Source of the DNA: Flavobacteriales bacterium
GTDB lineage: Bacteria; Bacteroidota; Bacteroidia; Flavobacteriales_D; Crocinitomicaceae
DNA length: 64,000 nucleotides
Direction of reading: 5' to 3'
Assembly: GCA_947449575.1 (NCBI GenBank)
Contig: CANFRV010000010.1
Coordinates: 1 to 64,000, forward strand
Positions 1 to 64,000 of this stretch are shown here, piece after piece. The translations under genes and the position numbers were made by a program. Below the pieces are notes generated by a model, which was given only the letters and a program-made list of their open reading frames with translations, was not told the origin of the DNA and did no database searches. The stretch's first letter is position 1; each line of letters begins with the position of its first letter.

Positions 1-133
1 TGGAATATATTTCTTTCAAATATAAATGGAGAATTTCCTCCTTTTCATCTTTTTTGAAAGATATTAATTCAAAATTATCAACCAATATCTCAGGTAACAA
101 TAGTTTAACTAAATCTATATAGGAATTTTGCAA
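1..133 (-). CDS. ISAon1-family transposase, N-terminal fragment (cut by window edge)
   Basis: An open frame on the minus strand begins at TTG (133), just after an in-frame stop, and runs off the left edge. About 44 residues are visible. They include IDLVKLLLPEILVDNFEL followed by an acidic stretch and ILHLYLKE. From family knowledge this resembles the N-terminal region of ISAon1-type transposases, which open with a hydrophobic LLPE helix and an LHLY.E strand. The DDE catalytic part would lie outside the window. No terminal inverted repeat could be defined with certainty between this frame and the neighbouring stress-protein gene. The call rests on a short match, so it is moderately supported. 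Confidence 0.5.
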   Translation of the reverse strand, partial: MQNSYIDLVKLLLPEILVDNFELISFKKDEKEEILHLYLKEIYS

Positions 134-205
134 TTTTTAATTGTTTTTTGATTTGCAAAAATCGGAATTTTTATATTTCCCCACAAGTTTTAGACTTGAT
201 CCGAT

Positions 206-1024
206 CTATCCAAACATGAAACTACTTCCGTATGGACTATCAAGAGGATTAATAATTAAAACGGGTATTTGCGCGTCATTTGTGATGATATATTGTTCAT
301 CATTAGCAGTTATTGTTCCAAAAAGATTATTTCTATTTAGATTCATGATTGCTATTAAATCAGCATTAATCGTTACGGCATGTTTTACCACTTCTTTTTC
401 AAAACTTCCGTTTCCTGCAAAAGTTGTGCTTACCTCAATATCTCTTTCTGTGAAAAAACGTTTTGCGAAAAGTATGTTTGCGGTTACTTTTTTTCTTAAA
501 AACTCATCTGTTTCATTTGGTGTAATTAAATGAACACGAGACTTGAAGTAGGTAGCTAAATTAGCAACAATTGCTAATTTTTGTTTTGTTTCTTTATTCA
601 AATCCAAAGGAACAACAATATCATCGTATCCAGTTGGTTTAATAGCTTTTCCTTGAACAATAATACATGGAACGTCAGAATGAGTAACTACTTTAAGAGC
701 TTTGTTACCAGTAATATGTTGCCAACCAATAGTTCCATGAGTGCCCATAAAGATTAATTCAGCTTTATGTTCTGCCGCAAAATCGCCAATATCATCAAAG
801 ATATTTCCAACTCGAATACTTGGAATTAAAGGAGCTTTTGATGTAATATTTTCAAGGATTCCTTTTAGCTTTGCATCCGCTGCTTTAATATCTTTTTCTT
901 TTTGTACGACATGCACAACATATATTTGAGCGTCAAGATGGTTTGCTGTTGCTATCGCATGATTTAATGCATTTTCCCCCACGTGAGAAAAATCATGAGG
1001 CACAATAAATGTTTTGGTTTCCAT
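206..1024 (-). CDS. Universal stress protein, two tandem UspA domains
   Basis: A cytosolic stress protein of about 272 residues with two Usp folds. The first domain starts KTFIVPHDFSHVGENALNHA and contains IFMGTHGTIGWQHITGNKA, the counterpart of the ATP-binding GxxG-x9-G(S/T) loop, but with G-N where G-S/T is usual. The second domain is more divergent. The frame is open for a further 57 residues upstream, but the ATG at 1024 is chosen because a -7 promoter box (TACCTTTG) lies 24 bases upstream of it, inside that extension, and because Usp domains begin with this strand. Two-domain Usp proteins are common in Bacteroidota. The ligand and exact role cannot be told from sequence. Confidence 0.9.
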   Translation of the reverse strand: METKTFIVPHDFSHVGENALNHAIATANHLDAQIYVVHVVQKEKDIKAADAKLKGILENITSKAPLIPSIRVGNIFDDIGDFAAEHKAELIFMGTHGTIGWQHITGNKALKVVTHSDVPCIIVQGKAIKPTGYDDIVVPLDLNKETKQKLAIVANLATYFKSRVHLITPNETDEFLRKKVTANILFAKRFFTERDIEVSTTFAGNGSFEKEVVKHAVTINADLIAIMNLNRNNLFGTITANDEQYIITNDAQIPVLIINPLDSPYGSSFMFG

Positions 1025-1047
1025 GTTTAAATTCGTTAAATTTGGTA

Positions 1048-1055
1048 CAAAGGTA
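1048..1055 (-). promoter_or_regulatory. -7 promoter box TACCTTTG of the universal stress gene
   Basis: Read on the minus strand the bases are TACCTTTG, matching the Bacteroidota -7 consensus TAnnTTTG. It lies 24 bases upstream of the ATG at 1024, implying a short leader. No convincing -33 TTG was found. Confidence 0.6.
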
Positions 1056-1188
1056 ATCAAAATCAAAATCCGAATCTTAAAAATGAGTATTTTTATCAGA
1101 TTTAAACATTTCTTAATATTAAATATACATTGTTTCGTGTTAATGTTCCGAATTTTACAATGTAATAAAATCGTAATAAACAGATTAT

Positions 1189-2718
1189 ATGGCAATTATA
1201 GGTAAGTTTTTAAAGAAAACATCGAAAGAAAAATTTAAGAAATTTACAAAACAAAAAAGAGCTTTTAATATACAAATACGCTCATTATTTAAATTAATCG
1301 ACTTAGGAAAGGATACTAATTTTGGAAATAAATATGGGTTTAACGCCATTTTATTAAATTCTGATTTAGTGTCAGAATTTCAAGAAAATGTTCCAATAAC
1401 AAATTATAATTTATTTTATAAAGACTGGCTAAAAGAGTCTATTAAAGGAAAAAAAAATCACACTTGGCCAGGAAAAATAAAGTATTACGCGTTATCATCA
1501 GGCACGAATGGTGCGGCAAGCAAGAGAATACCAGTAAGCAGTCAAATGATTAAATCTTTTCAAAAAACAAGTATTAATCAAATAGCAACTTTATATAATT
1601 TAAATTTGAATGATGCTGTTTTTAATGCGAAGATTTTAGTTGTTGGAGGCTGTTCAAAAATAAAGAAAGTTGAAAATCATTTTGAAGGAGATTTAAGCGG
1701 GATATTAAAGAAAAATACAGCCTTTATATATAATCCCTTCACATTACCTCCTAGAAAAATAGCAAATATTTGTGATTGGAATGAAAAACTCGAGCAAATG
1801 GTTATTCATGCCCCAAAATGGGATATTGGAATTGTTACTGGTGTTCCGAGTTGGTGTTTATTATTAATGGAAAGGATAATTGAAGTTTACCAATTAAAGT
1901 CAATTCATGATATTTGGCCTAATTTTGAACTGTATATTCATGGAGGGGTTTTTATCCAACCTTACATTGATAGACTTAATAGGATTACAAATAAAAAGGT
2001 CCATTTATTAGATACGTATTTAGCGAGTGAAGGTTATTTCGCCTTTCAAGCAGCAACCGAAAATGAAGGGATGCAGCTTTTGTTAGAAAACGGCGTTTTT
2101 TATGAATTTATCCCATTTACTGATGCTTATTTTGATTTAGAAGGAAATCTGAAAGATAATCACGAGGCTTTTACTTTAAACCAAGTAGAAGTAGGAATAG
2201 ACTATGCGTTGGTTATTTCAACAAACGCGGGTTTATGGAGATATTTAATTGGCGACTTAGTTCAATTTTTAGATATTAAGAAATATGAAATTAAAATTAC
2301 GGGTAGAATCAAGGAATATTTGAGTCTTGCTGGGGAACATTTATCGTTAGATAATATTAACAAAGCATTAGTCACGGTAAATAAATTGTTGAACGTGGAG
2401 ATTTCTGAATTCTGCGTGATCGCTGATGAAAAGGAGCAGAGGCATGTTTGGTATATTGGAAGCAATATGATCGTTGATAAATTTGATTATATTGATAAAT
2501 TCGATGAAGAATTAAAAGCTTTAAACGATGATTATTCCTCTTGTAGAAAACATAATTTAAAAGCGCCTAAAATTGAAGTGGTAGAGCCGGATTTGTTTTA
2601 TTTATTTTTAGAGGAGATTGGTAAATCAGGGTCTCAACATAAATTCCCACGTGTTCTAAATAAAGATCAAGGCAAGCAATGGAAGTTGTTTTTAGAAAAA
2701 AGAGGAGTAATTGCTTAA
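1189..2718 (+). CDS. GH3-family acyl-adenylating enzyme (GH3 auxin-responsive promoter family)
   Basis: A 509-residue protein of the GH3 family, the usual length for bacterial members. Visible motifs are the nucleotide-binding loop ALSSGTNGAASKRIPVS near residue 105, YLASEGYFAFQ in the acyl-pocket region, WRYLIGDLVQF, and ITGRIKEYLSLAGEHLS near the hinge to the small C-terminal domain. Plant GH3 enzymes adenylate an acyl acid and transfer it to an amino acid. In Bacteroidota the substrate is unknown. The gene diverges from the stress gene and converges on the EamA transporter gene, whose stop codon overlaps its own. No signal peptide, so cytosolic. Family call is firm, substrate unknown. Confidence 0.9.
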   Translation: MAIIGKFLKKTSKEKFKKFTKQKRAFNIQIRSLFKLIDLGKDTNFGNKYGFNAILLNSDLVSEFQENVPITNYNLFYKDWLKESIKGKKNHTWPGKIKYYALSSGTNGAASKRIPVSSQMIKSFQKTSINQIATLYNLNLNDAVFNAKILVVGGCSKIKKVENHFEGDLSGILKKNTAFIYNPFTLPPRKIANICDWNEKLEQMVIHAPKWDIGIVTGVPSWCLLLMERIIEVYQLKSIHDIWPNFELYIHGGVFIQPYIDRLNRITNKKVHLLDTYLASEGYFAFQAATENEGMQLLLENGVFYEFIPFTDAYFDLEGNLKDNHEAFTLNQVEVGIDYALVISTNAGLWRYLIGDLVQFLDIKKYEIKITGRIKEYLSLAGEHLSLDNINKALVTVNKLLNVEISEFCVIADEKEQRHVWYIGSNMIVDKFDYIDKFDEELKALNDDYSSCRKHNLKAPKIEVVEPDLFYLFLEEIGKSGSQHKFPRVLNKDQGKQWKLFLEKRGVIA

Positions 2719-3605
2719 CGACGATTTTTTTGTAAATAATACTTAATAATTGGGTTCGCAATCACCACTAAAACAATCATAATAGACCCCATGTAAAATT
2801 GAGAACCAAGCTTTTTGTTTTCATGGAGAATGAATACAGCCAATAGAATTGTATAAACAGGCTCCATATTTATACTTAAAGAAACTGTGAAATTACCTAA
2901 CCGCTTAATTAGGTCAATCGTCACAAGAAAAGCAAACGAGGTGCATACTAATCCTAAAAACAGAAGCCATAATAAATCACTGGTTGATATATGAAACAAG
3001 TTTAGGGTTAAATTTCCTTGCAGCAGTAGTAAGAAAGTCACAAATACAAAACTCATTAATATTTCAAAAAAGGTCATTGTGGTGGAAGGTATTTTGCGAA
3101 CTACTGCTCCATTGCACGTTGAAAAAAAAGCAGCAAAAAAAGCGGAAGATAATCCATAGGCCAAGGCTTCGTAATCATTCGCGTTGAAATCATTTGAAAC
3201 AAAGTAGATGCCACCAATTATAAACACACCCAATAAAAATTCAATCCACGAAAATTTTCTTTTCATGATAATGGGTTCTAACCAGGAAACATGTAAAGTC
3301 GTTGTTGAAAGACACAAGATCCCTAAAGAAGCTGTTGAAAGTTGAATAGACTTATAAAATGTCATCCAATGAAGCGCCACGACAATTCCAATCCCGAACA
3401 AGGAAAATAATTGTTTTGCCGAAGAAACAGCGATCGATTTCTTCAAATATATTAAAACCAATCCAAGGCCGATTAATGCAAATAAAAGTCGAAACCAAAC
3501 GATGGTTATAAAATCTTGGTGTATTAGCTTGCCCAAAATTCCTGTAAAACCATACAGTAAAATAATAAAATGTAAAAGTAAATGATACTTATATTTTTGA
3601 AACAT
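2715..3605 (-). CDS. EamA/DMT-superfamily permease
   Basis: A 296-residue integral membrane protein with about ten hydrophobic helices arranged as two EamA repeats, for example YHLLLHFIILLYGFTGILGK at the start and a second repeat from roughly residue 150. The pattern fits drug/metabolite transporters that export small metabolites or amino acids; the substrate cannot be inferred. It is convergent with the GH3 gene, and the two stops share bases 2715-2718. A -7 box TATCTTTA lies 26 bases upstream of the ATG. Upstream xseB points the same way but is separated by about 215 bases, so the permease probably has its own promoter. Confidence 0.88.
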   Translation of the reverse strand: MFQKYKYHLLLHFIILLYGFTGILGKLIHQDFITIVWFRLLFALIGLGLVLIYLKKSIAVSSAKQLFSLFGIGIVVALHWMTFYKSIQLSTASLGILCLSTTTLHVSWLEPIIMKRKFSWIEFLLGVFIIGGIYFVSNDFNANDYEALAYGLSSAFFAAFFSTCNGAVVRKIPSTTMTFFEILMSFVFVTFLLLLQGNLTLNLFHISTSDLLWLLFLGLVCTSFAFLVTIDLIKRLGNFTVSLSINMEPVYTILLAVFILHENKKLGSQFYMGSIMIVLVVIANPIIKYYLQKNRR

Positions 3606-3630
3606 TTTGAAAAATATTCTTGTTTTTTTG

Positions 3631-3638
3631 TAAAGATA
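3631..3638 (-). promoter_or_regulatory. -7 promoter box TATCTTTA of the EamA gene
   Basis: The minus strand reads TATCTTTA, one base off the TAnnTTTG consensus, 26 bases before the ATG at 3605. Confidence 0.4.
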
Positions 3639-3745
3639 CGAAAGCAGAATTAGCTAGATTCTTTTCTCAAAAAAAATAAAATAATGTGAAAGAGATAGCG
3701 AGTAATTTGTAAATTTTAAAAAAATAAATTATTTCAAAATTTACA

Positions 3746-3773
3746 TTTTTATTCATTTTATAATGAATAAAAA
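3746..3773 (-). terminator. AT-rich hairpin downstream of xseB, possible terminator
   Basis: A 12-bp perfect inverted repeat made only of weak pairs except one G-C (arms TTTTTATTCATT and its complement, loop of four) lies about 50 bases beyond the xseB stop. The T-run forms part of the stem. It may end the xseAB transcript, but the stem is weak. Confidence 0.35.
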
Positions 3774-3821
3774 AATAAATTTCAAGTAAAAATCCAAGTC
3801 TAAAAATCTAATATCTCCTAC

Positions 3822-4022
3822 CTAATTTTCTTCCAATTCTTTTAAAATTTGATTCACATCTTCTTCCGTTGAAGTTAATTTATTTTTACAAATTTTAATT
3901 AATTCTGCCGCTCTTTTTACCTTGATCGAAAGTTCATCAATCGAGATTTCTCCCTCTTCAATTTCGCGTACAATTTTTTGTAATTCTTCAAATGCTTCTG
4001 TGTAATTTGTTTCTGTTTTCAT
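3822..4022 (-). CDS. xseB: Exodeoxyribonuclease VII small subunit
   Basis: A 66-residue protein with the typical XseB helical-hairpin pattern: YTEAFEELQKIVREIEEGE, then SIDELSIKVKRAAELIKICK, ending in an acidic tail. XseB subunits bind XseA to form the exonuclease VII complex, which degrades single-stranded DNA into oligonucleotides in repair. It lies 53 bases downstream of xseA on the same strand, the standard arrangement. Length is normal for the family. Confidence 0.93.
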   Translation of the reverse strand: MKTETNYTEAFEELQKIVREIEEGEISIDELSIKVKRAAELIKICKNKLTSTEEDVNQILKELEEN

Positions 4023-4075
4023 GTTTTTGTTGTTGTTGGGGAGACGTAATAAATTACGTCTTTTTACTATGTCTA

Positions 4076-5524
4076 CTAACTATCTTTTTTCTTCACCACT
4101 TGACTTTCAATTTCTCCAAAATAGGTCTTGGTGATGATTGTTTTTCCTGGTTTAATTTCTGTGTTTTCTTTTATCGTTTTCCCGTCAATTAATGTGATAG
4201 AATACCCTCTTTTTAACACCTGAATTGGGTCCATTAATTTAACAGATTGTTCCAATTGTTGGAGCGAATTTTTTTGCGAATTCAGTTTGTTTTGGATTAT
4301 TTTTGGAAATATTTCTACCGCTCTTTCTACCTCTCCTTTTTTTATTTTTAACTCAAATTGAATTCGTTTCCCTACATTTTCTATGAGCGAAGCAATGGAA
4401 CTAGTTTCTATAGAAAACACATCTTTAGCGCTTTTTTTAATTAATTTTTGCGAATTAAGCACATTTTCCTTTTCTCGTGCGAGTGAAAATTTAGCATTCG
4501 TGCGCACTGAAGTGCTAGCATTCACCAAGTGGTTTTTTGTTTCATTCAGACGTTGAGTAGTTGCATTTTTAAATAATTTCAACTCAGAAGTTAAGGACTT
4601 ATTTTCTAGTTCTAATGTGTTTTTAGAATATGTACGAATGGTCTTAATAGCATCTTTCACGGGTACTGAAAAATTATGAAATGATTGTATTAAAAAATCA
4701 CCTAATTCTGTAGGTGTAATTGCGTTTCTATAGGCGACCATTTCAGCGACAGTTAAATTGGTTGAGTGGCCAATTCCCGTTAAAATTGGAAGCGGAAAAG
4801 TAGCTATTGATTTACACAATTCGAAGTTATTATAACAGGATAATCCAACTTCACCACCACCCCCTCTCACAATCAAAACGACATCAAAATGATGCTTCAC
4901 TTTTTCTATTTTTCGCAGCTGTTCCTGGATAGATTTTACAGCAATATCTCCTTGCAAATATGCTTGAAAAAGAACCGTAAAAAAAGTATAATTCCAATTA
5001 TTCTTGTCGACCACTTTTCTAAAATCGGAAAGTCCTTTACTCGTATCTGCAGAAATTATTGCTATTCTTTTTGGCAATAAAGGAAATGGTAAAGATTGAT
5101 TTAAATTGAGTAAATTTTCTTTTTGTAAACGTAATAATGTTTCCTGTCTTTCTCTCTGAAGTTCTCCTAACGCATAGTTCGGATCGATGTCTAAAATCTG
5201 TAAACTTAGACCATAGGTTTCGTGAAAAACAATCTTCACTTGCATCAAAAGAGTGGAGTCTTCCCGAAGCGGTTCTTTGACAATTTCAACAAACTTTTTA
5301 TTGATGCGCTGGTAATTGTGACTCCATATCGAAGCGGTCATTTGAGCTAAAATTTTACCGTCTTCTTTCTGCAATAATTCAGGAAAACAATGTCCACTTG
5401 GATACAAATTTAGTTTGTGCATTTCAGCCTTCACCCAATACATTTGATGATAGCGATCTTCTATTGTTTTTTTAATAGAAAGGGCTACTTGTTTTAATGT
5501 AAATATTTGACGCTGATCGGACAT
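4076..5524 (-). CDS. xseA: Exodeoxyribonuclease VII large subunit
   Basis: The 482-residue catalytic subunit of exonuclease VII. An N-terminal OB-fold region (about residues 10-100, including YWVKAEMHKLNLYPSGHCFP) is followed by the catalytic core with FPLLPKRIAIISADTSKGLSDF, the DVVLIVRGGGGE motif and TGIGHSTNLTVAEMVAYR, where the conserved His and acidic residues of the family sit. Long charged coiled coil follows (about 290-430). The C-terminus carries DPIQVLKRGYSITLIDGK, a family hallmark. It is cotranscribed with xseB. A weak -7-like TACCTTAG lies at 5545-5552. Family assignment is firm. Confidence 0.94.
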   Translation of the reverse strand: MSDQRQIFTLKQVALSIKKTIEDRYHQMYWVKAEMHKLNLYPSGHCFPELLQKEDGKILAQMTASIWSHNYQRINKKFVEIVKEPLREDSTLLMQVKIVFHETYGLSLQILDIDPNYALGELQRERQETLLRLQKENLLNLNQSLPFPLLPKRIAIISADTSKGLSDFRKVVDKNNWNYTFFTVLFQAYLQGDIAVKSIQEQLRKIEKVKHHFDVVLIVRGGGGEVGLSCYNNFELCKSIATFPLPILTGIGHSTNLTVAEMVAYRNAITPTELGDFLIQSFHNFSVPVKDAIKTIRTYSKNTLELENKSLTSELKLFKNATTQRLNETKNHLVNASTSVRTNAKFSLAREKENVLNSQKLIKKSAKDVFSIETSSIASLIENVGKRIQFELKIKKGEVERAVEIFPKIIQNKLNSQKNSLQQLEQSVKLMDPIQVLKRGYSITLIDGKTIKENTEIKPGKTIITKTYFGEIESQVVKKKDS

Positions 5525-5613
5525 TTGTTATTCATTTGCAAATTCTAAGGTACATTTTTAAATTGGTTTTTCACACGTTTACTTGAAACGTAAACTATTT
5601 AAACTACCCGAGC

Positions 5614-6774
5614 TTAATACGCATTTTTCACAATTGTTTCTACGTCTGCTGGAGATAGATTTTTATGCTCGCCTAAACCCAACCAGCCTCTTTTTGTGAA
5701 ACGGTCAGAAATTTTTTCTGCTACTCCTTCCACATTTTCTGCGTATTGCGAAAGTTTCGTATCGATGTTAACAGAATGAAAAAACGCCTCCATCTTTTCT
5801 ATTCCGATCATTGCTTTTTGATCGAGCGTTCCGGTGCTTACTCCAAAAACTCTTTCTGCAAATTGCGCTAATTTCTTTTTCTTTGATTCAAACGTATAAC
5901 GGTAATGGCTTGGAGCAATGATTGCCAATGTCCGCGCGTGATCAATACCAAAAAGAGCTGTTAATTCGTGACCAATCGCATGGACAGACCAATCTGTAGG
6001 TACCCCTTTTTGGATCAAGCCATTTAAAGCCATAGTGCAACTCCACATATAATTAGAGGCAGCTTCATGGTTATACGGATTATCAAGAACGATTGGAGCT
6101 ATCTGAATTAATGTTTGCATGATGCTTTCACAAAATCGATCTTGAAGAAAAGCTTGTGTTGGATACGTCATATATTGTTCAAGCACATGTGAAAACGCAT
6201 CCACTATTCCGTTTGCAATTTGATGAGGTGGAATAGATTGGATTACTTGTGGATCTAAAATTGAAAACTGTGGAAACAATCCTGGTCCGCCCATTCCGAA
6301 TTTTTCTTGCGTTGCTGCTCTGGTAATAACTGCGCCGGAATTCATTTCAGAACCTGTTGCAGGCATTGTTAAAACACACCCAAAAGGCATTCCAACTTCA
6401 GTTCGTATAAATTTAGAAACAATATCCCAAGGATTATCGCCAGAAAAAAGTGCTGCAGAAGCGAGAAATTTTGTTCCATCTATCACCGACCCTCCACCAA
6501 CAGCCAACAGGAATGTAATATTTTCGGTTTTGATTATTTCCAATGCTTTTACCAATACGTCGTATTCTGGGTTAGCAGGAATTCCACCAAATTCTATTGT
6601 TTCAAAGTTTGTTAACGCACTTTTTACTTGCTCATAAATCCCATTTTTTTTAATACTACCAGTCCCATAGAGCATCAAAACTTTTGCGTTGGCAGGAATT
6701 TCTTTTGAAAGATTAGCAATAGTCTCTTTACCAAAAATAATTTTAGTAGGATTTTTGAATTCAAAATTTAACAT
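5614..6774 (-). CDS. Iron-containing alcohol dehydrogenase, YqhD-like
   Basis: A 386-residue group III alcohol dehydrogenase. The N-terminal nucleotide-binding half has MLYGTGSIKKNG, which resembles the GxGS loop of NADPH-using YqhD, and GGGSVIDGTKF. The metal-binding half has GIVDAFSHVLEQY (Asp and His ligands) and HAIGHELTALFGIDHARTL (two His ligands). The family reduces aldehydes or oxidises alcohols; YqhD-like members detoxify reactive short aldehydes. The frame extends 14 codons further upstream, but the ATG at 6774 is preferred since a TATCTTTG box lies at 6791-6798. Iron or another divalent metal is expected from the family, not shown by sequence. Confidence 0.92.
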   Translation of the reverse strand: MLNFEFKNPTKIIFGKETIANLSKEIPANAKVLMLYGTGSIKKNGIYEQVKSALTNFETIEFGGIPANPEYDVLVKALEIIKTENITFLLAVGGGSVIDGTKFLASAALFSGDNPWDIVSKFIRTEVGMPFGCVLTMPATGSEMNSGAVITRAATQEKFGMGGPGLFPQFSILDPQVIQSIPPHQIANGIVDAFSHVLEQYMTYPTQAFLQDRFCESIMQTLIQIAPIVLDNPYNHEAASNYMWSCTMALNGLIQKGVPTDWSVHAIGHELTALFGIDHARTLAIIAPSHYRYTFESKKKKLAQFAERVFGVSTGTLDQKAMIGIEKMEAFFHSVNIDTKLSQYAENVEGVAEKISDRFTKRGWLGLGEHKNLSPADVETIVKNAY

Positions 6775-6790
6775 AGGATTATTATTTTTC

Positions 6791-6798
6791 CAAAGATA
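6791..6798 (-). promoter_or_regulatory. -7 promoter box TATCTTTG of the alcohol dehydrogenase gene
   Basis: The minus strand reads TATCTTTG, an exact TAnnTTTG match, 17 bases upstream of the chosen ATG. Its position inside the longer open frame is the main argument for the shorter start. Confidence 0.55.
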
Positions 6799-6910
6799 CT
6801 TAATTATTAAGCGCAAGATTTAGGGAAAACGAATTTGTAATTATTTTTTGAAACGATTATAATTAGTTTCTCTGATGGGTGATTATAATTAAAAATGCTT
6901 TACTATTCAT

Positions 6911-6942
6911 AAAAAAGAGGATGTCCTTGTGAGAACATCCTC
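6911..6942 (-). terminator. Rho-independent terminator of the sigma/YHYH operon
   Basis: On the minus strand an 8-bp stem GAGGATGT/ACATCCTC with a 10-base loop is followed directly by TTTTTT. It lies about 50 bases beyond the stop of the YHYH gene and would end the operon before the alcohol dehydrogenase promoter. Confidence 0.85.
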
Positions 6943-6992
6943 CATCTGGTTATGTATTTATTGTTTAGCAATACTAGGTAAATCCAATGGTA

Positions 6993-8372
6993 TTAATCTA
7001 TAACGATAGAATAGCTAGAGGTTGTTTTTCCATTGTTAATTTTTATAAAATATGTTCCACTGTATACCGCGCTCACATTGAAATAACAAATGGTGCTTCC
7101 TTGGTAAATCGTTTGGGTTTGAATAGTTTTACCCGTTGCATCAATTAATTCAGCAATACTATTTCCTTCTTGTAACCCTGAAGACTGAACAATTAAAACG
7201 TCAGCTGTTGGATTTGGGAAAATTTTAAACGTTGTTGTATTGATTTCACTTACATCAGAAACAGAAGTATAGGTTGTTACCGCTTCAGAAATTGATGTGA
7301 CCTTAGTAGCCGTTTTAGTACCATAAAAATAAGGTCCAACAGCATAAGGATAGGCAGAATTGTGATTTGCATCTACAGTAGCAAAATAACAATAGATTCC
7401 ATTTGGATATAATGATATTGGATATTCTGGAGTGTTGCAAATTCTACCATTATGGGCATCTAGATAACTTGGGTCTGATGGATGCGCAATAAATTCATAA
7501 TCTTCTCTAAAATAACCCAAAGGATAAGTTGTACTTACAACTGGCCCATCTGAAACATCAGTTCCATCCGCCCAAACAGTTCGATCTGAAATTGCTCGAA
7601 ATTGATATCCAGATTTAATTCTAACAATTCCACCTGTTCCATCCGTATTTGCATACCCATAAGCACCATAAATAGGGAAACCATCGTAAGCAAAACCTAT
7701 TAAAGGGGAATGTTCAGTTGGATTAATTGCATATAATCCATCCGCCGCATATATATCGCAAATAGTTGAGATCACTGTTAAGTCTAAATTAAAAGCGCTT
7801 GGATTTTGGTGATGGTGATAATTTCCATTTGCTGGGTGACCTTTGGCACAATCAAATCCTAATTTTTCAGCAGGTACAGCATCTCTATTCCATGACTGTG
7901 ACGTAGCAGGCCCGCCAGGACAGGGAGACATTCCAGGCAAACCTCCGCACAATGAGTTCGTACTTGTGTTCCATGCCACACCATCTCTGTAATCAAAAAG
8001 AGCCACACCATTAATAAAGACACCTATATTTCCTCCAGTGGTTGCAGTAGGAGTACCCGTGTTTTGAGTTGGATTTAAAGGGAACTTAAAAATGGCACTT
8101 TGATCTGTTGCTATTGAAGGATTGCCATCAAGAAACGGACCTGTATGATAAGAAGGTATGCCATTCGTTGAGACATACGACCAGTTTGTTGAATATTGCA
8201 CGGTTTGTACATTTGCTTCTACAGCATCATTTATCACTATTGAGCTGCCAGAAATATAATGACTTCCCATTATTCCCGTTGTATTTTGCAACCATGCAGT
8301 AATTGCAGGATTCGTTTGTGCAAAGCTCATTGCTGATAATCCAAGAGTAATTGCTAAAAATCGTTTTTTCAT
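6993..8372 (-). CDS. Secreted YHYH-domain protein with T9SS type A C-terminal domain
   Basis: A 459-residue exported protein. Residues 1-18 (MKKRFLAITLGLSAMSFA) are a signal peptide. The central region has the His-rich motif GNYHHHQNPSAFNL and, further on, PLIGFAYDGFPIYGAYGY and SYLDAHNGRIC, the pattern of the YHYH family. The last ~85 residues are a T9SS sorting domain, from FKIFPNPTADVLIV to SSYSIVID. The biochemical role of YHYH proteins is not established; the clustered histidines suggest metal binding (inference). It is the last gene after the ECF sigma factor, short membrane protein and Spy-like gene, 54 bases behind the latter, and is followed by a strong terminator, so it is probably a regulon target. 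Confidence 0.88.
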   Translation of the reverse strand: MKKRFLAITLGLSAMSFAQTNPAITAWLQNTTGIMGSHYISGSSIVINDAVEANVQTVQYSTNWSYVSTNGIPSYHTGPFLDGNPSIATDQSAIFKFPLNPTQNTGTPTATTGGNIGVFINGVALFDYRDGVAWNTSTNSLCGGLPGMSPCPGGPATSQSWNRDAVPAEKLGFDCAKGHPANGNYHHHQNPSAFNLDLTVISTICDIYAADGLYAINPTEHSPLIGFAYDGFPIYGAYGYANTDGTGGIVRIKSGYQFRAISDRTVWADGTDVSDGPVVSTTYPLGYFREDYEFIAHPSDPSYLDAHNGRICNTPEYPISLYPNGIYCYFATVDANHNSAYPYAVGPYFYGTKTATKVTSISEAVTTYTSVSDVSEINTTTFKIFPNPTADVLIVQSSGLQEGNSIAELIDATGKTIQTQTIYQGSTICYFNVSAVYSGTYFIKINNGKTTSSYSIVID

Positions 8373-8426
8373 AAATTTTAATTTTTACGTTATTAGAGTT
8401 CAATTAAGTTAAAAACTTGCGGTCTA

Positions 8427-8879
8427 TTATCTTTTTGGATGAGAGGGATGCCCAGCCGCGCGACTCAAAACATCATGAATAAGATCTTGTAATTTCTTTT
8501 GCTGATCGGGCGAGCAAAGCGTGTTTACTACTTTGAAATAATCAAATGTCATTTGTTCTGTTTCACGTTGGTTTTCCACAATTTCATCAATCAATACCTT
8601 GATTTCTAGACTATCTTTTGATGTATCATTAAATGATTGAAACAAGGATTCGTGCAAATCTATACTGCGTTTTATTAAAAAATCTTTCTTTTTAAAGTGC
8701 TCATCTTGAAGTTCAAGAATTTTAGTTTTTGTGCTTCCCGAAAGATCTAACATTTCTACCAGTTCATTTCTCTCAGGATGTTTCGGTCTTCTTGGTCCTT
8801 TCCAAAGGAAAAAGAGAGTTGTAAGATTAATAAGAATCAATACAACTATTATTAATTTATAAAATCGGCTTGTTTTCAT
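8427..8879 (-). CDS. Membrane-anchored Spy/CpxP-like periplasmic sensor protein
   Basis: A 150-residue protein with one N-terminal transmembrane segment (about 8-26, FYKLIIVVLILINLTTLFFLW), then a helical periplasmic domain: LVEMLDLSGSTKTKILELQDEH, KKKDFLIKRSIDLHESLF, and QRETEQMTFDYFKVVNTLCSPDQQKKLQDLI. This is the repeated-helix pattern of the Spy/CpxP/periplasmic heavy-metal sensor group. The C-terminus GHPSHPKR contains two histidines. Its ATG overlaps the stop of the preceding gene by one base (TAATG), suggesting coupled translation. With the upstream ECF sigma factor it may sense envelope or metal stress. Family call by pattern only. Confidence 0.75.
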   Translation of the reverse strand: MKTSRFYKLIIVVLILINLTTLFFLWKGPRRPKHPERNELVEMLDLSGSTKTKILELQDEHFKKKDFLIKRSIDLHESLFQSFNDTSKDSLEIKVLIDEIVENQRETEQMTFDYFKVVNTLCSPDQQKKLQDLIHDVLSRAAGHPSHPKR

Positions 8880-9160
8880 TATAGTTGGTTTAAATAAGAA
8901 AAATACTCATTATAAACGGTGCTTTCTTTACTTTCTATTTTTTGAGATGTATTGAAAGTAGCAATATTCACAGTAATTAAAAGAGCGATACTAGCAGCCG
9001 CTAACCAAACAGCTTTCATAGGAATCCGTTTATTAAAAACATCGAGAGAAGCAGGAATTGATTCGAGTTTTTTTCTTAAATTTTCTGGTAAAGGGACACT
9101 TTTCAATTCAGCAGAACTGTTTAAAGTTTGTTCGATCCAAAATTCTTTTTTCTTTTCCAT
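8879..9160 (-). CDS. Short single-pass membrane protein, candidate anti-sigma factor
   Basis: A 93-residue protein with an N-terminal cytoplasmic region (FWIEQTLNSSAELKSVPLPE), one transmembrane helix around residues 49-68 (AVWLAAASIALLITVNIATF), and a short outer tail. Position directly behind an ECF sigma gene (53-base gap) and coupling to the Spy-like gene fit an anti-sigma factor, but no ZAS zinc motif (HxxxCxxC) or FecR domain is present. Its role is inferred from context. Bacteroidota sigma operons often carry such short membrane proteins. Confidence 0.6.
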   Translation of the reverse strand: MEKKKEFWIEQTLNSSAELKSVPLPENLRKKLESIPASLDVFNKRIPMKAVWLAAASIALLITVNIATFNTSQKIESKESTVYNEYFSYLNQL

Positions 9161-9213
9161 GTTTTATTAGATGTTTATACTTTAAAAAACTTGCGTTTGT
9201 GATAGGTTATTTT

Positions 9214-9786
9214 CTATTGTTCATTTTCTTCATAATAATCAGATAATTTTTTTTTCAAATTCTGTCTAGCTCTAAAAAGTAGAGATTCAACAGCAGAGAT
9301 GGATGTATTCATTATTTGAGCAATTTCCTCGTAAGGAATACCTTCCATATTAAACAGAGTGAATGCAATTTTCTGATTTTCAGGCAACGTATTTATTGCG
9401 GCTAACAAAATCGATCCACGTTCTTGGTTTTCCAATTCAAAACCTGGATGCATAAAATTGGAACTAATTTCAAGAAGTGACTCTGCTTTGTCTATTGGAA
9501 CCCCAAAACCAAATCGTTTTTTACGGTTTTTTTTACGAATAAATTCTTGGGATTTATTTACTGAAATTCGATAGATCCATGTAGATAATTTTGAATCTCC
9601 TTTAAATTGATGAATAGATAAATATACAGTTGTGAAAACTTCCTGGGTAACATCTTCGGCATCTTGTTCATTTTGTAAAATTCTAAGACATAAATTATAC
9701 ACTTTTTGAGAAAATAATGAAAGAAGAGAATTGAACGCCGATTGACTTCCTTTTTTTAATGCTTCGATATCAAGAAAATCGTCCAA
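9214..9786 (-). CDS. ECF RNA polymerase sigma factor
   Basis: A 190-residue sigma-70 family protein with region 2 (FSQKVYNLCLRILQNEQDAEDVTQEVF, then STWIYRISVNKSQEFIRKKNR) and region 4 (LPENQKIAFTLFNMEGIPYEEIAQIMN with the helix-turn-helix AVESLLFRARQNLKKKL). The start is TTG at 9786: an in-frame TAA lies two codons upstream and no internal ATG precedes region 2. It heads a four-gene set ending with the YHYH protein. A near-consensus box (TTACTTTG) is at 9802-9809. Family is certain; the stress signal is not. Confidence 0.93.
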   Translation of the reverse strand: MDDFLDIEALKKGSQSAFNSLLSLFSQKVYNLCLRILQNEQDAEDVTQEVFTTVYLSIHQFKGDSKLSTWIYRISVNKSQEFIRKKNRKKRFGFGVPIDKAESLLEISSNFMHPGFELENQERGSILLAAINTLPENQKIAFTLFNMEGIPYEEIAQIMNTSISAVESLLFRARQNLKKKLSDYYEENEQ

Positions 9787-9801
9787 AAGTTATTTTTTTA
9801 G

Positions 9802-9809
9802 CAAAGTAA
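9802..9809 (-). promoter_or_regulatory. -7-like box TTACTTTG before the ECF sigma gene
   Basis: Minus strand TTACTTTG differs from TAnnTTTG at one base and sits 16 bases before the TTG start, giving a very short leader. Confidence 0.35.
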
Positions 9810-10048
9810 CGAAAATATAATGCGAAACGTTGGCTTCTAAAATTTTAAATGACAAGAAGATCTATCAATATATCTTGTTTATTCCTTAGAAAGACGTGTA
9901 AAATAAGTTTCATCATCAAAATGAATTTTTATCATTGTAGTTTGACAGTAAAAACATAGAAATCTGATTATGAAACAGTTGATGCTTTTAAAAAAAGCGA
10001 TCTCCCTGCATCAATTTAACTCAGTGATAGAAAAACGAAGAGTTTCAT

Positions 10049-10056
10049 TATCTTTG
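10049..10056 (+). promoter_or_regulatory. -7 promoter box TATCTTTG of pgk
   Basis: Exact TAnnTTTG match 17 bases upstream of the pgk ATG. A start of transcription 5-7 bases further leaves a leader of about a dozen bases. No clear -33 TTG at the usual spacing. Confidence 0.55.
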
Positions 10057-10072
10057 CAAAAAATATCATAAA

Positions 10073-11266
10073 ATGGCGGACATACACACATACGATTTTA
10101 CAGGAAAAAGAGCATTGATAAGAGTTGATTTCAATGTTCCATTAGACAAAGAAACGTTAGCGGTAACTGATGATACTCGAATTAGAGCGGCCACCCCAAC
10201 AATTCAGCATGTTTTAAACCATGGCGGAAGTGTCGTTTTAATGTCGCATTTAGGAAGACCAAAAGACGCGGACGATGATAAGTTTTCTCTTCGACATATC
10301 GTGGAAAAAGTAGCAGAGTTAGTAGGAAGACCCGTTGGTTTTGTGAATGACTGCATCGGTGAAAAAGCATTTGAAATGAGCGCGAATCTGCCAGCTGGTG
10401 AAGTATTATTATTGGAAAATTTACGTTTTTATAAGCAAGAAACAGCAGGTACAGAAAGCTTTGCAGAGCAATTAGCAAAGCACGGCGATGTCTACGTGAA
10501 CGATGCTTTTGGAACAGCTCACCGAGAACATGCAAGTACGGCGGTAATAGCTAAGTTTTTTCCAAAAGATAAGATGTTTGGTTTTTTACTAGAAGCAGAA
10601 ATTAAAAGTGTAGATAAGGTTTTAAACAGTACTGAAAAACCATTAACAGCAATTGTAGGTGGTGCAAAAGTATCTTCAAAAATTGTTATTATCGAACGCT
10701 TATTAGATACCGTTGATAATTTAATCGTTGGAGGAGGAATGGCTTATACATTTGTAAAAGCAGTTGGCGGAGAGGTAGGAAATTCATTAGTGGAAGATGA
10801 CTATTTAGAAACTGCTCGTGATATTATTGCGAAAGCGAAAGTAAACGGGGTACACTTATATATACCAACAGATACTATAATTACAGATAAGTTTTCGAAC
10901 GATTCTAAAAAACAAACCGTTGCGATTGATAAAATTCCATCGGGGTGGATGGGTTTAGATATCGGTCCAGAGTCTGCTAAGGCCTGTGCTTCGATTATTG
11001 AAAATTCAAAATTAATTTTATGGAATGGTCCCATGGGTGTTTTTGAAATGAGCAGTTTTCAACTGGGAACAAAAGAAGTGGCAGATGCAATTGTGAAAGC
11101 AACAGAGAAAGGCGCATTTTCATTAATTGGAGGAGGAGATTCTGTGGCAGCGATCAATCTATTTAATCTTGCTGATAAAGTGAGTTATGTTTCAACAGGA
11201 GGAGGCGCAATGCTGGAATACTTAGAAGGAATAGAATTACCAGGAATTAAAGCGATTCGTGACTAG
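10073..11266 (+). CDS. pgk: Phosphoglycerate kinase
   Basis: A 397-residue cytosolic glycolytic enzyme that transfers phosphate between 1,3-bisphosphoglycerate and ADP. Visible motifs are RALIRVDFNVPLD (substrate site), SHLGRPKD, NDAFGTAHREHAS, IVGGAKVSSKI (phosphate binding), NGPMGVFEMS and GGGDSVAAI near the C-terminus. Length equals that of typical bacterial Pgk. It is monocistronic, with a promoter box close to the ATG and a strong terminator downstream. Confidence 0.97.
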   Translation: MADIHTYDFTGKRALIRVDFNVPLDKETLAVTDDTRIRAATPTIQHVLNHGGSVVLMSHLGRPKDADDDKFSLRHIVEKVAELVGRPVGFVNDCIGEKAFEMSANLPAGEVLLLENLRFYKQETAGTESFAEQLAKHGDVYVNDAFGTAHREHASTAVIAKFFPKDKMFGFLLEAEIKSVDKVLNSTEKPLTAIVGGAKVSSKIVIIERLLDTVDNLIVGGGMAYTFVKAVGGEVGNSLVEDDYLETARDIIAKAKVNGVHLYIPTDTIITDKFSNDSKKQTVAIDKIPSGWMGLDIGPESAKACASIIENSKLILWNGPMGVFEMSSFQLGTKEVADAIVKATEKGAFSLIGGGDSVAAINLFNLADKVSYVSTGGGAMLEYLEGIELPGIKAIRD

Positions 11267-11278
11267 GCAGTTGTGTGA

Positions 11279-11443
11279 TTTAACCACAGAGTACACGGGG
11301 TAAATTCAGAGTTTCACAGAGTTTTAAAATGAAAAAAGCGGTTTCAAATCTAGTTTGAAACCGCTTTTCTATTTTTCCCCATACGTTACCCAAAAAACTC
11401 TGAGCTACTCTGTGATTTAAACTCTGTGTACTCTGTGGTTAAA
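11279..11443. repeat. Nested inverted repeat of the CACAGAG type around the pgk terminator
   Basis: An 18-bp perfect inverted repeat (outer arms 11279-11296 and 11426-11443; core TAACCACAGAGTACAC) encloses a second, imperfect pair built of CAGAGTTTCACAGAG-like words, with the 15-bp terminator stem at the centre. The words recur in direct and inverted order. Similar CACAGAG-rich repeats are, from memory, common between genes in several bacteria. It fills the space between pgk and the convergent J-domain gene. Confidence 0.7.
11334..11368. terminator. Bidirectional terminator between pgk and the J-domain gene
   Basis: A perfect 15-bp stem (AAAAGCGGTTTCAAA and its complement) with loop TCTAG. 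It has A-runs on one side and T-runs on the other, so it can stop both convergent transcripts. Confidence 0.92.
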
Positions 11444-11460
11444 CGAACCCCGCTTTTTTA

Positions 11461-11910
11461 TTAAGCTACTACTGGTTGTTGCGTTACTTGACGGTATGTA
11501 AAAACCATACAAATTTTTCTTCTTGCAAAACGCGCCGTAGAATCAGATTGACATAATTTAGTATAAATATCTTTAGAAACTCCAAAATATTCATAGCTAT
11601 TACCATCCGAAAAGTCTAATCTTAATAACTGACCTTTAAATTGAAAATCGGTGATAATATTATTTGAAATACTTTCTGTATATGCTTCCAAATTATTTTT
11701 TGCTGTCTCAGGAGAGATACTTACCAAGAAATGGTATGCTTCAATAATTGTTTTACTTTTTTCTTCAGCAGCTAATTTTCCTGCTTCATCATTCACAAAT
11801 TTATCTGGGTGAAATTCCTTCATGAAATTGCGGTAAATCGATTTCATTTCACTTAATGAAGTTCCTCTTTCCGTCCCTAATAATTTTCTAAATTCAACAA
11901 CTCTTTTCAT
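11461..11910 (-). CDS. J-domain protein fused to a KTSC domain
   Basis: A 149-residue protein. Residues 4-65 form a J domain with the DnaK-stimulating HPD triad in RNFMKEFHPDKFVND. The C-terminal half, from TDFQFKGQLLRLDFSDGNSY to ARFARRKI, matches the KTSC pattern (small domain ending in a Tyr/Phe-rich strand). J domains recruit DnaK; KTSC function is unknown, so this is probably a dedicated co-chaperone. An exact TACCTTTG box lies 56 bases upstream. It has its own transcript, convergent to pgk. Confidence 0.85.
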   Translation of the reverse strand: MKRVVEFRKLLGTERGTSLSEMKSIYRNFMKEFHPDKFVNDEAGKLAAEEKSKTIIEAYHFLVSISPETAKNNLEAYTESISNNIITDFQFKGQLLRLDFSDGNSYEYFGVSKDIYTKLCQSDSTARFARRKICMVFTYRQVTQQPVVA

Positions 11911-12285
11911 AAAAATATATCTATCTAATACGTTTGCCGCTCGAAATAAGCGCTATAATTTTGCACAAAGGTACAACCTTTTTCAGAAATGAAAAAATCG
12001 GATAAAAAATCACTTAAAAAGTTGGCTTTTCTTATAAAGGCGATGACGAGTATTGAAATATATTTAAGATAAAACAATGTTATGAATTCCGTAGTATAAA
12101 CTAAGAAAATAGTTTAATTTTTTTCAAAACTCTAAATTTCCCATTCATCATACTTATTCTTGACTTTTATCATTTCACACGGTTCTTTCTAGGACTAATT
12201 TTCCCAAACGAATTTTTGTAAAACAGACGTTTTATGAAATTTTTCAGTAGAAAAAACAGGACGGACATCCGTTAAAAAACTAGAA
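11911..12285. other. Gene-free divergent promoter region
   Basis: AT-rich spacer between the J-domain gene and the PAS kinase. It holds the minus-strand TACCTTTG box at 11966-11973. I see no conserved frame, no RNA gene and no clear promoter box for the kinase. Confidence 0.5.
11966..11973 (-). promoter_or_regulatory. -7 promoter box TACCTTTG of the J-domain gene
   Basis: Exact TAnnTTTG match on the minus strand, 56 bases before the ATG at 11910. Confidence 0.55.
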
Positions 12286-13449
12286 ATGAATAAAGTAAAA
12301 GAAGAGCACAATTCCTTAGAATTAGAAAAGATTGATCAAAACATTTCTGATTACAAATTTGCATTGGATGAATCATGCATTGTAACAATAACCGATCAAA
12401 AAGGAATAATTCAATATGTCAATGATAATTTTTGCTACGTTTCAAAATTCACGAAAGAAGAGTTGATAGGTCAAGACCATCGTATTACGAACTCTGGTCA
12501 TCATTCAAAACATTTCATCCAAGAAATATGGTCAACCATCGCCAGTGCAAAAATTTGGAGAGGAGATTTAAAAAATAAAGCAAAAGACGGAACCTTTTAT
12601 TGGGTGCAAACGACAATAATCCCTTTTTTGAATAATGCAGGAAAACCATATAAATACATGGCTGTTCGATCAGATATTACGAACCAAATACATTTACAAG
12701 AAAAATTAGATAAGAAAACCAAACAGCAAATAGAAGAGCTTACAAAATCTCTCGCACATGAAAAAGAAATAAATGAAAACAAATCTCATTTTGTATCTTT
12801 TGCATCGCATGAATTTCGCTCACCATTAACAGCTATACTTTCGAGTTTGTCGTTAATCGAAAGTTATAATAAGCCAGAGCAAGAAGAAAAAAAACGAAAA
12901 CATATCCATCGAATTTCTTCCTGTGTAACAAATTTAACAGAGATTCTAAATGATTTTTTAAAATTTGGAGAATTGGAAGAAGGAGACTTAAAAATCACCT
13001 ATTGCAAGTTTAATTTACCGGAATTCATCCGTACGATTATTGAAGAAATGGATGGGATGATACAGGCAAAAAATCAACAAATAATTTATTGTCACAATGG
13101 CGATTCTGTGATTGAACAATCGGAAAAAACGTTGAGAAACATTCTGTACAATCTTCTTTCTAATGCGAGTAAATATTCTCCCAATGAAAATGAAATTCAA
13201 TTAGCCTCATCGATTGTAGATAATAAAGGCTCTATTGTTATAAAAGATAAGGGCATAGGAATTCCAAAAGAGGAACAGCAAAAAGTATTTAGTCAAGCAT
13301 TTAGGGCAGGCAACGCAAAAGACATTCAAGGCACAGGATTAGGTCTAACAATTGTTAAAAAATATGTAGAGTTAATAGGCGGGAAAATAGATTTCACCAG
13401 CGAACTAGGTGAAGGCACCACGTTTACAATAGAATTTGATCAAAGATGA
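12286..13449 (+). CDS. Soluble PAS-domain sensor histidine kinase
   Basis: A 387-residue cytosolic kinase with no membrane helix. The PAS domain spans about residues 28-130 (CIVTITDQKGIIQYVNDNF, YKYMAVRSDITNQ). A short coiled coil leads into HisKA with phospho-acceptor His175 in SFASHEFRSPL. The ATPase domain has N-box NILYNLLSNASKYSP, G1 IKDKGIGIP and G2 GTGLGLTIVKKYVELIGG. All catalytic motifs are intact. No response regulator or receiver domain is adjacent, so it is an orphan kinase; the ligand of the PAS domain is unknown. Confidence 0.92.
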   Translation: MNKVKEEHNSLELEKIDQNISDYKFALDESCIVTITDQKGIIQYVNDNFCYVSKFTKEELIGQDHRITNSGHHSKHFIQEIWSTIASAKIWRGDLKNKAKDGTFYWVQTTIIPFLNNAGKPYKYMAVRSDITNQIHLQEKLDKKTKQQIEELTKSLAHEKEINENKSHFVSFASHEFRSPLTAILSSLSLIESYNKPEQEEKKRKHIHRISSCVTNLTEILNDFLKFGELEEGDLKITYCKFNLPEFIRTIIEEMDGMIQAKNQQIIYCHNGDSVIEQSEKTLRNILYNLLSNASKYSPNENEIQLASSIVDNKGSIVIKDKGIGIPKEEQQKVFSQAFRAGNAKDIQGTGLGLTIVKKYVELIGGKIDFTSELGEGTTFTIEFDQR

Positions 13450-13470
13450 AGAACAGTGCAAACACAGACA

Positions 13471-16287
13471 TCAACAGTAAGAACAAAAAGAAACAAAAGA
13501 TGTATCGTTGTGTTCAAAACTAACTTCAGGATCGTACATTTTTTCTAAAATTTGTTTTAAAATTTCAGGAAATAAATCGACCACCTCTTCCAAAGAATAA
13601 TTAGCGGTTTCCAATTTAAAAACCCCATCATTCATATTTATAAAAGATATAATACTTGCTTCGCGAGGCATTTCATGATAGTTCGATTTAAATAAATAAC
13701 AATATAAAATCAGTTGCAGTACATGCTTTTTTTCTAAACAATTTTTCACTAAAACATCTAAATCCACTTTCTTATTTGTTTCAGTGTCGCTTTGCGTTAC
13801 TTTTCCAGATTTATAATCTATTATTCTACATTTTCCGCCGATTGAATCTATCCGATCAACGAAGCCTTTTAAATTAATTTTCTTTTTTTCTCCAAATACA
13901 TCGACGATTAACTCTGCTCTTAATTCCCTTTCTAAACTTTCAATAAAAACAGGTTCAGTTTGTTCGATTAGAAATTCTTTTTCTTTTTTCAAGAAACGTT
14001 GCGTTAATTCTAAGGCCATTTTATAACTCAATAGATTTTTTCCTTTTGAAAAAGCTTCTTTATCGTCGTTGAAATGTCTAGCAAACTCCTTGTTAATCTG
14101 GTATTCGTAATTTTTCAACATAGAATCGATATCATACGAAGTAATTGCAGGAGGAGCTGGAATCACTTTTTCTCCCTCTTTATTAAATCGCGCAAAAGGA
14201 GTATACATTGTTTCAAGCGCGTTGTGAATAAATGTACCGAATGTGTTATTTTCTACTTCTTCCTCTACTTTTTGTTCTTCTCCAAATTCCATCACATACT
14301 GGTAATAGAAATCAAGAGGACAAGCAGCATACTTCTTCAACATGGACGCCGAGGTTGATTTTGCGAAAATGTCATCCATTCGGGATAAAATTTCAGGTGT
14401 TTTTGCAATAGACTGTGAACTAAACTTCGTGTCTGCATGCGGAATGGTATAAAATCTTTTTGTCAATTTTATATTTGTATTCAATCGACTTAATTCCAGT
14501 TCTAATTGCAATAAATAGCGACTTGCCTCATTACTGCCCACTTTTTCCTGGGCACTTGTATACGTTACGTGCATTTTCGTGCAAGAATGCAATAATCTGT
14601 AAAAATGATGAGCGAATAGCCCTTGTTTTTCTCTCGGTGTTGGAAGATTAAAATAACTCCTTAAATCCATCGGAATCATGGTTTGAATAGGATTAGTAGG
14701 AGGCATTGAGCCCTCATTCATCCCCAAACAAATAATTCTTTCAAAATCTAAAAGTCGCGTTTCTAAAAGCCCCATTATTTGTAATCCATCTAAAGGATTT
14801 CCATGATAAGCTATACTTTTTAAATTCCAATGTTGATTAAATAATGTTTTGAAACTTCGCAAACTCATTGTAGGAATTCCTTCCGAAACAATATTCCCAA
14901 AGTCAATTAAAGCATTATCAAACCCTTGAAGAACCGCTTTTTCAAAAGCAAATTCCTCTTTTAGGTTTTTAAAAATTTCGTTGCTTAAGTTCCGAATTGA
15001 CACCAGACCTTCGTGCCAATTTTCTTTCCAAGGTGTGTAAACTAATTGCATTAATTTATTTCCAACCGGCCCGATTTCAATTTTATCTAACGACAAGAAA
15101 ATGCTATTCTTTTTAATAATTTCGTGTTCAATTGTAATAATTCGTTCTTTTTCGACTTTTGGAAGAATCGCCGAAACAAAGGGATGATTCCATAATTTTT
15201 GTAAATCATTGAAATAAACACCCGCTGATTTAAAGCGCATTTTATTTTCCTGGATTCCGAATAAAATTTCCACCCATGTTCGAAGAGAAGTGTTTCTCAA
15301 GGGTAATCCCAATGTAATATTTGCCTTCCCAATTTTTTTAGGAAGATTTTTTAACAACGGAACAATTAAACTTTCGTCGGCCAATAAAATCAACGAATTA
15401 GCTATTTCTGTTTCCGACATTTCTTCCAATATCGTCCCAGCAACTTTTGCTTGACCAGCTGTTTGGGCGCATTCAATAATTTCAATCTCTTTGGTATCGT
15501 GCAATAAATTGTCTTCAACAAAAGGCATTTCTCTTACCCCTAACGATTTTTTTAAATCTCTTAAGAATCGGCCAGCCTCATGACTTTCTGAATCTAAATA
15601 AAAACTATCAGCGTTAATCAAAATGTGTCCTCTTCCCATTTGATGAAGCTGTTTCATGATAGAAATTTCCGCAGGAGAAAGCGCATTAAATCCAGCAAAT
15701 AAGAAAATCGCGTCTTTATCGTCTTTAAAAAGCACCTCCAAATTTTCGGAAACATAGCGATACGCTTTTCCCATGTAACAAACACCTTCTTTATCTAAAA
15801 CAGCATTCAAATTCTCGTAATAGGAAGGCAGGCGATCCCAAAATTCCATAAACCGCTTTTGACTATCTGTCAAATTTTCATTTCCGAAACTCCAATTTTC
15901 TATTTCTTTTATGTCCGCCAAATTGCTAAACAATTCTTTAGAGTTCAATAAATAGCGATCCAATTCATCAAAATCTGAAAGAAGCATATTTCCCCACGTC
16001 AAAAATTCATCAAAAGAATGGTCTTCAATTGTTTTGGCTTCTTTTAATTGAATTTCAAATAAACGAAGTAAAACCCTCGTTTTATCAATGACTGTTTTTT
16101 GAGAAAGATTTCTGACCCATCGATCAATCGTGACCATTTTCGGCGCTAATAAAGGTTTTTGAAAAGCCTTAAACAAGGAAGCAGAAATATATTTTTTCGC
16201 ACGTTCAGAAGGAAGAACAATTGTCAAATGACTTAAGTTTAAATCATTTTCTTTTATGTAATTTGCTATTTGGTCAGTGAATTTCAT
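13471..16287 (-). CDS. AddB-like PD-(D/E)XK nuclease family protein
   Basis: A protein of about 938 residues related to AddB/RecB-type exonuclease subunits. The N-terminus (LTIVLPSERAKKYI) resembles the helicase-like fold but has no Walker A. GLLETRLLDFERIICLGMNEG and PREKQGLFAHHFYRLL are family hallmarks. The C-terminal nuclease has KKYAACPLDFYYQYV, VDRIDSIGGKCRIIDYKSGK (Asp...Asp-Tyr-Lys) and ends with FCSYC. The ATG at 16287 is preferred; the frame extends 11 codons to a TTG. It probably works with an AddA-like helicase in recombinational repair, but that partner is not in the window. The final cysteine of the usual iron-sulfur set seems absent. Confidence 0.85.
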   Translation of the reverse strand: MKFTDQIANYIKENDLNLSHLTIVLPSERAKKYISASLFKAFQKPLLAPKMVTIDRWVRNLSQKTVIDKTRVLLRLFEIQLKEAKTIEDHSFDEFLTWGNMLLSDFDELDRYLLNSKELFSNLADIKEIENWSFGNENLTDSQKRFMEFWDRLPSYYENLNAVLDKEGVCYMGKAYRYVSENLEVLFKDDKDAIFLFAGFNALSPAEISIMKQLHQMGRGHILINADSFYLDSESHEAGRFLRDLKKSLGVREMPFVEDNLLHDTKEIEIIECAQTAGQAKVAGTILEEMSETEIANSLILLADESLIVPLLKNLPKKIGKANITLGLPLRNTSLRTWVEILFGIQENKMRFKSAGVYFNDLQKLWNHPFVSAILPKVEKERIITIEHEIIKKNSIFLSLDKIEIGPVGNKLMQLVYTPWKENWHEGLVSIRNLSNEIFKNLKEEFAFEKAVLQGFDNALIDFGNIVSEGIPTMSLRSFKTLFNQHWNLKSIAYHGNPLDGLQIMGLLETRLLDFERIICLGMNEGSMPPTNPIQTMIPMDLRSYFNLPTPREKQGLFAHHFYRLLHSCTKMHVTYTSAQEKVGSNEASRYLLQLELELSRLNTNIKLTKRFYTIPHADTKFSSQSIAKTPEILSRMDDIFAKSTSASMLKKYAACPLDFYYQYVMEFGEEQKVEEEVENNTFGTFIHNALETMYTPFARFNKEGEKVIPAPPAITSYDIDSMLKNYEYQINKEFARHFNDDKEAFSKGKNLLSYKMALELTQRFLKKEKEFLIEQTEPVFIESLERELRAELIVDVFGEKKKINLKGFVDRIDSIGGKCRIIDYKSGKVTQSDTETNKKVDLDVLVKNCLEKKHVLQLILYCYLFKSNYHEMPREASIISFINMNDGVFKLETANYSLEEVVDLFPEILKQILEKMYDPEVSFEHNDTSFVSFCSYC

Positions 16288-16462
16288 TGTTGGTGTTACC
16301 TTGTTTTGAATTATATCCAAATTTAAACATAAACATTTGAATTAAAATTTATTTCTATGGAATTAGTGCAACTCACCGTTGCATAATTTCAGAATCAGGA
16401 CAAAGGTTTATTCATATAGGAAAGTTTAAACCCTATTCTATATGGTGGGATCTATTTGAATT

Positions 16463-16705
16463 TCATTTCAACTGTTGAACATTCCTATTCCGAACCAAAG
16501 AAATCATTTGAGAAATTGCTACTTTGTTCAATTGAATAATTCGTTCATTTTGTGGCAAATTTTGCTGAATTAACAAGTAACCTGTTTTCTAAACCCCTCG
16601 AATTCGAGGGGTTTAAAATTTGGATTATACATTGTTTCCCAAAACCCCAATAATTCTACCGTGCTTCTATTTCTTAACCAATTTTTAATAATATTTCATT
16701 CAATA
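16463..16705 (-). pseudogene. Decayed second copy of the KilA-N gene
   Basis: Two blocks match the intact KilA-N gene at 17417-18247. Bases 16463-16577 are nearly identical to its 3' end (LLIQQNLPQNERIIQLNKVA through LVRNRNVQQLK and stop). Bases 16590-16705 translate as KNWLRNRSTVELLGFWETMY, matching KNWLRSKSTIEYIGLWETLY of the intact copy. The ~500 bases between are deleted, the two blocks are out of frame at the junction, and the 5' end is missing, replaced by a transposase gene. Clearly a broken tandem paralogue. Confidence 0.9.
16590..16615. repeat. 26-bp perfect palindrome at the deletion junction
   Basis: Arms TAAACCCCTCG and CGAGGGGTTTA around AATT, fully self-complementary. It lies exactly where the two KilA-N remnant blocks join. 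The intact gene has CGACCCC at the matching site (near 18028-18040), so GGGG replaces CCCC here. Confidence 0.85.
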
Positions 16706-16708
16706 TAT

Positions 16709-16836
16709 GAAATGGGTTAAAACCCATTTCTATTGAAAATGGAATGATTTAAATATTTTTCCAATGATAATGATTCAATTGCCTCCTGCTTCAGCAGGGG
16801 GCGTCTAAATGATTAAACAATTGGGCTTTAGCCAAA
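16709..16836. repeat. REP-like palindromes next to the tyrosine transposase
   Basis: Three short hairpins in 130 bases: a perfect 10-bp stem GAAATGGGTT/AACCCATTTC at 16709-16730, a G/C-rich hairpin with CTGC-TTCA-GCAG core at 16781-16802, and an imperfect TTGGGCTTTAGCCAA at about 16820-16834. Such palindromes are the usual substrates of REP-associated tyrosine transposases, and they abut the 3' end of one. Confidence 0.6.
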
Positions 16837-16837
16837 A

Positions 16838-17284
16838 CTAATGTGTTAAATCCATTGATTTATGAAATTCAAATTTTTGGATAAATTCATCATATTCTTG
16901 ATTAAATGGTTTTTTCTTATGATGATCTTCTTGATTTCTAATGTAATTTCTTACTTTTTCAAGCATAGATTCTGACACAGCAACTGCAAAATATTCATCT
17001 TGCCATTCAAATTTTGATTGGGTCAATTTATTTTTATTTATCCAAAAAGATGATTCTCCTTTTATTAATTGCATTGTTTTTTGAATAGTTTGATCAACAG
17101 TTAACGAAATCAAACAATGACAATGATCTGAATAACCATTTATAAAATCAATGAAAATTCCTTTTTCTTTCGCATTTTCTTTTATATGATTCCAAACTTT
17201 AAAACGAAGTTCTTTAGAATGAAGAAATGATTGTCGGTTTTTTGTACTCCAAACAAAATGAATATAAACTTTTACAAAGGGCAT
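16838..17284 (-). CDS. REP-associated tyrosine transposase (Y1/HUH, IS200-like)
   Basis: A full-length 148-residue single-strand DNA transposase. Evidence is YIHFVWSTKNRQSFL at the N-terminus, the HUH motif His54-Cys-His56 in SDHCHCLISL, IQKTMQLIKGESSFWIN, and the likely catalytic Tyr114 in VRNYIRNQEDHH. These enzymes nick and rejoin single strands at hairpins. It sits between an intact and a decayed KilA-N gene, with REP-like palindromes at its 3' side. No tnpB accompanies it. The active-site residues are intact, so it may be functional. Confidence 0.9.
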   Translation of the reverse strand: MPFVKVYIHFVWSTKNRQSFLHSKELRFKVWNHIKENAKEKGIFIDFINGYSDHCHCLISLTVDQTIQKTMQLIKGESSFWINKNKLTQSKFEWQDEYFAVAVSESMLEKVRNYIRNQEDHHKKKPFNQEYDEFIQKFEFHKSMDLTH

Positions 17285-17350
17285 TATTTTTTAATTTATT
17301 TGATTATCAAGGTTTTAATTTTATTAGATGGGGAAATTAAATATTTTACA

Positions 17351-17372
17351 TATCTAATTTAGTCAAATAGTT
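17351..17372. repeat. 22-bp direct repeat, copy 1
   Basis: Identical 22 bases (start TATCTAATTTAG) occur here and at 18261-18282, exactly 910 bases apart. Copy 2 is directly upstream of the intact KilA-N gene. Copy 1 is upstream of the transposase, where the promoter of the decayed KilA-N copy would have been. Confidence 0.85.
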
Positions 17373-17416
17373 GAGTTTTCACAATAGAAAAAAATTATTT
17401 GTTTTTACCCACTATT

Positions 17417-18247
17417 TCATTTCAATTGCTGAACATTCCTATTTCGAACCAAAGATATCATTTGAGAAATTGCTACTTTGTTCAATTGAATAATTCGTTC
17501 ATTTTGTGGCAAATTTTGCTGAATTAACAAGGAATTGATACTTTCCAGATTAGACAGAACAACTAACTGTTCTATCGTTGCTTCGTCTCTTATATTCCCT
17601 AAATTTTCAAGCGCTTCTTCTTTCCATTCTTTAGCAGTTTTTCCAAAAATGGCAACATTTAAAATATCCGCTTCACTTGCATATACAAAAGATGCTTGGG
17701 TTTTTGAAATTTCATTTGGTATTAAGTTTTCTTTAATCGCATCGGTGTGGATTTTATAATTAATTTTCGAAATGGTTCGTTGTAAATTCCAATCTAATTT
17801 TTCTCTGTTGTTTTCTTCAATTTTTAATCGTTTAAACTCTTTAATAAAATAGAGTTTGAATTCTGAACTAACCCAAGAAGCAAACTCTAATGCTATATCT
17901 ATATGGGCAAATGTTCCTCCATTTTTACCTTGTTTAGAAACTATTCCGATTGAATTTGTACTATCAATCCATTTAGTTGGTGATAAAGTAAATGAATTTG
18001 AACCTGCTTCTTTTAGTAAGGAGTCGAATTCGACCCCTTTAAAGTTTGAATTGTAAAGGGTTTCCCATAATCCTATATATTCGATTGTTGATTTAGATCT
18101 TAACCAATTTTTAACTACATCTTTCGGCTCAACAGGGTTTTTAATTCTTGCAATATCGGTCAAAGATATATAATCTTCATTATCAACAATATTGGTCGTT
18201 ATTATAATTCCTTTTACAGTAATTTTCTGTTCTTTTTTCTTCATCAT
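17417..18247 (-). CDS. KilA-N domain protein
   Basis: A 276-residue protein with an N-terminal KilA-N domain, about residues 10-120: ITTNIVDNEDYISLTDIARI, KNWLRSKSTIEYIGLWETLYNS, GKNGGTFAHIDIALEFASWV and FKLYFIKEFKRLK. The C-terminal ~130 residues are helical and specific to this subgroup. KilA-N domains bind DNA and are typical of phage and mobile-element antirepressors. A near-identical 3' fragment lies at 16463-16577. The 22-bp repeat 14 bases before the ATG may be part of its promoter. Exact function unknown. Confidence 0.88.
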   Translation of the reverse strand: MMKKKEQKITVKGIIITTNIVDNEDYISLTDIARIKNPVEPKDVVKNWLRSKSTIEYIGLWETLYNSNFKGVEFDSLLKEAGSNSFTLSPTKWIDSTNSIGIVSKQGKNGGTFAHIDIALEFASWVSSEFKLYFIKEFKRLKIEENNREKLDWNLQRTISKINYKIHTDAIKENLIPNEISKTQASFVYASEADILNVAIFGKTAKEWKEEALENLGNIRDEATIEQLVVLSNLESINSLLIQQNLPQNERIIQLNKVAISQMISLVRNRNVQQLK

Positions 18248-18260
18248 TTTTCTCGTTTCC

Positions 18261-18282
18261 TATCTAATTTAGTCAAATAGTT
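18261..18282. repeat. 22-bp direct repeat, copy 2
   Basis: Second copy of the element at 17351-17372. Flanking bases are also loosely similar, which supports a tandem duplication of promoter plus gene rather than a target-site duplication. Confidence 0.85.
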
Positions 18283-18349
18283 TAGATATATCAACAGGAA
18301 AAGGTATAATTTCGAGATAATCAATCAAAGAATATTAGGAAGTAAATGT

Positions 18350-18862
18350 TCATTGAGTTTTACAGAAGTCTTTCTCCAAAAAATAACGACAATCCATACA
18401 TTGATCAAAATTATTATAAAACTCTTTTTCGAGCTTCATAAACTTCTCTAAGATTTTTACTGATTTTAAATTACTCTTTGTAACATCTGCGGTAATTTTT
18501 GTAAAATGTAGATCATTAAATCCATAATCTAAAAGTCCTTTGGCTATTTCTGTGCCATATCCATAACCCCAATATTGTTCATTAAAACAATATCCTATTT
18601 CCTCTTCATTTTTATCATTTCTCTTAAATCCACAAAGTCCTATAAAATCATCATCTTTAAAGGTAGTTATACACCACCATTTAGTTGAAGTAGTTTTCTC
18701 AAGTTGAATAAATTGTTCCAAGGTTATTTCGGTTTCACTTTTTGTTTTTACAGAACGAGGAAGAGCATCCATGACAATTTTATTTCGCATCATTTCAAAA
18801 AGTAAATCTAAATCTGTTGTCTTGAATGACCTTACTATCAGACGTTTTGTTTGGAAAATCAT
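18350..18862 (-). CDS. GNAT acetyltransferase, RimJ/RimL-like
   Basis: A 170-residue N-acetyltransferase. FQTKRLIVRSFKTTDLDLLF starts the fold, WWCITTFKDDDFIGLCGFKRND is the central sheet, EIGYCFNEQYWGYGYGTEIAKG is the acetyl-CoA loop, and FTKITADVTKSNLKSVKILEK completes it. RimJ/RimL relatives acetylate protein N-termini, amino groups or antibiotics; the substrate is not predictable. The ATG at 18862 follows the stop of the upstream ATPase gene by four bases, so the two are probably cotranscribed. The frame could extend ten residues upstream into the ATPase gene. Confidence 0.88.
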   Translation of the reverse strand: MIFQTKRLIVRSFKTTDLDLLFEMMRNKIVMDALPRSVKTKSETEITLEQFIQLEKTTSTKWWCITTFKDDDFIGLCGFKRNDKNEEEIGYCFNEQYWGYGYGTEIAKGLLDYGFNDLHFTKITADVTKSNLKSVKILEKFMKLEKEFYNNFDQCMDCRYFLEKDFCKTQ

Positions 18863-18866
18863 ATAT

Positions 18867-20048
<1,182 letters not shown>

Positions 20049-20050
20049 TC

Positions 20051-20114
20051 AAATCCAAAATAAACATAATATTATTGGATTTGAATCCAAAATAAACATA
20101 ATATTGTTGGATTT
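20051..20114. repeat. Two adjacent 32-bp repeats with inverted ends upstream of the ATPase
   Basis: Units 20051-20082 and 20083-20114 abut and differ at only two positions (A/G each). Each unit ends in AATCCAA and TTGGATT, so each is itself an interrupted palindrome. The layout suits a double operator for a dimeric regulator of the ATPase gene. Confidence 0.85.
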
Positions 20115-20135
20115 ACTTCCGAAATAATGCTGTTT

Positions 20136-20639
20136 TTAGATTTTTTGAATCGAAACAAGATACGTTTCTAATTGTGTAAAAGTTCCACTCCAGCCCATTG
20201 TCATTAGGTCATAACTCGATTCAAATGTTAGGCACTCTTCATCTGTTGCGTTGATTGGTGAAGCGGTCATTCTTAAAATTGTTTTTCCATTTACTTCGTG
20301 AAAATAAACGGTACTTAACACTTCAATTGGCCAAGTTTCACTCATAGGATGACGGGTAAATCCTTCTTCTGCATTTGAAAAAGAAGTAACAAATTGTAGT
20401 TTTTCGTTTGGAATAATTTCTTGGTAAACAAATTTCCCCCACATTTTATCACCTGTCAGTGCTTTCATACAATAATGAAATATTCCTCCAGGGACTAATT
20501 CTAATTTAGGAACGATAATTTGAAAACCAGCCGGCCCAAACCATTTTTCTAAGTGTTCTGCTTTTGTCCAAACGTCAAATAACAACCCAACCGTTGCATT
20601 CACCTCTCTTTCAAATATAAATTCTTTAGTAGTTTCCAT
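20136..20639 (-). CDS. SRPBCC/AHSA1-family protein
   Basis: A 167-residue protein of the START-like Aha1 C-terminal family: FIFEREVNATVGLLFDVWTK, HLEKWFGPAGFQI, GGIFHYCMKAL, MWGKFVYQEIIPNEKLQF, and GWSGTFTQLETYLV at the end. The fold makes a hydrophobic pocket for ligands; most bacterial members are of unknown role. It sits between two AAA_14 genes, same strand, 61 bases downstream of the degenerate one, and may be cotranscribed with it. Confidence 0.88.
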   Translation of the reverse strand: METTKEFIFEREVNATVGLLFDVWTKAEHLEKWFGPAGFQIIVPKLELVPGGIFHYCMKALTGDKMWGKFVYQEIIPNEKLQFVTSFSNAEEGFTRHPMSETWPIEVLSTVYFHEVNGKTILRMTASPINATDEECLTFESSYDLMTMGWSGTFTQLETYLVSIQKI

Positions 20640-20700
20640 TTTTATATAATTTTTTATCTAAACCGCCCCAAAACCCAACACCCAATTCCTAACACCTAGT

Positions 20701-21831
20701 TCACTTCTTCGTTAAAAACCCCCAGTATGTTGACCTATTGAGAGCGTGTGATTTTGCAAAGGGGTATGCTTCTCCAAAACTTGCAGGAAACTTCATTTTC
20801 TTACGTTTTTCCCAGGATGTTTTGTACGCACTAACTTTTCCATTTTCTACTTCTAGGTAGTCCATAATTTGTTTTGTGTGCGTTTTCCAGAAGTAATATT
20901 CAATGTCTTTTCCATTCAATTTATTCCATTTAATTCGCTCTGAAATCAACCAATTTCTCCAGATTTGATCCCAATCATTTCTCAATGACATAGGATTGAA
21001 ATTATTAATTAATACATTTCTGATACCATTATCTACAAAATAAATCGTGTGACTTTTCTTTAATTCATAGCGGTGATTATTAAAATAAGAAGGAAGTTTA
21101 ATCAATACAAAAGATTTCACCAAAAGATCAACGTAACGCTCTACTGTTTCATTGTCTAAACCACATCTATCTCCAATATCATTGTACGAAACAGCGTCGC
21201 CGATTTCAAACGCAATAATTTGTAGCATATGCATTAATTTCTTCCCTTTATTGATTCTGTCTGAAACACCTAAATGAGTGAATATTACTTGATCAACTAG
21301 TTCTTTTAGTTTCGTTTCTGCAGTACTTAAATCGGTAACAACGGAAGGGTAATTACCATAAATCAATCGTTGTTCTAATAACCCTTCTTCGACGGGTAAT
21401 CCATGATGTTGTGCTAATTCATAGAATGAAGGAGGCATTAATTGCACTTCCAATCCTTGCATTTGCAGGACTTCACGTAACAATTCATCAATCATCGGTT
21501 CGTATGAACAAGTTAAAATCAATGTCACATTCCATTCTCCTGAAAGAATTTCTTCAATGATTTCTTGTAACTTTTCAATGTATTGAGCTTCGTGAATAAC
21601 GACGTACCGATGAGTGCCAAAAATAGATTTTAAAATGGATTCATTTACCGTCTCAAAACTCTTTTTTGTAGCGCTTTTTTGGGCGTGTAATTCTAAAAAA
21701 GGGAAGCCAACAGAATCTAAAATTTCTCTCACAATCGTTTGCTTGCCCACCTCTCTTGGGCCAGATAAAAGAAGAAGTTTATTGCTGCCAATTTTTTGTT
21801 TTATGGCCTTATATTGATACCTAGGAATCAT
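20701..21831 (-). CDS. Degenerate AAA_14/DUF4143 paralogue lacking catalytic residues
   Basis: A 376-residue full-length protein that aligns without gaps to the ATPase at 18867 over the first 130 residues. Functional motifs are changed at the same positions: Walker A GPREVGKQT (Gln31 for Thr), Walker B VVIHEAQ (His80 for Asp), sensor TCSY for TGSS (107-110), LQMQ for LTGR (122-125), and near the C-terminus IMDYLE and AYKTSW for EIDYLE and AYEFKW. The winged-helix region (AVSYNDIGDRCGLDNETVER) and overall fold are kept. It is probably not an ATPase; a structural or regulatory role is possible. The frame is intact, so it is not a plain pseudogene. Confidence 0.88.
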   Translation of the reverse strand: MIPRYQYKAIKQKIGSNKLLLLSGPREVGKQTIVREILDSVGFPFLELHAQKSATKKSFETVNESILKSIFGTHRYVVIHEAQYIEKLQEIIEEILSGEWNVTLILTCSYEPMIDELLREVLQMQGLEVQLMPPSFYELAQHHGLPVEEGLLEQRLIYGNYPSVVTDLSTAETKLKELVDQVIFTHLGVSDRINKGKKLMHMLQIIAFEIGDAVSYNDIGDRCGLDNETVERYVDLLVKSFVLIKLPSYFNNHRYELKKSHTIYFVDNGIRNVLINNFNPMSLRNDWDQIWRNWLISERIKWNKLNGKDIEYYFWKTHTKQIMDYLEVENGKVSAYKTSWEKRKKMKFPASFGEAYPFAKSHALNRSTYWGFLTKK

Positions 21832-21997
21832 CAGTTTGTTTTAAACAAATATAGTAGAATCTGGTTTAATCCGCTTGATTTGTTTAAAAGTTGCGAAAAA
21901 TGTTAAGAAATCGATCTATTTTCTATTTAAAAATCCTGGAGTTTAACGTTTGATTTATTTTGTAAACATACACTTATTACAGAAGACTTGGGCGTCT

Positions 21998-23080
21998 TTA
22001 GATCACTTCTTCGCCTTTCATTTTCTCTACATTCTCAGCCATTTTTAGAGAATCAATCATATCTTGAATATCACCATTCATGAAAGCAGAAAGGTTATAA
22101 ATTGTTTTTCCAATTCTATGATCTGTAATTCGCCCTTGCGGATAATTATAGGTTCTAATTTTTGCAGAACGGTCTCCTGTAGAAACCAATGTTTTTCGAT
22201 GAGCAGCTCTGATTTCGTGAACACGGTCTAATTCTCTTTGATATAAACGGGAACGCATAACGGTAATTGCCTGTGCTAAATTTTTATGTTGAGAACGCCC
22301 ATCTTGGCACTCGACAACCAAGCCAGTTGGAATATGTGTTAATCGAATAGCTGATTCTGTTTTATTAATATGTTGTCCCCCAGCTCCTGATGCACGAAAT
22401 GTATCTCTCCGGACATCACCCATATTTAACTCGAAATCAACTTCTTCCGCTTCTGGCAAAACAGCAACTGTTATAGCAGAAGTATGAACACGACCTTGAG
22501 ATTCTGTTTCAGGTACACGTTGAACACGGTGCACACCCGACTCGAATTTCAACATCCCATATAATCCAAGACCTTCGATGTTCATTGAAATCTCTTTGTA
22601 TCCTTTTGTGGTTCCTTCAGAAGAATTGATAATTTCATATTTCCACCCCATTTCTTTGAAGAACATCGTGTACATTCTAAAAATATCTTCTACAAAAATA
22701 CACGCTTCATCTCCACCTGTTCCAGCACGCAATTCCATGATAGCATTTTTATCATCTTCCGGATCTTTCGGAATTAACAACATTTTTATTTGTTCTTCAA
22801 CCCCAGGTTTCTTTTGTTCTAATTCATCAATTTCCATCTTTGCCATTTCTCGCATTTCTGGATCTTTTTCAGTCTCTAATAATTCTCGAGCACTTTTTAA
22901 ATTATCGAAAATACTTTTGTATTCCTTATAGGCAATAACCATTTCTTCTAAGTCGCGGTATTCTTTACTTAACTTGACATAGCGATCCATATCTGAAATA
23001 ATATCAGGATCGACAATTAAAGTTCCAACTTCAATAAATCGGTAGTTAACAGCTTCTAATTTGCCTAGTAAATCTTGCAT
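21998..23080 (-). CDS. prfA: Peptide chain release factor 1
   Basis: A 360-residue class I release factor. The codon-recognition tripeptide region reads RVPETESQGRVHTSA (PxT, RF1 type, for UAA/UAG) and the catalytic loop is GAGGQHINKTESA. EDIFRMYTMFFKEMGWKYEI precedes it, and SQHKNLAQAITVMRSRL with TYNYPQGRITDHR follows. Length is standard for RF1. It lies 96 bases downstream of purM on the same strand, probably cotranscribed. Short direct repeats fill the gap between them. Confidence 0.97.
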   Translation of the reverse strand: MQDLLGKLEAVNYRFIEVGTLIVDPDIISDMDRYVKLSKEYRDLEEMVIAYKEYKSIFDNLKSARELLETEKDPEMREMAKMEIDELEQKKPGVEEQIKMLLIPKDPEDDKNAIMELRAGTGGDEACIFVEDIFRMYTMFFKEMGWKYEIINSSEGTTKGYKEISMNIEGLGLYGMLKFESGVHRVQRVPETESQGRVHTSAITVAVLPEAEEVDFELNMGDVRRDTFRASGAGGQHINKTESAIRLTHIPTGLVVECQDGRSQHKNLAQAITVMRSRLYQRELDRVHEIRAAHRKTLVSTGDRSAKIRTYNYPQGRITDHRIGKTIYNLSAFMNGDIQDMIDSLKMAENVEKMKGEEVI

Positions 23081-23086
23081 TTTTTT

Positions 23087-23128
23087 AGATATTAAGATTC
23101 AAGATATTAAGATTCAAGATATTAAGAC
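23087..23128. repeat. 15-bp direct repeat array between purM and prfA
   Basis: The unit AGATATTAAGATTCA occurs twice and then about nine more matching bases follow (2.6 units). Similar words recur inverted shortly after. It lies directly upstream of the prfA ATG (23080), so it could affect translation start. Confidence 0.75.
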
Positions 23129-23176
23129 AAATTAAGTCTTTAAATCTTGGGTCTTTAGATCTTGCCTCTAAAATTA

Positions 23177-24343
23177 TTAATATTCGAAAATCCCATAATC
23201 GGACTTAATAGTCAATTTTTTCCCTGAATGATCTTCTACGTGACCGATAATTTGTGCTTCGATATTGAATGATTTAGAAATCTCAATAATTGATGCGGCT
23301 ATTTCTTCAGAAACATAGATTTCCATTCGATGTCCCATATTGAACACTTTATACATTTCTTTCCAATCTGTTTTGGACTCTTCTTGAATTAACTTAAATA
23401 GAGGCGGAATTGGAAATAAATTATCTTTTACAATATGCACATTGTCAACAAAATGAAGAACTTTTGTTTGTGCTCCACCGCTACAGTGAACCATCCCACA
23501 AATATCTTTTCTATGTTTATCTAAAATTTGTTTTATCACAGGAGCGTAGGTTCTCGTTGGTGACAACACTAATTTTCCTGCATTTAAGGGAGAGTTTTCA
23601 ATCGAATCTGTCAATTTCTTAGAACCAGAATAGACTAAATCACTAGGAACGCTTGAATCAAAACTTTCAGGAAATTCAGTAGCTAATTCTTTTGAAAACA
23701 CATCGTGGCGAGCAGAAGTTAATCCATTACTGCCCATACCGCCATTATATTCATTTTCATAGGTTGCTTGACCAAAGGAAGCTAATCCAACGATTACATT
23801 TCCTCCTTTAATCGTATGATTAGAAATTACTTCCGAACGTTTCATTCGGCAAACCACGGTGGAATCCACGATTATTGTACGGACTAAATCGCCCACATCA
23901 GCCGTTTCTCCTCCTGTAGAATTAATCCCAATACCTTGTTTACGAAGATCTTCTAAAAGAGACTCTGTACCATTAATAATTTCAGAAATCACTTCACCAG
24001 AGACTAAATTTTTATTTCTTCCAATTGTGGAAGATAGTAGAATATTATCCGTCGCCCCTACACATAGAAGGTCGTCAATATTCATAATTAATGCATCTTG
24101 AGCAATACCTTTCCAAACAGAAATATCGCCTGTTTTTTTCCAATACATATAGGCAAGGGATGATTTCGTTCCTGCACCATCGGCGTGCATAACGATGCAA
24201 TAATCTTTGTCGCCAGAAAGAGTATCGGGAACTATTTTGCAAAATGCTTGCGGAAACAAACCTTTGTCAACGTTTTTTATAGCGTTGTGCACATCTTCTT
24301 TTCCAGCAGAAACTCCTCTTAGATTGTAACGGGTATCAGACAT
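23177..24343 (-). CDS. purM: Phosphoribosylformylglycinamidine cyclo-ligase
   Basis: A 388-residue purine biosynthesis enzyme (AIR synthetase) that closes the imidazole ring of FGAM with ATP. Motifs are DYCIVMHADGAGTKSSLAY, ALIMNIDDLLCVGATDNIL, NSTGGETADVGDLVRTIIVD and GMVHCSGGAQTK. Length matches Bacteroidota PurM, which are longer than the E. coli enzyme. A -7 box (TACCTTTG) lies at 24361-24368. The downstream neighbour is prfA. Confidence 0.95.
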   Translation of the reverse strand: MSDTRYNLRGVSAGKEDVHNAIKNVDKGLFPQAFCKIVPDTLSGDKDYCIVMHADGAGTKSSLAYMYWKKTGDISVWKGIAQDALIMNIDDLLCVGATDNILLSSTIGRNKNLVSGEVISEIINGTESLLEDLRKQGIGINSTGGETADVGDLVRTIIVDSTVVCRMKRSEVISNHTIKGGNVIVGLASFGQATYENEYNGGMGSNGLTSARHDVFSKELATEFPESFDSSVPSDLVYSGSKKLTDSIENSPLNAGKLVLSPTRTYAPVIKQILDKHRKDICGMVHCSGGAQTKVLHFVDNVHIVKDNLFPIPPLFKLIQEESKTDWKEMYKVFNMGHRMEIYVSEEIAASIIEISKSFNIEAQIIGHVEDHSGKKLTIKSDYGIFEY

Positions 24344-24360
24344 AATTAATTTTCAAAGAA

Positions 24361-24368
24361 CAAAGGTA
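24361..24368 (-). promoter_or_regulatory. -7 promoter box TACCTTTG of purM
   Basis: Exact TAnnTTTG match on the minus strand, 18 bases upstream of the purM ATG. Confidence 0.55.
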
Positions 24369-24558
24369 CGAAATTTAGCTTTTAGGAAATAATCATCCTA
24401 AGAAATAGTGTATAATTTTAATAGGAAATAATAGAGCAATAAATTTTAGAAAATTGCTCCAATCAAAATAATTACGTTATTTTTAGGCAAATTTAGTTAA
24501 TAGGGTAGGATAATCAACGTTTTTTCTTTAGATCACATCGTAAAAAGGGCAGCAAAAA

Positions 24559-25197
24559 ATGAACACAAATATTAAAATTTTAATAGTAGATGACCATAAT
24601 TTAATAGTGGAGGCTTGGACAAACATTTTAAACGCTGTTGAAGGGTATGAAGTATGTGGGTCATGTGATACTGCTGATGAAGCGCTTTCATTAGCGCTTC
24701 AAAACAGGCCAGATGTCGTGCTAATGGACATTAATCTGAAAGGAAGTTCGGGGTTTGATGCGACAGAAAACATTATGAATCAACTTCCAAAAACGAAGGT
24801 TATAGGCCTTTCTATACATGATGACCTTTCTATTGTAAAAAAGATTTTTGCAAAAGGAGCAAAAGGGTACTTGACGAAAAACTCATCTAGGAAAGAATTA
24901 ATTATTTCTATTCGACAAGTATTTGAAGGGGAGGTTTTTGTCTGTGATGAAATAAAAGACCGCTTTTTTAATTCTGCGTTAAACAGTGATGAAAATAGCA
25001 CAAAAAAGGACCTAACAACCAAAGAAATAGATATTATTAAACACATTGCGAAAGGAATGACTTCAAAAGAAATTGGGGATATTCTTAATATTTCGCACAG
25101 GACAGTTGAAACGCATCGACATAATATTTTAAAAAAGTTAGATATTCCAAATTCAGCATTATTAACTTCTTGGGCAAAAGATAAAGGGTATATTTAA
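24559..25197 (+). CDS. LuxR/NarL-type response regulator
   Basis: A 212-residue two-domain regulator. The receiver domain (1-125) has the acidic pair DDH at residues 11-13, phospho-acceptor Asp57 in VVLMDINLKGSSG, Ser in GLSIHDD and Lys in FAKGAKGYLTKNSS. The LuxR-type HTH (about 150-212) reads LTTKEIDIIKHIAKGMTSKE then SHRTVETHRHNILKKLD. No kinase is adjacent. The NarL-type kinase at 29887-33033 is the best candidate partner in the window. It diverges from purM across a 215-base spacer. Confidence 0.92.
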   Translation: MNTNIKILIVDDHNLIVEAWTNILNAVEGYEVCGSCDTADEALSLALQNRPDVVLMDINLKGSSGFDATENIMNQLPKTKVIGLSIHDDLSIVKKIFAKGAKGYLTKNSSRKELIISIRQVFEGEVFVCDEIKDRFFNSALNSDENSTKKDLTTKEIDIIKHIAKGMTSKEIGDILNISHRTVETHRHNILKKLDIPNSALLTSWAKDKGYI

Positions 25198-25421
25198 GTG
25201 TTTTCCATTTTGGATTTTTTAAGCTTTTTATACAGTATTTTATAGATCCACAGCGACTATTAAGTGTTTGTACGTATGTGATTTGTGTTTTATACGCACG
25301 AACTCCTCTGTGTGTGGTATTAAATCTCGAAATAAGGGTGTTTTTTTGCTTGTATTAATCGATTTAGTCGTTCCTTTGCGGCGTGAAACAATCACATTAA
25401 AATTTAATAACTTTAAAACGA

Positions 25422-25571
25422 ATGGAAAAGATAAAAAAAATAATGGAAATTGTAAAATACAGCGAATTGTATAGTATGAACGAATTATTATTTAAGTCTT
25501 CTAATGAAATCGACGATATTTATTATGAATGCTTGATTCCCATTCTTAAAAGATTCAAAACATTGAATTAA
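25422..25571 (+). CDS. Small ORF of 49 residues before the T9SS protease
   Basis: An ATG-initiated frame (MEKIKKIMEIVKYSEL...) ending ten bases before the protease ATG. It has a basic start, an acidic SSNEIDDIYYE centre and ends LKRFKTLN. I do not recognise it. It may be a short coding gene or a translated leader. No homology or signal sequence is visible. The rest of the 25198-25581 gap shows no other supported feature. Confidence 0.35.
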   Translation: MEKIKKIMEIVKYSELYSMNELLFKSSNEIDDIYYECLIPILKRFKTLN

Positions 25572-25581
25572 AAAAATAGAC

Positions 25582-28500
25582 ATGAAAATAAAAACGTTTT
25601 TGATTTTTGCCTTTTTCTTTAACACATTATTGCTGAAAGCGCAAGAAGAGAAAGGAAAAGTTTGGGTCACAGTTGATGATCTAGCGATCTTACCCACATT
25701 AAATCCTAAAGGTGAACTTACTTCTAGTTCTGCTGCTTTCCAAAAAATTGTCAATCAATTTGATATTACAAATGTTGTTTTGGCTTTTCCTGCTTCAAAA
25801 AGTAAAGAATTGAGAAAAGTTTACGAGATACAATGTAATTGCAATCAAGCTGTTTTGTCAGCTGCTTTTGAAAATACAGTGGTCGGTTTACGGAAACCGC
25901 AAGAAGCGCCAGTTTATGAATTAATGTATAGCCCAAATGATTACAGCGTATTAATTGCAAATGATTATGCTTTAAATTTAATCAATGCAAAAGGTGCTTG
26001 GGATATCACTCATGGCAGCGCTTCAATTATTATTGGAATTTCTGATGCTAACTTTGATACGACAAGCACAGAATTAATTGGAAAATGGAACTACGTAGAA
26101 GAAGGAATGACGGATCCAAATATAACTCACGGAACAGAAGTTGCTATCACTGCGGCTGGTAACACAAACAATGGCATAGGAAAAAGTTCTATTGGATTCG
26201 ATTCTCATATGCGATTGTATTCTATCGGGTTTAATCAAATTCTTCAAGCTTCTTACGATGGAGTTAGAGTTATTAATATGAGTTGGGCTTCTGGCTGCTC
26301 AATAAATGATTATTCACAAGCTGTCATAGATGAAATTTATGCAAACGGAACAATCATGGTTGCTGCCGCTGGTAATGGAGGGACATGTGGTGGCGCTTCA
26401 ATGCTTGTTTATCCTGCTGCTTATAATCATGTTATTTCTGTCACTTCAATTGGTTCAGATGATAAACATGAAAGGCTAAATGCTGCAGGAGCGATTGTTA
26501 CTCACCAACATAATGAGTTCGTAGACATTAGTTCTCCGGGCTATATGGTTGGACTTATAACCCCTTCAGGTACTGCTACGTATGCCAATGGAACTTCTTT
26601 TGCTACTCCTCTTGTTACAGGCACAATTGCTTTAATGCTTGCTGTAAATCCTTGTTTGAACGCAGAAGATGTTGAATATATTTTAAAAAAAACAGCAACT
26701 AATATAGACGGATTAAACCCTACATATGTTGGAATTATTGGGGCAGGAAGATTGAACGCTCAAGCGGCAGTAGCGATGGCAAAAACGTACAAAAAACTTT
26801 CTTTCAGTTATTTACAAACAGAATTTAATTGCAATTCTCAAGTAGGAACAGTTGCTATTAATACGATTGGGGGAATATCTCCATATACCGTTACGTGGGC
26901 AGATGGAAGTGTTGGGTCAACAATGGGTAATTTAGCGCAAGGCTCCTACACAATTAGCGTGGTAGACTCTTCGGGATGTTTTGGAGACACAACGATTAAC
27001 GTAACAAACTTAGGTTCGCCAGCTTTAAATTATGATTACTTAACGGGAGTTCAAGTGACGTCTTCTACTTTTAGTTTGAATGATCTTAATGGAGATGGGG
27101 TGATAAAAATTAAAGGAGCCATGACGATTGATAGCGGAGTAAGTTATTCAATAGAATCAAAATCTCTTGAATTTGGTACTAGCGCAGATTCTTTTTCAGG
27201 AATATTGATAGAAAATAATGCAACATTATCAATTTCTAAAAGTTCTTCTTTGAAGGGATTAAGTGTTTGTAAGTCTAAATGGGACGGAATTGTAATCGCA
27301 GATAATAGTATCAATACTTCTGGAGTAATTACGTATGACACCCAAGCGGGAAGACTTATACTGGATAAAGTAAATATTTATGACGCAAATATTGCTGTAA
27401 AGACGAAAGAGGTTGATCCTTTAACCGAAAATGGAGCATTAAAATATGGCACTTATAAAATAACAAATTCTGTTTTTACTAATAATGCCATTGGATTAAA
27501 AATAACATCTAGCGAGGCGGAAACATTAAAAAGTGAAATCACTAAAAACATTTTTGTATTAGAGGATTCAACGTTAAACAACCCAACGCATATTATTTTA
27601 ACAAATGTAGACAACTTGGAGATTTTTAAAAACACTTTTTTTGGAAACGACAAAGTCAACACTGATTATAGAGGAACGGGAATAAAATCTACAAATTCAA
27701 ATCTTTTTATTGCTGAATCTGGAAGTACAGATTTATTAAACCTTTCTTCTGACGGGAATCATTTTTATAATTTAGTAAATGGTATTCAGGCTTCGAGTTC
27801 AGATAGTTTAGTAGATTCTTATCAAATAACAGGTTGTTTTTTCTCTAAAGTGAACGAGGCAATTTCGCTCGATAAATTCTCTAAGGCCGTCATTTATAAA
27901 AATGAATTCGATGTTCCTATGGGTACGACTTCTGAAAACAGGGTTGCTATTAAAGTGTCAAGTAATAGCTCAGTGGTCATTACGGATAATGTCTTCACTA
28001 CCACAAATATTTGTCCAATTGGAGTTTATGCGGTAATCATGGAGGATAGCGATACGAATAAAATGGACGTGTATAGAAATAAATTTGAAGGAAGTTTTAC
28101 TGCCGCAAATTTATTTAGAGGAAATAATTTAAAAACATTCATTGATTGCAATTCATACACAGGAAACAATGATAATCATTGGGTGGTTTCTGCAGGAAAA
28201 TTAGGAGATCAATCGGGAGTAGATATAAATGGACAATCGTTAATTTATAAAAACGAATTTGGAATTTGTCATGGTGGTGCCCCTCAAATAGTTATAAACG
28301 CAGACGCATTAGGATTTGTTTATCAATCGAAAGCGGAGTATATGCCTGTTTTAACAACGGAAAAAGTAATTCAATCAATTATTACTAAAAACGCGGAAGA
28401 CAATCAATGTCGTAATTTCTTTGACCCAACTATCCCAACAAAAACAATCGATGAGGTAGTTTACGGTTTAGGGTCAGCCATTTTCCCGAACCCAACAGTA

Positions 28501-28704
28501 GATAAATCAGCGGTTACTTGGAATAAAATAGATATTGATCAAATAGTAATTTATAACTCGAATGGAGAATTAATAAGTAATGTTGCCGTATCTGGTCCAC
28601 AAGGAATGTACGAAATCAATAACTTAGCATCTGGGGTGTATTTTGTGAAATTAGCCTTCAATGAAATTGTTTTTAGAACCGAAAAACTAGTTGTAAGTCA
28701 CTAA
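25582..28704 (+). CDS. Secreted subtilisin-like S8 protease with SprB repeat, parallel-repeat region and T9SS type A domain
   Basis: A 1040-residue exported protease. The signal peptide is MKIKTFLIFAFFFNTLLLKAQ. The subtilisin domain holds the triad Asp155 (GISDANFD), His183 (THGTEVA) and Ser339 (GTSFATP). A SprB-like repeat follows (about 415-475, AINTIGGISPYTVTWADGS), then a long region of short beta-strand repeats (about 490-930) resembling a right-handed beta-helix. The end from IFPNPTVDKSAVTWN to LVVSH is a T9SS type A sorting domain. It is secreted or surface-attached and likely degrades proteins. It stops five bases from the convergent isomerase gene. Confidence 0.93.
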   Translation: MKIKTFLIFAFFFNTLLLKAQEEKGKVWVTVDDLAILPTLNPKGELTSSSAAFQKIVNQFDITNVVLAFPASKSKELRKVYEIQCNCNQAVLSAAFENTVVGLRKPQEAPVYELMYSPNDYSVLIANDYALNLINAKGAWDITHGSASIIIGISDANFDTTSTELIGKWNYVEEGMTDPNITHGTEVAITAAGNTNNGIGKSSIGFDSHMRLYSIGFNQILQASYDGVRVINMSWASGCSINDYSQAVIDEIYANGTIMVAAAGNGGTCGGASMLVYPAAYNHVISVTSIGSDDKHERLNAAGAIVTHQHNEFVDISSPGYMVGLITPSGTATYANGTSFATPLVTGTIALMLAVNPCLNAEDVEYILKKTATNIDGLNPTYVGIIGAGRLNAQAAVAMAKTYKKLSFSYLQTEFNCNSQVGTVAINTIGGISPYTVTWADGSVGSTMGNLAQGSYTISVVDSSGCFGDTTINVTNLGSPALNYDYLTGVQVTSSTFSLNDLNGDGVIKIKGAMTIDSGVSYSIESKSLEFGTSADSFSGILIENNATLSISKSSSLKGLSVCKSKWDGIVIADNSINTSGVITYDTQAGRLILDKVNIYDANIAVKTKEVDPLTENGALKYGTYKITNSVFTNNAIGLKITSSEAETLKSEITKNIFVLEDSTLNNPTHIILTNVDNLEIFKNTFFGNDKVNTDYRGTGIKSTNSNLFIAESGSTDLLNLSSDGNHFYNLVNGIQASSSDSLVDSYQITGCFFSKVNEAISLDKFSKAVIYKNEFDVPMGTTSENRVAIKVSSNSSVVITDNVFTTTNICPIGVYAVIMEDSDTNKMDVYRNKFEGSFTAANLFRGNNLKTFIDCNSYTGNNDNHWVVSAGKLGDQSGVDINGQSLIYKNEFGICHGGAPQIVINADALGFVYQSKAEYMPVLTTEKVIQSIITKNAEDNQCRNFFDPTIPTKTIDEVVYGLGSAIFPNPTVDKSAVTWNKIDIDQIVIYNSNGELISNVAVSGPQGMYEINNLASGVYFVKLAFNEIVFRTEKLVVSH

Positions 28705-28709
28705 AAAAG

Positions 28710-29714
28710 TTATTTCAGTAATAAAGTGTCTTTAACCTTTGATAATTCCCATTTTAAATAGGAAATTAAGCGAATATCTTTTGAATCTATTCCTTTTAAT
28801 TCAGCTAAATAAAAAGAAGCCCAATCTCCCCAATGAATGAGGTACAGCATTCTTTCTAACGGAGAATTACCTTTCGCATATACTTCCTTGATAGAAGCGT
28901 CTAAATCATCGATTATTTCTGTTGAGATATCTATCCGCTTTGAAGTTCTTGGGTAATCATGTTCACTTCTAAAAATAATTAAAGCAAAGTTATTATTTTT
29001 CTGGTCCCATCCTTGGAGTTCATTGTGGTTGAGTTCGGGAAAAACATTGTACCAACATAGCGTTTTAGAGTTTTCATTTAATTGCTGACAAAAACGAAGA
29101 GCCACTGAAGCCATGCCAGTAACGGTATAAATAATTGGTAATTTATTGAACAGAAAACTAGCAGCTTCTTTTGCCTCGTTCATGATATTTTGTTCTTCGG
29201 AATCAATCGTTTTAATTGCTTGCAGGACACTGATTTTGTAATTAGCGGAAATGACGGAATAAAAATTTAAGATAAATAATAGTTGGATTATTGAATAGGA
29301 TATTGATGAGCGTGAAGGCATAACTTTGGGAAGTAAAATTACATCTATTCCTTTTTTTAATGCCAATTCCTCCATCTTCCCTCCAGAAGTTATACAAACA
29401 ATTACACAGCCTTTTAGTATTGCTTCATTCAATGCTACTAAGGTTTCTTCGGTGTTTCCGGAATAAGAACAGACGATTACCAATGTGTTTTTAGTAACAA
29501 AATTAGGAATGGAATAATCTTTATTGATGATTATTGGGTATTTTGCTTCTGAAGCAATTGCTTCCGACACAATATTCCCGCCAATTCCCGCAGTGCCCAT
29601 TCCTGTAATAACAACAGATTTTATTTTTCTTTTAACGGGGCTAAGCCAAGAATTAGTAGAAATTTCTAATGATTGACCTACTTGTTTCGTGAAATTTGAA
29701 ATTAACGTTTCCAT
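28710..29714 (-). CDS. Bifunctional phosphoglucose/phosphomannose isomerase (SIS family)
   Basis: A 334-residue protein with two SIS domains: KSVVITGMGTAGIGGNIVSE and VIVCSYSGNTEETL in the first, PIIYTVTGMASVALRF and ELNHNELQGWDQ in the second. The C-terminal MLYLIHWGDWASFYLAELKG carries the conserved His and the helix of this family. Archaeal and Bacteroidota members interconvert glucose-6-P or mannose-6-P with fructose-6-P. Its stop codon is five bases from that of the convergent protease gene, with no terminator visible. Confidence 0.88.
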   Translation of the reverse strand: METLISNFTKQVGQSLEISTNSWLSPVKRKIKSVVITGMGTAGIGGNIVSEAIASEAKYPIIINKDYSIPNFVTKNTLVIVCSYSGNTEETLVALNEAILKGCVIVCITSGGKMEELALKKGIDVILLPKVMPSRSSISYSIIQLLFILNFYSVISANYKISVLQAIKTIDSEEQNIMNEAKEAASFLFNKLPIIYTVTGMASVALRFCQQLNENSKTLCWYNVFPELNHNELQGWDQKNNNFALIIFRSEHDYPRTSKRIDISTEIIDDLDASIKEVYAKGNSPLERMLYLIHWGDWASFYLAELKGIDSKDIRLISYLKWELSKVKDTLLLK

Positions 29715-29886
29715 CTCTACATTTTAAGCATGTGAATATATTTACTAGATATTCATACAAATAAAACGATGTAATGCAGATTGAAAAATGAGAAACATCA
29801 AAAAAAGTTGTGATGGGTATCACAGCTCAGGGAAAACGTAAAAATCAGGCTGCTTTCAATACCTAAGTAATTTGAGTTAGGATGAT

Positions 29887-32800
29887 TTACTGTTTCAACA
29901 CAATTTGCATGTGAGTTCCTTTTTTAAGAGTGCTTTTAAAGGTGTATTTAATCTTTGCTAAAAACGCTCTTTGCTCAATATTTTTTAATCCAAGACTATT
30001 ATTTTTCATAGTAATATCGAACCCTTTTCCATTGTCATTTGTATCGATATAAATCACATTTTTAACTTTAGTCACTTTACATGAAATTAAAGATCCTCCT
30101 GAATGTTTTATGGAATTATTAATAAATTCTTGGATTATTCGATAGAGATTATATTTATCGATAGATTGAAAATCTACATCGCTTATTTCAGGGCTTATGG
30201 AAAGAAAAACATCAAACGCTTTTACAGCATTTAGTCGCTCAAACATTGCCTGTAAAGCGAGTAAAAACCCATGATCAAGCTCGGGAGGTGTTAAGCTATA
30301 ACATAAAGCACGTGTCTGGTTTAAACTCGTTTTCAAAACCGCAAAACAACTGTCAAGCGCATTATGGTCAACCATTTCTTCTTCCGCTATTTGAGATAAA
30401 TATAAATTTAACGCCACCAAATGCTGAGCTAAACCATCATGTAACTCCATAGAAAACCTCTTTCTTTCATGGTCTTGTGTTTCACTAATAAGAGTTAATT
30501 GTTGGATTTCAAAGTTTTTCTGTCTTGTAATATCCTGCATCGCACCAATAACTCGAAGCGGTTTCCCTTTCGTGTTTCTTACAATATATGCATTGTCCAA
30601 CACATAGGCATACGTACCATCTTTTTTGAGAAAGCGATATTCTGAATTCCAATAATCTACTTTTTTATTTGCCAAAGCAGAGTCAAACGTTAATGTTATT
30701 GCCTGATAATCCTCTGGATGTACATGTGCTTCCCAAGTTTCTATAGTAGGAAGCTCGTTTAGTTCTTCATAACCAAACAAGGCAGAAATTCCATCTGCCC
30801 AAAATAATTTATTAGTACATAAGTCTAAATCCCAAATAGCTTCATTTACCGCCTTGGAAGCGAGAGCAAATCGCTCATTACTTTGAATTAAATTCTGTTC
30901 AGTAATCATTTTTTTAGTTACGTCATTAACTATCACCAATATCGATGGTTTTCCTGAAATAACCATTTCATTCCTAATAATTTCAACATTAATAAGGTTT
31001 CCTTTTTTTGTTTTATTAATGCATGCCTCTATCTGTGTTTCTTTTTTGTTTAAAATATTACTTCTATAATTTATTTTTTCTTTGGATGGATCATACGTTG
31101 CTTTTTCGGGTTCATCCAATAAATCGATTGTCGTCATTTCATTAAATTCTTCGGTAGAATATCCATATGTATTGACGGCAGATTCATTCACCTCTATAAA
31201 TTTTAATGACTCCTTATCATAAATATACATGGGTTGCGCATTACTATGAAATAAGGCACGGTATCTTTTCTCGGAATCTTGCAAGTTAATTTTAGACAAT
31301 TTTCGAGCCGTTGTGTCTTCTTGAATAGCGAAATATTGTTTGATAGCTCCTGTTTCATCAAACATAGGTTGACCAGTTATTCTGGACCAATAGACATCTT
31401 TATTTTTCTTATGAAAAATGGTGTTCAATGTAAATGAATTATTTTCAACCATTTGTTGATGGAGATAATTGATGATATCTGGATCAGATTTTTCCCCTTT
31501 TAACACGTCAAATGGTTTTTTGCCAATTACCTCTTCAAATTGATAACCGGTGATATTTGTAAAAGCAGAGTTAATCCAAGTTATCTGTTGATTTAGATCC
31601 GCAATAAAAACGGCTTTGTTTGTGTTTTTAGCAATTAATGAAAGTTTTGTAATCTCGTCTTCCTTTTTTCTTCGTTCAATTAAGTTGGAAAGTATACCGA
31701 TAATTTTTGTGAGAAAGGCGGAATCTACTTTTGACGGAACGATTTCCTTTTTAAAATAGACAACAAATAACGCTAATAGATTTCCTTCTGAAGAAGTGAT
31801 AGGAAAAGACCAGCAAGAAATAAATCCTTCTTTTTTAGTGACGTCTTGAAAGCCTGACCAGTTTACCTCTTTTTGAATATTAGTAATGATAGTCGCTGTA
31901 TCACTGAAAACAGCATTTGAACCTTTTTGTGAATCCCTCGATATTTCTATATCGTTGATTGCGTTTTGATAGGTTTTAGAGAGAGAAGGTCCTGAAAAAT
32001 TAGTGAGTGTATTTCCATTTTCAGATAATAGTAAAACGGAGCAATACATTCCAGGAATAATCGACTCCATTTTTAAGATAGCATTGTCAAATATTTCATT
32101 TAATTTTTTGGTTCTTTTATTATTTTCTATAAGTGAGAATTGTTCTAATTCAAGAATTGTTCTTTGTATTTTACTTTCCGTAATGTCATTATAAAAGACA
32201 GAAACGCCAGTTTTGGAAGGAAAAATTTTCACATTTAACCATTTTTGAACACGCATGCAAAAACATTCGAATTCTGTATGTTTCGTTTTTGATAGCGCAT
32301 TGAGGTATTTTTGATTGTGTTCATCATTGTCGGTGAATGAATCCCAGAAACTTTTACCAATTAATTTCTTATTGGCTCTATTGAACATAACATTTGCTCT
32401 TCTATTGATATAGGTTAGATTCCAGTCCTTGTCCAATGCTATAAAAGCATCTGTGATACTTGATAGTATTGCATCCTTTTGTTCTTCACTGTTTTTAAGA
32501 TCTTCTATTGCTTTGCCGCTTTTCACGGCAACCCTTGCCGCAAGAAGAAGACCTTTTATAGATGAGTTAGCAAATTGATTATTTCCTTCTGCTTCTAGCG
32601 CGATAAAATCCCCCTCCTTTCTTAAAAAACGTATTTCTATTTTAGGATGTTTTCCTTCATGAAGCGAGATTTTTTCGAGTTCGCCTTGCATCAGTAGGGC
32701 ATCTTCGGAATGAATTAATTCAAAAATTTGCTTATTTAGTAGCTCGTTTTCGGCAAACCCCAATATTTCAGTTATAGAATGACTAACATATTGAATAGTA

Positions 32801-33033
32801 CCAGATTTATCGAGCAAGAAAACGATATCAGAACTGCTTTGAATTATTGAACGAAAAAAATCATCTTGTCTTTGTTTTTCTTTTTGACTTTTTTTAGAGT
32901 TCGACTCTTTGACTTTACTTTTTTTCTCTGCTTTTTTTCGTAGGGCAATTTCTTTTTTCAATGACTTTTTTACCAAAGCTAATTCCGCTACAAGTTTTTT
33001 TTCAGATTCAGAATTAATTTCATTTTTTTTCAT
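29887..33033 (-). CDS. Multi-PAS/GAF NarL-type sensor histidine kinase
   Basis: A 1048-residue soluble kinase. After a Lys-rich coiled coil (1-60) come PAS1 (about 63-170), PAS2 (187-300), a GAF-like domain (310-460, SVLLLSENGNTLTNF), PAS3 (465-580), PAS4 (590-710) and PAS5 (715-840). The HisKA_3 phospho-acceptor is about His862 in SMELHDGLAQHLVAL, and the ATPase domain ends in SLGLKNIEQRAFLAKIKY. No membrane helix, so it senses a cytosolic signal. HisKA_3 kinases pair with LuxR-type regulators, which makes the orphan regulator at 24559 a candidate partner. Confidence 0.92.
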   Translation of the reverse strand: MKKNEINSESEKKLVAELALVKKSLKKEIALRKKAEKKSKVKESNSKKSQKEKQRQDDFFRSIIQSSSDIVFLLDKSGTIQYVSHSITEILGFAENELLNKQIFELIHSEDALLMQGELEKISLHEGKHPKIEIRFLRKEGDFIALEAEGNNQFANSSIKGLLLAARVAVKSGKAIEDLKNSEEQKDAILSSITDAFIALDKDWNLTYINRRANVMFNRANKKLIGKSFWDSFTDNDEHNQKYLNALSKTKHTEFECFCMRVQKWLNVKIFPSKTGVSVFYNDITESKIQRTILELEQFSLIENNKRTKKLNEIFDNAILKMESIIPGMYCSVLLLSENGNTLTNFSGPSLSKTYQNAINDIEISRDSQKGSNAVFSDTATIITNIQKEVNWSGFQDVTKKEGFISCWSFPITSSEGNLLALFVVYFKKEIVPSKVDSAFLTKIIGILSNLIERRKKEDEITKLSLIAKNTNKAVFIADLNQQITWINSAFTNITGYQFEEVIGKKPFDVLKGEKSDPDIINYLHQQMVENNSFTLNTIFHKKNKDVYWSRITGQPMFDETGAIKQYFAIQEDTTARKLSKINLQDSEKRYRALFHSNAQPMYIYDKESLKFIEVNESAVNTYGYSTEEFNEMTTIDLLDEPEKATYDPSKEKINYRSNILNKKETQIEACINKTKKGNLINVEIIRNEMVISGKPSILVIVNDVTKKMITEQNLIQSNERFALASKAVNEAIWDLDLCTNKLFWADGISALFGYEELNELPTIETWEAHVHPEDYQAITLTFDSALANKKVDYWNSEYRFLKKDGTYAYVLDNAYIVRNTKGKPLRVIGAMQDITRQKNFEIQQLTLISETQDHERKRFSMELHDGLAQHLVALNLYLSQIAEEEMVDHNALDSCFAVLKTSLNQTRALCYSLTPPELDHGFLLALQAMFERLNAVKAFDVFLSISPEISDVDFQSIDKYNLYRIIQEFINNSIKHSGGSLISCKVTKVKNVIYIDTNDNGKGFDITMKNNSLGLKNIEQRAFLAKIKYTFKSTLKKGTHMQIVLKQ

Positions 33034-33125
33034 CGAAGTATGTTTTGTTCTTTATCTAGAAGATAATTTAATGCTTATAAATGTAATAATTCCTGAGCGA
33101 ATAGAAAAATGTGTAAGTTATTTAT

Positions 33126-35231
33126 TTAAGAAGAAAATTCAACATTAAACAAAGTGCTTAATATGAATTTCCCGTTGATTTTTTCCGAGGAAGGAGGAAT
33201 AACCAAACCTTTAATAATAGCAGTTTTTCCTTTTGTAACCAAATCAATTATTTGGCTTTCTGAAAGTTTCTTTCCCATTAATTCGAAAGGAATTTTAAAG
33301 CCACACGCTCCAAAATTCGAACATCCAACAGCAGCTTTCCCGCGCATTAATTTTGCTGTTTTACATTTTGGACAAATCGTATCTTCTATTTTAATTTCAA
33401 CTTTTGGAGCTCTGGGTTTTGGAGGAGCTTTGACCACAACTACGGGTGCAATTGAAATCGTTCTTTGATATGAATTAAAAATAACTTCCTCCGTTAAATC
33501 TACCACCATTTGAATTAATTCTTTTTTAAACACATCCGCCTCGTATTCTCCTTTTTCTATCAATCTTAATTTCCGTTCCCAATCCCCAGTTAACTCCGCG
33601 CTTTTTAATAACTCATTTTGGATGGTGTCAATTAGTCCCATTCCTGTTGGAGTAGCAACAAGATTTTTTCTCTTTCTTTCAATATATTTTCTTCGAAATA
33701 AAGTTTCAATAATATTTGCTCTAGTCGAAGGCCTTCCAATTCCTTGGTCTTTCATTAACTCTCTCAGCTCCTCATCTTCAACGGTTTTTCCTGCCGTTTC
33801 CATAGCACGAAGCAGAGTCGCTTCTGTATAATATTTTGGAGGAGAAGTTTTACCTTGATGTATGACAGGAAGATGAGGTCCTTTTTCCCCTTCAATGAAC
33901 GTAGGCATAATACGTTCTTCTGTATTTTCTTTCTTTTCAACTACTTCATCCGCATATACTAATCTCCAACCTGGATCAATAATTTGTTTCCCCAATGCTT
34001 TAAATTCTAGTTTTTCAACTTTACCAATAACAGTAGTATTCGATACTTTACATTCAGGATAAAAAACGGCAATAAATCGTTTACTAACAAGATCGTAAAT
34101 ATGCTGTTCTGGCGGAGTTATTCCTGAAGGAACAACGCCTGTTGGAATGATAGCGTGGTGATCAGTTACTTTTTTATCATCAAAAACGGATTTTAATTTT
34201 GGGATAGGGTTTTCTAATAAAGGAGCAGTTAAGCGAGAATAATATTTCATCCCATTCAAAATAGCTGGAATCTTTGGGTGAATATCTTCGGATAAATACG
34301 TTGTATCAACCCTCGGATAGGTGGTTAATTTCTTTTCGTATAAATTTTGAATCAACTTTAATGTCTCATCAGCGGTGTATCCATATTTTCTATTCGCATC
34401 CACCTGAAGAGAGGTCAAATCATACAACCGAGGATTCCCTTCTTTCCCTTCCTTTTGTTCAAATGAAGTTATTTCAAAGTCATGTAATTTTAAGTATTCT
34501 AATCCTTTTTGCGCTTTTTCTTCTGATTGCAAACGATCAATTTGACATAAAAATTCAGTGTCGCGGTAGATTGTTTTCAGTTCCCAATATTCTTCCGTTG
34601 TAAATGCATCAATTTCCTTTTGACGATTTACAATCATCGCTAAGGTGGGTGTTTGAACTCTACCAATCGAAAAAGTGGATTGGCCGCGCCCGAACTTAAC
34701 TGTGAAAAGGCGTGTTGCATTAATACCTAGAAGCCAGTCGCCTATTGCTCTTGCGCTACCAGCAGAATATAATCTATCATAATCAGAGGACGGTTTTAAT
34801 TTTTGAAATCCTTCTCGAATAGCTTCTTCTGTTAGGGAAGAAATCCATAACCGTCTTATAGGAGCTTTACATTTTGCTTTTAACAAGACCCACCTCTGAA
34901 TTAGTTCTCCTTCTTGCCCAGCATCCCCGCAGTTAATTACTTCAGTACAGTTTTGAAGCAACCTTTCTATTAACGTAAACTGTTTACGTACTCCGTCATT
35001 GTCAATCAGTTTAATACCAAAATTTGCTGGAATTACAGGAAGCTCTTCTAATTTCCAATATTTCCATTTCATATCATAATCATGCGGTTCTTTTAGGGTA
35101 CAAAAATGACCAAACGTCCAAGTAACTTGGTAGCCATTTCCTTCATAATACCCATCCATTCTTTGCTTAGCCCCGAGAACTTCAGCAATATCTTTTGCAA
35201 CACTTGGCTTTTCCGCAATACAAACTATCAT
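33126..35231 (-). CDS. topB: DNA topoisomerase III
   Basis: A 701-residue type IA topoisomerase. The Toprim domain starts MIVCIAEKPSVAKDIAEVLG with INCGDAGQEGELIQRW. The active-site tyrosine lies in LTTYPRVDTTYLSEDI (about residue 307), followed by DHHAIIPTG and GIGRPSTRANIIETLF. A C4 zinc ribbon TICPKCKTAKLMRGKAAVGC and a Toprim_Crpt-like repeat (AIIKGLVIPP...) end the protein. It relaxes and decatenates DNA through single-strand passage. TopB is chromosomal or carried on conjugative elements in Bacteroidota; nothing around it here suggests an element. TATCTTTA box at 35249-35256. Confidence 0.95.
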   Translation of the reverse strand: MIVCIAEKPSVAKDIAEVLGAKQRMDGYYEGNGYQVTWTFGHFCTLKEPHDYDMKWKYWKLEELPVIPANFGIKLIDNDGVRKQFTLIERLLQNCTEVINCGDAGQEGELIQRWVLLKAKCKAPIRRLWISSLTEEAIREGFQKLKPSSDYDRLYSAGSARAIGDWLLGINATRLFTVKFGRGQSTFSIGRVQTPTLAMIVNRQKEIDAFTTEEYWELKTIYRDTEFLCQIDRLQSEEKAQKGLEYLKLHDFEITSFEQKEGKEGNPRLYDLTSLQVDANRKYGYTADETLKLIQNLYEKKLTTYPRVDTTYLSEDIHPKIPAILNGMKYYSRLTAPLLENPIPKLKSVFDDKKVTDHHAIIPTGVVPSGITPPEQHIYDLVSKRFIAVFYPECKVSNTTVIGKVEKLEFKALGKQIIDPGWRLVYADEVVEKKENTEERIMPTFIEGEKGPHLPVIHQGKTSPPKYYTEATLLRAMETAGKTVEDEELRELMKDQGIGRPSTRANIIETLFRRKYIERKRKNLVATPTGMGLIDTIQNELLKSAELTGDWERKLRLIEKGEYEADVFKKELIQMVVDLTEEVIFNSYQRTISIAPVVVVKAPPKPRAPKVEIKIEDTICPKCKTAKLMRGKAAVGCSNFGACGFKIPFELMGKKLSESQIIDLVTKGKTAIIKGLVIPPSSEKINGKFILSTLFNVEFSS

Positions 35232-35248
35232 TTAAACATCTTGAATCG

Positions 35249-35256
35249 TAAAGATA
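35249..35256 (-). promoter_or_regulatory. -7-like box TATCTTTA of topB
   Basis: Minus-strand TATCTTTA, one base off consensus, 18 bases from the ATG at 35231. Confidence 0.4.
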
Positions 35257-35627
35257 AGAAACGGTTTTCAAAATCGCTAGGGCGTTTTAGTATAGATTAA
35301 TAATTTAAAAAGTTTATATGAAGAGCAACGCGAATCTGTGAACAAGTTTGGGTCTATTTTATTAACAGCAAATTAAATATTCTTGTAGTCTAAAAATCAA
35401 TTAATTATATATTTTAGATTAAGAAATAATTACATAAAAATTAACATTTAAATAAGATTTTCATGCTTTTATTAGTTGTATGTGAATTTTACAAATCTTT
35501 ACCATTAAATGATCGGTAGTTTATTAATTAAAGCATAACCCTGAATTAATTTCAAAATAATTCTATATATCTAATATTGTATCCGTTAAGAACGTGTTAT
35601 AAATCAATATAATAGGTGTTGCAAATT
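35257..35627 (+). other. Gene-free upstream region of the surface-protein operon
   Basis: About 370 AT-rich bases between topB and the first EKYY gene. No conserved frame, hairpin or exact TAnnTTTG box is visible; a TAATATTG at about 35571 is a poor candidate. It must hold the promoter of the seven-gene run that follows. Confidence 0.45.
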
Positions 35628-36470
35628 ATGTGTAAATTCATTTTATTTTCTTTACTATTTTCTCCTTTTATTATAAAAGGGCAAAATGGATTGGAAAACA
35701 TACTAGTTGAAAAGTATTATGTTTCAACAGCTGATGACACCGCATCTAATTTTTATGCGGGAAAGCTTCCTATAGGATCAACTACCTATAGAATATATGC
35801 AGATTTGCTTCCGGGATATAGGTTTCAAATGGCGTATGGAAGCCGTACCCACAAATTATTTTTTAAAACATCCACACTCTTTTTTAATAATGAAGACAAA
35901 GGAGATGTAATTCCGAATGTAATAGCAAAAAGAACTTTACATAAAAATACAGTTATGTTAGATTCTTGGCTTTCTGTCGGTTCAGCTGCTGAAGATTGTT
36001 TTGGAGTTTTAAAAAACGACGACGACTCCTTATTAACAGTTGTTCACGAAAAGTCATTTTTGCAAAATAAATCGTTTAATGGCATTCCTATCTCTTTTAA
36101 AGATGGGTTGGTAGAATCCGACAAAATTCCCCGGCCAACCTTTTTTAATATAGATTCTGCTGTCACTGTTTTTAGTAATACGAAGAAGGGAGGTTATTTT
36201 TTCACAGACAACGGCGCATGGGCATGCATGGGTCCTGGATCTGTTGGGATTGATTCTTTAACAAATAATAGAGTTTTAATTGCGCAAATTACAACTGATG
36301 GTGATTTTTCCTTTGAATTAAATATTCAAATAGGTACTCCTATAAAAGGTGAGTCCCAAAAATATGTTGCAAGAGACCCTGTTAATAATGAAATTCTTTT
36401 ACCTAGTTTAATTTTTGACAGTAGAAGTTTTAATAAAAAGAACCCTAAAAAAAGAAAATCTAAAAAATAA
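35628..36470 (+). CDS. Secreted EKYY-domain protein without T9SS tail
   Basis: A 280-residue exported protein. Signal peptide MCKFILFSLLFSPFIIKGQ. The rest is a single copy of a domain I do not recognise, shared with the genes at 36476, 40664 and 47562: LENILVEKYY, STTYRIYADLLPGY, TLFFNNEDKG, LDSWLSVGS, GVLKNDDDS, RVLIAQITTDGDFSFELNI. Unlike those, it has no C-terminal sorting domain and ends in a basic tail NPKKRKSKK, so it may stay in the periplasm. ATG 35628 is chosen over an in-frame GTG at 35616. Five bases separate it from the next gene. Confidence 0.75.
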   Translation: MCKFILFSLLFSPFIIKGQNGLENILVEKYYVSTADDTASNFYAGKLPIGSTTYRIYADLLPGYRFQMAYGSRTHKLFFKTSTLFFNNEDKGDVIPNVIAKRTLHKNTVMLDSWLSVGSAAEDCFGVLKNDDDSLLTVVHEKSFLQNKSFNGIPISFKDGLVESDKIPRPTFFNIDSAVTVFSNTKKGGYFFTDNGAWACMGPGSVGIDSLTNNRVLIAQITTDGDFSFELNIQIGTPIKGESQKYVARDPVNNEILLPSLIFDSRSFNKKNPKKRKSKK

Positions 36471-36475
36471 TAAAA

Positions 36476-37582
36476 ATGAAAAAAATTACTTTAATTGTTG
36501 GATTGTTAATTATTTGCCCGATCGCAAAATCGCAAGGACTTGAAGGGATTGTTGTAGAGAAATATTATGTTTCTGACGAATTAGATTCTGCGAATGCTGC
36601 TGATAACGGGGCTGTTTCTGAATTGCATAAAGGATCCATTACCTACAGAGTTTTTGTAGATATGGCAACGGATTATAGATTTCTTAATTTGTATGGTAAT
36701 GCCAATCATGATTTTAAAATTAATTCAAGCACTAATTTTTATAATGACCCGAACAATGGATCTATTTTTCCTCAAGGTAACAATGTCACAAATACAAGAA
36801 AAAACACAACATTAATTGATTCTTGGTTAAGCGTTGGTGGTGTAGCCAGTGGAAAGATGGGGGTTTTAAAAACAGAAGATACGGATGGATCTATCGGAAA
36901 TGCGCACAACATTTTAGCCAATAATCCTGGTGGAGATATGGGTTTACCTATTAACGGAACGGATGCGCAAGACGGATTAATGCCAGGCACACCAATATCG
37001 CCTAATAGCCTTGGTTTTACTACTGAATTAGATGTGTTCGATCAAACTCCAGGAGGTTCTTTTTTAACGAATGGTGGAGTGATAGCAGCTCTAGGAGGTG
37101 CTTCAGGAGTTACGGCGAGTAATATGATATTAATTGGACAATTTACAACGGATGGTGTATTTAGTTTTGAATTAAACATTCTATTAGGAACTCCAACCCC
37201 TGGAGGAAGTGAAAAATATGTTGCGAAAAACGCGATTGATTTGGAGACACAAGATAGTTCATTAATATATTCGTCATATATTGCTCCTCCAATAGACACG
37301 AGTGAATTAACAGAAAATTTAAAGTCGGCTTCTACGTTTTCGGTGTATCCAAATCCAACAAGTGATGAATTTACACTTTTTATATCCAACAGTGTAGGCA
37401 ATTCTTCCGATAATTATATTTTGCAGGATATTACAGGGAAGATTGTTTCTTCTTCTAAATTGGTGAAAGACGTGACTAATTTTAGTAAAACAGTTAATAT
37501 TTCTGCTTTGCCAGCAGGTATATACTTTTTAACTGTTTCATTAAATAACAACGTTTCAACAAAAAAAATTGTTAAACAATAA
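36476..37582 (+). CDS. Secreted EKYY-domain protein with T9SS type A domain
   Basis: A 368-residue protein. Signal peptide MKKITLIVGLLIICPIAKSQ. EKYY domain about residues 20-260: LEGIVVEKYYVSDELDSANA, SITYRVFVDMATDYRF, TNFYNDPNNGS, TLIDSWLSVGGVASGKMGVLK, EDTDGSIGNAH, MILIGQFTTDGVFSFELNI. C-terminal T9SS domain from FSVYPNPTSDEFTLF to STKKIVKQ. Likely a cell-surface or secreted protein. It is nearly collinear with the first 250 residues of the 1142-residue protein at 47562. Confidence 0.82.
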   Translation: MKKITLIVGLLIICPIAKSQGLEGIVVEKYYVSDELDSANAADNGAVSELHKGSITYRVFVDMATDYRFLNLYGNANHDFKINSSTNFYNDPNNGSIFPQGNNVTNTRKNTTLIDSWLSVGGVASGKMGVLKTEDTDGSIGNAHNILANNPGGDMGLPINGTDAQDGLMPGTPISPNSLGFTTELDVFDQTPGGSFLTNGGVIAALGGASGVTASNMILIGQFTTDGVFSFELNILLGTPTPGGSEKYVAKNAIDLETQDSSLIYSSYIAPPIDTSELTENLKSASTFSVYPNPTSDEFTLFISNSVGNSSDNYILQDITGKIVSSSKLVKDVTNFSKTVNISALPAGIYFLTVSLNNNVSTKKIVKQ

Positions 37583-37597
37583 TTCGTTTACTAACTA

Positions 37598-40500
37598 ATG
37601 GTTACTGTATTTAAAGCAAGTTTACTGTTTCTTCTTTTTTCTTCTTCTATTTCTTATGGTCAAGGAACTATAAAAGGGAAGGTTACAGAGGACAACGGAG
37701 AAGTAATGTTCGATGTAAAAATTTACGTTAAAGACAACAAGCAAATTACAACAAAGAGTGATTTTGATGGGAATTTTTCATTAAACATCCCTCTTTCTGG
37801 CCCTCAAAAGTTGGTGATTTTTTTTGCAGGATATGACACGCTTATAGAGACAATTGATCTGAAGAATAATGAAGTTTTGGTGAATGATTTTACCTTAGTT
37901 CAACCAAAGAAAGACTTAGGGGAAGTAGTCGTTGTTTCTAGAGCGAATAAAAAGAAAGAAAATTACGTACAAAAATTAAAAATTAACTCTGCTACTTCTA
38001 TTGATTATGTTTCTAATCAACAGATGAAAGAAATTGGCGACCCAAATGCGGTTGCTGCAATTGCTAGAGTTTCTGGGGTATCATCAAGCGGCGGATTAAT
38101 TACCGTGCGAGGAATTGGCGATAGATATGTGAAAACTACCTTAAATGGATCTAGAATTCCGACACTTGACCCTTTAACAAATAACATTAAGTTGGATATA
38201 TTCCCCGCGAGTTTAATTGATAATATCATTATTACTAAAACAGCAAGTCCTGAATTACCAGGTGATTGGGCCGGAGCCTATATTTCTATTGAAACCAGAG
38301 ATTATCCAACTAAATTGGATATAAATATTGACACACAATTTGGTTACAATGAACAAACATCTTTTAAAGATGTCATCAGTTCGCAAAGAAGTTCTACAGA
38401 TTGGTTAGGTTTTGATAACGGCTTTAGAGCGGTGTCTCTTGACAAATTAGAAAATCCAAATTTAAATCCAACACAATACCAAGAAATGTCAGCTCTTGGG
38501 TTGACAGAGTATTATAAAAATTTAGGAGTAAATGGCTGGGTAACAGGAAGTCCTGAAGGGAACGCTTATTTCAGACTAGGCTTAGTCGAATTAGGACTTC
38601 TACCTACAGCCTTAATAAATGATGATGCAGCTTATTCAAAAGCGGTTTCAGACTATAACCTTACTTACAAAGACAAGGCGTTTAATACCTTGAACCCTGA
38701 CGGAAAAGATTATAACAATGGATTATCAAATAGTTGGGGTACTGTTAAAAGAAAAGCGCCTCTTAATTTTACTCAGAGTTTTAGTATTGGGGAAGAATTA
38801 AAATTATTTGGAAGACCTTTTGGTTACGTGCTCGGGTTTCGTTATGGAACAGCTACTCGTTTTGACCCAAATGGAGTTTCCCAAAGAGTAGGTGCCGAAG
38901 AATTAAATTTCCCATTTGAGTTAAAAGAGACTACACAAATAAGTCGTGAAACAAATGGATGGAATGCATTATTGAATTTAGCCTATACAGTGACTGAAAA
39001 CACAAAACTATCTTTGTTGTACATGCCAAATTATTCAGGAACAAATGATGTTTCAAAATTCACAACTCAATTCGAAAACCAACCAGGTCAGGATTGTAGA
39101 ACTCAAAATAACATTTTTTACGAACAAAGAAAGCAGCAAATAGTGCAATTTAATGCGAATCATTTTATACCAAAACATAAAATTAAAATTGATTTAAACT
39201 CTTCCTACACACTTGGCTCTAGTATTGCTCCTGATTTTAAAATACTTCAATATAATTTCACCAATGATAATGGAGTACAAAAAAACTACATGTTTTCTCC
39301 GACAGCGGGGGATGGAATTAGAAGATATTACAGGTATTTAAATGAAAATATTTTTGATTCTAGAATTTCTGCTGAAATTCCAATCAAGAAAAAAGTAAAA
39401 TTGGTTCGTAAAGTTAAAATAGGAGGAGCATACCAAAATATAGATCGTAAACAAGATTTAAATGAATATTATTTAGATCAAGGAAATAATAGTATGGTTC
39501 CTAATTTAAATAGCGATGATATTGATGCGTATTTAGATCCGAGTAATTTTATTATGAAGGATCAAAAAATAAATTTTATCTACAATCAACGCGACTATGC
39601 GAGAAATCATACATTTGGAACAAGCTCAGTGTTATCCTGTTTTGGAATGCTTGATTATGAAATTTCTGCTCTCTTGCGACTTTCAGGTGGTGTAAGAGTG
39701 GAGCAATCAAACATTTTTACAGATGTAGTACAGTATCATAATATGGGATATGAAAGAAATGATATTAGAAGAGAAAATGTCGGAGGATTTCCCTTAGTAA
39801 ATTCCGCAAACATAAATAAAGCGAATTTTTTACCTAGTATCAATATTATTTATAAATGGAATATAATTGACTCTGCCACCACCAATGTTCGATTGAATTA
39901 TAGTCAAACACTGGCTAGACCAAGTTTACGAGAATTAAATGACGGGGCTGTTTTTGACAATGAATTTAGAACGTTGATATATGGAAATTCTGATTTAAAA
40001 ATAGTAGAAATACAAAATTATGACTTCCGATTTGAATCGTATCTAAAAAATGACGACAATATTTCTGTCAGCTTATTTTATAAAAGTTTTAAAAACCACA
40101 TAGAATTAGGTTTTGGGAATTCAGGAATCACGTGGCAAAACATGGATCAATCAACGGTAAAAGGGATAGAATTTGAGGGTAGAAAAGGGTTAGGTAAAAA
40201 TTTCGAAATACGAGCGAATGTTACGTTGGTTCAATCCATTTCTCAATCCATTCGAAAGAATATGGAAATAATCAATGGCGAAAATATATATACTACCGTA
40301 GATACGTTGTCCCGACCAATGTTTGGGCAGGCTCCCTATATTGTCAACGGGTCAATGACTTATAAAGCGAAGAAATTAGGAATACATGCTACTGTGGGAT
40401 ATAATATTCAGGGACCTCGCTTAGTAATTACAGGCGTTGTAAAAGGAAGACCGGATGTCTATGAAATGCCTAGAAACACAGTTGATCTTAAAATTAGCAA

Positions 40501-40654
40501 GAAAATAGGCAAGAAATTCTCTGCCAGCATAAGTGTTCGAGACCTATTAAATGCGCCCGTTCGACGAGCCTATAAACTCCCAACAGAATGGGTTGATTAT
40601 GATAAATTTAGATATGGTACAAATTACACAGTGGGGTTGTCCTATAATTTTTAA
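37598..40654 (+). CDS. TonB-dependent outer-membrane receptor
   Basis: A 1018-residue receptor. Signal peptide MVTVFKASLLFLLFSSSISYG. A carboxypeptidase-regulatory-like domain (22-105, GTIKGKVTEDNGEVMFDVKI) precedes the plug (about 120-230: AVAAIARVSGVSSSGGLITV, RGIGDRYVKTTLNGSRIPTL, DIFPASLIDNIIITKTASPE), then a beta-barrel that ends in a C-terminal Phe (YTVGLSYNF). Such receptors import ligands with energy from TonB-ExbBD. No SusD lipoprotein gene is beside it, so it is not a SusCD pair. It lies inside the EKYY operon with 15- and 9-base gaps, suggesting a joint role with those proteins. Confidence 0.93.
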   Translation: MVTVFKASLLFLLFSSSISYGQGTIKGKVTEDNGEVMFDVKIYVKDNKQITTKSDFDGNFSLNIPLSGPQKLVIFFAGYDTLIETIDLKNNEVLVNDFTLVQPKKDLGEVVVVSRANKKKENYVQKLKINSATSIDYVSNQQMKEIGDPNAVAAIARVSGVSSSGGLITVRGIGDRYVKTTLNGSRIPTLDPLTNNIKLDIFPASLIDNIIITKTASPELPGDWAGAYISIETRDYPTKLDINIDTQFGYNEQTSFKDVISSQRSSTDWLGFDNGFRAVSLDKLENPNLNPTQYQEMSALGLTEYYKNLGVNGWVTGSPEGNAYFRLGLVELGLLPTALINDDAAYSKAVSDYNLTYKDKAFNTLNPDGKDYNNGLSNSWGTVKRKAPLNFTQSFSIGEELKLFGRPFGYVLGFRYGTATRFDPNGVSQRVGAEELNFPFELKETTQISRETNGWNALLNLAYTVTENTKLSLLYMPNYSGTNDVSKFTTQFENQPGQDCRTQNNIFYEQRKQQIVQFNANHFIPKHKIKIDLNSSYTLGSSIAPDFKILQYNFTNDNGVQKNYMFSPTAGDGIRRYYRYLNENIFDSRISAEIPIKKKVKLVRKVKIGGAYQNIDRKQDLNEYYLDQGNNSMVPNLNSDDIDAYLDPSNFIMKDQKINFIYNQRDYARNHTFGTSSVLSCFGMLDYEISALLRLSGGVRVEQSNIFTDVVQYHNMGYERNDIRRENVGGFPLVNSANINKANFLPSINIIYKWNIIDSATTNVRLNYSQTLARPSLRELNDGAVFDNEFRTLIYGNSDLKIVEIQNYDFRFESYLKNDDNISVSLFYKSFKNHIELGFGNSGITWQNMDQSTVKGIEFEGRKGLGKNFEIRANVTLVQSISQSIRKNMEIINGENIYTTVDTLSRPMFGQAPYIVNGSMTYKAKKLGIHATVGYNIQGPRLVITGVVKGRPDVYEMPRNTVDLKISKKIGKKFSASISVRDLLNAPVRRAYKLPTEWVDYDKFRYGTNYTVGLSYNF

Positions 40655-40663
40655 ATCGTTAAG

Positions 40664-41998
40664 ATGAGATTCATACAGTTTTTAATCCTTTTTTTGTTTT
40701 TGATAATTTCTAGTGAGATGAATGCTCAAATAGAAAAAGTAATCGTTGAGAAATATTATATTTCAGATGAAATAGATGCAACAGATTTGACAGGAGGTAA
40801 AGTAGATTCAGGATCTGTTACCTATAGAATTTATGTTGATCTAAAGCCAGGAAATATTCTTAAAAAAATATATGGAGATGTGAATCATCCAGCTAAGTTT
40901 ATTAGTACAGATTATTTTTACAACCATTCTGCTGACGGGCAAAGTTTTGCGAAGGATTTTGTGAAGACAAGATATACGGAAAGTACAATTGCTTTAGATT
41001 CATGGTTAACACTTGGTCAAACTGCAAAAAAACAAGGTACAAAAACATATTTTGGAATTCTAAAAGAACAAGATACGGACGGTTCGTTTATTGGAGGAGT
41101 AAACAATGATGGCGGAAGCGCAATGATTGCTGGAGGTTTATTAACGAATGTCAATCCAGAAATGGGATCTTCTTTAACAACCAATGACGGAATGGATACG
41201 ATGAATGTAACTCCAACTTCATGGGTCAGTTTTGGTATAAAAGATGTTGTTTTTGGAAATGATAGTACGATTTTTGGTTCACTAGTTGCGAAGAAAGAAT
41301 TTATAAGTACTTCTTTTTCTCTTGAAAACTTTGGAATTTCAGGAGTAGTAGCAGATAGTAATCAAATTATTATTGCGCAATTAACGACAAAAGGAGATTT
41401 AAGTTTTGAAATAAACATGGAAGTGGAACAACTTATTGACGGAGTTCCTACCCTTGTAAAATATGTTGCCAATGATAGTATTCTTCTAAGTGGCGAAGTT
41501 TTTAGTCCTTTGCTCAAATATCCGTATACATGTGGCTGCACAAATCCTGATTATTTAGAATATAACAATGAATATGCTTGTTTAGCAGAAGGGGCATGTA
41601 TTACTCCTATCGTTTATGGCTGTACGGACACGATGGCGTGTAACTTTGACTCAACAGCCAATTTTATGATTCATAAGTTATGCTGTTACCCAGGAAATTG
41701 CAACGATAGAGACATTGCTGTGGTTTGTCCATCATTAAATGAGTCTTCTTTTACAGTAGAGATTTATCCAAATCCAGCCTATACAACGTTATTTCTAGAC
41801 GGCGTGTTAGGAGAAATGAAAGAGTTTAAATATTCAATCATTAATTCTTTTGGTATCGTCGAAATGGAAAAAAACCTGGGATACATCAATGGTATTATCT
41901 ATGAGGAGATAAATATTTCTGAGTTATCGAATGGAGTCTATGTGTTAAAAGTAATCTCTGGGAATGAATTAGCGAATAAAATGTTTATTAAAAATTAA
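40664..41998 (+). CDS. Secreted EKYY-domain protein with Cys-rich GCTD motif and T9SS domain
   Basis: A 444-residue protein. Signal peptide ends near residue 22 (SEMNAQ). EKYY domain (23-270): IEKVIVEKYYISDEIDATDL, SVTYRIYVDLKPGN, TDYFYNHSADG, LDSWLTLGQTAKKQ, GILKEQDTDGS, IIIAQLTTKGDLSFEINM. It is followed by a Cys-rich segment (about 285-350) with CGCTNPDYLEYNNEYACL and YGCTDTMACNFDSTAN, resembling the GCTDPxACNY repeats of marine Bacteroidota, then a T9SS type A domain from FTVEIYPNPAYTTLFLDG. Nine bases after the receptor gene. Confidence 0.82.
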   Translation: MRFIQFLILFLFLIISSEMNAQIEKVIVEKYYISDEIDATDLTGGKVDSGSVTYRIYVDLKPGNILKKIYGDVNHPAKFISTDYFYNHSADGQSFAKDFVKTRYTESTIALDSWLTLGQTAKKQGTKTYFGILKEQDTDGSFIGGVNNDGGSAMIAGGLLTNVNPEMGSSLTTNDGMDTMNVTPTSWVSFGIKDVVFGNDSTIFGSLVAKKEFISTSFSLENFGISGVVADSNQIIIAQLTTKGDLSFEINMEVEQLIDGVPTLVKYVANDSILLSGEVFSPLLKYPYTCGCTNPDYLEYNNEYACLAEGACITPIVYGCTDTMACNFDSTANFMIHKLCCYPGNCNDRDIAVVCPSLNESSFTVEIYPNPAYTTLFLDGVLGEMKEFKYSIINSFGIVEMEKNLGYINGIIYEEINISELSNGVYVLKVISGNELANKMFIKN

Positions 41999-42048
41999 TC
42001 ATTCTTAGAAAGATCTAGAAAAGAATTCTTTGCATAAAAAAAGTAAAA

Positions 42049-42762
42049 ATGAAAATAAATCTGAAATACGTATGGATCTTTTTTTTACTCATTACTGTTT
42101 TTTCCTGTAAAAAACACAAGGAGGAAAAGAAAGAGTTGGAGACGAGTACAGTGTCAGACATTGAAGGCAACGTCTATAAAACAGTGAAAATAGGCGACCA
42201 ATGGTGGATGGCAGAAAATTTACGTGTAAAAAAATACAATGACGGAAGCTCAATAATGGAGGTTGTTGAATTAGACAATGATTCTGTTTGGGCAAAGCAA
42301 ACAGAAGGGGCTTTTTATTACAACGACATCAGCTTGTGTTTTTTATACAATGGTTTTGCGGTAAAAGATGTCCGTAAAGTGGCACCTGCGGGATGGCATA
42401 TTCCGACAGATGAAGAGTGGAAAACACTCGAAAAAACAATGGGAATGAATGCTGAAGAAGCAAACAACACAGCCTGGAGGGGTGCAAATATCGGCGATAA
42501 AATGGCAATAAAATCATCTATTGGCTGGCCTTCTACTTCTATTTTATTTGGCACGAACGAGTTTGGTTTTACTGCAGTGCCGGGAGGAAATAGAGGGTAT
42601 GATGGGTATAAAAACAAGCAAGCATCGATGGCATTTTGGTGGTCTTCGACAGCGATTGACAATGAACTCTGGTACCGTTATTTGGATTATCAAAAAACAG
42701 AGGTTTTTAGACAGCACATCGATAAAAATTATGGTTTTAATATTCGATGTGTAAAAGATTAA
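42049..42762 (+). CDS. FISUMP-domain lipoprotein
   Basis: A 237-residue lipoprotein. The signal peptide ends in the lipobox ITVFSC with Cys at 20. The mature part is a Fibrobacter succinogenes major paralogous (FISUMP) domain: DIEGNVYKTVKIGDQWWMAENLR, APAGWHIPTDEEWKTLEK, FTAVPGGNRGYDG, FWWSSTAID and NYGFNIRCVKD. FISUMP domains resemble C-type-lectin-like or sulfatase-modifying-type folds; function unclear. It is probably on the outer membrane, in the EKYY operon (50-base gap before, 14 after). Confidence 0.9.
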   Translation: MKINLKYVWIFFLLITVFSCKKHKEEKKELETSTVSDIEGNVYKTVKIGDQWWMAENLRVKKYNDGSSIMEVVELDNDSVWAKQTEGAFYYNDISLCFLYNGFAVKDVRKVAPAGWHIPTDEEWKTLEKTMGMNAEEANNTAWRGANIGDKMAIKSSIGWPSTSILFGTNEFGFTAVPGGNRGYDGYKNKQASMAFWWSSTAIDNELWYRYLDYQKTEVFRQHIDKNYGFNIRCVKD

Positions 42763-42776
42763 ATTACTATACAATC

Positions 42777-43463
42777 ATGAAGAATTTCTTTTATTTTTTT
42801 TTATTATACCTACTTTTTGTTTTACTATTACTGGTACTTCCTTTTAGGGTGTTTTCTCAAACGGCCGATTCATCACAAGTTCGAAAGATGGATATTGGCT
42901 TTAATTATTCAGCGGATTATAGTTATAGAAACTTAACCGCTGCAGAATCCAATAGAAGTATTGTTGAAATGTATGATTCAATTGAACACGGTAGGTATGG
43001 GTCTACTTTCGGATTAAATGGAATATATTCGTTTTCGGATAAAATTTCTCTTTCATTGGGTGTATTATTCTCTGACAAGGGAGAAAAAACGAAAGTTTCA
43101 TTAGTTGATAAAAATCTAAGTTATTTAAATCACTATTATTATTTAGACATTCCATTAAAAGTAAATTATTTTGTATTTAAAAAACAAATTTATTTCACAG
43201 GAGGTATTTCAAGCAACTTATTTTTAAAATCTACGATACGTGATGTAGATCAGAATAAAACAGTAAATACTAATTTGAATAGTAATAAAATCAACATGTC
43301 TTATTTAGGAGGATTCGGAATTAATCAGCAATTGTCAGATTCATGGTATTTTAAGTCGGAGGTTTTATACAGACATTCGATAAATCCAATGATGAAAGCG
43401 CCAATTAATCGCTATTTATATTCAGTGGGTTTCAGTGCAGGATTCTTTTACCAAATTAAATAA
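42777..43463 (+). CDS. Outer-membrane beta-barrel protein (PorT-like)
   Basis: A 228-residue protein with a signal peptide (NFFYFFLLYLLFVLLLLVLP ... FS) and alternating polar/hydrophobic strands: MDIGFNYSADYSYRNL, YGSTFGLNGIYSFSDKISLS, YYYLDIPLKVNYFVFKKQIY, SFSAGFFYQIK at the end. This fits the OMP_b-brl_2 small-barrel group. No specific function is assigned. The chosen ATG (42777) is followed by a good signal sequence; a longer frame begins at 42747 inside the lipoprotein gene. Confidence 0.78.
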   Translation: MKNFFYFFLLYLLFVLLLLVLPFRVFSQTADSSQVRKMDIGFNYSADYSYRNLTAAESNRSIVEMYDSIEHGRYGSTFGLNGIYSFSDKISLSLGVLFSDKGEKTKVSLVDKNLSYLNHYYYLDIPLKVNYFVFKKQIYFTGGISSNLFLKSTIRDVDQNKTVNTNLNSNKINMSYLGGFGINQQLSDSWYFKSEVLYRHSINPMMKAPINRYLYSVGFSAGFFYQIK

Positions 43464-43476
43464 GTAAGAATTCTAC

Positions 43477-45363
43477 ATGTTAACAAAGAAGGAAGAAAAA
43501 AATGCAAATTCATTGCATCTAACTTCAAAAAAGATGTATTGGAAATTAGGTTTTATTGTGGCTTTGGTAGGTTTTCTTCTTTATTCCAATACGTTAAAGC
43601 ATGCGTATGTCCTAGATGATTTTTCTTTAATTTCAGAAAATACAGTTACTACAAAAGGAATTGAATCTATTCCTACTATTTTCAAGACACATTACAGATA
43701 TGGTTATTATAATCTTGACGACGGTATTTATAGACCTTTATCTGTTGCGATGTTTGCCTTAGAATGGCAAATTTCTCCAAATAATCCTGTCTTGAGTCAT
43801 TGGGTGAATGTCCTTTTTTATGCTTTAACAGGATGGTTGTTATTTAGTACTTTGTGTAAATTATTGAAAGAATCTAATATAATTATTCCCTTCGTAATTT
43901 CAATTTTATTTATTTCTCATCCTATTCATACAGAAGTTGTAGCAAATATTAAAAGCAGAGATGAAATAATGGGATTTTTTCTTTCCATTGCGTCACTTTA
44001 TTTTATGATTAAATTTTTTGAAAAAGAGAACTATAAATACCTATTCCTCGCCTGTTTTCTTTTTTTTATCGCATTATTAGCCAAAGAAACGGCCATTACT
44101 ATGTTGATAGGTATTCCAGTTACATTGTTCTTGTTTGTTCAACCAAAGTTCAAAAAGATAATTGTTCCTTCTCTTTTTCTTGCGCTGCCTGTTGTTTTAT
44201 TTTTAGTGATACGAAATTACGTATTGTCTGGCAACACTGACTCTTATAGTGTTACACCTTTAGAAAATTTATTGCTATCAACAAGTGATATGACCGTTCG
44301 ATTTGCGACGGAAATTAAAATAATGGGGGAATATATTTTGTTGTTGATTTTTCCTAAAGATTTGTTGTATGATCGTTCTTTTGGACAAATTCAACTCGTA
44401 GATTTTTCAAACTTTGCTGTTATTTTAGGTATATTGTTTTTTGGAGCGATGATTATTTATTGCAGTAGTAAATTTCTCAAACGGGATTTGATATCTTATG
44501 GAATATTTTTATTTATTATAACAATGGCTTTGTTTAGTAATTTCATTTTTACTATTGGTGTTGCTATGGCGGATCGATTTTTATATTTTTCATCTTTGGG
44601 TTTTATTTTCATCCTTTCTTCCATTATTCTTCGATTGACTAAAACAAATCAACTTTCTTTCAAATACACTTCGATATCTCAGTTTTTCTCAAAGAATTCA
44701 AGAGTGTTTTTAATTATTGCGCCTATACTTTTATTGTATTCTTTTAGAACCGTTGATCGAAACAAAGATTGGAAGGATAATTATACTTTATTTTCGAATG
44801 ATTTAAAAAAGATGCCAAATAATTCAAGAGCCCATTCTTTTTACGGCAATGAATTAATGCGAACAATAGCTATTAACGAACCGGATTCATTAGCGAAAAT
44901 TAAAATTTATCAGGGAAGTGTAGAGGCTTTGAAAACAAGTATTGCGATTTACCCTAAACAATCTGCTGAAGTTTTTGAAGGGATTGGTAGGGCTTATTTA
45001 AAACTGAATCAATTAGATTCTTCAGAGTATTACTTTAAAAGAGCATTGAAATTAGACCCCTCGTTAATCACGAATCTAGGAGACGTATATTTTGCAAAAG
45101 GTAACTTTACGAAAGCCATTTATTTTTATAAGAAGCAGGTATTAATTAGTCCTAATTCAGCATTAACCTGGATAAACTTAGGGTTATCTTATGGAACATT
45201 AAAGCAATACGATACAGCATTAAGCTGTTTGTTAAAAGCGAACGAACTTCAGCCCAACGATTCTCAAATTTGTTTATTTATTGCGACCGTATATCAATTT
45301 AAAAATGATAGTGCCAACTATCAAAAGTTTTACGAGCAAGCTGTTGAATATTCAAATGAATAA
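43477..45363 (+). CDS. TMTC-like GT-C membrane glycosyltransferase with C-terminal TPR repeats
   Basis: A 628-residue polytopic protein with about nine or ten membrane helices (20-450) then TPRs (about 470-620: AEVFEGIGRAYLKLNQLDSS, TWINLGLSYGTLKQYDTALS). The first loop has YVLDDFSLI (paired acidic residues typical of GT-C enzymes), and HPIHTEVVANIKSRDEIMGF matches the conserved loop of eukaryotic TMTC proteins (HPxHTEAVAG.xGRA). TMTCs O-mannosylate beta-sandwich domains such as cadherins. Here it closes the EKYY operon, 13 bases after the barrel gene; its sugar donor and substrate are unknown. Relation to TMTC is from motifs. Confidence 0.8.
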   Translation: MLTKKEEKNANSLHLTSKKMYWKLGFIVALVGFLLYSNTLKHAYVLDDFSLISENTVTTKGIESIPTIFKTHYRYGYYNLDDGIYRPLSVAMFALEWQISPNNPVLSHWVNVLFYALTGWLLFSTLCKLLKESNIIIPFVISILFISHPIHTEVVANIKSRDEIMGFFLSIASLYFMIKFFEKENYKYLFLACFLFFIALLAKETAITMLIGIPVTLFLFVQPKFKKIIVPSLFLALPVVLFLVIRNYVLSGNTDSYSVTPLENLLLSTSDMTVRFATEIKIMGEYILLLIFPKDLLYDRSFGQIQLVDFSNFAVILGILFFGAMIIYCSSKFLKRDLISYGIFLFIITMALFSNFIFTIGVAMADRFLYFSSLGFIFILSSIILRLTKTNQLSFKYTSISQFFSKNSRVFLIIAPILLLYSFRTVDRNKDWKDNYTLFSNDLKKMPNNSRAHSFYGNELMRTIAINEPDSLAKIKIYQGSVEALKTSIAIYPKQSAEVFEGIGRAYLKLNQLDSSEYYFKRALKLDPSLITNLGDVYFAKGNFTKAIYFYKKQVLISPNSALTWINLGLSYGTLKQYDTALSCLLKANELQPNDSQICLFIATVYQFKNDSANYQKFYEQAVEYSNE

Positions 45364-45655
45364 TTCTATCCTCAAAAGCCTCACCAATAATTAATTGTCA
45401 AGACATCCGCAGCAGCTAGAAACTTTTAATCAATATGTAATAGAAGTTAATTTTATTTTATCACAGTATTAACAAAGTTTTTTATAGCCCCTTTTTGCTT
45501 CTTTATCATATAATATTAAGTAAATATTAGATATAAAAACATATTATAAAGACAACATTGTATTCATGATTTTTCAACGATACCTCCCGAACTTTGTGCC
45601 GTAAAATTTTACTAAGTGTTTGTTTAATAGTAATTAATAATTTAAAAAAGTAAAA
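45364..45655 (+). other. Intergenic region before the beta-helix gene
   Basis: AT-rich spacer of about 290 bases. A GAACTTTG (45589-45596), near the -7 consensus, lies 60 bases before the ATG. GTAAAATTTTAC at 45601-45612 is a 12-bp palindrome just after it and could be an operator. No terminator for the preceding operon was recognised. Confidence 0.4.
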
Positions 45656-47395
45656 ATGAAAACAAAAAAACGAATTTCAAAATTGTTTGCAACCTCTATC
45701 ATGGCTGTTGCTTCAGTTGCATCAAGTTATGGTCAATCAAATTTAGGTTCAGCTTGTGGTTGCCCAGCTGTAGCTTCAAGACCATCCGTTTTATTATCTT
45801 CTCTTCCAGGTTTCACTGCAGTTGCAGGCACATATGGAGGAGAGTTAACCTCGGGAGCAGTTCTAACATGTGCTAACAATTATATTATAGATCAAAAAAT
45901 TTACATTCCTTCAGGAAAAACATTAACAATTAACCCTGGTACTGTCTTAAAAGGAAGAACTAATCTTCTTTCTGAGCCTCAAAAAGCTACGGCTATAGTG
46001 ATTGAGCGAGGTGGTAAGATTATGGCAGAGGGTTCTGCGGATTGTCAAATTGTATTTACAGCAGAAGCAGACAATTTAGATGGTACATTTCCAATTGCAA
46101 ATAAAGGTCAATGGGGAGGTGTTCTACTTTTAGGGAAAGCTACAAATAACTTAACATATGCTGCTAACGGTCCTTTCGTTGTGGGAGGTACAGGAAAATT
46201 AGCTGTTGGGGATGGATTAGGAGTAATTGAAGGATTCGCTACATCTAACCCGCAAGATCGTTACGGAGTGCTTACATCAGCGACTCTTCCTTTGGATGGT
46301 ACTGGAGTCCCTATTACTGGAGAATTAACGTCTCAGGTATTTGATGATAATGACAATTCTGGTGTTATGAAATACGTATCAATTAGGTATTCGGGTGCTA
46401 TTCTTGCTGTAGGAGCTGAAATTAATGGACTTACATTAGGTTCTGTTGGAAGAGGAACGACGTTAGAACACATAGAAATTGTTTCGTGTGCAGATGATAA
46501 TATCGAGTTTTTTGGAGGAACAGTGAACATAAAATACATAACTGGTTTATTTGGAAATGATGATATGTTTGACTGGGATTTAGGTTGGTCTGGTAAAGCT
46601 CAATTTTTATTCGGAATGAAAACTGACAATACTGCTTCTGTAGATTCTGATAATGGATTTGAAGCAGACTCAGATGATGGAAAATCAAATAGTTTTCCAA
46701 GAGCTATTCCTGTTATTTACAACGCTACGATTTTAGGAAACAGTAAATCGGTTATAACTTCTGATAACTCATCAATCGCTGCAATAAACGCAAAAGAATT
46801 AACAGGTGGTGAAATATATAACTCAGTTTTTGCTAACTTCAAAAATGGGTTAAACTTAGTTAAATCTATGGGAACAAGAACAGGTACATCTGAAGCTTAT
46901 CATAACTGGTCTTCAACACTTGGAAACGGAACTGAAATTTTAAAAGTGAAATGTAATACTTTTGTAGGATGTACAAACCCATTGACAGTTGGGAGTTCAG
47001 CTGCTAGTGTTGTTTCTGCTGATAACACTCAATTCACTACAACAGATTTAAATGTGATCGTTGCTGGAAATACATTACCAGGTTTTGATTACTCTTTTGC
47101 CGTGAATAACACAACGAATGTTTTTTCTGCTAAAAATGATCCAGTTCCAAACCCTGCTTTAACAGTAGCTGGTTGTCCAGTTGCACCAGCTGATGGATTC
47201 TTTAGAGTTGCTAATTACAGAGGGGCATTTTCTTCAGTTGCTGGTGAAAATTGGTTGTCTGATTGGTCTTACTCTAAAGTATTAGGAGCTACTAAAGGTT
47301 TGGTTGCTTGTCCTACAGATTTAGATAAAGATGGTGATACAGATGTAGATGATTTCCAAATCTTTGCACCAGCTTTCGGTACTAACTGTAATTAA
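45656..47395 (+). CDS. Secreted beta-helix protein with C-terminal dockerin-like EF-hand
   Basis: A 579-residue exported protein. Signal peptide about residues 1-26 (ATSIMAVASVASSYGQ). The body (about 60-530) has repeated short strands typical of a parallel beta-helix: IYIPSGKTLTINPGTVLKGR, AIVIERGGKIMAEGSADCQI. The C-terminus, CPTDLDKDGDTDVDDFQIF then APAFGTNCN, is a single EF-hand of dockerin type (Asp at positions 1, 3, 5 with a 12-residue loop) framed by two cysteines. No T9SS type A or B domain is visible; the EF-hand end is the only C-terminal signal. Own transcript likely (290-base gap). Confidence 0.75.
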   Translation: MKTKKRISKLFATSIMAVASVASSYGQSNLGSACGCPAVASRPSVLLSSLPGFTAVAGTYGGELTSGAVLTCANNYIIDQKIYIPSGKTLTINPGTVLKGRTNLLSEPQKATAIVIERGGKIMAEGSADCQIVFTAEADNLDGTFPIANKGQWGGVLLLGKATNNLTYAANGPFVVGGTGKLAVGDGLGVIEGFATSNPQDRYGVLTSATLPLDGTGVPITGELTSQVFDDNDNSGVMKYVSIRYSGAILAVGAEINGLTLGSVGRGTTLEHIEIVSCADDNIEFFGGTVNIKYITGLFGNDDMFDWDLGWSGKAQFLFGMKTDNTASVDSDNGFEADSDDGKSNSFPRAIPVIYNATILGNSKSVITSDNSSIAAINAKELTGGEIYNSVFANFKNGLNLVKSMGTRTGTSEAYHNWSSTLGNGTEILKVKCNTFVGCTNPLTVGSSAASVVSADNTQFTTTDLNVIVAGNTLPGFDYSFAVNNTTNVFSAKNDPVPNPALTVAGCPVAPADGFFRVANYRGAFSSVAGENWLSDWSYSKVLGATKGLVACPTDLDKDGDTDVDDFQIFAPAFGTNCN

Positions 47396-47411
47396 TATTT
47401 AGTATTCCAAT

Positions 47412-47523
47412 TTTTCTAGACGATTTGTTAACTCAAATTGATTAAATAACGAGTGTAGGGCTTCACGAATAAGCTGCACTTATTAAATAATGTTCATCAA
47501 CGATTATCCAATCGTCTAGAAAA
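47412..47523 (+). promoter_or_regulatory. Long-spaced inverted repeat with competing hairpin in the leader of the 1142-residue gene
   Basis: Bases 47412-47424 (TTTCTAGACGATT region) and 47510-47522 form a 13-bp perfect inverted repeat, 84 bases apart. The 3' arm's AATCGT can instead pair with ACGATT at 47500-47505 (loop ATCC). The two structures exclude each other. It lies between the beta-helix gene and the ATG at 47562. Confidence 0.4.
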
Positions 47524-47561
47524 GTATTGTCTATTATATAAATAAATTAATAAAATAGAAA

Positions 47562-50500
47562 ATGAAAAAAAATTCAAAAAAACTATTGTTAAGCTTGGGA
47601 CTTGCCTTGATTGGTAATTTAGCTCAAGCGCAAGGATTAGAAGGGATAGTAGTTGAAAAATTCTATCAAGCAAATGCTGCCGATGCTTCTAATGCTTCAA
47701 GTAATGGAGCTAGTCCATTATTAAACTCAGGTGCTGTTACATATAGAGTGTATGTAAACATGGCGAGTGGATATAAATTTTCAAATATTTATGGAAATGC
47801 TGCTCACGCATTACAGGTATCTACAACAACCAATTTTTACAATGATCCAAGTTCAGGATCAACAACTAATCCTTCTTCAATAAGCACAACGAATGTTAGA
47901 AAAAACACCGCTTTAATCGACTCATGGTTTACAACAGGAGGAGTTGCTACAGGGAAACTGGGAGTTTTGAAATCAGAAGATACAGATGGATCTCCAGGAA
48001 ATGCGCAAGGGGTTTTGCAAAACAATCCTGGAGGCGCATATGGTTTGCCAATTAACATTGGAACTACTACAAGTCTTTCTGCTGCAGATGGTATGATCTC
48101 AGGAACGGTTGTTACTCCTAACGTATTAGGTACACTTGACCTTAGTGCTTTAGATGCTTCGACAGGAAATAATTTTATCTCTAACTCTTGTTCGATTGCA
48201 GCATTAGGTGGAGTTGTAGGACCTACAGCTTCAAACATGGTTTTGATCGGTCAGTTCACTACAGACGGTGCTTTTAGTTACCATTTAAACGTGCAAGTTA
48301 TTAATATTGCTACTGGAGTAGCAGAAAATTATGTTTCAAGTGCTCCAACAGGTTCTGAATTAACGAACGCAACATTAAATTTAGTTCCAAATATTCCTCC
48401 ATCAGTGAGTATCACATCTCCAGCGAACGCGGCTAGTATTATTACTGGTACTGCTGTGACAATTACAGCTACCTCTGCAGATACAGATGGTACAGTTTCT
48501 GGTGTTCAATTTTTTGTAGATGGTGTTTCTATTGGAACTGATGCGTCAAGTCCATATTCTATGCCCTACACAGCTACAACAGGGACACATTCTTTAACAG
48601 CTAAATCGACTGATAACTCAGGTGATATTACAACTTCAAGTGCTATCTCGATAACAGTTGCTCCTAATCAAGCGCCATCTGTTTCATTGACAGCTGCTAC
48701 GACAGCAATCGTTGGTGATATCGTAGCATTATCTGCTACATCAACAGATGTTGATGGTACAGTTGCTCAAGTTGAATTTTTTGTTGACAATGTTTCTATA
48801 GGTGCTGATTTAACATCTGCTTACGGTGCAAACTGGACTTCAATAGTAGGAACACATTTGCTTAAAGCAGTTTCTACTGACAATTTAGGTTTAACTGCAA
48901 CTTCAAATGTTGTTAGTATATTAGTTGTGGCAAACACGCCTCCAACGGCTTCACTTACTTCTCCAGTATCTAGTGCTGCGTATGTGGCTCCACAAGTGGT
49001 TACTATAGCAGGAACAGCGACAGATTCTGACGGAACAATCACTCTAGTTGAATTCTTAGTAAATGGTGCTGTTGTTGGTACGGATGTTTCTTCACCATAT
49101 TCTTATGCATGGACAAGTACGTATGGAGTAAAAAATTTCGCACTTAGATCTACAGATAATAAAGGTGCGGTAACGACATCTTCTGTACTTACTTTGACAA
49201 TTGCAGATCCGAATGCTTTACCATATGAAGTAGGAACGGTTATTCAAACATGTAACCCTACTACTTTCTGTATTCCTTTAGCTGCTGCGGTTACTGCTCC
49301 AGTTGACAACGTAAAAGGTTACGATCTAGTTTTAAATTATGATAAAACAAAAGTTACACCAACAGGTAACATCACTATTTTTGACAATTTAATTAGTTCT
49401 ACTCTTGTTGAAACAGCAAACAGTATTGATTTAGCTGCGGGAACAATGAACATTTCTGTTTATTTTAAAGGTTCTGCTCCGATCAACTCTGAATTTAATG
49501 GTGTAGGAAATATCATTTGTGTTGAATTCTCTAAAACAATTAACTTTTTACCAGCAGATACAGCGATTATTAGTGTACCATTTTTACAAGAAAGTTATAT
49601 CACTGGTGTAACTTCTAAATCAGTATCTTCAGGGAAAGCGATAACACACAAAGATCAAAACTATCCTGGAACGTTAAAATTCTGGTTAGATAACTCTCCA
49701 ATTCAATACAATTCAGCGTTACCAAATGCTCATTTGAACACAACTGTTCAAGGGGCAGATTTAGCTACTTCTGTATTAAATCCTAATAACGTAAAAGTTT
49801 CTCCAAATATGACAGGTAACTTTACGTATGACTTGTTAAATGGTTTAGCTCTTAGCATTGCAAGAGATGTTGATAATGCTGTTGCGGTTCAATTACTTGT
49901 TAATGGTGCTGATGCTGCTTTAGGAAAAACGCTTTTAATCAATGGTGCATTTACTCCATCTATCTACCAAGTTTTAGCATTAGATGTTAACCTTGATGGT
50001 GTTGTTAGTGCGGGTGATATCTCTCAAATTAAACAAAGAGCAACAAATAACATTCATGAATACCAACAAGCTTGGAATTATTCTGCTACGGGTGTTTCGA
50101 ATGGTCAATTATCTAAAGACTGGGTATTTGTTGATTCATTGAGAATTCAAAATAATGCTGCTTACCATATTTCAGCAACTTTTCCTTCAAATGACGGTGT
50201 AGGTTTCTCTAAAGCAAAAGTTCCAGTGACTCCTTTCGTTTTGCCAACAACTGTTCTTGATTATTTCAACTGTCCAGTTATTACAGCAGAGACTTTTAGA
50301 GGAATCATGTTAGGTGATGTGGATGGTAACTATGCTGCATATGTTGCTGATGGAATCTTAAAAAGCCCTATATCTAATAAAGTGATTTTTGATATCTCTC
50401 AAGCGGTAGTGAATGGAAATACAGTGGATGTTCCAGTTTCTATTATTTCTGACGAACCAGTTAATGCGCTTGATTTTGCTTTCCAATTCAATGAAGATAA

Positions 50501-50990
50501 ATTATCTTTCAATACGGTAGAAAGTAAATCATCTGATATCGATGGAATGAGTCATTATGATAGTAATGATAAAACGTTAAGATATACTGCTGATAACTTG
50601 AATAATTTTGACTTAAACAAGGAAGTGGTTACGATTCGTTTTAACGTAGTTGATGGTAAAATTTCTGAAGAAGATATCAAATCTACTTTAGGGTTATTAA
50701 ACGGTAAAAAAGCAAATGTTGAATTTAGAAATAGTTCTATAAGCACTTCTTCTAATGTAAGCACTTCAGTTTATCCAAATCCAACGACAGGAATTTTAAA
50801 CGTTGTTGTTTCTGAAAACTCAATGGTTCAATTGTTTGATATGTCTGGTAAACAAGTTTTAGTACAAACGAATGTTACAGCAAATGAAAAACAAGAAATC
50901 AATATTGATGGTTTATCAGGAGGTGTTTACATGTTGAAAATTTCAAATGAAAACTTTAATTCTATTGAACGAGTTGTGTTAAATAAGTGA
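47562..50990 (+). CDS. Large secreted EKYY protein with Ig-like, cohesin-like and EF-hand modules and T9SS domain
   Basis: An 1142-residue surface protein. Signal peptide ends at about 24 (NLAQAQ). EKYY domain 25-270 (LEGIVVEKFY, VTYRVYVNMASGYKF, LIDSWFTTGG, MVLIGQFTTDGAF). Three Ig-like units start near 278, 369 and 459 (SADTDGTVSGVQFFVDGVSI). A cohesin-like domain is at about 553-690 (CIPLAAAV, GYDLVLNYDKTKV). An EF-hand DVNLDGVVSAGD is near 807 and LGDVDGNYAAYVADG near 916. A second cohesin-like domain (939-1055) reads FDISQAVVNGNTVDVPV, ALDFAFQFNEDKLSF. T9SS type A domain starts near 1067 (SVYPNPTTG). Domain names are inferred from motifs. Confidence 0.78.
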   Translation: MKKNSKKLLLSLGLALIGNLAQAQGLEGIVVEKFYQANAADASNASSNGASPLLNSGAVTYRVYVNMASGYKFSNIYGNAAHALQVSTTTNFYNDPSSGSTTNPSSISTTNVRKNTALIDSWFTTGGVATGKLGVLKSEDTDGSPGNAQGVLQNNPGGAYGLPINIGTTTSLSAADGMISGTVVTPNVLGTLDLSALDASTGNNFISNSCSIAALGGVVGPTASNMVLIGQFTTDGAFSYHLNVQVINIATGVAENYVSSAPTGSELTNATLNLVPNIPPSVSITSPANAASIITGTAVTITATSADTDGTVSGVQFFVDGVSIGTDASSPYSMPYTATTGTHSLTAKSTDNSGDITTSSAISITVAPNQAPSVSLTAATTAIVGDIVALSATSTDVDGTVAQVEFFVDNVSIGADLTSAYGANWTSIVGTHLLKAVSTDNLGLTATSNVVSILVVANTPPTASLTSPVSSAAYVAPQVVTIAGTATDSDGTITLVEFLVNGAVVGTDVSSPYSYAWTSTYGVKNFALRSTDNKGAVTTSSVLTLTIADPNALPYEVGTVIQTCNPTTFCIPLAAAVTAPVDNVKGYDLVLNYDKTKVTPTGNITIFDNLISSTLVETANSIDLAAGTMNISVYFKGSAPINSEFNGVGNIICVEFSKTINFLPADTAIISVPFLQESYITGVTSKSVSSGKAITHKDQNYPGTLKFWLDNSPIQYNSALPNAHLNTTVQGADLATSVLNPNNVKVSPNMTGNFTYDLLNGLALSIARDVDNAVAVQLLVNGADAALGKTLLINGAFTPSIYQVLALDVNLDGVVSAGDISQIKQRATNNIHEYQQAWNYSATGVSNGQLSKDWVFVDSLRIQNNAAYHISATFPSNDGVGFSKAKVPVTPFVLPTTVLDYFNCPVITAETFRGIMLGDVDGNYAAYVADGILKSPISNKVIFDISQAVVNGNTVDVPVSIISDEPVNALDFAFQFNEDKLSFNTVESKSSDIDGMSHYDSNDKTLRYTADNLNNFDLNKEVVTIRFNVVDGKISEEDIKSTLGLLNGKKANVEFRNSSISTSSNVSTSVYPNPTTGILNVVVSENSMVQLFDMSGKQVLVQTNVTANEKQEINIDGLSGGVYMLKISNENFNSIERVVLNK

Positions 50991-51015
50991 TTTTTCGCAA
51001 TTAATTTAAACAAAG

Positions 51016-51045
51016 AAAAGCCGTAATCGAAAGATTACGGCTTTT
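51016..51045 (+). terminator. Rho-independent terminator after the 1142-residue gene
   Basis: A 13-bp stem AAAAGCCGTAATC/GATTACGGCTTTT with a GAAA tetraloop, followed by a T-run, 26 bases beyond the stop. Confidence 0.93.
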
Positions 51046-51079
51046 TGATATTCAAAAGCTAAACTTAATACGATTCAAA

Positions 51080-52336
51080 ATGAAACTATTTACTCTTTTT
51101 ATTGGTTTATTTTTTCTAAACAATCTTTTTGCCAACACCAGCGTATCCGCTAAAATGCCCATGCCACCAGTAGGGAATGATACCATGATTTTTGATTTAA
51201 AAAACGCGACGGTTTCAACTGTAGCGGGAGTAAATTATTTCGATTTACCCATGTCTATTATTACGACTACTTCACACAGTTCATTTGATTTTTGGTTTAA
51301 ATTTAATGAAGCAAAGCTTACCTTTCTTTCAGCTAGCACGACGATTCCTTCGTTGGATCAATTAACATATTTCAGCACTTCTGATCATTTTCTAAGAAAT
51401 ACTACTTCTGGTCCTTCAACGGCTTATGTTGTTCCTGCAAATGTTACTTTGGTCACGGTGCGGTTTCAATTAGCGACCTATTGCACGGATGTTGACACGT
51501 CAGATTTTAATTCAATCACATCCTTGTTAGATGGAATAATTTGTAACAGTAAATTTACCTCAACTCCGCCAAAATCTGCAATTACTGTTAGTAGTAGTGT
51601 AGCCTGCAAAAATTCAACGATCAATTTTAGTTATCCAAATTCAATCCTTGGTAGAGCAATTTCTTCGTGGTCTTGGAATTTTGGTGACGGTTCTTCTGGC
51701 AGTGCGCTGCAAAACCCAAATCATACGTACACTTCTTTTGGTAATTTTACGGCTCAATTAACGGTTACTACAACAGATGGATGCACCTATTCATTAACAA
51801 AACCGATGACCATTTTAGAGTCTCCGTCGGTGACTTTTTCATATGCGTACAATGCAAGTTTAGCAACAACTGATTTCACCAATACGTCAACGATATCTTC
51901 AGGAACAATCGTTTCATATAGCTGGAATTTTGGTGATGGTGGATCGAGCATATTGCAGAACCCAAGCCACCATTTTGTTGTCAATGGAACATATATAGTA
52001 ACATTAACAGCAACCTCTAGTAATGGATGCGTCACCACGTATTCTTCTTCAATTGTATCGAATAATAGTTCTCAAGGCTTAAATAATGTGAAAGGTGAAG
52101 ATAATTTAATTAGTATTTATCCAAACCCGGCATCCAACTTTCTTTTTGTCACGGTAAATAAAAATGCAACAATAGAATTATTTGACACAAAAATGAACAC
52201 GGTGTATAGCAGTGAACTTCTACACGAAAAGAAAGAGTTTCAAATTGATGTGGAATCTTTAGCAGATGGAATTTATTTCCTACGAGCAATAAGTGACCAA
52301 GGTATTCACACTCATAAAATTATTATTAAAAAATAA
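51080..52336 (+). CDS. Secreted cohesin-like/PKD protein with T9SS type A domain
   Basis: A 418-residue protein. Signal peptide MKLFTLFIGLFFLNNLFA. A cohesin-like domain (about 34-165) starts TMIFDLKNATVSTVAGVNYF, with SSFDFWFKFNEAKLTF and VTLVTVRFQL. Two PKD domains follow (180-255 and 256-335, ISSWSWNFGDGSS and YSWNFGDGGSS), then T9SS type A from ISIYPNPASNFLFVTV. Its first domain is closely similar to that of the 1003-residue neighbour and more distantly to the 1142-residue protein. Confidence 0.8.
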   Translation: MKLFTLFIGLFFLNNLFANTSVSAKMPMPPVGNDTMIFDLKNATVSTVAGVNYFDLPMSIITTTSHSSFDFWFKFNEAKLTFLSASTTIPSLDQLTYFSTSDHFLRNTTSGPSTAYVVPANVTLVTVRFQLATYCTDVDTSDFNSITSLLDGIICNSKFTSTPPKSAITVSSSVACKNSTINFSYPNSILGRAISSWSWNFGDGSSGSALQNPNHTYTSFGNFTAQLTVTTTDGCTYSLTKPMTILESPSVTFSYAYNASLATTDFTNTSTISSGTIVSYSWNFGDGGSSILQNPSHHFVVNGTYIVTLTATSSNGCVTTYSSSIVSNNSSQGLNNVKGEDNLISIYPNPASNFLFVTVNKNATIELFDTKMNTVYSSELLHEKKEFQIDVESLADGIYFLRAISDQGIHTHKIIIKK

Positions 52337-52480
52337 GACTTAAGTTGTTATTTCTAATGTAAAAAGTATGTTACTATAAAATAAACTGTTGGTTAACAAG
52401 ATGTTCTTATTGGGCATAAAAAGGTGTATTTATTAAAGAAATCATAACATTGAATTTAATATTCCTTTTGATACTAACCC

Positions 52481-52488
52481 TAACTTTG
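52481..52488 (+). promoter_or_regulatory. -7 promoter box TAACTTTG of the PKD/SprF pair
   Basis: Exact TAnnTTTG match 55 bases before the first likely ATG (52543). The -33 element is not clear. Confidence 0.45.
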
Positions 52489-52542
52489 TAAATTGTAAAA
52501 CAGCATTTTAAGAGGGTATTTAATGTTTTTAAGTAAGTGAAA

Positions 52543-55500
52543 ATGAAAGTAGTAATTTATTTATTTGTGTTTCTTGGAAGTTTTAATTTATTAGCAAATG
52601 AATCTTTCAATGGGAGATCAAAAAAGCTTCCAATACCTCTGCCTCCAGCAGTAAATGACACCATGTTTTTCGATTTAAATAATTCGGTTTTTACCTCTTC
52701 ATCAGGGTTCTACTATTTAGACATCCCAATGTATATCAAAGCGGCGATTAACCCAAGTTCGTTCGATTTTTGGTTCAAATTTAACGAATCAAAGATGACC
52801 TACAATTCCACAATTTCTTTGATTTCACCACTCGACACGTACAGTTATTTTAATACAGATGATCATTTTTTAAGAAATACTACTTCTGGACCCTCTATAT
52901 CTTATCAAGTGCCAAATAATACAACGTTGTTAATTGTGCGTTTTTTATTAGCAGATGCTTGTACAGCAGTCGACACTTCTGATTTTAATCAAATAACAAC
53001 CTTATTAGATGGTTTGGAGTGTAAGCACAAAATATTATTTTCTTCTACTAGTGCAGTAGGAACAACAACTTCTCCTACTACTTATTGTACTAATTCAGGA
53101 GTAGATTTAAGTTTTCCAGCATCCATTTATGGTAAAACCATCACTTCTTGGAATTGGGATTTTGCGAATGGGACTGTTGCCAACATTCAAAATCCTACAG
53201 CTGTTTTTACCGACCCACAAACATATCCGGTGTCCATTAATGTGGCAACAATTGGAGGGTGTAATTATTCATTTATTCAAAACATAACCGTTTTTAATAG
53301 ACCCTTCGCTAATTTTTCTTACACAATTGGTTTGTCTGCGGATTCGGTATTTTTCACGAATAATATTCCCATCGGTTCATTGGACACCTTAACGTGGAAT
53401 TGGAGTTTCGGAGATGCTGGTGTAAGTACTGTCGAAAACCCTTCTCATCATTATGTTTCCGGGGGTTACTATTCTGCTTCGCTTACTTCAACAACAAATC
53501 ATGGTTGCTCAGACACTTTTATAGAGTCAATATATATTGATAAACCAACAGCATCTTTCTCTTCAACGGGGACATGCGCAGGATCCGTAATTTCATTTCT
53601 TGATAATTCTGTGTATTCAACCGGAACGATAACAGCTTGGCATTGGGATTTTGGAGATGGCACAACAAGTACAGTTCAAAATCCTTCCCATATTTATTCT
53701 TTTTCCGGAAGTTATACGGTGAATTTAATCGTCACAAGTTCTTCAGGTTCTTTTGCTAATATCTCAAACTTACTAGTAATCGCTAGTAAACCATTAGTTC
53801 AGTTTTTGGGAGACGCGCTAACTGGTTGTTCACCTCATTTAGTTAATTTTAGTAATTTATCGGTTGCTCCAGCTGGGTCAGCGTACTTATGGAACTTTGG
53901 AGATAATTTAACTTCCACCTCGCAAACTCCTTCACATACCTACCTAGAAGGAGGTGTTTTTCCTGTTAAACTTGTGGTAACATCTTTGAATGGTTGCAGC
54001 GATTCCTTAATTAAACCAGGGTATATAAATGTAATAAAGGCGGCAACGGCTAATTTTTCGTCAACAGATGGATGTGCCAATTCGCTAATTAATTTTATCG
54101 ATAATTCTACTATCACAACAGGAAGTATTATTTCTTGGAATTGGACTTTTGGAGATGGCGGAATTAGCTCTTCTCAAAATCCGACGCATATTTATTCTAC
54201 TCCAGGGAGTTATTTGGTTACTTTAATTGTGACCAATAATTTAGGTTGTGCAGGAACTTTATCAAAGACCACGATTATAAATGAAATTCCTTCCGTTCAA
54301 TTTACAACACCTAATCTTTCAGGTTGTGCACCTCTTTCTGCCAATTTTCAAAATTTATCTACGACCGTTGTTGGCGCTTCTTATCTTTGGAATTTTGGTG
54401 ATGGCTTCACAGCAATTACCCAAAATCCAACACACGTTTATTTGAATGATGGCGTTTTTGATGTGTCGTTATTAGTTACTGCGCCAGGTGGATGTAAAGA
54501 TTCAATGAGTATGAGTGCTTATATTAATGTATTAAATGGTGTACAAGCAGATTTTTCAGATACGAATCGATGTGTAAATTCTGCGACTAATTTTAGTGAT
54601 CTTTCAACGATTTCTGATGGAACTGTTTCTGCATGGTCATGGGATTTTGGAAATGGAAGTTCTAGCACTAGTCAAAATCCAACTTTTGTGTATGTTACTC
54701 CTGGAACGTATGTTGTAAGTTTAAACGTTTTAACAAGTCTTGGATGTAGTAATACAATTGTAAAAGATGTAACCATTGATGCTACACCGGTGGTAAATTT
54801 TACGGTCAATGATTCATTAGGATGCGGATCTTTACTTGCTTTATTTACGGATCTTTCTTCTACTCCAATCAATTCAACCTATGCTTGGAGTTTTGGTGAT
54901 ACCGACATTTCTTCAGAAAAAAATCCGTCGCATACTTTTTCTACAAACGGTTCATACACGATCAAAGAGGTAGTTACTTCTCCTGAAGGATGTATGGATT
55001 CGATCAGTAAAATAAATTATATTTCAATGCAAACAGCTCCTTCTGCTAGTTTTATTGCTTCAAAAGATTTCGCTCTCATTCCAAGTGCAATAATTGATTT
55101 TACGAGTGAATCTTCTGATTATTCAAGCTTGAATTGGGATTTTGGGGATTCGTATTATTCTAATTTACAGAGCCCTTCTCATACTTTTATTAATACTGGT
55201 CAGTATAACATATGCTTAACGGCGTATAGTTCATTTGGTTGCGCAGACACCTCTTGTATGGAAGTACAGATATCTGCATCCAATAAAATAGCAGTTCCTT
55301 CCGCATTTTCGCCCAATGGTGACGGGAACAATGATGTATTTTTAATTGAGGGAGGACCCTTTTTAGAGATTGAAATTAAAATTATGAATGAATGGGGAAA
55401 TCAAATTTTTGTGAGTTCTTCACAAAATGAAGGATGGAATGGAAAATATAATAACGTGTTGCAGCCCAATGGTGCGTATGAATATATAATTTCTGGAAAA

Positions 55501-55554
55501 ACCTTGGACAGTCAAACCATTAGTAAATACGGAATAGTTAATCTTACTCGATAA
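52543..55554 (+). CDS. Large secreted PKD-repeat protein with T9SS type B (CHU_C) domain
   Basis: A 1003-residue protein. Signal peptide about 1-19 (VVIYLFVFLGSFNLLA). A cohesin-like domain (30-165) matches that of the 418-residue neighbour (TMFFDLNNSVFTSSSGFYYL, SSFDFWFKFNESKMTYN). Then about nine PKD repeats (190-910), each with a W(D/S/N)FGD motif, for example HWDFGDGTTSTVQNPSHIY. The C-terminal domain AVPSAFSPNGDGNNDVFLIE to KYGIVNLTR is a T9SS type B (CHU_C, gliding-motility) sorting domain. A GTG at 52537 is an alternative start. The PorP/SprF gene follows with one base between. Confidence 0.92.
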   Translation: MKVVIYLFVFLGSFNLLANESFNGRSKKLPIPLPPAVNDTMFFDLNNSVFTSSSGFYYLDIPMYIKAAINPSSFDFWFKFNESKMTYNSTISLISPLDTYSYFNTDDHFLRNTTSGPSISYQVPNNTTLLIVRFLLADACTAVDTSDFNQITTLLDGLECKHKILFSSTSAVGTTTSPTTYCTNSGVDLSFPASIYGKTITSWNWDFANGTVANIQNPTAVFTDPQTYPVSINVATIGGCNYSFIQNITVFNRPFANFSYTIGLSADSVFFTNNIPIGSLDTLTWNWSFGDAGVSTVENPSHHYVSGGYYSASLTSTTNHGCSDTFIESIYIDKPTASFSSTGTCAGSVISFLDNSVYSTGTITAWHWDFGDGTTSTVQNPSHIYSFSGSYTVNLIVTSSSGSFANISNLLVIASKPLVQFLGDALTGCSPHLVNFSNLSVAPAGSAYLWNFGDNLTSTSQTPSHTYLEGGVFPVKLVVTSLNGCSDSLIKPGYINVIKAATANFSSTDGCANSLINFIDNSTITTGSIISWNWTFGDGGISSSQNPTHIYSTPGSYLVTLIVTNNLGCAGTLSKTTIINEIPSVQFTTPNLSGCAPLSANFQNLSTTVVGASYLWNFGDGFTAITQNPTHVYLNDGVFDVSLLVTAPGGCKDSMSMSAYINVLNGVQADFSDTNRCVNSATNFSDLSTISDGTVSAWSWDFGNGSSSTSQNPTFVYVTPGTYVVSLNVLTSLGCSNTIVKDVTIDATPVVNFTVNDSLGCGSLLALFTDLSSTPINSTYAWSFGDTDISSEKNPSHTFSTNGSYTIKEVVTSPEGCMDSISKINYISMQTAPSASFIASKDFALIPSAIIDFTSESSDYSSLNWDFGDSYYSNLQSPSHTFINTGQYNICLTAYSSFGCADTSCMEVQISASNKIAVPSAFSPNGDGNNDVFLIEGGPFLEIEIKIMNEWGNQIFVSSSQNEGWNGKYNNVLQPNGAYEYIISGKTLDSQTISKYGIVNLTR

Positions 55555-55555
55555 A

Positions 55556-56560
55556 ATGCGATCAATGAATATTTTTTATTTTTTAACAGTCGTGCAATTC
55601 TGCTTAATGCAAGCAACCTTTGCGCAAGATTTTCATTTAGCTCAATATGAATCAAATCCATTAAATTTAAATCCGGCATTAAATGGTGAACGACTTTCAG
55701 AAAATAAAGGGATTCATTACAATTTCAATTATCGGGATCAAATAGCAAATTATTCGGATGCACCAGGTTCATTTAAAAGTTTTGCCGCGGGTATAGATAT
55801 TCCTATTAATTCTAAATTTTCGATAGGCCAATATTATGGAAATAATAAAAGTGTTGACGGTGTTTTTAATTCAAATAACTTTATGTTTTCAACAGCATAT
55901 AGAATTAATCATTCTGATGCAAGAGATGGGGAAAATTTATCTGTTGGAGTACAATTGGGTGTTTTAAACACAGCTTTTAATCCGCAAAATTTTACCTATG
56001 GATCACAATATTCAGCAAGTGCTGCTGATGGTTTTGACAGGAACATATCTAGCGGTGAAAATTTGACGGTTTTAAGTGTGTATAAGTTTAATGTCAATTT
56101 AGGGGTATACTATAGAAAAAAACTTTTAAACGATAAGTTAACTGTTTATGGTGGTGCATCCGTTTACAATATTTCAAACCCCTCGAAAGAAATAAATGGC
56201 GTTCAGTTGCCAATCGCATTAAAATACAATGTAAATATTGGTGCGATTTATAAGGTAGATGAAAAATTAACAGTAAAACCTCAGATTTTAATTATGGCCC
56301 AAAACAAGGCAAATGAATTAAACGCTGGGTTATTGTTGTATTATAAGTTGACGAATGATTATGAAACCATTTTTGGTTTGGGCGTTAGAAATAAAAATGC
56401 AATTATTTTTAATTTTGGGCTACGCGTAAAAGAAAACACGTTTAGAGCTAGTTACTGTGCTGTTAACAGTTATTTGTATGAATATAAAAATAAGGGATTA
56501 GAATTTTCTGTTACGCACACAGCAAAGAAAAAGATTAAAAAAGCAGTAAATGATATGTAA
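55556..56560 (+). CDS. PorP/SprF-family outer-membrane protein
   Basis: A 334-residue protein with signal peptide (MNIFYFLTVVQFCLMQATFAQ) and FHLAQYESNPLNLNPALNGE, then beta-strand-rich sequence to the end, typical of PorP/SprF. These proteins attach to the cell surface or secrete T9SS type B proteins encoded next door (known for SprB/SprF). One base after the 1003-residue protein's stop, so the two form an operon. Confidence 0.92.
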   Translation: MRSMNIFYFLTVVQFCLMQATFAQDFHLAQYESNPLNLNPALNGERLSENKGIHYNFNYRDQIANYSDAPGSFKSFAAGIDIPINSKFSIGQYYGNNKSVDGVFNSNNFMFSTAYRINHSDARDGENLSVGVQLGVLNTAFNPQNFTYGSQYSASAADGFDRNISSGENLTVLSVYKFNVNLGVYYRKKLLNDKLTVYGGASVYNISNPSKEINGVQLPIALKYNVNIGAIYKVDEKLTVKPQILIMAQNKANELNAGLLLYYKLTNDYETIFGLGVRNKNAIIFNFGLRVKENTFRASYCAVNSYLYEYKNKGLEFSVTHTAKKKIKKAVNDM

Positions 56561-56630
56561 ATAGCATCTATTGCTTTTTATATTTCGTTTAATTTAGAAG
56601 CCCTCACGAATTCAATTCATCTCTTTTCAG

Positions 56631-56638
56631 TATCTTTA
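56631..56638 (+). promoter_or_regulatory. -7-like box TATCTTTA of metG
   Basis: One base off TAnnTTTG, 23 bases upstream of the metG ATG. Confidence 0.4.
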
Positions 56639-56660
56639 CCCTTCAAAAGAACACTTTTTC

Positions 56661-58715
56661 ATGAGTAAAGCAAAATATACTGTCACGGCAGCCCTTCCAT
56701 ATGCTAACGGCCCCCTTCATTTAGGACACGTTGCGGGCGTTTATCTTCCTGCTGATATTTTCGTTCGCTTTTTGCGCATGAATAATCACGATGTAGCCTT
56801 TATTTGTGGGAGTGATGAACATGGTGCTGCGATTACGTTGCGAGCAAAAAAAGAAGGAATTTCACCTCAAGAAATTGTCGATAAATACAACGAACAAATT
56901 GGAAAATCATTTCGTGATTTCGATATTTCGTTTGATATTTTTCACCGAACGTCTTCTCCAATTCACCATGAAACAGCGCAAGATTTCTTTAAGGTATTGC
57001 ACGCTAAAGGAAAACTCACGGAAGAAACTTCGGAGCAATATTATGATGAAGAATATAGTCAGTTTTTAGCAGATCGCTACATTACGGGTGAATGTCCGAA
57101 ATGTCAAAATCCTTCTGCGTATGGAGATCAATGTGAAAAATGTGGATCCGATTTAAGTCCGACAGAATTGATTAATCCAACATCTACTTTAAGTGGAAAA
57201 ACACCCATATTAAGAGAAACATCTCACTGGTATTTGCCAATGAATCGCCATGAAGATTGGTTGAGAGAGTGGATCAAGGAAGGGAAACTCGATGGCGTTC
57301 AACAACACGATCCAAAATTATGGCGAAACCAAGTGAATGGTCAATGCATGTCATGGATCGATGGTGGTTTGCACTCAAGAGCAATGACAAGAGATTTGGA
57401 TTGGGGGGTGAAAGTTCCGTTGCCAAATTCTGAAGGAAAGGTTTTATATGTGTGGTTGGATGCGCCGATTGGATATATTTCAGCGACCAAACAATGGGCC
57501 TTGGACAATAATAAAGACTGGAAAGATTACTGGACAGGGGATCGTAAATTGATTCATTTTATAGGGAAAGATAACATCGTATTTCACGCAATTATTTTTC
57601 CAATTTTATTAAGAGATCATGGAGATTTGATCCTTCCTGACAATGTGCCTGCGTATGAATTTTTGAATTTAGAGGGCGATAAATTTTCCACTTCTCGAAA
57701 CTGGGCTGTATGGCTTCATGAATACATGGAATCCTATCCAGAGAAAAGTGATGAGTTAAAATATGTGTTGACATCCATTGCCCCTGAATCTAAGGACAGT
57801 GAATTTACATGGAAAGAATTTCAAACACGAATTAATTCTGAATTAGCAGACATTTTAGGGAATTTCGTCAATCGCGCGATGGTTCTGACGCAGAAATATT
57901 ATCAAGGAATTGTACCTGAAAAAGGCGAATTGACAGAGGAAGACCAACGCGTGCTAAAAGAAATGAACGCTATTCCGGATCGTATTGCGAAATTAGTGTA
58001 TGCCTACAAATTAAGAGATGCGCAAGCAGAGGCGATGAATTTAGCTCGTCTTGGAAACAAATATTTAGCAGAAACGGAACCGTGGAAATTAGTAAAAACG
58101 GATGTAGAAAGAGTAAAAACAATTATGAATATCGCCCTTCAAATTACGGCAAATTTGAGTATTGTTTTACAACCTTTCTTACCAGCAACTGCAAAAAAAT
58201 TGTCTGAATTTTTGAATTTTAATACGACAGATTGGACCAACGCAGGGGGAGATGATTTACTAAAACCAGGACAAATGACTTCCATTCCGTCTATTTTATT
58301 TACTAAAATTGAAGATGAATTAGTAGCATTTGAAGTCGCGAAATTAACAAAAACGGATGAAAATGTGAGTGCTTTTGAGCCTCAAAAAGAGGTAATAAAT
58401 TTTGAAGATTTCGGTAAAATGGACATTCGTTTAGGGACCATTTTGAGTGCTGAAAAAGTGGAAAAAGCAGATAAATTAGTAAAACTTTTGGTGGACACGG
58501 GCATCGATAAACGAACGATTGTTTCCGGAATAGCAGAACATTATTCACCAGAAGAAATCGTTGGTAAAACCGTGAGTGTTTTGATGAATTTAGCCCCACG
58601 AAAAATCAAAGGAATTGAATCCCAAGGAATGATTTTGATGGCCGAAAATGAAGAAGGAAAGTTAAGTTTTATGACCCCGGAAAAAGGATTTTCTGCGGGC
58701 GGAACGATTTGTTGA
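56661..58715 (+). CDS. metG: Methionyl-tRNA synthetase with C-terminal tRNA-binding domain
   Basis: A 684-residue class I synthetase that charges tRNA-Met. HIGH-type signature PLHLGHVAGVYLPADIF, zinc knuckle CPKCQNPSAYGDQCEKC, WLDAPIGYISATKQWAL, and KFSTSRN in the KMSKS position (the variant usual for this subfamily). The C-terminal 110 residues (FEDFGKMDIRLGTILSAEKV, IESQGMILMAE) form an EMAP-II/Trbp-like tRNA-binding domain that dimerises. Length is normal. The next gene overlaps its stop by one base. Confidence 0.97.
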   Translation: MSKAKYTVTAALPYANGPLHLGHVAGVYLPADIFVRFLRMNNHDVAFICGSDEHGAAITLRAKKEGISPQEIVDKYNEQIGKSFRDFDISFDIFHRTSSPIHHETAQDFFKVLHAKGKLTEETSEQYYDEEYSQFLADRYITGECPKCQNPSAYGDQCEKCGSDLSPTELINPTSTLSGKTPILRETSHWYLPMNRHEDWLREWIKEGKLDGVQQHDPKLWRNQVNGQCMSWIDGGLHSRAMTRDLDWGVKVPLPNSEGKVLYVWLDAPIGYISATKQWALDNNKDWKDYWTGDRKLIHFIGKDNIVFHAIIFPILLRDHGDLILPDNVPAYEFLNLEGDKFSTSRNWAVWLHEYMESYPEKSDELKYVLTSIAPESKDSEFTWKEFQTRINSELADILGNFVNRAMVLTQKYYQGIVPEKGELTEEDQRVLKEMNAIPDRIAKLVYAYKLRDAQAEAMNLARLGNKYLAETEPWKLVKTDVERVKTIMNIALQITANLSIVLQPFLPATAKKLSEFLNFNTTDWTNAGGDDLLKPGQMTSIPSILFTKIEDELVAFEVAKLTKTDENVSAFEPQKEVINFEDFGKMDIRLGTILSAEKVEKADKLVKLLVDTGIDKRTIVSGIAEHYSPEEIVGKTVSVLMNLAPRKIKGIESQGMILMAENEEGKLSFMTPEKGFSAGGTIC

Positions 58716-59110
58716 TGATGGAAAATAACAGCGAATGGATCCATTCTATATTGCCTGAAAAACCATTAGAAAACAACATTTCTCAGCAGCAAAAAACAGC
58801 ATATAACGAAGAATTTATTTTAAAGACACAACAGCAAATCAATAAAGATTTCGCAAAATTTAATTTAGAATTCCGAGAAAGCTTTAATTTAGAGCCTTGG
58901 ACGAAAGAAAAAATAGAAGTAGCAATAGGGGAAAATTTGGTGATAATTATCAAGATGGGGGAAACCAAATTGATGCAATTATTATATACTATTGATATTC
59001 CAGAACAGACCTTTTTGAGCCTGACACAAGAAAAAGATTTCATTCAATTGCTCTCTCAAGCAATTTTAAAAAGAGAAGCGATGAAGGTTTTTTTTCGAAG
59101 TAAATTTTAG
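58715..59110 (+). CDS. Hypothetical 131-residue protein translationally coupled to metG
   Basis: I do not recognise this protein. The ATG shares a base with the metG stop (TGATG), which suggests coupled translation. It is hydrophilic, with a Gln-rich segment (NNISQQQKTAYNEEF), a mixed alpha/beta centre (IEVAIGENLVIIIKMGE, LMQLLYTIDIPEQTF) and a basic end (MKVFFRSKF). No signal peptide or membrane helix. A second ATG follows at once at 58718. Confidence 0.65.
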   Translation: MMENNSEWIHSILPEKPLENNISQQQKTAYNEEFILKTQQQINKDFAKFNLEFRESFNLEPWTKEKIEVAIGENLVIIIKMGETKLMQLLYTIDIPEQTFLSLTQEKDFIQLLSQAILKREAMKVFFRSKF

Positions 59111-59484
59111 TGCTTTTTTACTGAATTAAAAGATCGATTTGATACTGAATATTTTAAAAAATGGGGGAGGTAAATGGATTTTTTTCACACTTAAATAATG
59201 CAGTAAAAAAGAATACAGATTGAAAATTTATGCGCGAAATAATTTGACGATGTTTTTAGTTATAACCCTTCTTTTTTTATCTACTATTTTTATAAAAAAA
59301 AGGTTCTTGTACAAGCTCAAAAAACAGAAAATATTTATTTTTAAAAGGCTTCGATTTAAGAAATAGAAATACAACTTTTCCTTCCTAAAACAGATGAAAA
59401 ATTTACGGACAAAAAATAAGTATTTTTCTCTTTGAGTTTCACAGCACAAATGAGTAGTTTTACATTCTCAATAAAAAAGCCCAC
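59111..59484 (+). other. Gene-free AT-rich region before pyrF
   Basis: About 370 bases with long A- and T-runs. CTTGTACAAG at 59306-59315 is a 10-bp palindrome. A 73-codon minus-strand frame here has low-complexity composition and no recognised family. No clear promoter box for pyrF. Confidence 0.5.
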
Positions 59485-60303
59485 ATGACACGTCAAGAAT
59501 TGATAGCGCAAATTCGAATAAAAAAATCATTTCTGTGCGTTGGATTAGATCCAGACATTTCCAAAATACCGGCTCACTTGCTAAAAACAAACGATCCAAT
59601 TTTCGAATTCAATAAGGCGATTATAGATGCGACGAAAGATTTTTGCGTGGCTTATAAACCAAACATTGCGTTTTACGAATGTCACGGACCAAAAGGGTGG
59701 GAATCATTGAAGAAAACATTGGACTACATTCCTAAAAACATTTTCACCATTGCTGATGCAAAACGAGGTGATATTGGTAACACATCCACTTATTATGCGA
59801 AAACCTTTTTTGAGTATTTAGCATGTGATTCGGTGACGGTTGCTCCGTATATGGGAGAAGATAGTGTGACCCCTTTTTTAGAGTTTGACAATAAATGGGT
59901 TATTTTATTGGCCTTAACATCCAACAATGGCGCATTGGATTTTCAATTGTTGACAGATAAAAATGGCGAACAATTGTATAAAAAGGTTCTACAGAAAGCA
60001 GCAACTTGGGGAACATCGGAAAACATGATGTTTGTTGTTGGTGCCACCAGAGCGGAAGATATAGGAGAAGTAAGAAAATTAGTTCCCAATCATTTTTTCT
60101 TAGTTCCTGGCGTTGGCGCACAAGGTGGTTCTTTGGAAGACGTTACGAAGTATGGCTGGAACCAAGATTGTGGATTACTCGTAAATTCATCTCGCGGAAT
60201 ACTATACGCCTCAAGTTCGGAAGATTTTGCAGAAAAAGCAGGTATAGAAGCTAAAAACCTACAAGTGCAAATGGCGAAAATATTAGCTTCTAAAGGGTTT
60301 TAA
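59485..60303 (+). CDS. pyrF: Orotidine 5'-phosphate decarboxylase
   Basis: A 272-residue enzyme that decarboxylates OMP to UMP in pyrimidine synthesis. The catalytic DxKxxD motif is [29 protein letters not shown] binds the phosphoribosyl end near the N-terminus, and [15 protein letters not shown] lies near the C-terminus. Length and sequence fit the longer type 2 PyrF group rather than the ~235-residue E. coli type. It converges on the YgiQ gene (29-base gap). Confidence 0.95.
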
Positions 60304-60332
60304 AAGAATGCTGCCGGGAAATATTTAGTAAT

Positions 60333-62225
60333 TTATTTCTTTTTCCTTCTATCTTCCAACCATTTAGGAAGGGGTTTTCCTCCATCCTGATCTCCCAATA
60401 ATTTTTCAATTAACTCTGGTCGATTTGCTTTTTGAAGTCTTTGTCTGATCCAATCACGGTTTTCACGTTTGTACCAGAAGAAAAATTTATTTTGATTTTG
60501 TTTTTCTTCTTTTGTTTTAACGGTATTTATTGGTTTTAAAGTATACGGATGAACGCCACTGTAATAGATGACTTCCGCTACTGTCATTGGAGTAGGAGTG
60601 AAATCTTGCACTTGTTCCAATTGGAACCCCATGTCTTTCGTTTCTGCAGCTAAATTGGCCATGTCTTCTTCCTCACATCCTGGATGAGACGAGATAAAAT
60701 ACGGAATCAATTGTTGTTTTTGCAAACCGTGTTTTTCACACACTTTGTCGTATTTCTCTTTGAATTTATGGAAATATTTGAAAGAAGGTTTACGCATGAC
60801 ACGTAAAGTCGCATCGGATGTGTGTTCGGGAGCAACTTTCAATCTTCCACTCACATGGTGAACAACTAATTGCTCAATGTATTCGTCGTGGTTTCCATCT
60901 GAATTGTTTTTATTGAAATCGTCTACTAATAAATCGTAACGAACTCCAGAACCAACAAATGCTTTTTTAACTTTTGGATTAGCGTCCACTTTTTTATACA
61001 ATTCAGTCATCGGCTTGTGCGACGTATCTAAATTATTACAAATGACAGGATGAATACAACTCGGACTTGAACAACGTGCGCAAATATCTTCGTCTTTTCC
61101 TTTCATTTTGTACATGTTTGCTGAAGGTCCACCCAAATCAGAAATGTATCCTCTGAAATCTGGATCAGCAGTTACTTTATCAACTTCTGCTAAAATTGAT
61201 TTTTCACTTCTGGAAGCAATGAATTTTCCTTGGTGCGCAGATATGGTACAAAAACTACAACCCCCAAAACATCCACGGTGCATGTTGATCGAAAACTTGA
61301 TCATGTCGTACGCTGGAATTGCTCCTCTGTTTTTATATTTCGGATGAGGTAAACGGGTGTACGGTAAATCAAATGTTTTATCAATTTCGTTTTCCGTCAT
61401 CGTTTTATACGGCGGATTAATTACCAAAACTTGATCACCAACATTTTGTATAATTCGATTTGCTTGCCATTTATTGGATTCTACCTCAACAATTTTGAAA
61501 TTGGCTGCGTATTTTATTTTATCACTTAAACAGTCTTCGTGACTAGACATTTCAACGGTTTCCCAATTTTTATTTTTGGGTAATTCTTCTGATTTATCTT
61601 GTAAGAAAGCTACTTGTTTTAACGTTCTTAAACTATTAAATTGAACTCCTTTTTTAACCAATTTCAACAATTCACGCAAAGGTTGATCTCCCATTCCGTA
61701 AACCAACATATCTGCTTTTGAATCTACTAAAATAGAAGGCATTAATTGGTCTTTCCAATAATCGTAATGGGTAACACGACGAAGAGACGCTTCAATTCCA
61801 CCAATTAAAATCGGAACATCAGGATACAATTCTCTTAAAATATTGCAATAAACAATCGTTGCATAATCCGGACGAAATCCAGCTACTCCTCCTGGCGTAT
61901 AAGCATCTGTAGAACGTAATCTTTTATTGGCTGTATAATGATTCACCATAGAATCCATACAACCAGCAGTAACACCAAAGAAATATTTTGGGCGACCTAA
62001 TTTCTTAAAATCACGTAAGTCATCTTTCCAGTTTGGTTGGGCAACAATTCCCACTTTAAAACCTTCATCTTCCATGATACGACTAATTACAGCAGTTCCA
62101 AAAGCAGGATGATCGATATACGCATCACCAGAAATGATGACAACATCGCATTCACTCCACCCTCTTTTTTCTACCTCTTTTTTCGTGGTTGGTAACCAGT
62201 CTGTAATTGGCCTTTCATTTGTCAT
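60333..62225 (-). CDS. YgiQ-family radical SAM protein
   Basis: A 630-residue radical SAM enzyme. The cluster motif is HRGCFGGCSFCTIS (CxxxCxxC); YISDLGGPSANMYKMKGK and a Cys cluster CARCSSPSCIHPVIC follow; the N-terminus has CDVVIISGDAYIDHPAFGTA, the UPF0313 hallmark. The reaction is not established for the family. A TAACTTTG box ends five bases before the ATG, so the transcript may start at the ATG itself. Basic C-terminal tail (EDRRKKK). Confidence 0.92.
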   Translation of the reverse strand: MTNERPITDWLPTTKKEVEKRGWSECDVVIISGDAYIDHPAFGTAVISRIMEDEGFKVGIVAQPNWKDDLRDFKKLGRPKYFFGVTAGCMDSMVNHYTANKRLRSTDAYTPGGVAGFRPDYATIVYCNILRELYPDVPILIGGIEASLRRVTHYDYWKDQLMPSILVDSKADMLVYGMGDQPLRELLKLVKKGVQFNSLRTLKQVAFLQDKSEELPKNKNWETVEMSSHEDCLSDKIKYAANFKIVEVESNKWQANRIIQNVGDQVLVINPPYKTMTENEIDKTFDLPYTRLPHPKYKNRGAIPAYDMIKFSINMHRGCFGGCSFCTISAHQGKFIASRSEKSILAEVDKVTADPDFRGYISDLGGPSANMYKMKGKDEDICARCSSPSCIHPVICNNLDTSHKPMTELYKKVDANPKVKKAFVGSGVRYDLLVDDFNKNNSDGNHDEYIEQLVVHHVSGRLKVAPEHTSDATLRVMRKPSFKYFHKFKEKYDKVCEKHGLQKQQLIPYFISSHPGCEEEDMANLAAETKDMGFQLEQVQDFTPTPMTVAEVIYYSGVHPYTLKPINTVKTKEEKQNQNKFFFWYKRENRDWIRQRLQKANRPELIEKLLGDQDGGKPLPKWLEDRRKKK

Positions 62226-62229
62226 AGTG

Positions 62230-62237
62230 CAAAGTTA
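62230..62237 (-). promoter_or_regulatory. -7 box TAACTTTG overlapping the YgiQ start region
   Basis: Exact TAnnTTTG match on the minus strand, only four bases between the box and the ATG. A start 5 bases downstream would fall on the A of the ATG. Confidence 0.5.
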
Positions 62238-62423
62238 CGTCAATAATTTGGGATGAAGAAAATATGGAATTCTTCATTTTTATAAAAGTAGAACTTAAAT
62301 TTAAAAATGGCCCACAATTTTTTAACTTTTCGATCAAAAAATGGGGAAATTCCGGATAAAAAAGCACATAATTAATTTTAAAAAAAGATTTACAAGAAAT
62401 GCCCTATTTTTCTAGAAAGCTAT

Positions 62424-62431
62424 TATCTTTA
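62424..62431 (+). promoter_or_regulatory. -7-like box TATCTTTA just before the lipoprotein start
   Basis: One base off consensus, with five bases between it and the ATG at 62437. Transcription from it would give a leaderless message. Confidence 0.35.
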
Positions 62432-62436
62432 CTCTA

Positions 62437-63483
62437 ATGAGAAAAAATCTTCGCATCACTTGTATCATGCTACTTTTACTCACTTCTTGTAAGTCGCGAG
62501 ATAATTTGGTTGTCAATAAGGAGCAACAATCGTATCCGGTTTCCTTACTAAATCTCAACACTTTATTAATAGAAGAAGAAAATGATGTTTCTTTCCCTAT
62601 TTGGTTTAATGATTCTATGATTAAAGCGCATGGAATTAATAAGATCACCCGTAAATCTTTTCCAAAAAATGATTTTGATGGTGATGAAGAATCATCCAGT
62701 GTTTCAAGTATTGTTCCACGTGAAATAAGAGAGTATTATTTTGATAATAAAGGATTTATTAGCCAATTAAATGTCCATAATTATTATGATGATAGAGAAA
62801 TAGGATCGGTACTTTTTAGTTATTCAGGTGAGAGAGACGGATATGGTTTTTCAAAAGTTAAACAGAATACTTTTGTCTCAAAAACAACGAAGCCATTTTC
62901 TGAAAATGAAGAATCTCTAGATCCTGATACACGTGAATTGGATTTCAGAATGCATGAAAAACGAAAAACCTATAATAGATGCTTAGTATACCAAGATATG
63001 GAAACGGGAGATTTCCTTTTTAATATTTTAAACAGAAAATCATTTGGTTCATTATCAATCGATTCAATGTTATCCCCGACACCAAAGGACCATCTTGTGT
63101 GGGGGGAACCATGTCGACCAATAAAAAAATACCAAGTGTCGAATAAAGTAAATGAAAGCAATGTCCGAATCATTAGTTACTATAAAATGCACCCAAACGT
63201 AATTAACTATTGGGTAAAAAAAGACTATCCATTTGAACATAAAAGAGATTTCACCTACTCTAAGAAAGGGGTATGTGTTGGGTACATTGATTCTACTTTT
63301 AGCGATGAAAAGTATATTACTCGAATCGTTTCTGAAATTCAATACAATAAAAATGAAGAGCCGAGTCGAATAATACATAGAAAAGAAAGCCCCACAAAGG
63401 AACTTCAATTTTTTACGCTTGAAATTTTTGAATATGAAAGAAATCAGCAGCTAAAAGCGGCACCGAAAGGATCGGCGAAATAG
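62437..63483 (+). CDS. Lipoprotein of unknown function
   Basis: A 348-residue lipoprotein with signal MRKNLRITCIMLLLLTSC; the lipobox Cys is residue 18. The mature protein is rich in Tyr, Asn and charged residues, with pieces such as VPREIREYYFDNKGFISQLN and YSKKGVCVGYIDSTFSDEKY that suggest repeated short beta strands. I do not recognise a family. It precedes another secreted protein by 17 bases on the same strand. Confidence 0.75.
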   Translation: MRKNLRITCIMLLLLTSCKSRDNLVVNKEQQSYPVSLLNLNTLLIEEENDVSFPIWFNDSMIKAHGINKITRKSFPKNDFDGDEESSSVSSIVPREIREYYFDNKGFISQLNVHNYYDDREIGSVLFSYSGERDGYGFSKVKQNTFVSKTTKPFSENEESLDPDTRELDFRMHEKRKTYNRCLVYQDMETGDFLFNILNRKSFGSLSIDSMLSPTPKDHLVWGEPCRPIKKYQVSNKVNESNVRIISYYKMHPNVINYWVKKDYPFEHKRDFTYSKKGVCVGYIDSTFSDEKYITRIVSEIQYNKNEEPSRIIHRKESPTKELQFFTLEIFEYERNQQLKAAPKGSAK

Positions 63484-63500
63484 ATAAAAAATATAAACAA

Positions 63501-64000
63501 ATGAACAATAAAATCATGAAAGCGCAACTACTTTACTTTTTCCTTTTTTTCCTTTCTGTGCCTGTTTTTTCACAAAAAATTGACACGGTTACATATAACG
63601 GGAAGGGGTATTATATTTATCCATTTAGATATAGTATTGAACCGCATGATTATTATTATAGATTTTTTGATTTTTCAAAAAACAAAAAGATGATGGTGAA
63701 TATGTTGAAAGAAACTACTTGGAAGGATCTTTCTGAAGCGGAACTCAAAATCACTTTAAAAAAGTACCTGCAGGATCTAAAATATTTTGAAAAGTTTGCC
63801 AAAAAATCGACAACAAAAATTGATAAAGATTTAAAGCAAATAGTCTTATCAAATTCTTCACCACTGATAGAATGTATTTATTTATATAATTTTGACATTA
63901 AGCCCTGCTTAGATAATATTCCAGATGGGACGTATATTCAATATTTCCAAGACATTGGAATACTAGATATAAATCAAAAATATTCGATTATTGAAAACAA
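63501..64000 (+). CDS. Secreted protein of unknown function, 5' part (cut by window edge)
   Basis: An open frame to the window end, about 166 codons visible. A signal peptide follows a second ATG at 63516 (MKAQLLYFFLFFLSVPVFSQ). The mature part begins KIDTVTYNGKGYYIYPFRYS and continues hydrophilic and Lys-rich. No family recognised. Likely cotranscribed with the lipoprotein upstream. Confidence 0.7.
   Translation, partial: MNNKIMKAQLLYFFLFFLSVPVFSQKIDTVTYNGKGYYIYPFRYSIEPHDYYYRFFDFSKNKKMMVNMLKETTWKDLSEAELKITLKKYLQDLKYFEKFAKKSTTKIDKDLKQIVLSNSSPLIECIYLYNFDIKPCLDNIPDGTYIQYFQDIGILDINQKYSIIEN

Follow-up and report, generated by a model that had tools for sequence, protein, structure and literature searches.

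A conserved block of EKYY-domain proteins around a TonB-dependent receptor in a Flavobacteriales genome and its putative role in nutrient acquisition

Genes and domains of the locus

The window analyzed here is the whole 64-kb stretch of DNA, and an ORF check found all the genes named below as open frames at the positions given, all on the forward strand. The run begins with EKYY1 (35616..36470; GTG start, with an ATG at 35628), which comprises a signal peptide, the EKYY domain and a Lys-rich tail, and EKYY2 (36476..37582), in which the EKYY domain is joined to a type A C-terminal domain of the type IX secretion system (T9SS). These are followed by a TonB-dependent receptor (TBDT; 37598..40654) with CarboxypepD_reg, plug and a TIGR01782-like barrel, EKYY3 (40664..41998) with the EKYY domain, a Cys-rich stretch and a T9SS tail, a FISUMP lipoprotein (42049..42762; lipobox identified by eye), a small outer-membrane beta-barrel protein (42747..43463; OMP_b-brl match) and a TMTC-like GT-C membrane protein with TPRs (43477..45363). 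Further downstream lie DOC45 (45656..47395), a putative beta-helix protein of the ElpS/FII kind, the scaffold EKYY4 (47562..50990), a PKD protein with a T9SS tail and an N-terminus that looks cohesin-like by eye (51080..52336), a nine-PKD protein with a CHU_C (type B) T9SS signal (52537..55554) and a PorP/SprF outer-membrane protein (55556..56560). The intergenic gaps from 35616 on are 5, 15, 9, 50, -16 (overlap) and 13, then 292, 166, 89, 200 and 1 bases.

The receptor, FISUMP lipoprotein, small barrel, T9SS proteins and PorP/SprF protein named in the original prediction are backed by Pfam/NCBIfam matches, as are the PKD domains. Por_Secre_tail was found in EKYY2, EKYY3, EKYY4 and the 51080 gene and CHU_C in the 52537 gene, and neither database gave a C-terminal T9SS sorting domain for EKYY1. 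For the TMTC-like protein PMT_2 and TPR matches were obtained; the TMTC model itself stayed below its own cut-off (E 0.03).

Four window proteins had been predicted to share an unrecognised N-terminal domain, and this was borne out: the EKYY domain aligns over about 265 residues, and a profile search of the whole genome returned four copies at E<=0.001, all inside the window. Two of the six possible pairs were compared, with 30% identity between EKYY1 and EKYY3 (E 5e-28) and 53% between EKYY2 and EKYY4 (E 7e-85). No Pfam or NCBIfam family matched, and EKYY is a new domain outside both databases. Structure modelling, which the original prediction had proposed, gave a confident beta-sandwich, for which solved structures offered no sequence relative at E<=1 and no Foldseek match at E<=0.001. 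Comparison with solved folds by VIA listed adhesins and cohesins, with a best Z of 5.8 and cohesins at Z 5.0 or less. A cohesin assignment was rejected because Z values up to 5.8 are at the level which the tool terms a common arrangement.

EKYY4 combines its EKYY domain with three Big_7 domains, a cohesin, a dockerin-like stretch, a second beta-sandwich and a T9SS tail. The modelled cohesin (49221..49649; model residues 10-152) superimposes on 5nrk_A with VIA Z 16.2 and rmsd 2.4 over 134 residues (Foldseek E 9.7e-8, TMt 0.77), and this predicted type I cohesin fold is the best-supported cohesin in the window. PF00963 (Cohesin) is matched by 3/26 EKYY4 orthologs (best 1.8e-8, anywhere in the protein) and gave no match at E<=0.01 in the window EKYY4. 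The Dockerin_1-like stretch (49899..50039) is a weak profile match below the cut-off (E 9.4e-4); 23 of the 26 orthologs match this model at E<=0.01.

The protein at 45656..47395, described in the original prediction as dockerin-like with EF-hands, does carry an EF-hand loop at its very end (30-residue module, 47303..47392), which is the only strong copy of this module in the genome; the protein as a whole had no Pfam/NCBIfam match at E<=0.1. Two tandem Ca-binding loops were not found, and the single loop amounts to half a dockerin. Its beta-helix fold is inferred from its repeats and the published FII fold. Searches of solved structures with it and with the FISUMP protein returned nothing. It has no C-terminal T9SS sorting domain, and its signal peptide, inspected by eye, has no lipobox, unlike ElpS and FII, so that it was not filed as an ElpS lipoprotein.

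Conservation of the block in related genomes

Related loci were collected by a receptor-based scan with the window TBDT, and the best 80 of 180 relatives were used for all locus counts given below. Of these records 79/80 are titled MAG, the titles Chryseobacterium gleum and Chitinophaga pinensis look mislabelled, and about seven of the 80 represent the same genomes as in a separate genome set that was also scanned. As the original prediction had anticipated, gene order is kept in these best 80 of 180 relatives: an EKYY gene precedes the TBDT in 72/72 testable loci, a second one (EKYY3) directly follows it in 69/70, the FISUMP lipoprotein gene comes after EKYY3 in 63/64, and the beta-helix gene lies within 9 kb of the TBDT in 42/44. 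Two further genes complete the core, one for this beta-helix protein with its single terminal EF-hand loop and one for an EKYY scaffold. These counts, and a fifth gene-order count of 40/40, were obtained with differing flanks; the upstream neighbours (n=56) fall into 31 groups. The block is a conserved unit in differing genomic settings.

Other members are less regular in the same best 80 of 180 relatives. The small barrel was recognised between the receptor and the beta-helix gene in 21/48 loci, a relative of the 51080 PKD protein occurs in 13 loci, and PorP/SprF follows a PKD/CHU_C gene in L037, L041, L047 and L049. The TMTC-like glycosyltransferase is present in 2/48 loci and also in L040; since it is no regular member, the proposal that a GT-C enzyme glycosylates the structure was dropped, and glycosylation was placed outside the conserved function.

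T9SS-type tails are found in 56/57 orthologs of EKYY2 and in 2/57 of EKYY1. All 45 complete block copies of the beta-helix protein in the best 80 of 180 relatives end in the EF loop (44 by pattern, L096 by eye), which stands at the place of the T9SS signal of the paralog described below.

The EKYY domain was found in 33/296 genomes, or roughly one in ten of the related bacteria examined (eight candidates were scored per genome, so that copy numbers are lower bounds), and is patchy among congeners, having been lost in some (2/11 others). This distribution and the several EKYY paralogs would suit prey or decoy surface antigens whose variation is driven by phages or predators, the receptor being a mere conserved neighbour. 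We regard this as highly improbable, since an antigen cassette would not keep so regular a gene order and EKYY3, fixed in position, forms one clade across loci (support 100) in a tree built by a quick method from 20 chosen loci of the 80 and the window.

Kinship of the receptor and the beta-helix protein

The nearest paralog of the receptor in the genome has an E-value of 1e-59, the next 6e-13. The nearest paralogs of the receptor and of the beta-helix protein form one adjacent pair, accompanied by a response regulator and a histidine kinase whose top NCBIfam models include PhoB (first) and PhoR (second), below the equivalog cut-offs. A T9SS tail ends 4/4 pair copies of the beta-helix protein. 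In the receptor tree (29 chosen loci of the 80, four other genome rows and the window; quick method, with three fragment outgroups on very long branches) the block receptors group next to the pair receptors, the branch uniting the block receptors having a support of only 61. In L056 and L092 a TBDT/beta-helix pair and a PhoB-type gene lie directly beside the EKYY block. PhoB-type genes are also the largest group of upstream neighbours of the block in the best 80 of 180 relatives (10/56); among these ten, L099 is the query itself, L108, L115 and L128 are DNA-binding pieces of 97-107 residues, L102 and L116 share only 32-40% identity and L096 lies at a distance of 1.6 kb; several of the loci, moreover, are closely related. 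The regulator adjoins the TBDT/beta-helix pair in only 6/20 other contexts. No regulator lies beside the block in the window itself, and around C30, the second copy of the PhoB-type regulator, the stretch read contains no TBDT. PhoU, a sign of a classic Pho regulon, is absent from the genome and present in 13/14 control genomes.

A comparable arrangement has been described in F. johnsoniae, where the phoBR operon (Fjoh_0543-0546) encodes PhoR, PhoB, a TBDT and FII, the latter two being strongly induced by phosphate depletion, and where the FI cluster/PUSIII holds a TBDT, FI and T9SS-domain proteins (PMC8115612). The likeness is one of layout: in both loci a TBDT lies beside a secreted beta-helix-type protein, PUSIII like the window block holds T9SS-domain proteins, and the paralogous pair of the window genome adjoins PhoB/PhoR-like genes as in the phoBR operon. 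In contrast, the excerpted text of PMC8115612 mentions no EKYY, cohesin or FISUMP, and FI and FII are lipoproteins. The window block also differs from its own paralogous pair in that EKYY3, FISUMP and other genes stand between its TBDT and beta-helix genes. In Caulobacter crescentus elpS (cc0170), the TBDT gene cc0171 and T2SS genes lie side by side (PMC2996285), and this layout recurs on a Sphingomonas plasmid, where a relative of the window beta-helix protein (36.8% identity over 46%, E 6e-25) is followed by a TBDT and T2SS genes. As far as the excerpted source goes, ElpS differs in its export route, in being a single lipoprotein and in having no EKYY or cohesin parts. Gene layout and family matches indirectly suggest that the window beta-helix protein is akin to the ElpS/FII family. 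On this evidence the TBDT/beta-helix core appears to be related to the low-phosphate TBDT/ElpS-FII pair that is linked to PhoB/PhoR, and the block may likewise be under phosphate control.

A locus built in this way for nutrient uptake could also serve another ligand (polysaccharide, siderophore or peptide), with the pair recruited and the EKYY proteins binding a non-phosphorus polymer. Receptors of this kind have diverse imports; the best NCBIfam model for this one is the broad TIGR01782 subfamily, solved structures gave it no sequence relatives beyond SusC/RagA-type N-terminal stretches, and FII is said to resemble polygalacturonase in the excerpted text of PMC8115612. We consider this possible, if on the unlikely side: PhoBR-linked pairs are favoured by both kinship and gene neighbourhood, and no SusD family or carbohydrate-enzyme family was matched by Pfam at E<=0.1 in the 12 window proteins. 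An Rfam scan of the window for a riboswitch or another RNA pointing to the ligand gave no match.

Putative function at the cell surface

The conserved unit, the unfamiliar domain and the T9SS signals on most members make a multi-protein assembly on the surface, as originally predicted apart from its glycosylation, a fair inference, which the cohesin fold in EKYY4 strengthens. Such an assembly might be a filament, layer or matrix for adhesion or protection, with the receptor as assembly platform or sensor, and the large T9SS-exported Ig/PKD proteins, the cohesin fold, the terminal PorP/SprF and CHU_C proteins and the weak EKYY likeness to adhesins and cohesins (VIA Z <=5.8) would fit this. Yet the adhesin likeness is only at the tool's common-arrangement level and the fixed centre of the block is a receptor and a beta-helix protein related to a nutrient pair, and we find this reading distinctly unlikely. 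Because the core is kin to the PhoBR-linked pair, nutrient acquisition accounts for the block better than assembly as an end in itself. The explanation we prefer, at roughly even chances, is a low-phosphate TBDT/ElpS-type locus in elaborated form, with its parts assembling on the surface.

In this low-phosphate explanation, phosphate shortage would act through a PhoB/PhoR-like system to have the receptor and the set of surface proteins made. EKYY2, EKYY3 and EKYY4, which carry the signals, would be exported by the T9SS, EKYY1 with no such signal would be a periplasmic partner, and EKYY4 with its EKYY domain, Ig repeats, predicted type I cohesin fold and dockerin-like repeats would serve as scaffold. 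The beta-helix protein, judging from its relatives, may bind or help process a phosphorus-containing ligand; with no T9SS signal of its own it would be held via its EF-hand end on a partner, for which the EKYY4 cohesin is the candidate, and the receptor would import the captured or released product. Cohesin docking of the EF-hand end and the identity of the ligand are thus both putative.

The cellulosomes of Clostridia and Ruminococcus resemble this arrangement in that EKYY4 pairs a predicted type I cohesin fold with dockerin-like repeats, but differ in their Gram-positive anchoring, as opposed to the T9SS tail of EKYY4, and the candidate ligand here has one EF loop. SusCD loci are likewise one unit of a TBDT, a surface lipoprotein and surface binding proteins, whereas the window has a FISUMP lipoprotein in the stead of SusD. 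Neither this locus nor a T9SS-anchored cohesin system was described in the titles and abstract openings of the literature surveyed.

A more specific and rather doubtful version would be a cellulosome-like phosphatase complex, in which the T9SS-anchored EKYY4 cohesin holds EF-hand-ended clients by the TonB receptor, so that capture, cleavage and import of organic phosphorus take place together. In this version the EF-hand end would also be a way to keep or carry proteins that have no T9SS signal on the surface via a signal-bearing partner. Candidate clients would be the beta-helix protein and the giant protein of a congener (L034), in which Pfam found a calcineurin-like phosphoesterase domain and which ends in two tandem EF repeats. 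Tandem EF loops also end giant proteins in L047 and L049. A phosphoesterase giant common to three congeners was considered and rejected: Pfam backs one of the four giants scanned (L034), those of L047 and L049 are cut by contig ends, and that of L126 is of another make.

In fresh water, growth is often limited by organic phosphorus, a key nutrient there. If the low-phosphate reading holds, a sizeable minority of Bacteroidota would have an undescribed multi-protein system for organic-phosphorus capture, with a domain family absent from Pfam/NCBIfam and a cohesin module used outside cellulose breakdown. Low-phosphate TonB receptors, ElpS/FII proteins and T9SS surface proteins would then be joined in one testable machine.

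Conserved order of the EKYY block

Gene calling placed twelve genes at 35616-56560 of the window, all on one strand. Four of them, EKYY1 (284 aa), EKYY2 (368 aa), EKYY3 (444 aa) and EKYY4 (1142 aa), have an N-terminal part of approximately 265 residues in common according to their alignment, and domain-model scans were the basis for naming the remainder: a TonB-dependent receptor (TBDT), a FISUMP lipoprotein, a small barrel, a GT-C/TPR protein, a protein named here the beta-helix protein (45656-47395), a PKD protein, a nine-PKD protein with a CHU_C signal, and a PorP/SprF protein. EKYY3 (40664-41998) carries Cys-rich repeats of the type GCTDxxACNYDxxA, also present in large EKYY proteins of two other loci (L043, L044).

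EKYY carriers accounted for 18 of the 59 genomes near that of the window (its own, 9 among 11 further congeners, 4 among 24 genomes from the family, and 4 among 23 from the order). In a wider draw of 296 genomes from the class, 33 had the domain at E <= 1e-25, mostly in several copies per contig. Using a receptor profile built from 11 block receptors, 80 named loci (the best 80 of 180 relatives) were collected, annotated by script and then counted. Among these, an EKYY gene was the upstream neighbor of the receptor in all 72 loci whose contig extends far enough, a pair of EKYY genes lay 5' of it in 56/65, and the downstream neighbor was again an EKYY gene in 69/70 (the exception, L109, has 417 bases left), followed by the FISUMP gene in 63/64 (exception L086). 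The beta-helix gene lay within 9 kb in 42/44 loci, a giant gene intervening in L105 and L126, and was directly followed on its 3' side by an EKYY gene in 40/40. Median gaps were 20, 5, and 4 bases. The barrel gene was recognized in 21/48 loci and the TMTC gene in 2/48, and the flanks vary, with 31 groups among 56 upstream neighbors. The block is one conserved unit, and the retention of gene order in relatives, by which the original prediction of one exported surface structure was to be judged, was confirmed.

The closest locus among those listed, L053 (95% receptor identity), is labeled Chryseobacterium gleum, which looks wrong because related records are labeled Crocinitomicaceae. The locus was also seen in numerous MAGs of lake origin that bear the title Chryseobacterium gleum or Chitinophaga pinensis, besides Flavobacteriales and Crocinitomicaceae records, and these titles likewise look wrong.

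EKYY domain, export signals, and cohesin fold

The EKYY part of the window proteins was covered by no model in Pfam or NCBIfam, and 70 diverse EKYY domains gave no consistent match against Pfam (four families with one or two members each, best E-value 0.009). The structure model (pLDDT 92.7, pTM 0.89) is a beta-sandwich carrying a long insertion, for which no close relative was found among solved structures. The EKYY profile retrieved four copies from the own genome, all in the block. In a tree of 82 domains, constructed by a quick method from a chosen subset (20 of 80 loci plus the window), EKYY3 genes formed one clade (100), and the other three positions were intermixed, with 4, 7, and 8 changes. 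Two genomes, G043 and G053, each contain at least 20 weak hits resembling EKYY (reaching E 1e-11), genome-wide and in large proteins; in their lineage, EKYY is apparently part of a broader family that is not confined to the block locus.

In complete genes of loci among the best 80 of 180 relatives, a local profile detected a T9SS-type tail in 2/57 EKYY1, 56/57 EKYY2, 55/64 EKYY3, and 36/37 EKYY4 proteins. EKYY1 orthologs stop shortly after the domain, often with a lysine-rich tail. The block beta-helix protein lacks a T9SS tail and ends in a single EF-hand loop in all 45 complete copies (recognized by pattern in 44 and by inspection in L096). The loop reads C-P-T-D-[IL]-N-x-D-G-x-T, with a second cysteine closing it in nearly all. 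The beta-helix paralogs of TBDT pairs adjoining the block (L055, L056, L058, L092; 4/4) carry a T9SS tail and lack the EF loop, as does the paralog in the own genome. There, the EF module was matched well once, at E 3e-15, the next hit being at 0.10.

The model of the C-terminal half of EKYY4 has a pLDDT of 80.3, with values above 90 for the greater part of its first 160 residues. A type I cohesin fold was recognized in it, superposing on a cohesin of Acetivibrio ScaB with Z 16.2 and an rmsd of 2.4 across 134 residues; most of the remaining list consisted of further cohesins, and Foldseek was concordant. At E <= 0.01, EKYY4 orthologs matched Pfam Dockerin_1 in 23/26 and Cohesin in 3/26 cases. 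In a congener locus (L034), a 2194-residue gene (5765-12349) between the barrel and beta-helix genes encodes a calcineurin-like phosphoesterase domain (Pfam, E 2.5e-9) and has a tandem pair of EF repeats at its end, an architecture that fits a docked phosphatase. Contig-cut genes of two further congeners (L047, L049) have the same kind of tandem-EF end and gave no Pfam phosphoesterase match. Pieces of giant secreted proteins between the barrel and beta-helix genes were also observed in L047, L049, and L050.

Kinship to receptor pairs with PhoB/PhoR-like regulators

In the own genome, block receptors had their second-best match at E 1e-59 (third 6e-13) and the beta-helix protein had one other relative (37% identity). 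Both paralogs adjoin each other on contig 7 (L146, 70797-78468), with genes for a response regulator and a histidine kinase, types confirmed by Pfam, lying downstream in the same orientation. Among NCBIfam models, the regulator was matched best by PhoB and the kinase by PnpS followed by PhoR, each falling short of its equivalog cut-off. L146 is likely the phoBR-type operon of this genome. A search for PhoU found no match in the own genome and one in 13 of 14 control genomes.

The published account of Flavobacterium johnsoniae (PMC8115612) describes a phoBR operon of PhoR, PhoB, a TBDT, and the lipoprotein FII (pectin-lyase fold signature), with the TBDT and FII strongly induced upon phosphate depletion. 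It also gives another cluster, in which a TBDT and FI are accompanied by T9SS-domain proteins, and FI to FIII are reported to be 31-36% identical to a Caulobacter low-phosphate lipoprotein. The latter is ElpS, whose gene adjoins the TBDT cc0171 and T2SS genes (PMC2996285), and the same layout (beta-helix relative, TBDT, T2SS genes) occurs on a Sphingomonas plasmid holding a relative of the window protein. The beta-helix relative likewise adjoins a TBDT on two plasmids of Bacteroidota. The beta-helix family was found in 64/80 genomes of the class; in 20 contexts outside the block (20 of 87 places listed), a TBDT adjoined the beta-helix gene in 14 and was one open frame away in one more, and a PhoB-type regulator lay beside the pair in six.

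A PhoB-type gene was the commonest upstream neighbor of the block (10/56, best 80 of 180 relatives), the ten including the query L099 itself, L102 and L116 at 32-40% identity, L096 at a distance of 1.6 kb, and several closely related loci. Three more of the ten (L108, L115, L128) are regulator genes of about 100 residues with the PhoB-type DNA-binding half only. The block of the window has no regulator gene next to it. L056 and L092 have a regulator, a TBDT/beta-helix pair, and the EKYY block arranged one after another. A tree of 59 receptors was inferred by a quick method, with 34 block receptors from a chosen subset (29 of 80 loci, four G-genome rows, and the window) and three outgroup receptors that are fragments with very long branches. 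A branch with support 61 separated all 34 block receptors from 21/22 pair receptors.

Putative role of the block

A literature search (titles and abstract openings) returned no description of the EKYY family, the fixed EKYY-TBDT-EKYY-FISUMP order, or a cohesin scaffold in such a locus. A probable function of the block is suggested by analogy with the known low-phosphate TBDT/ElpS-FII loci, a reading adopted because of the PhoB/PhoR-type pair in the own genome, the published phoBR and ElpS loci, the contexts of the family, the upstream PhoB-type genes, and the receptor tree. Under this analogy, low phosphate would control expression of the block and the ligand of the system would contain phosphorus; EKYY4 may serve as a surface scaffold, with the EF-hand end as a putative client tag and EKYY1 as a periplasmic partner, and the receptor would import the product.
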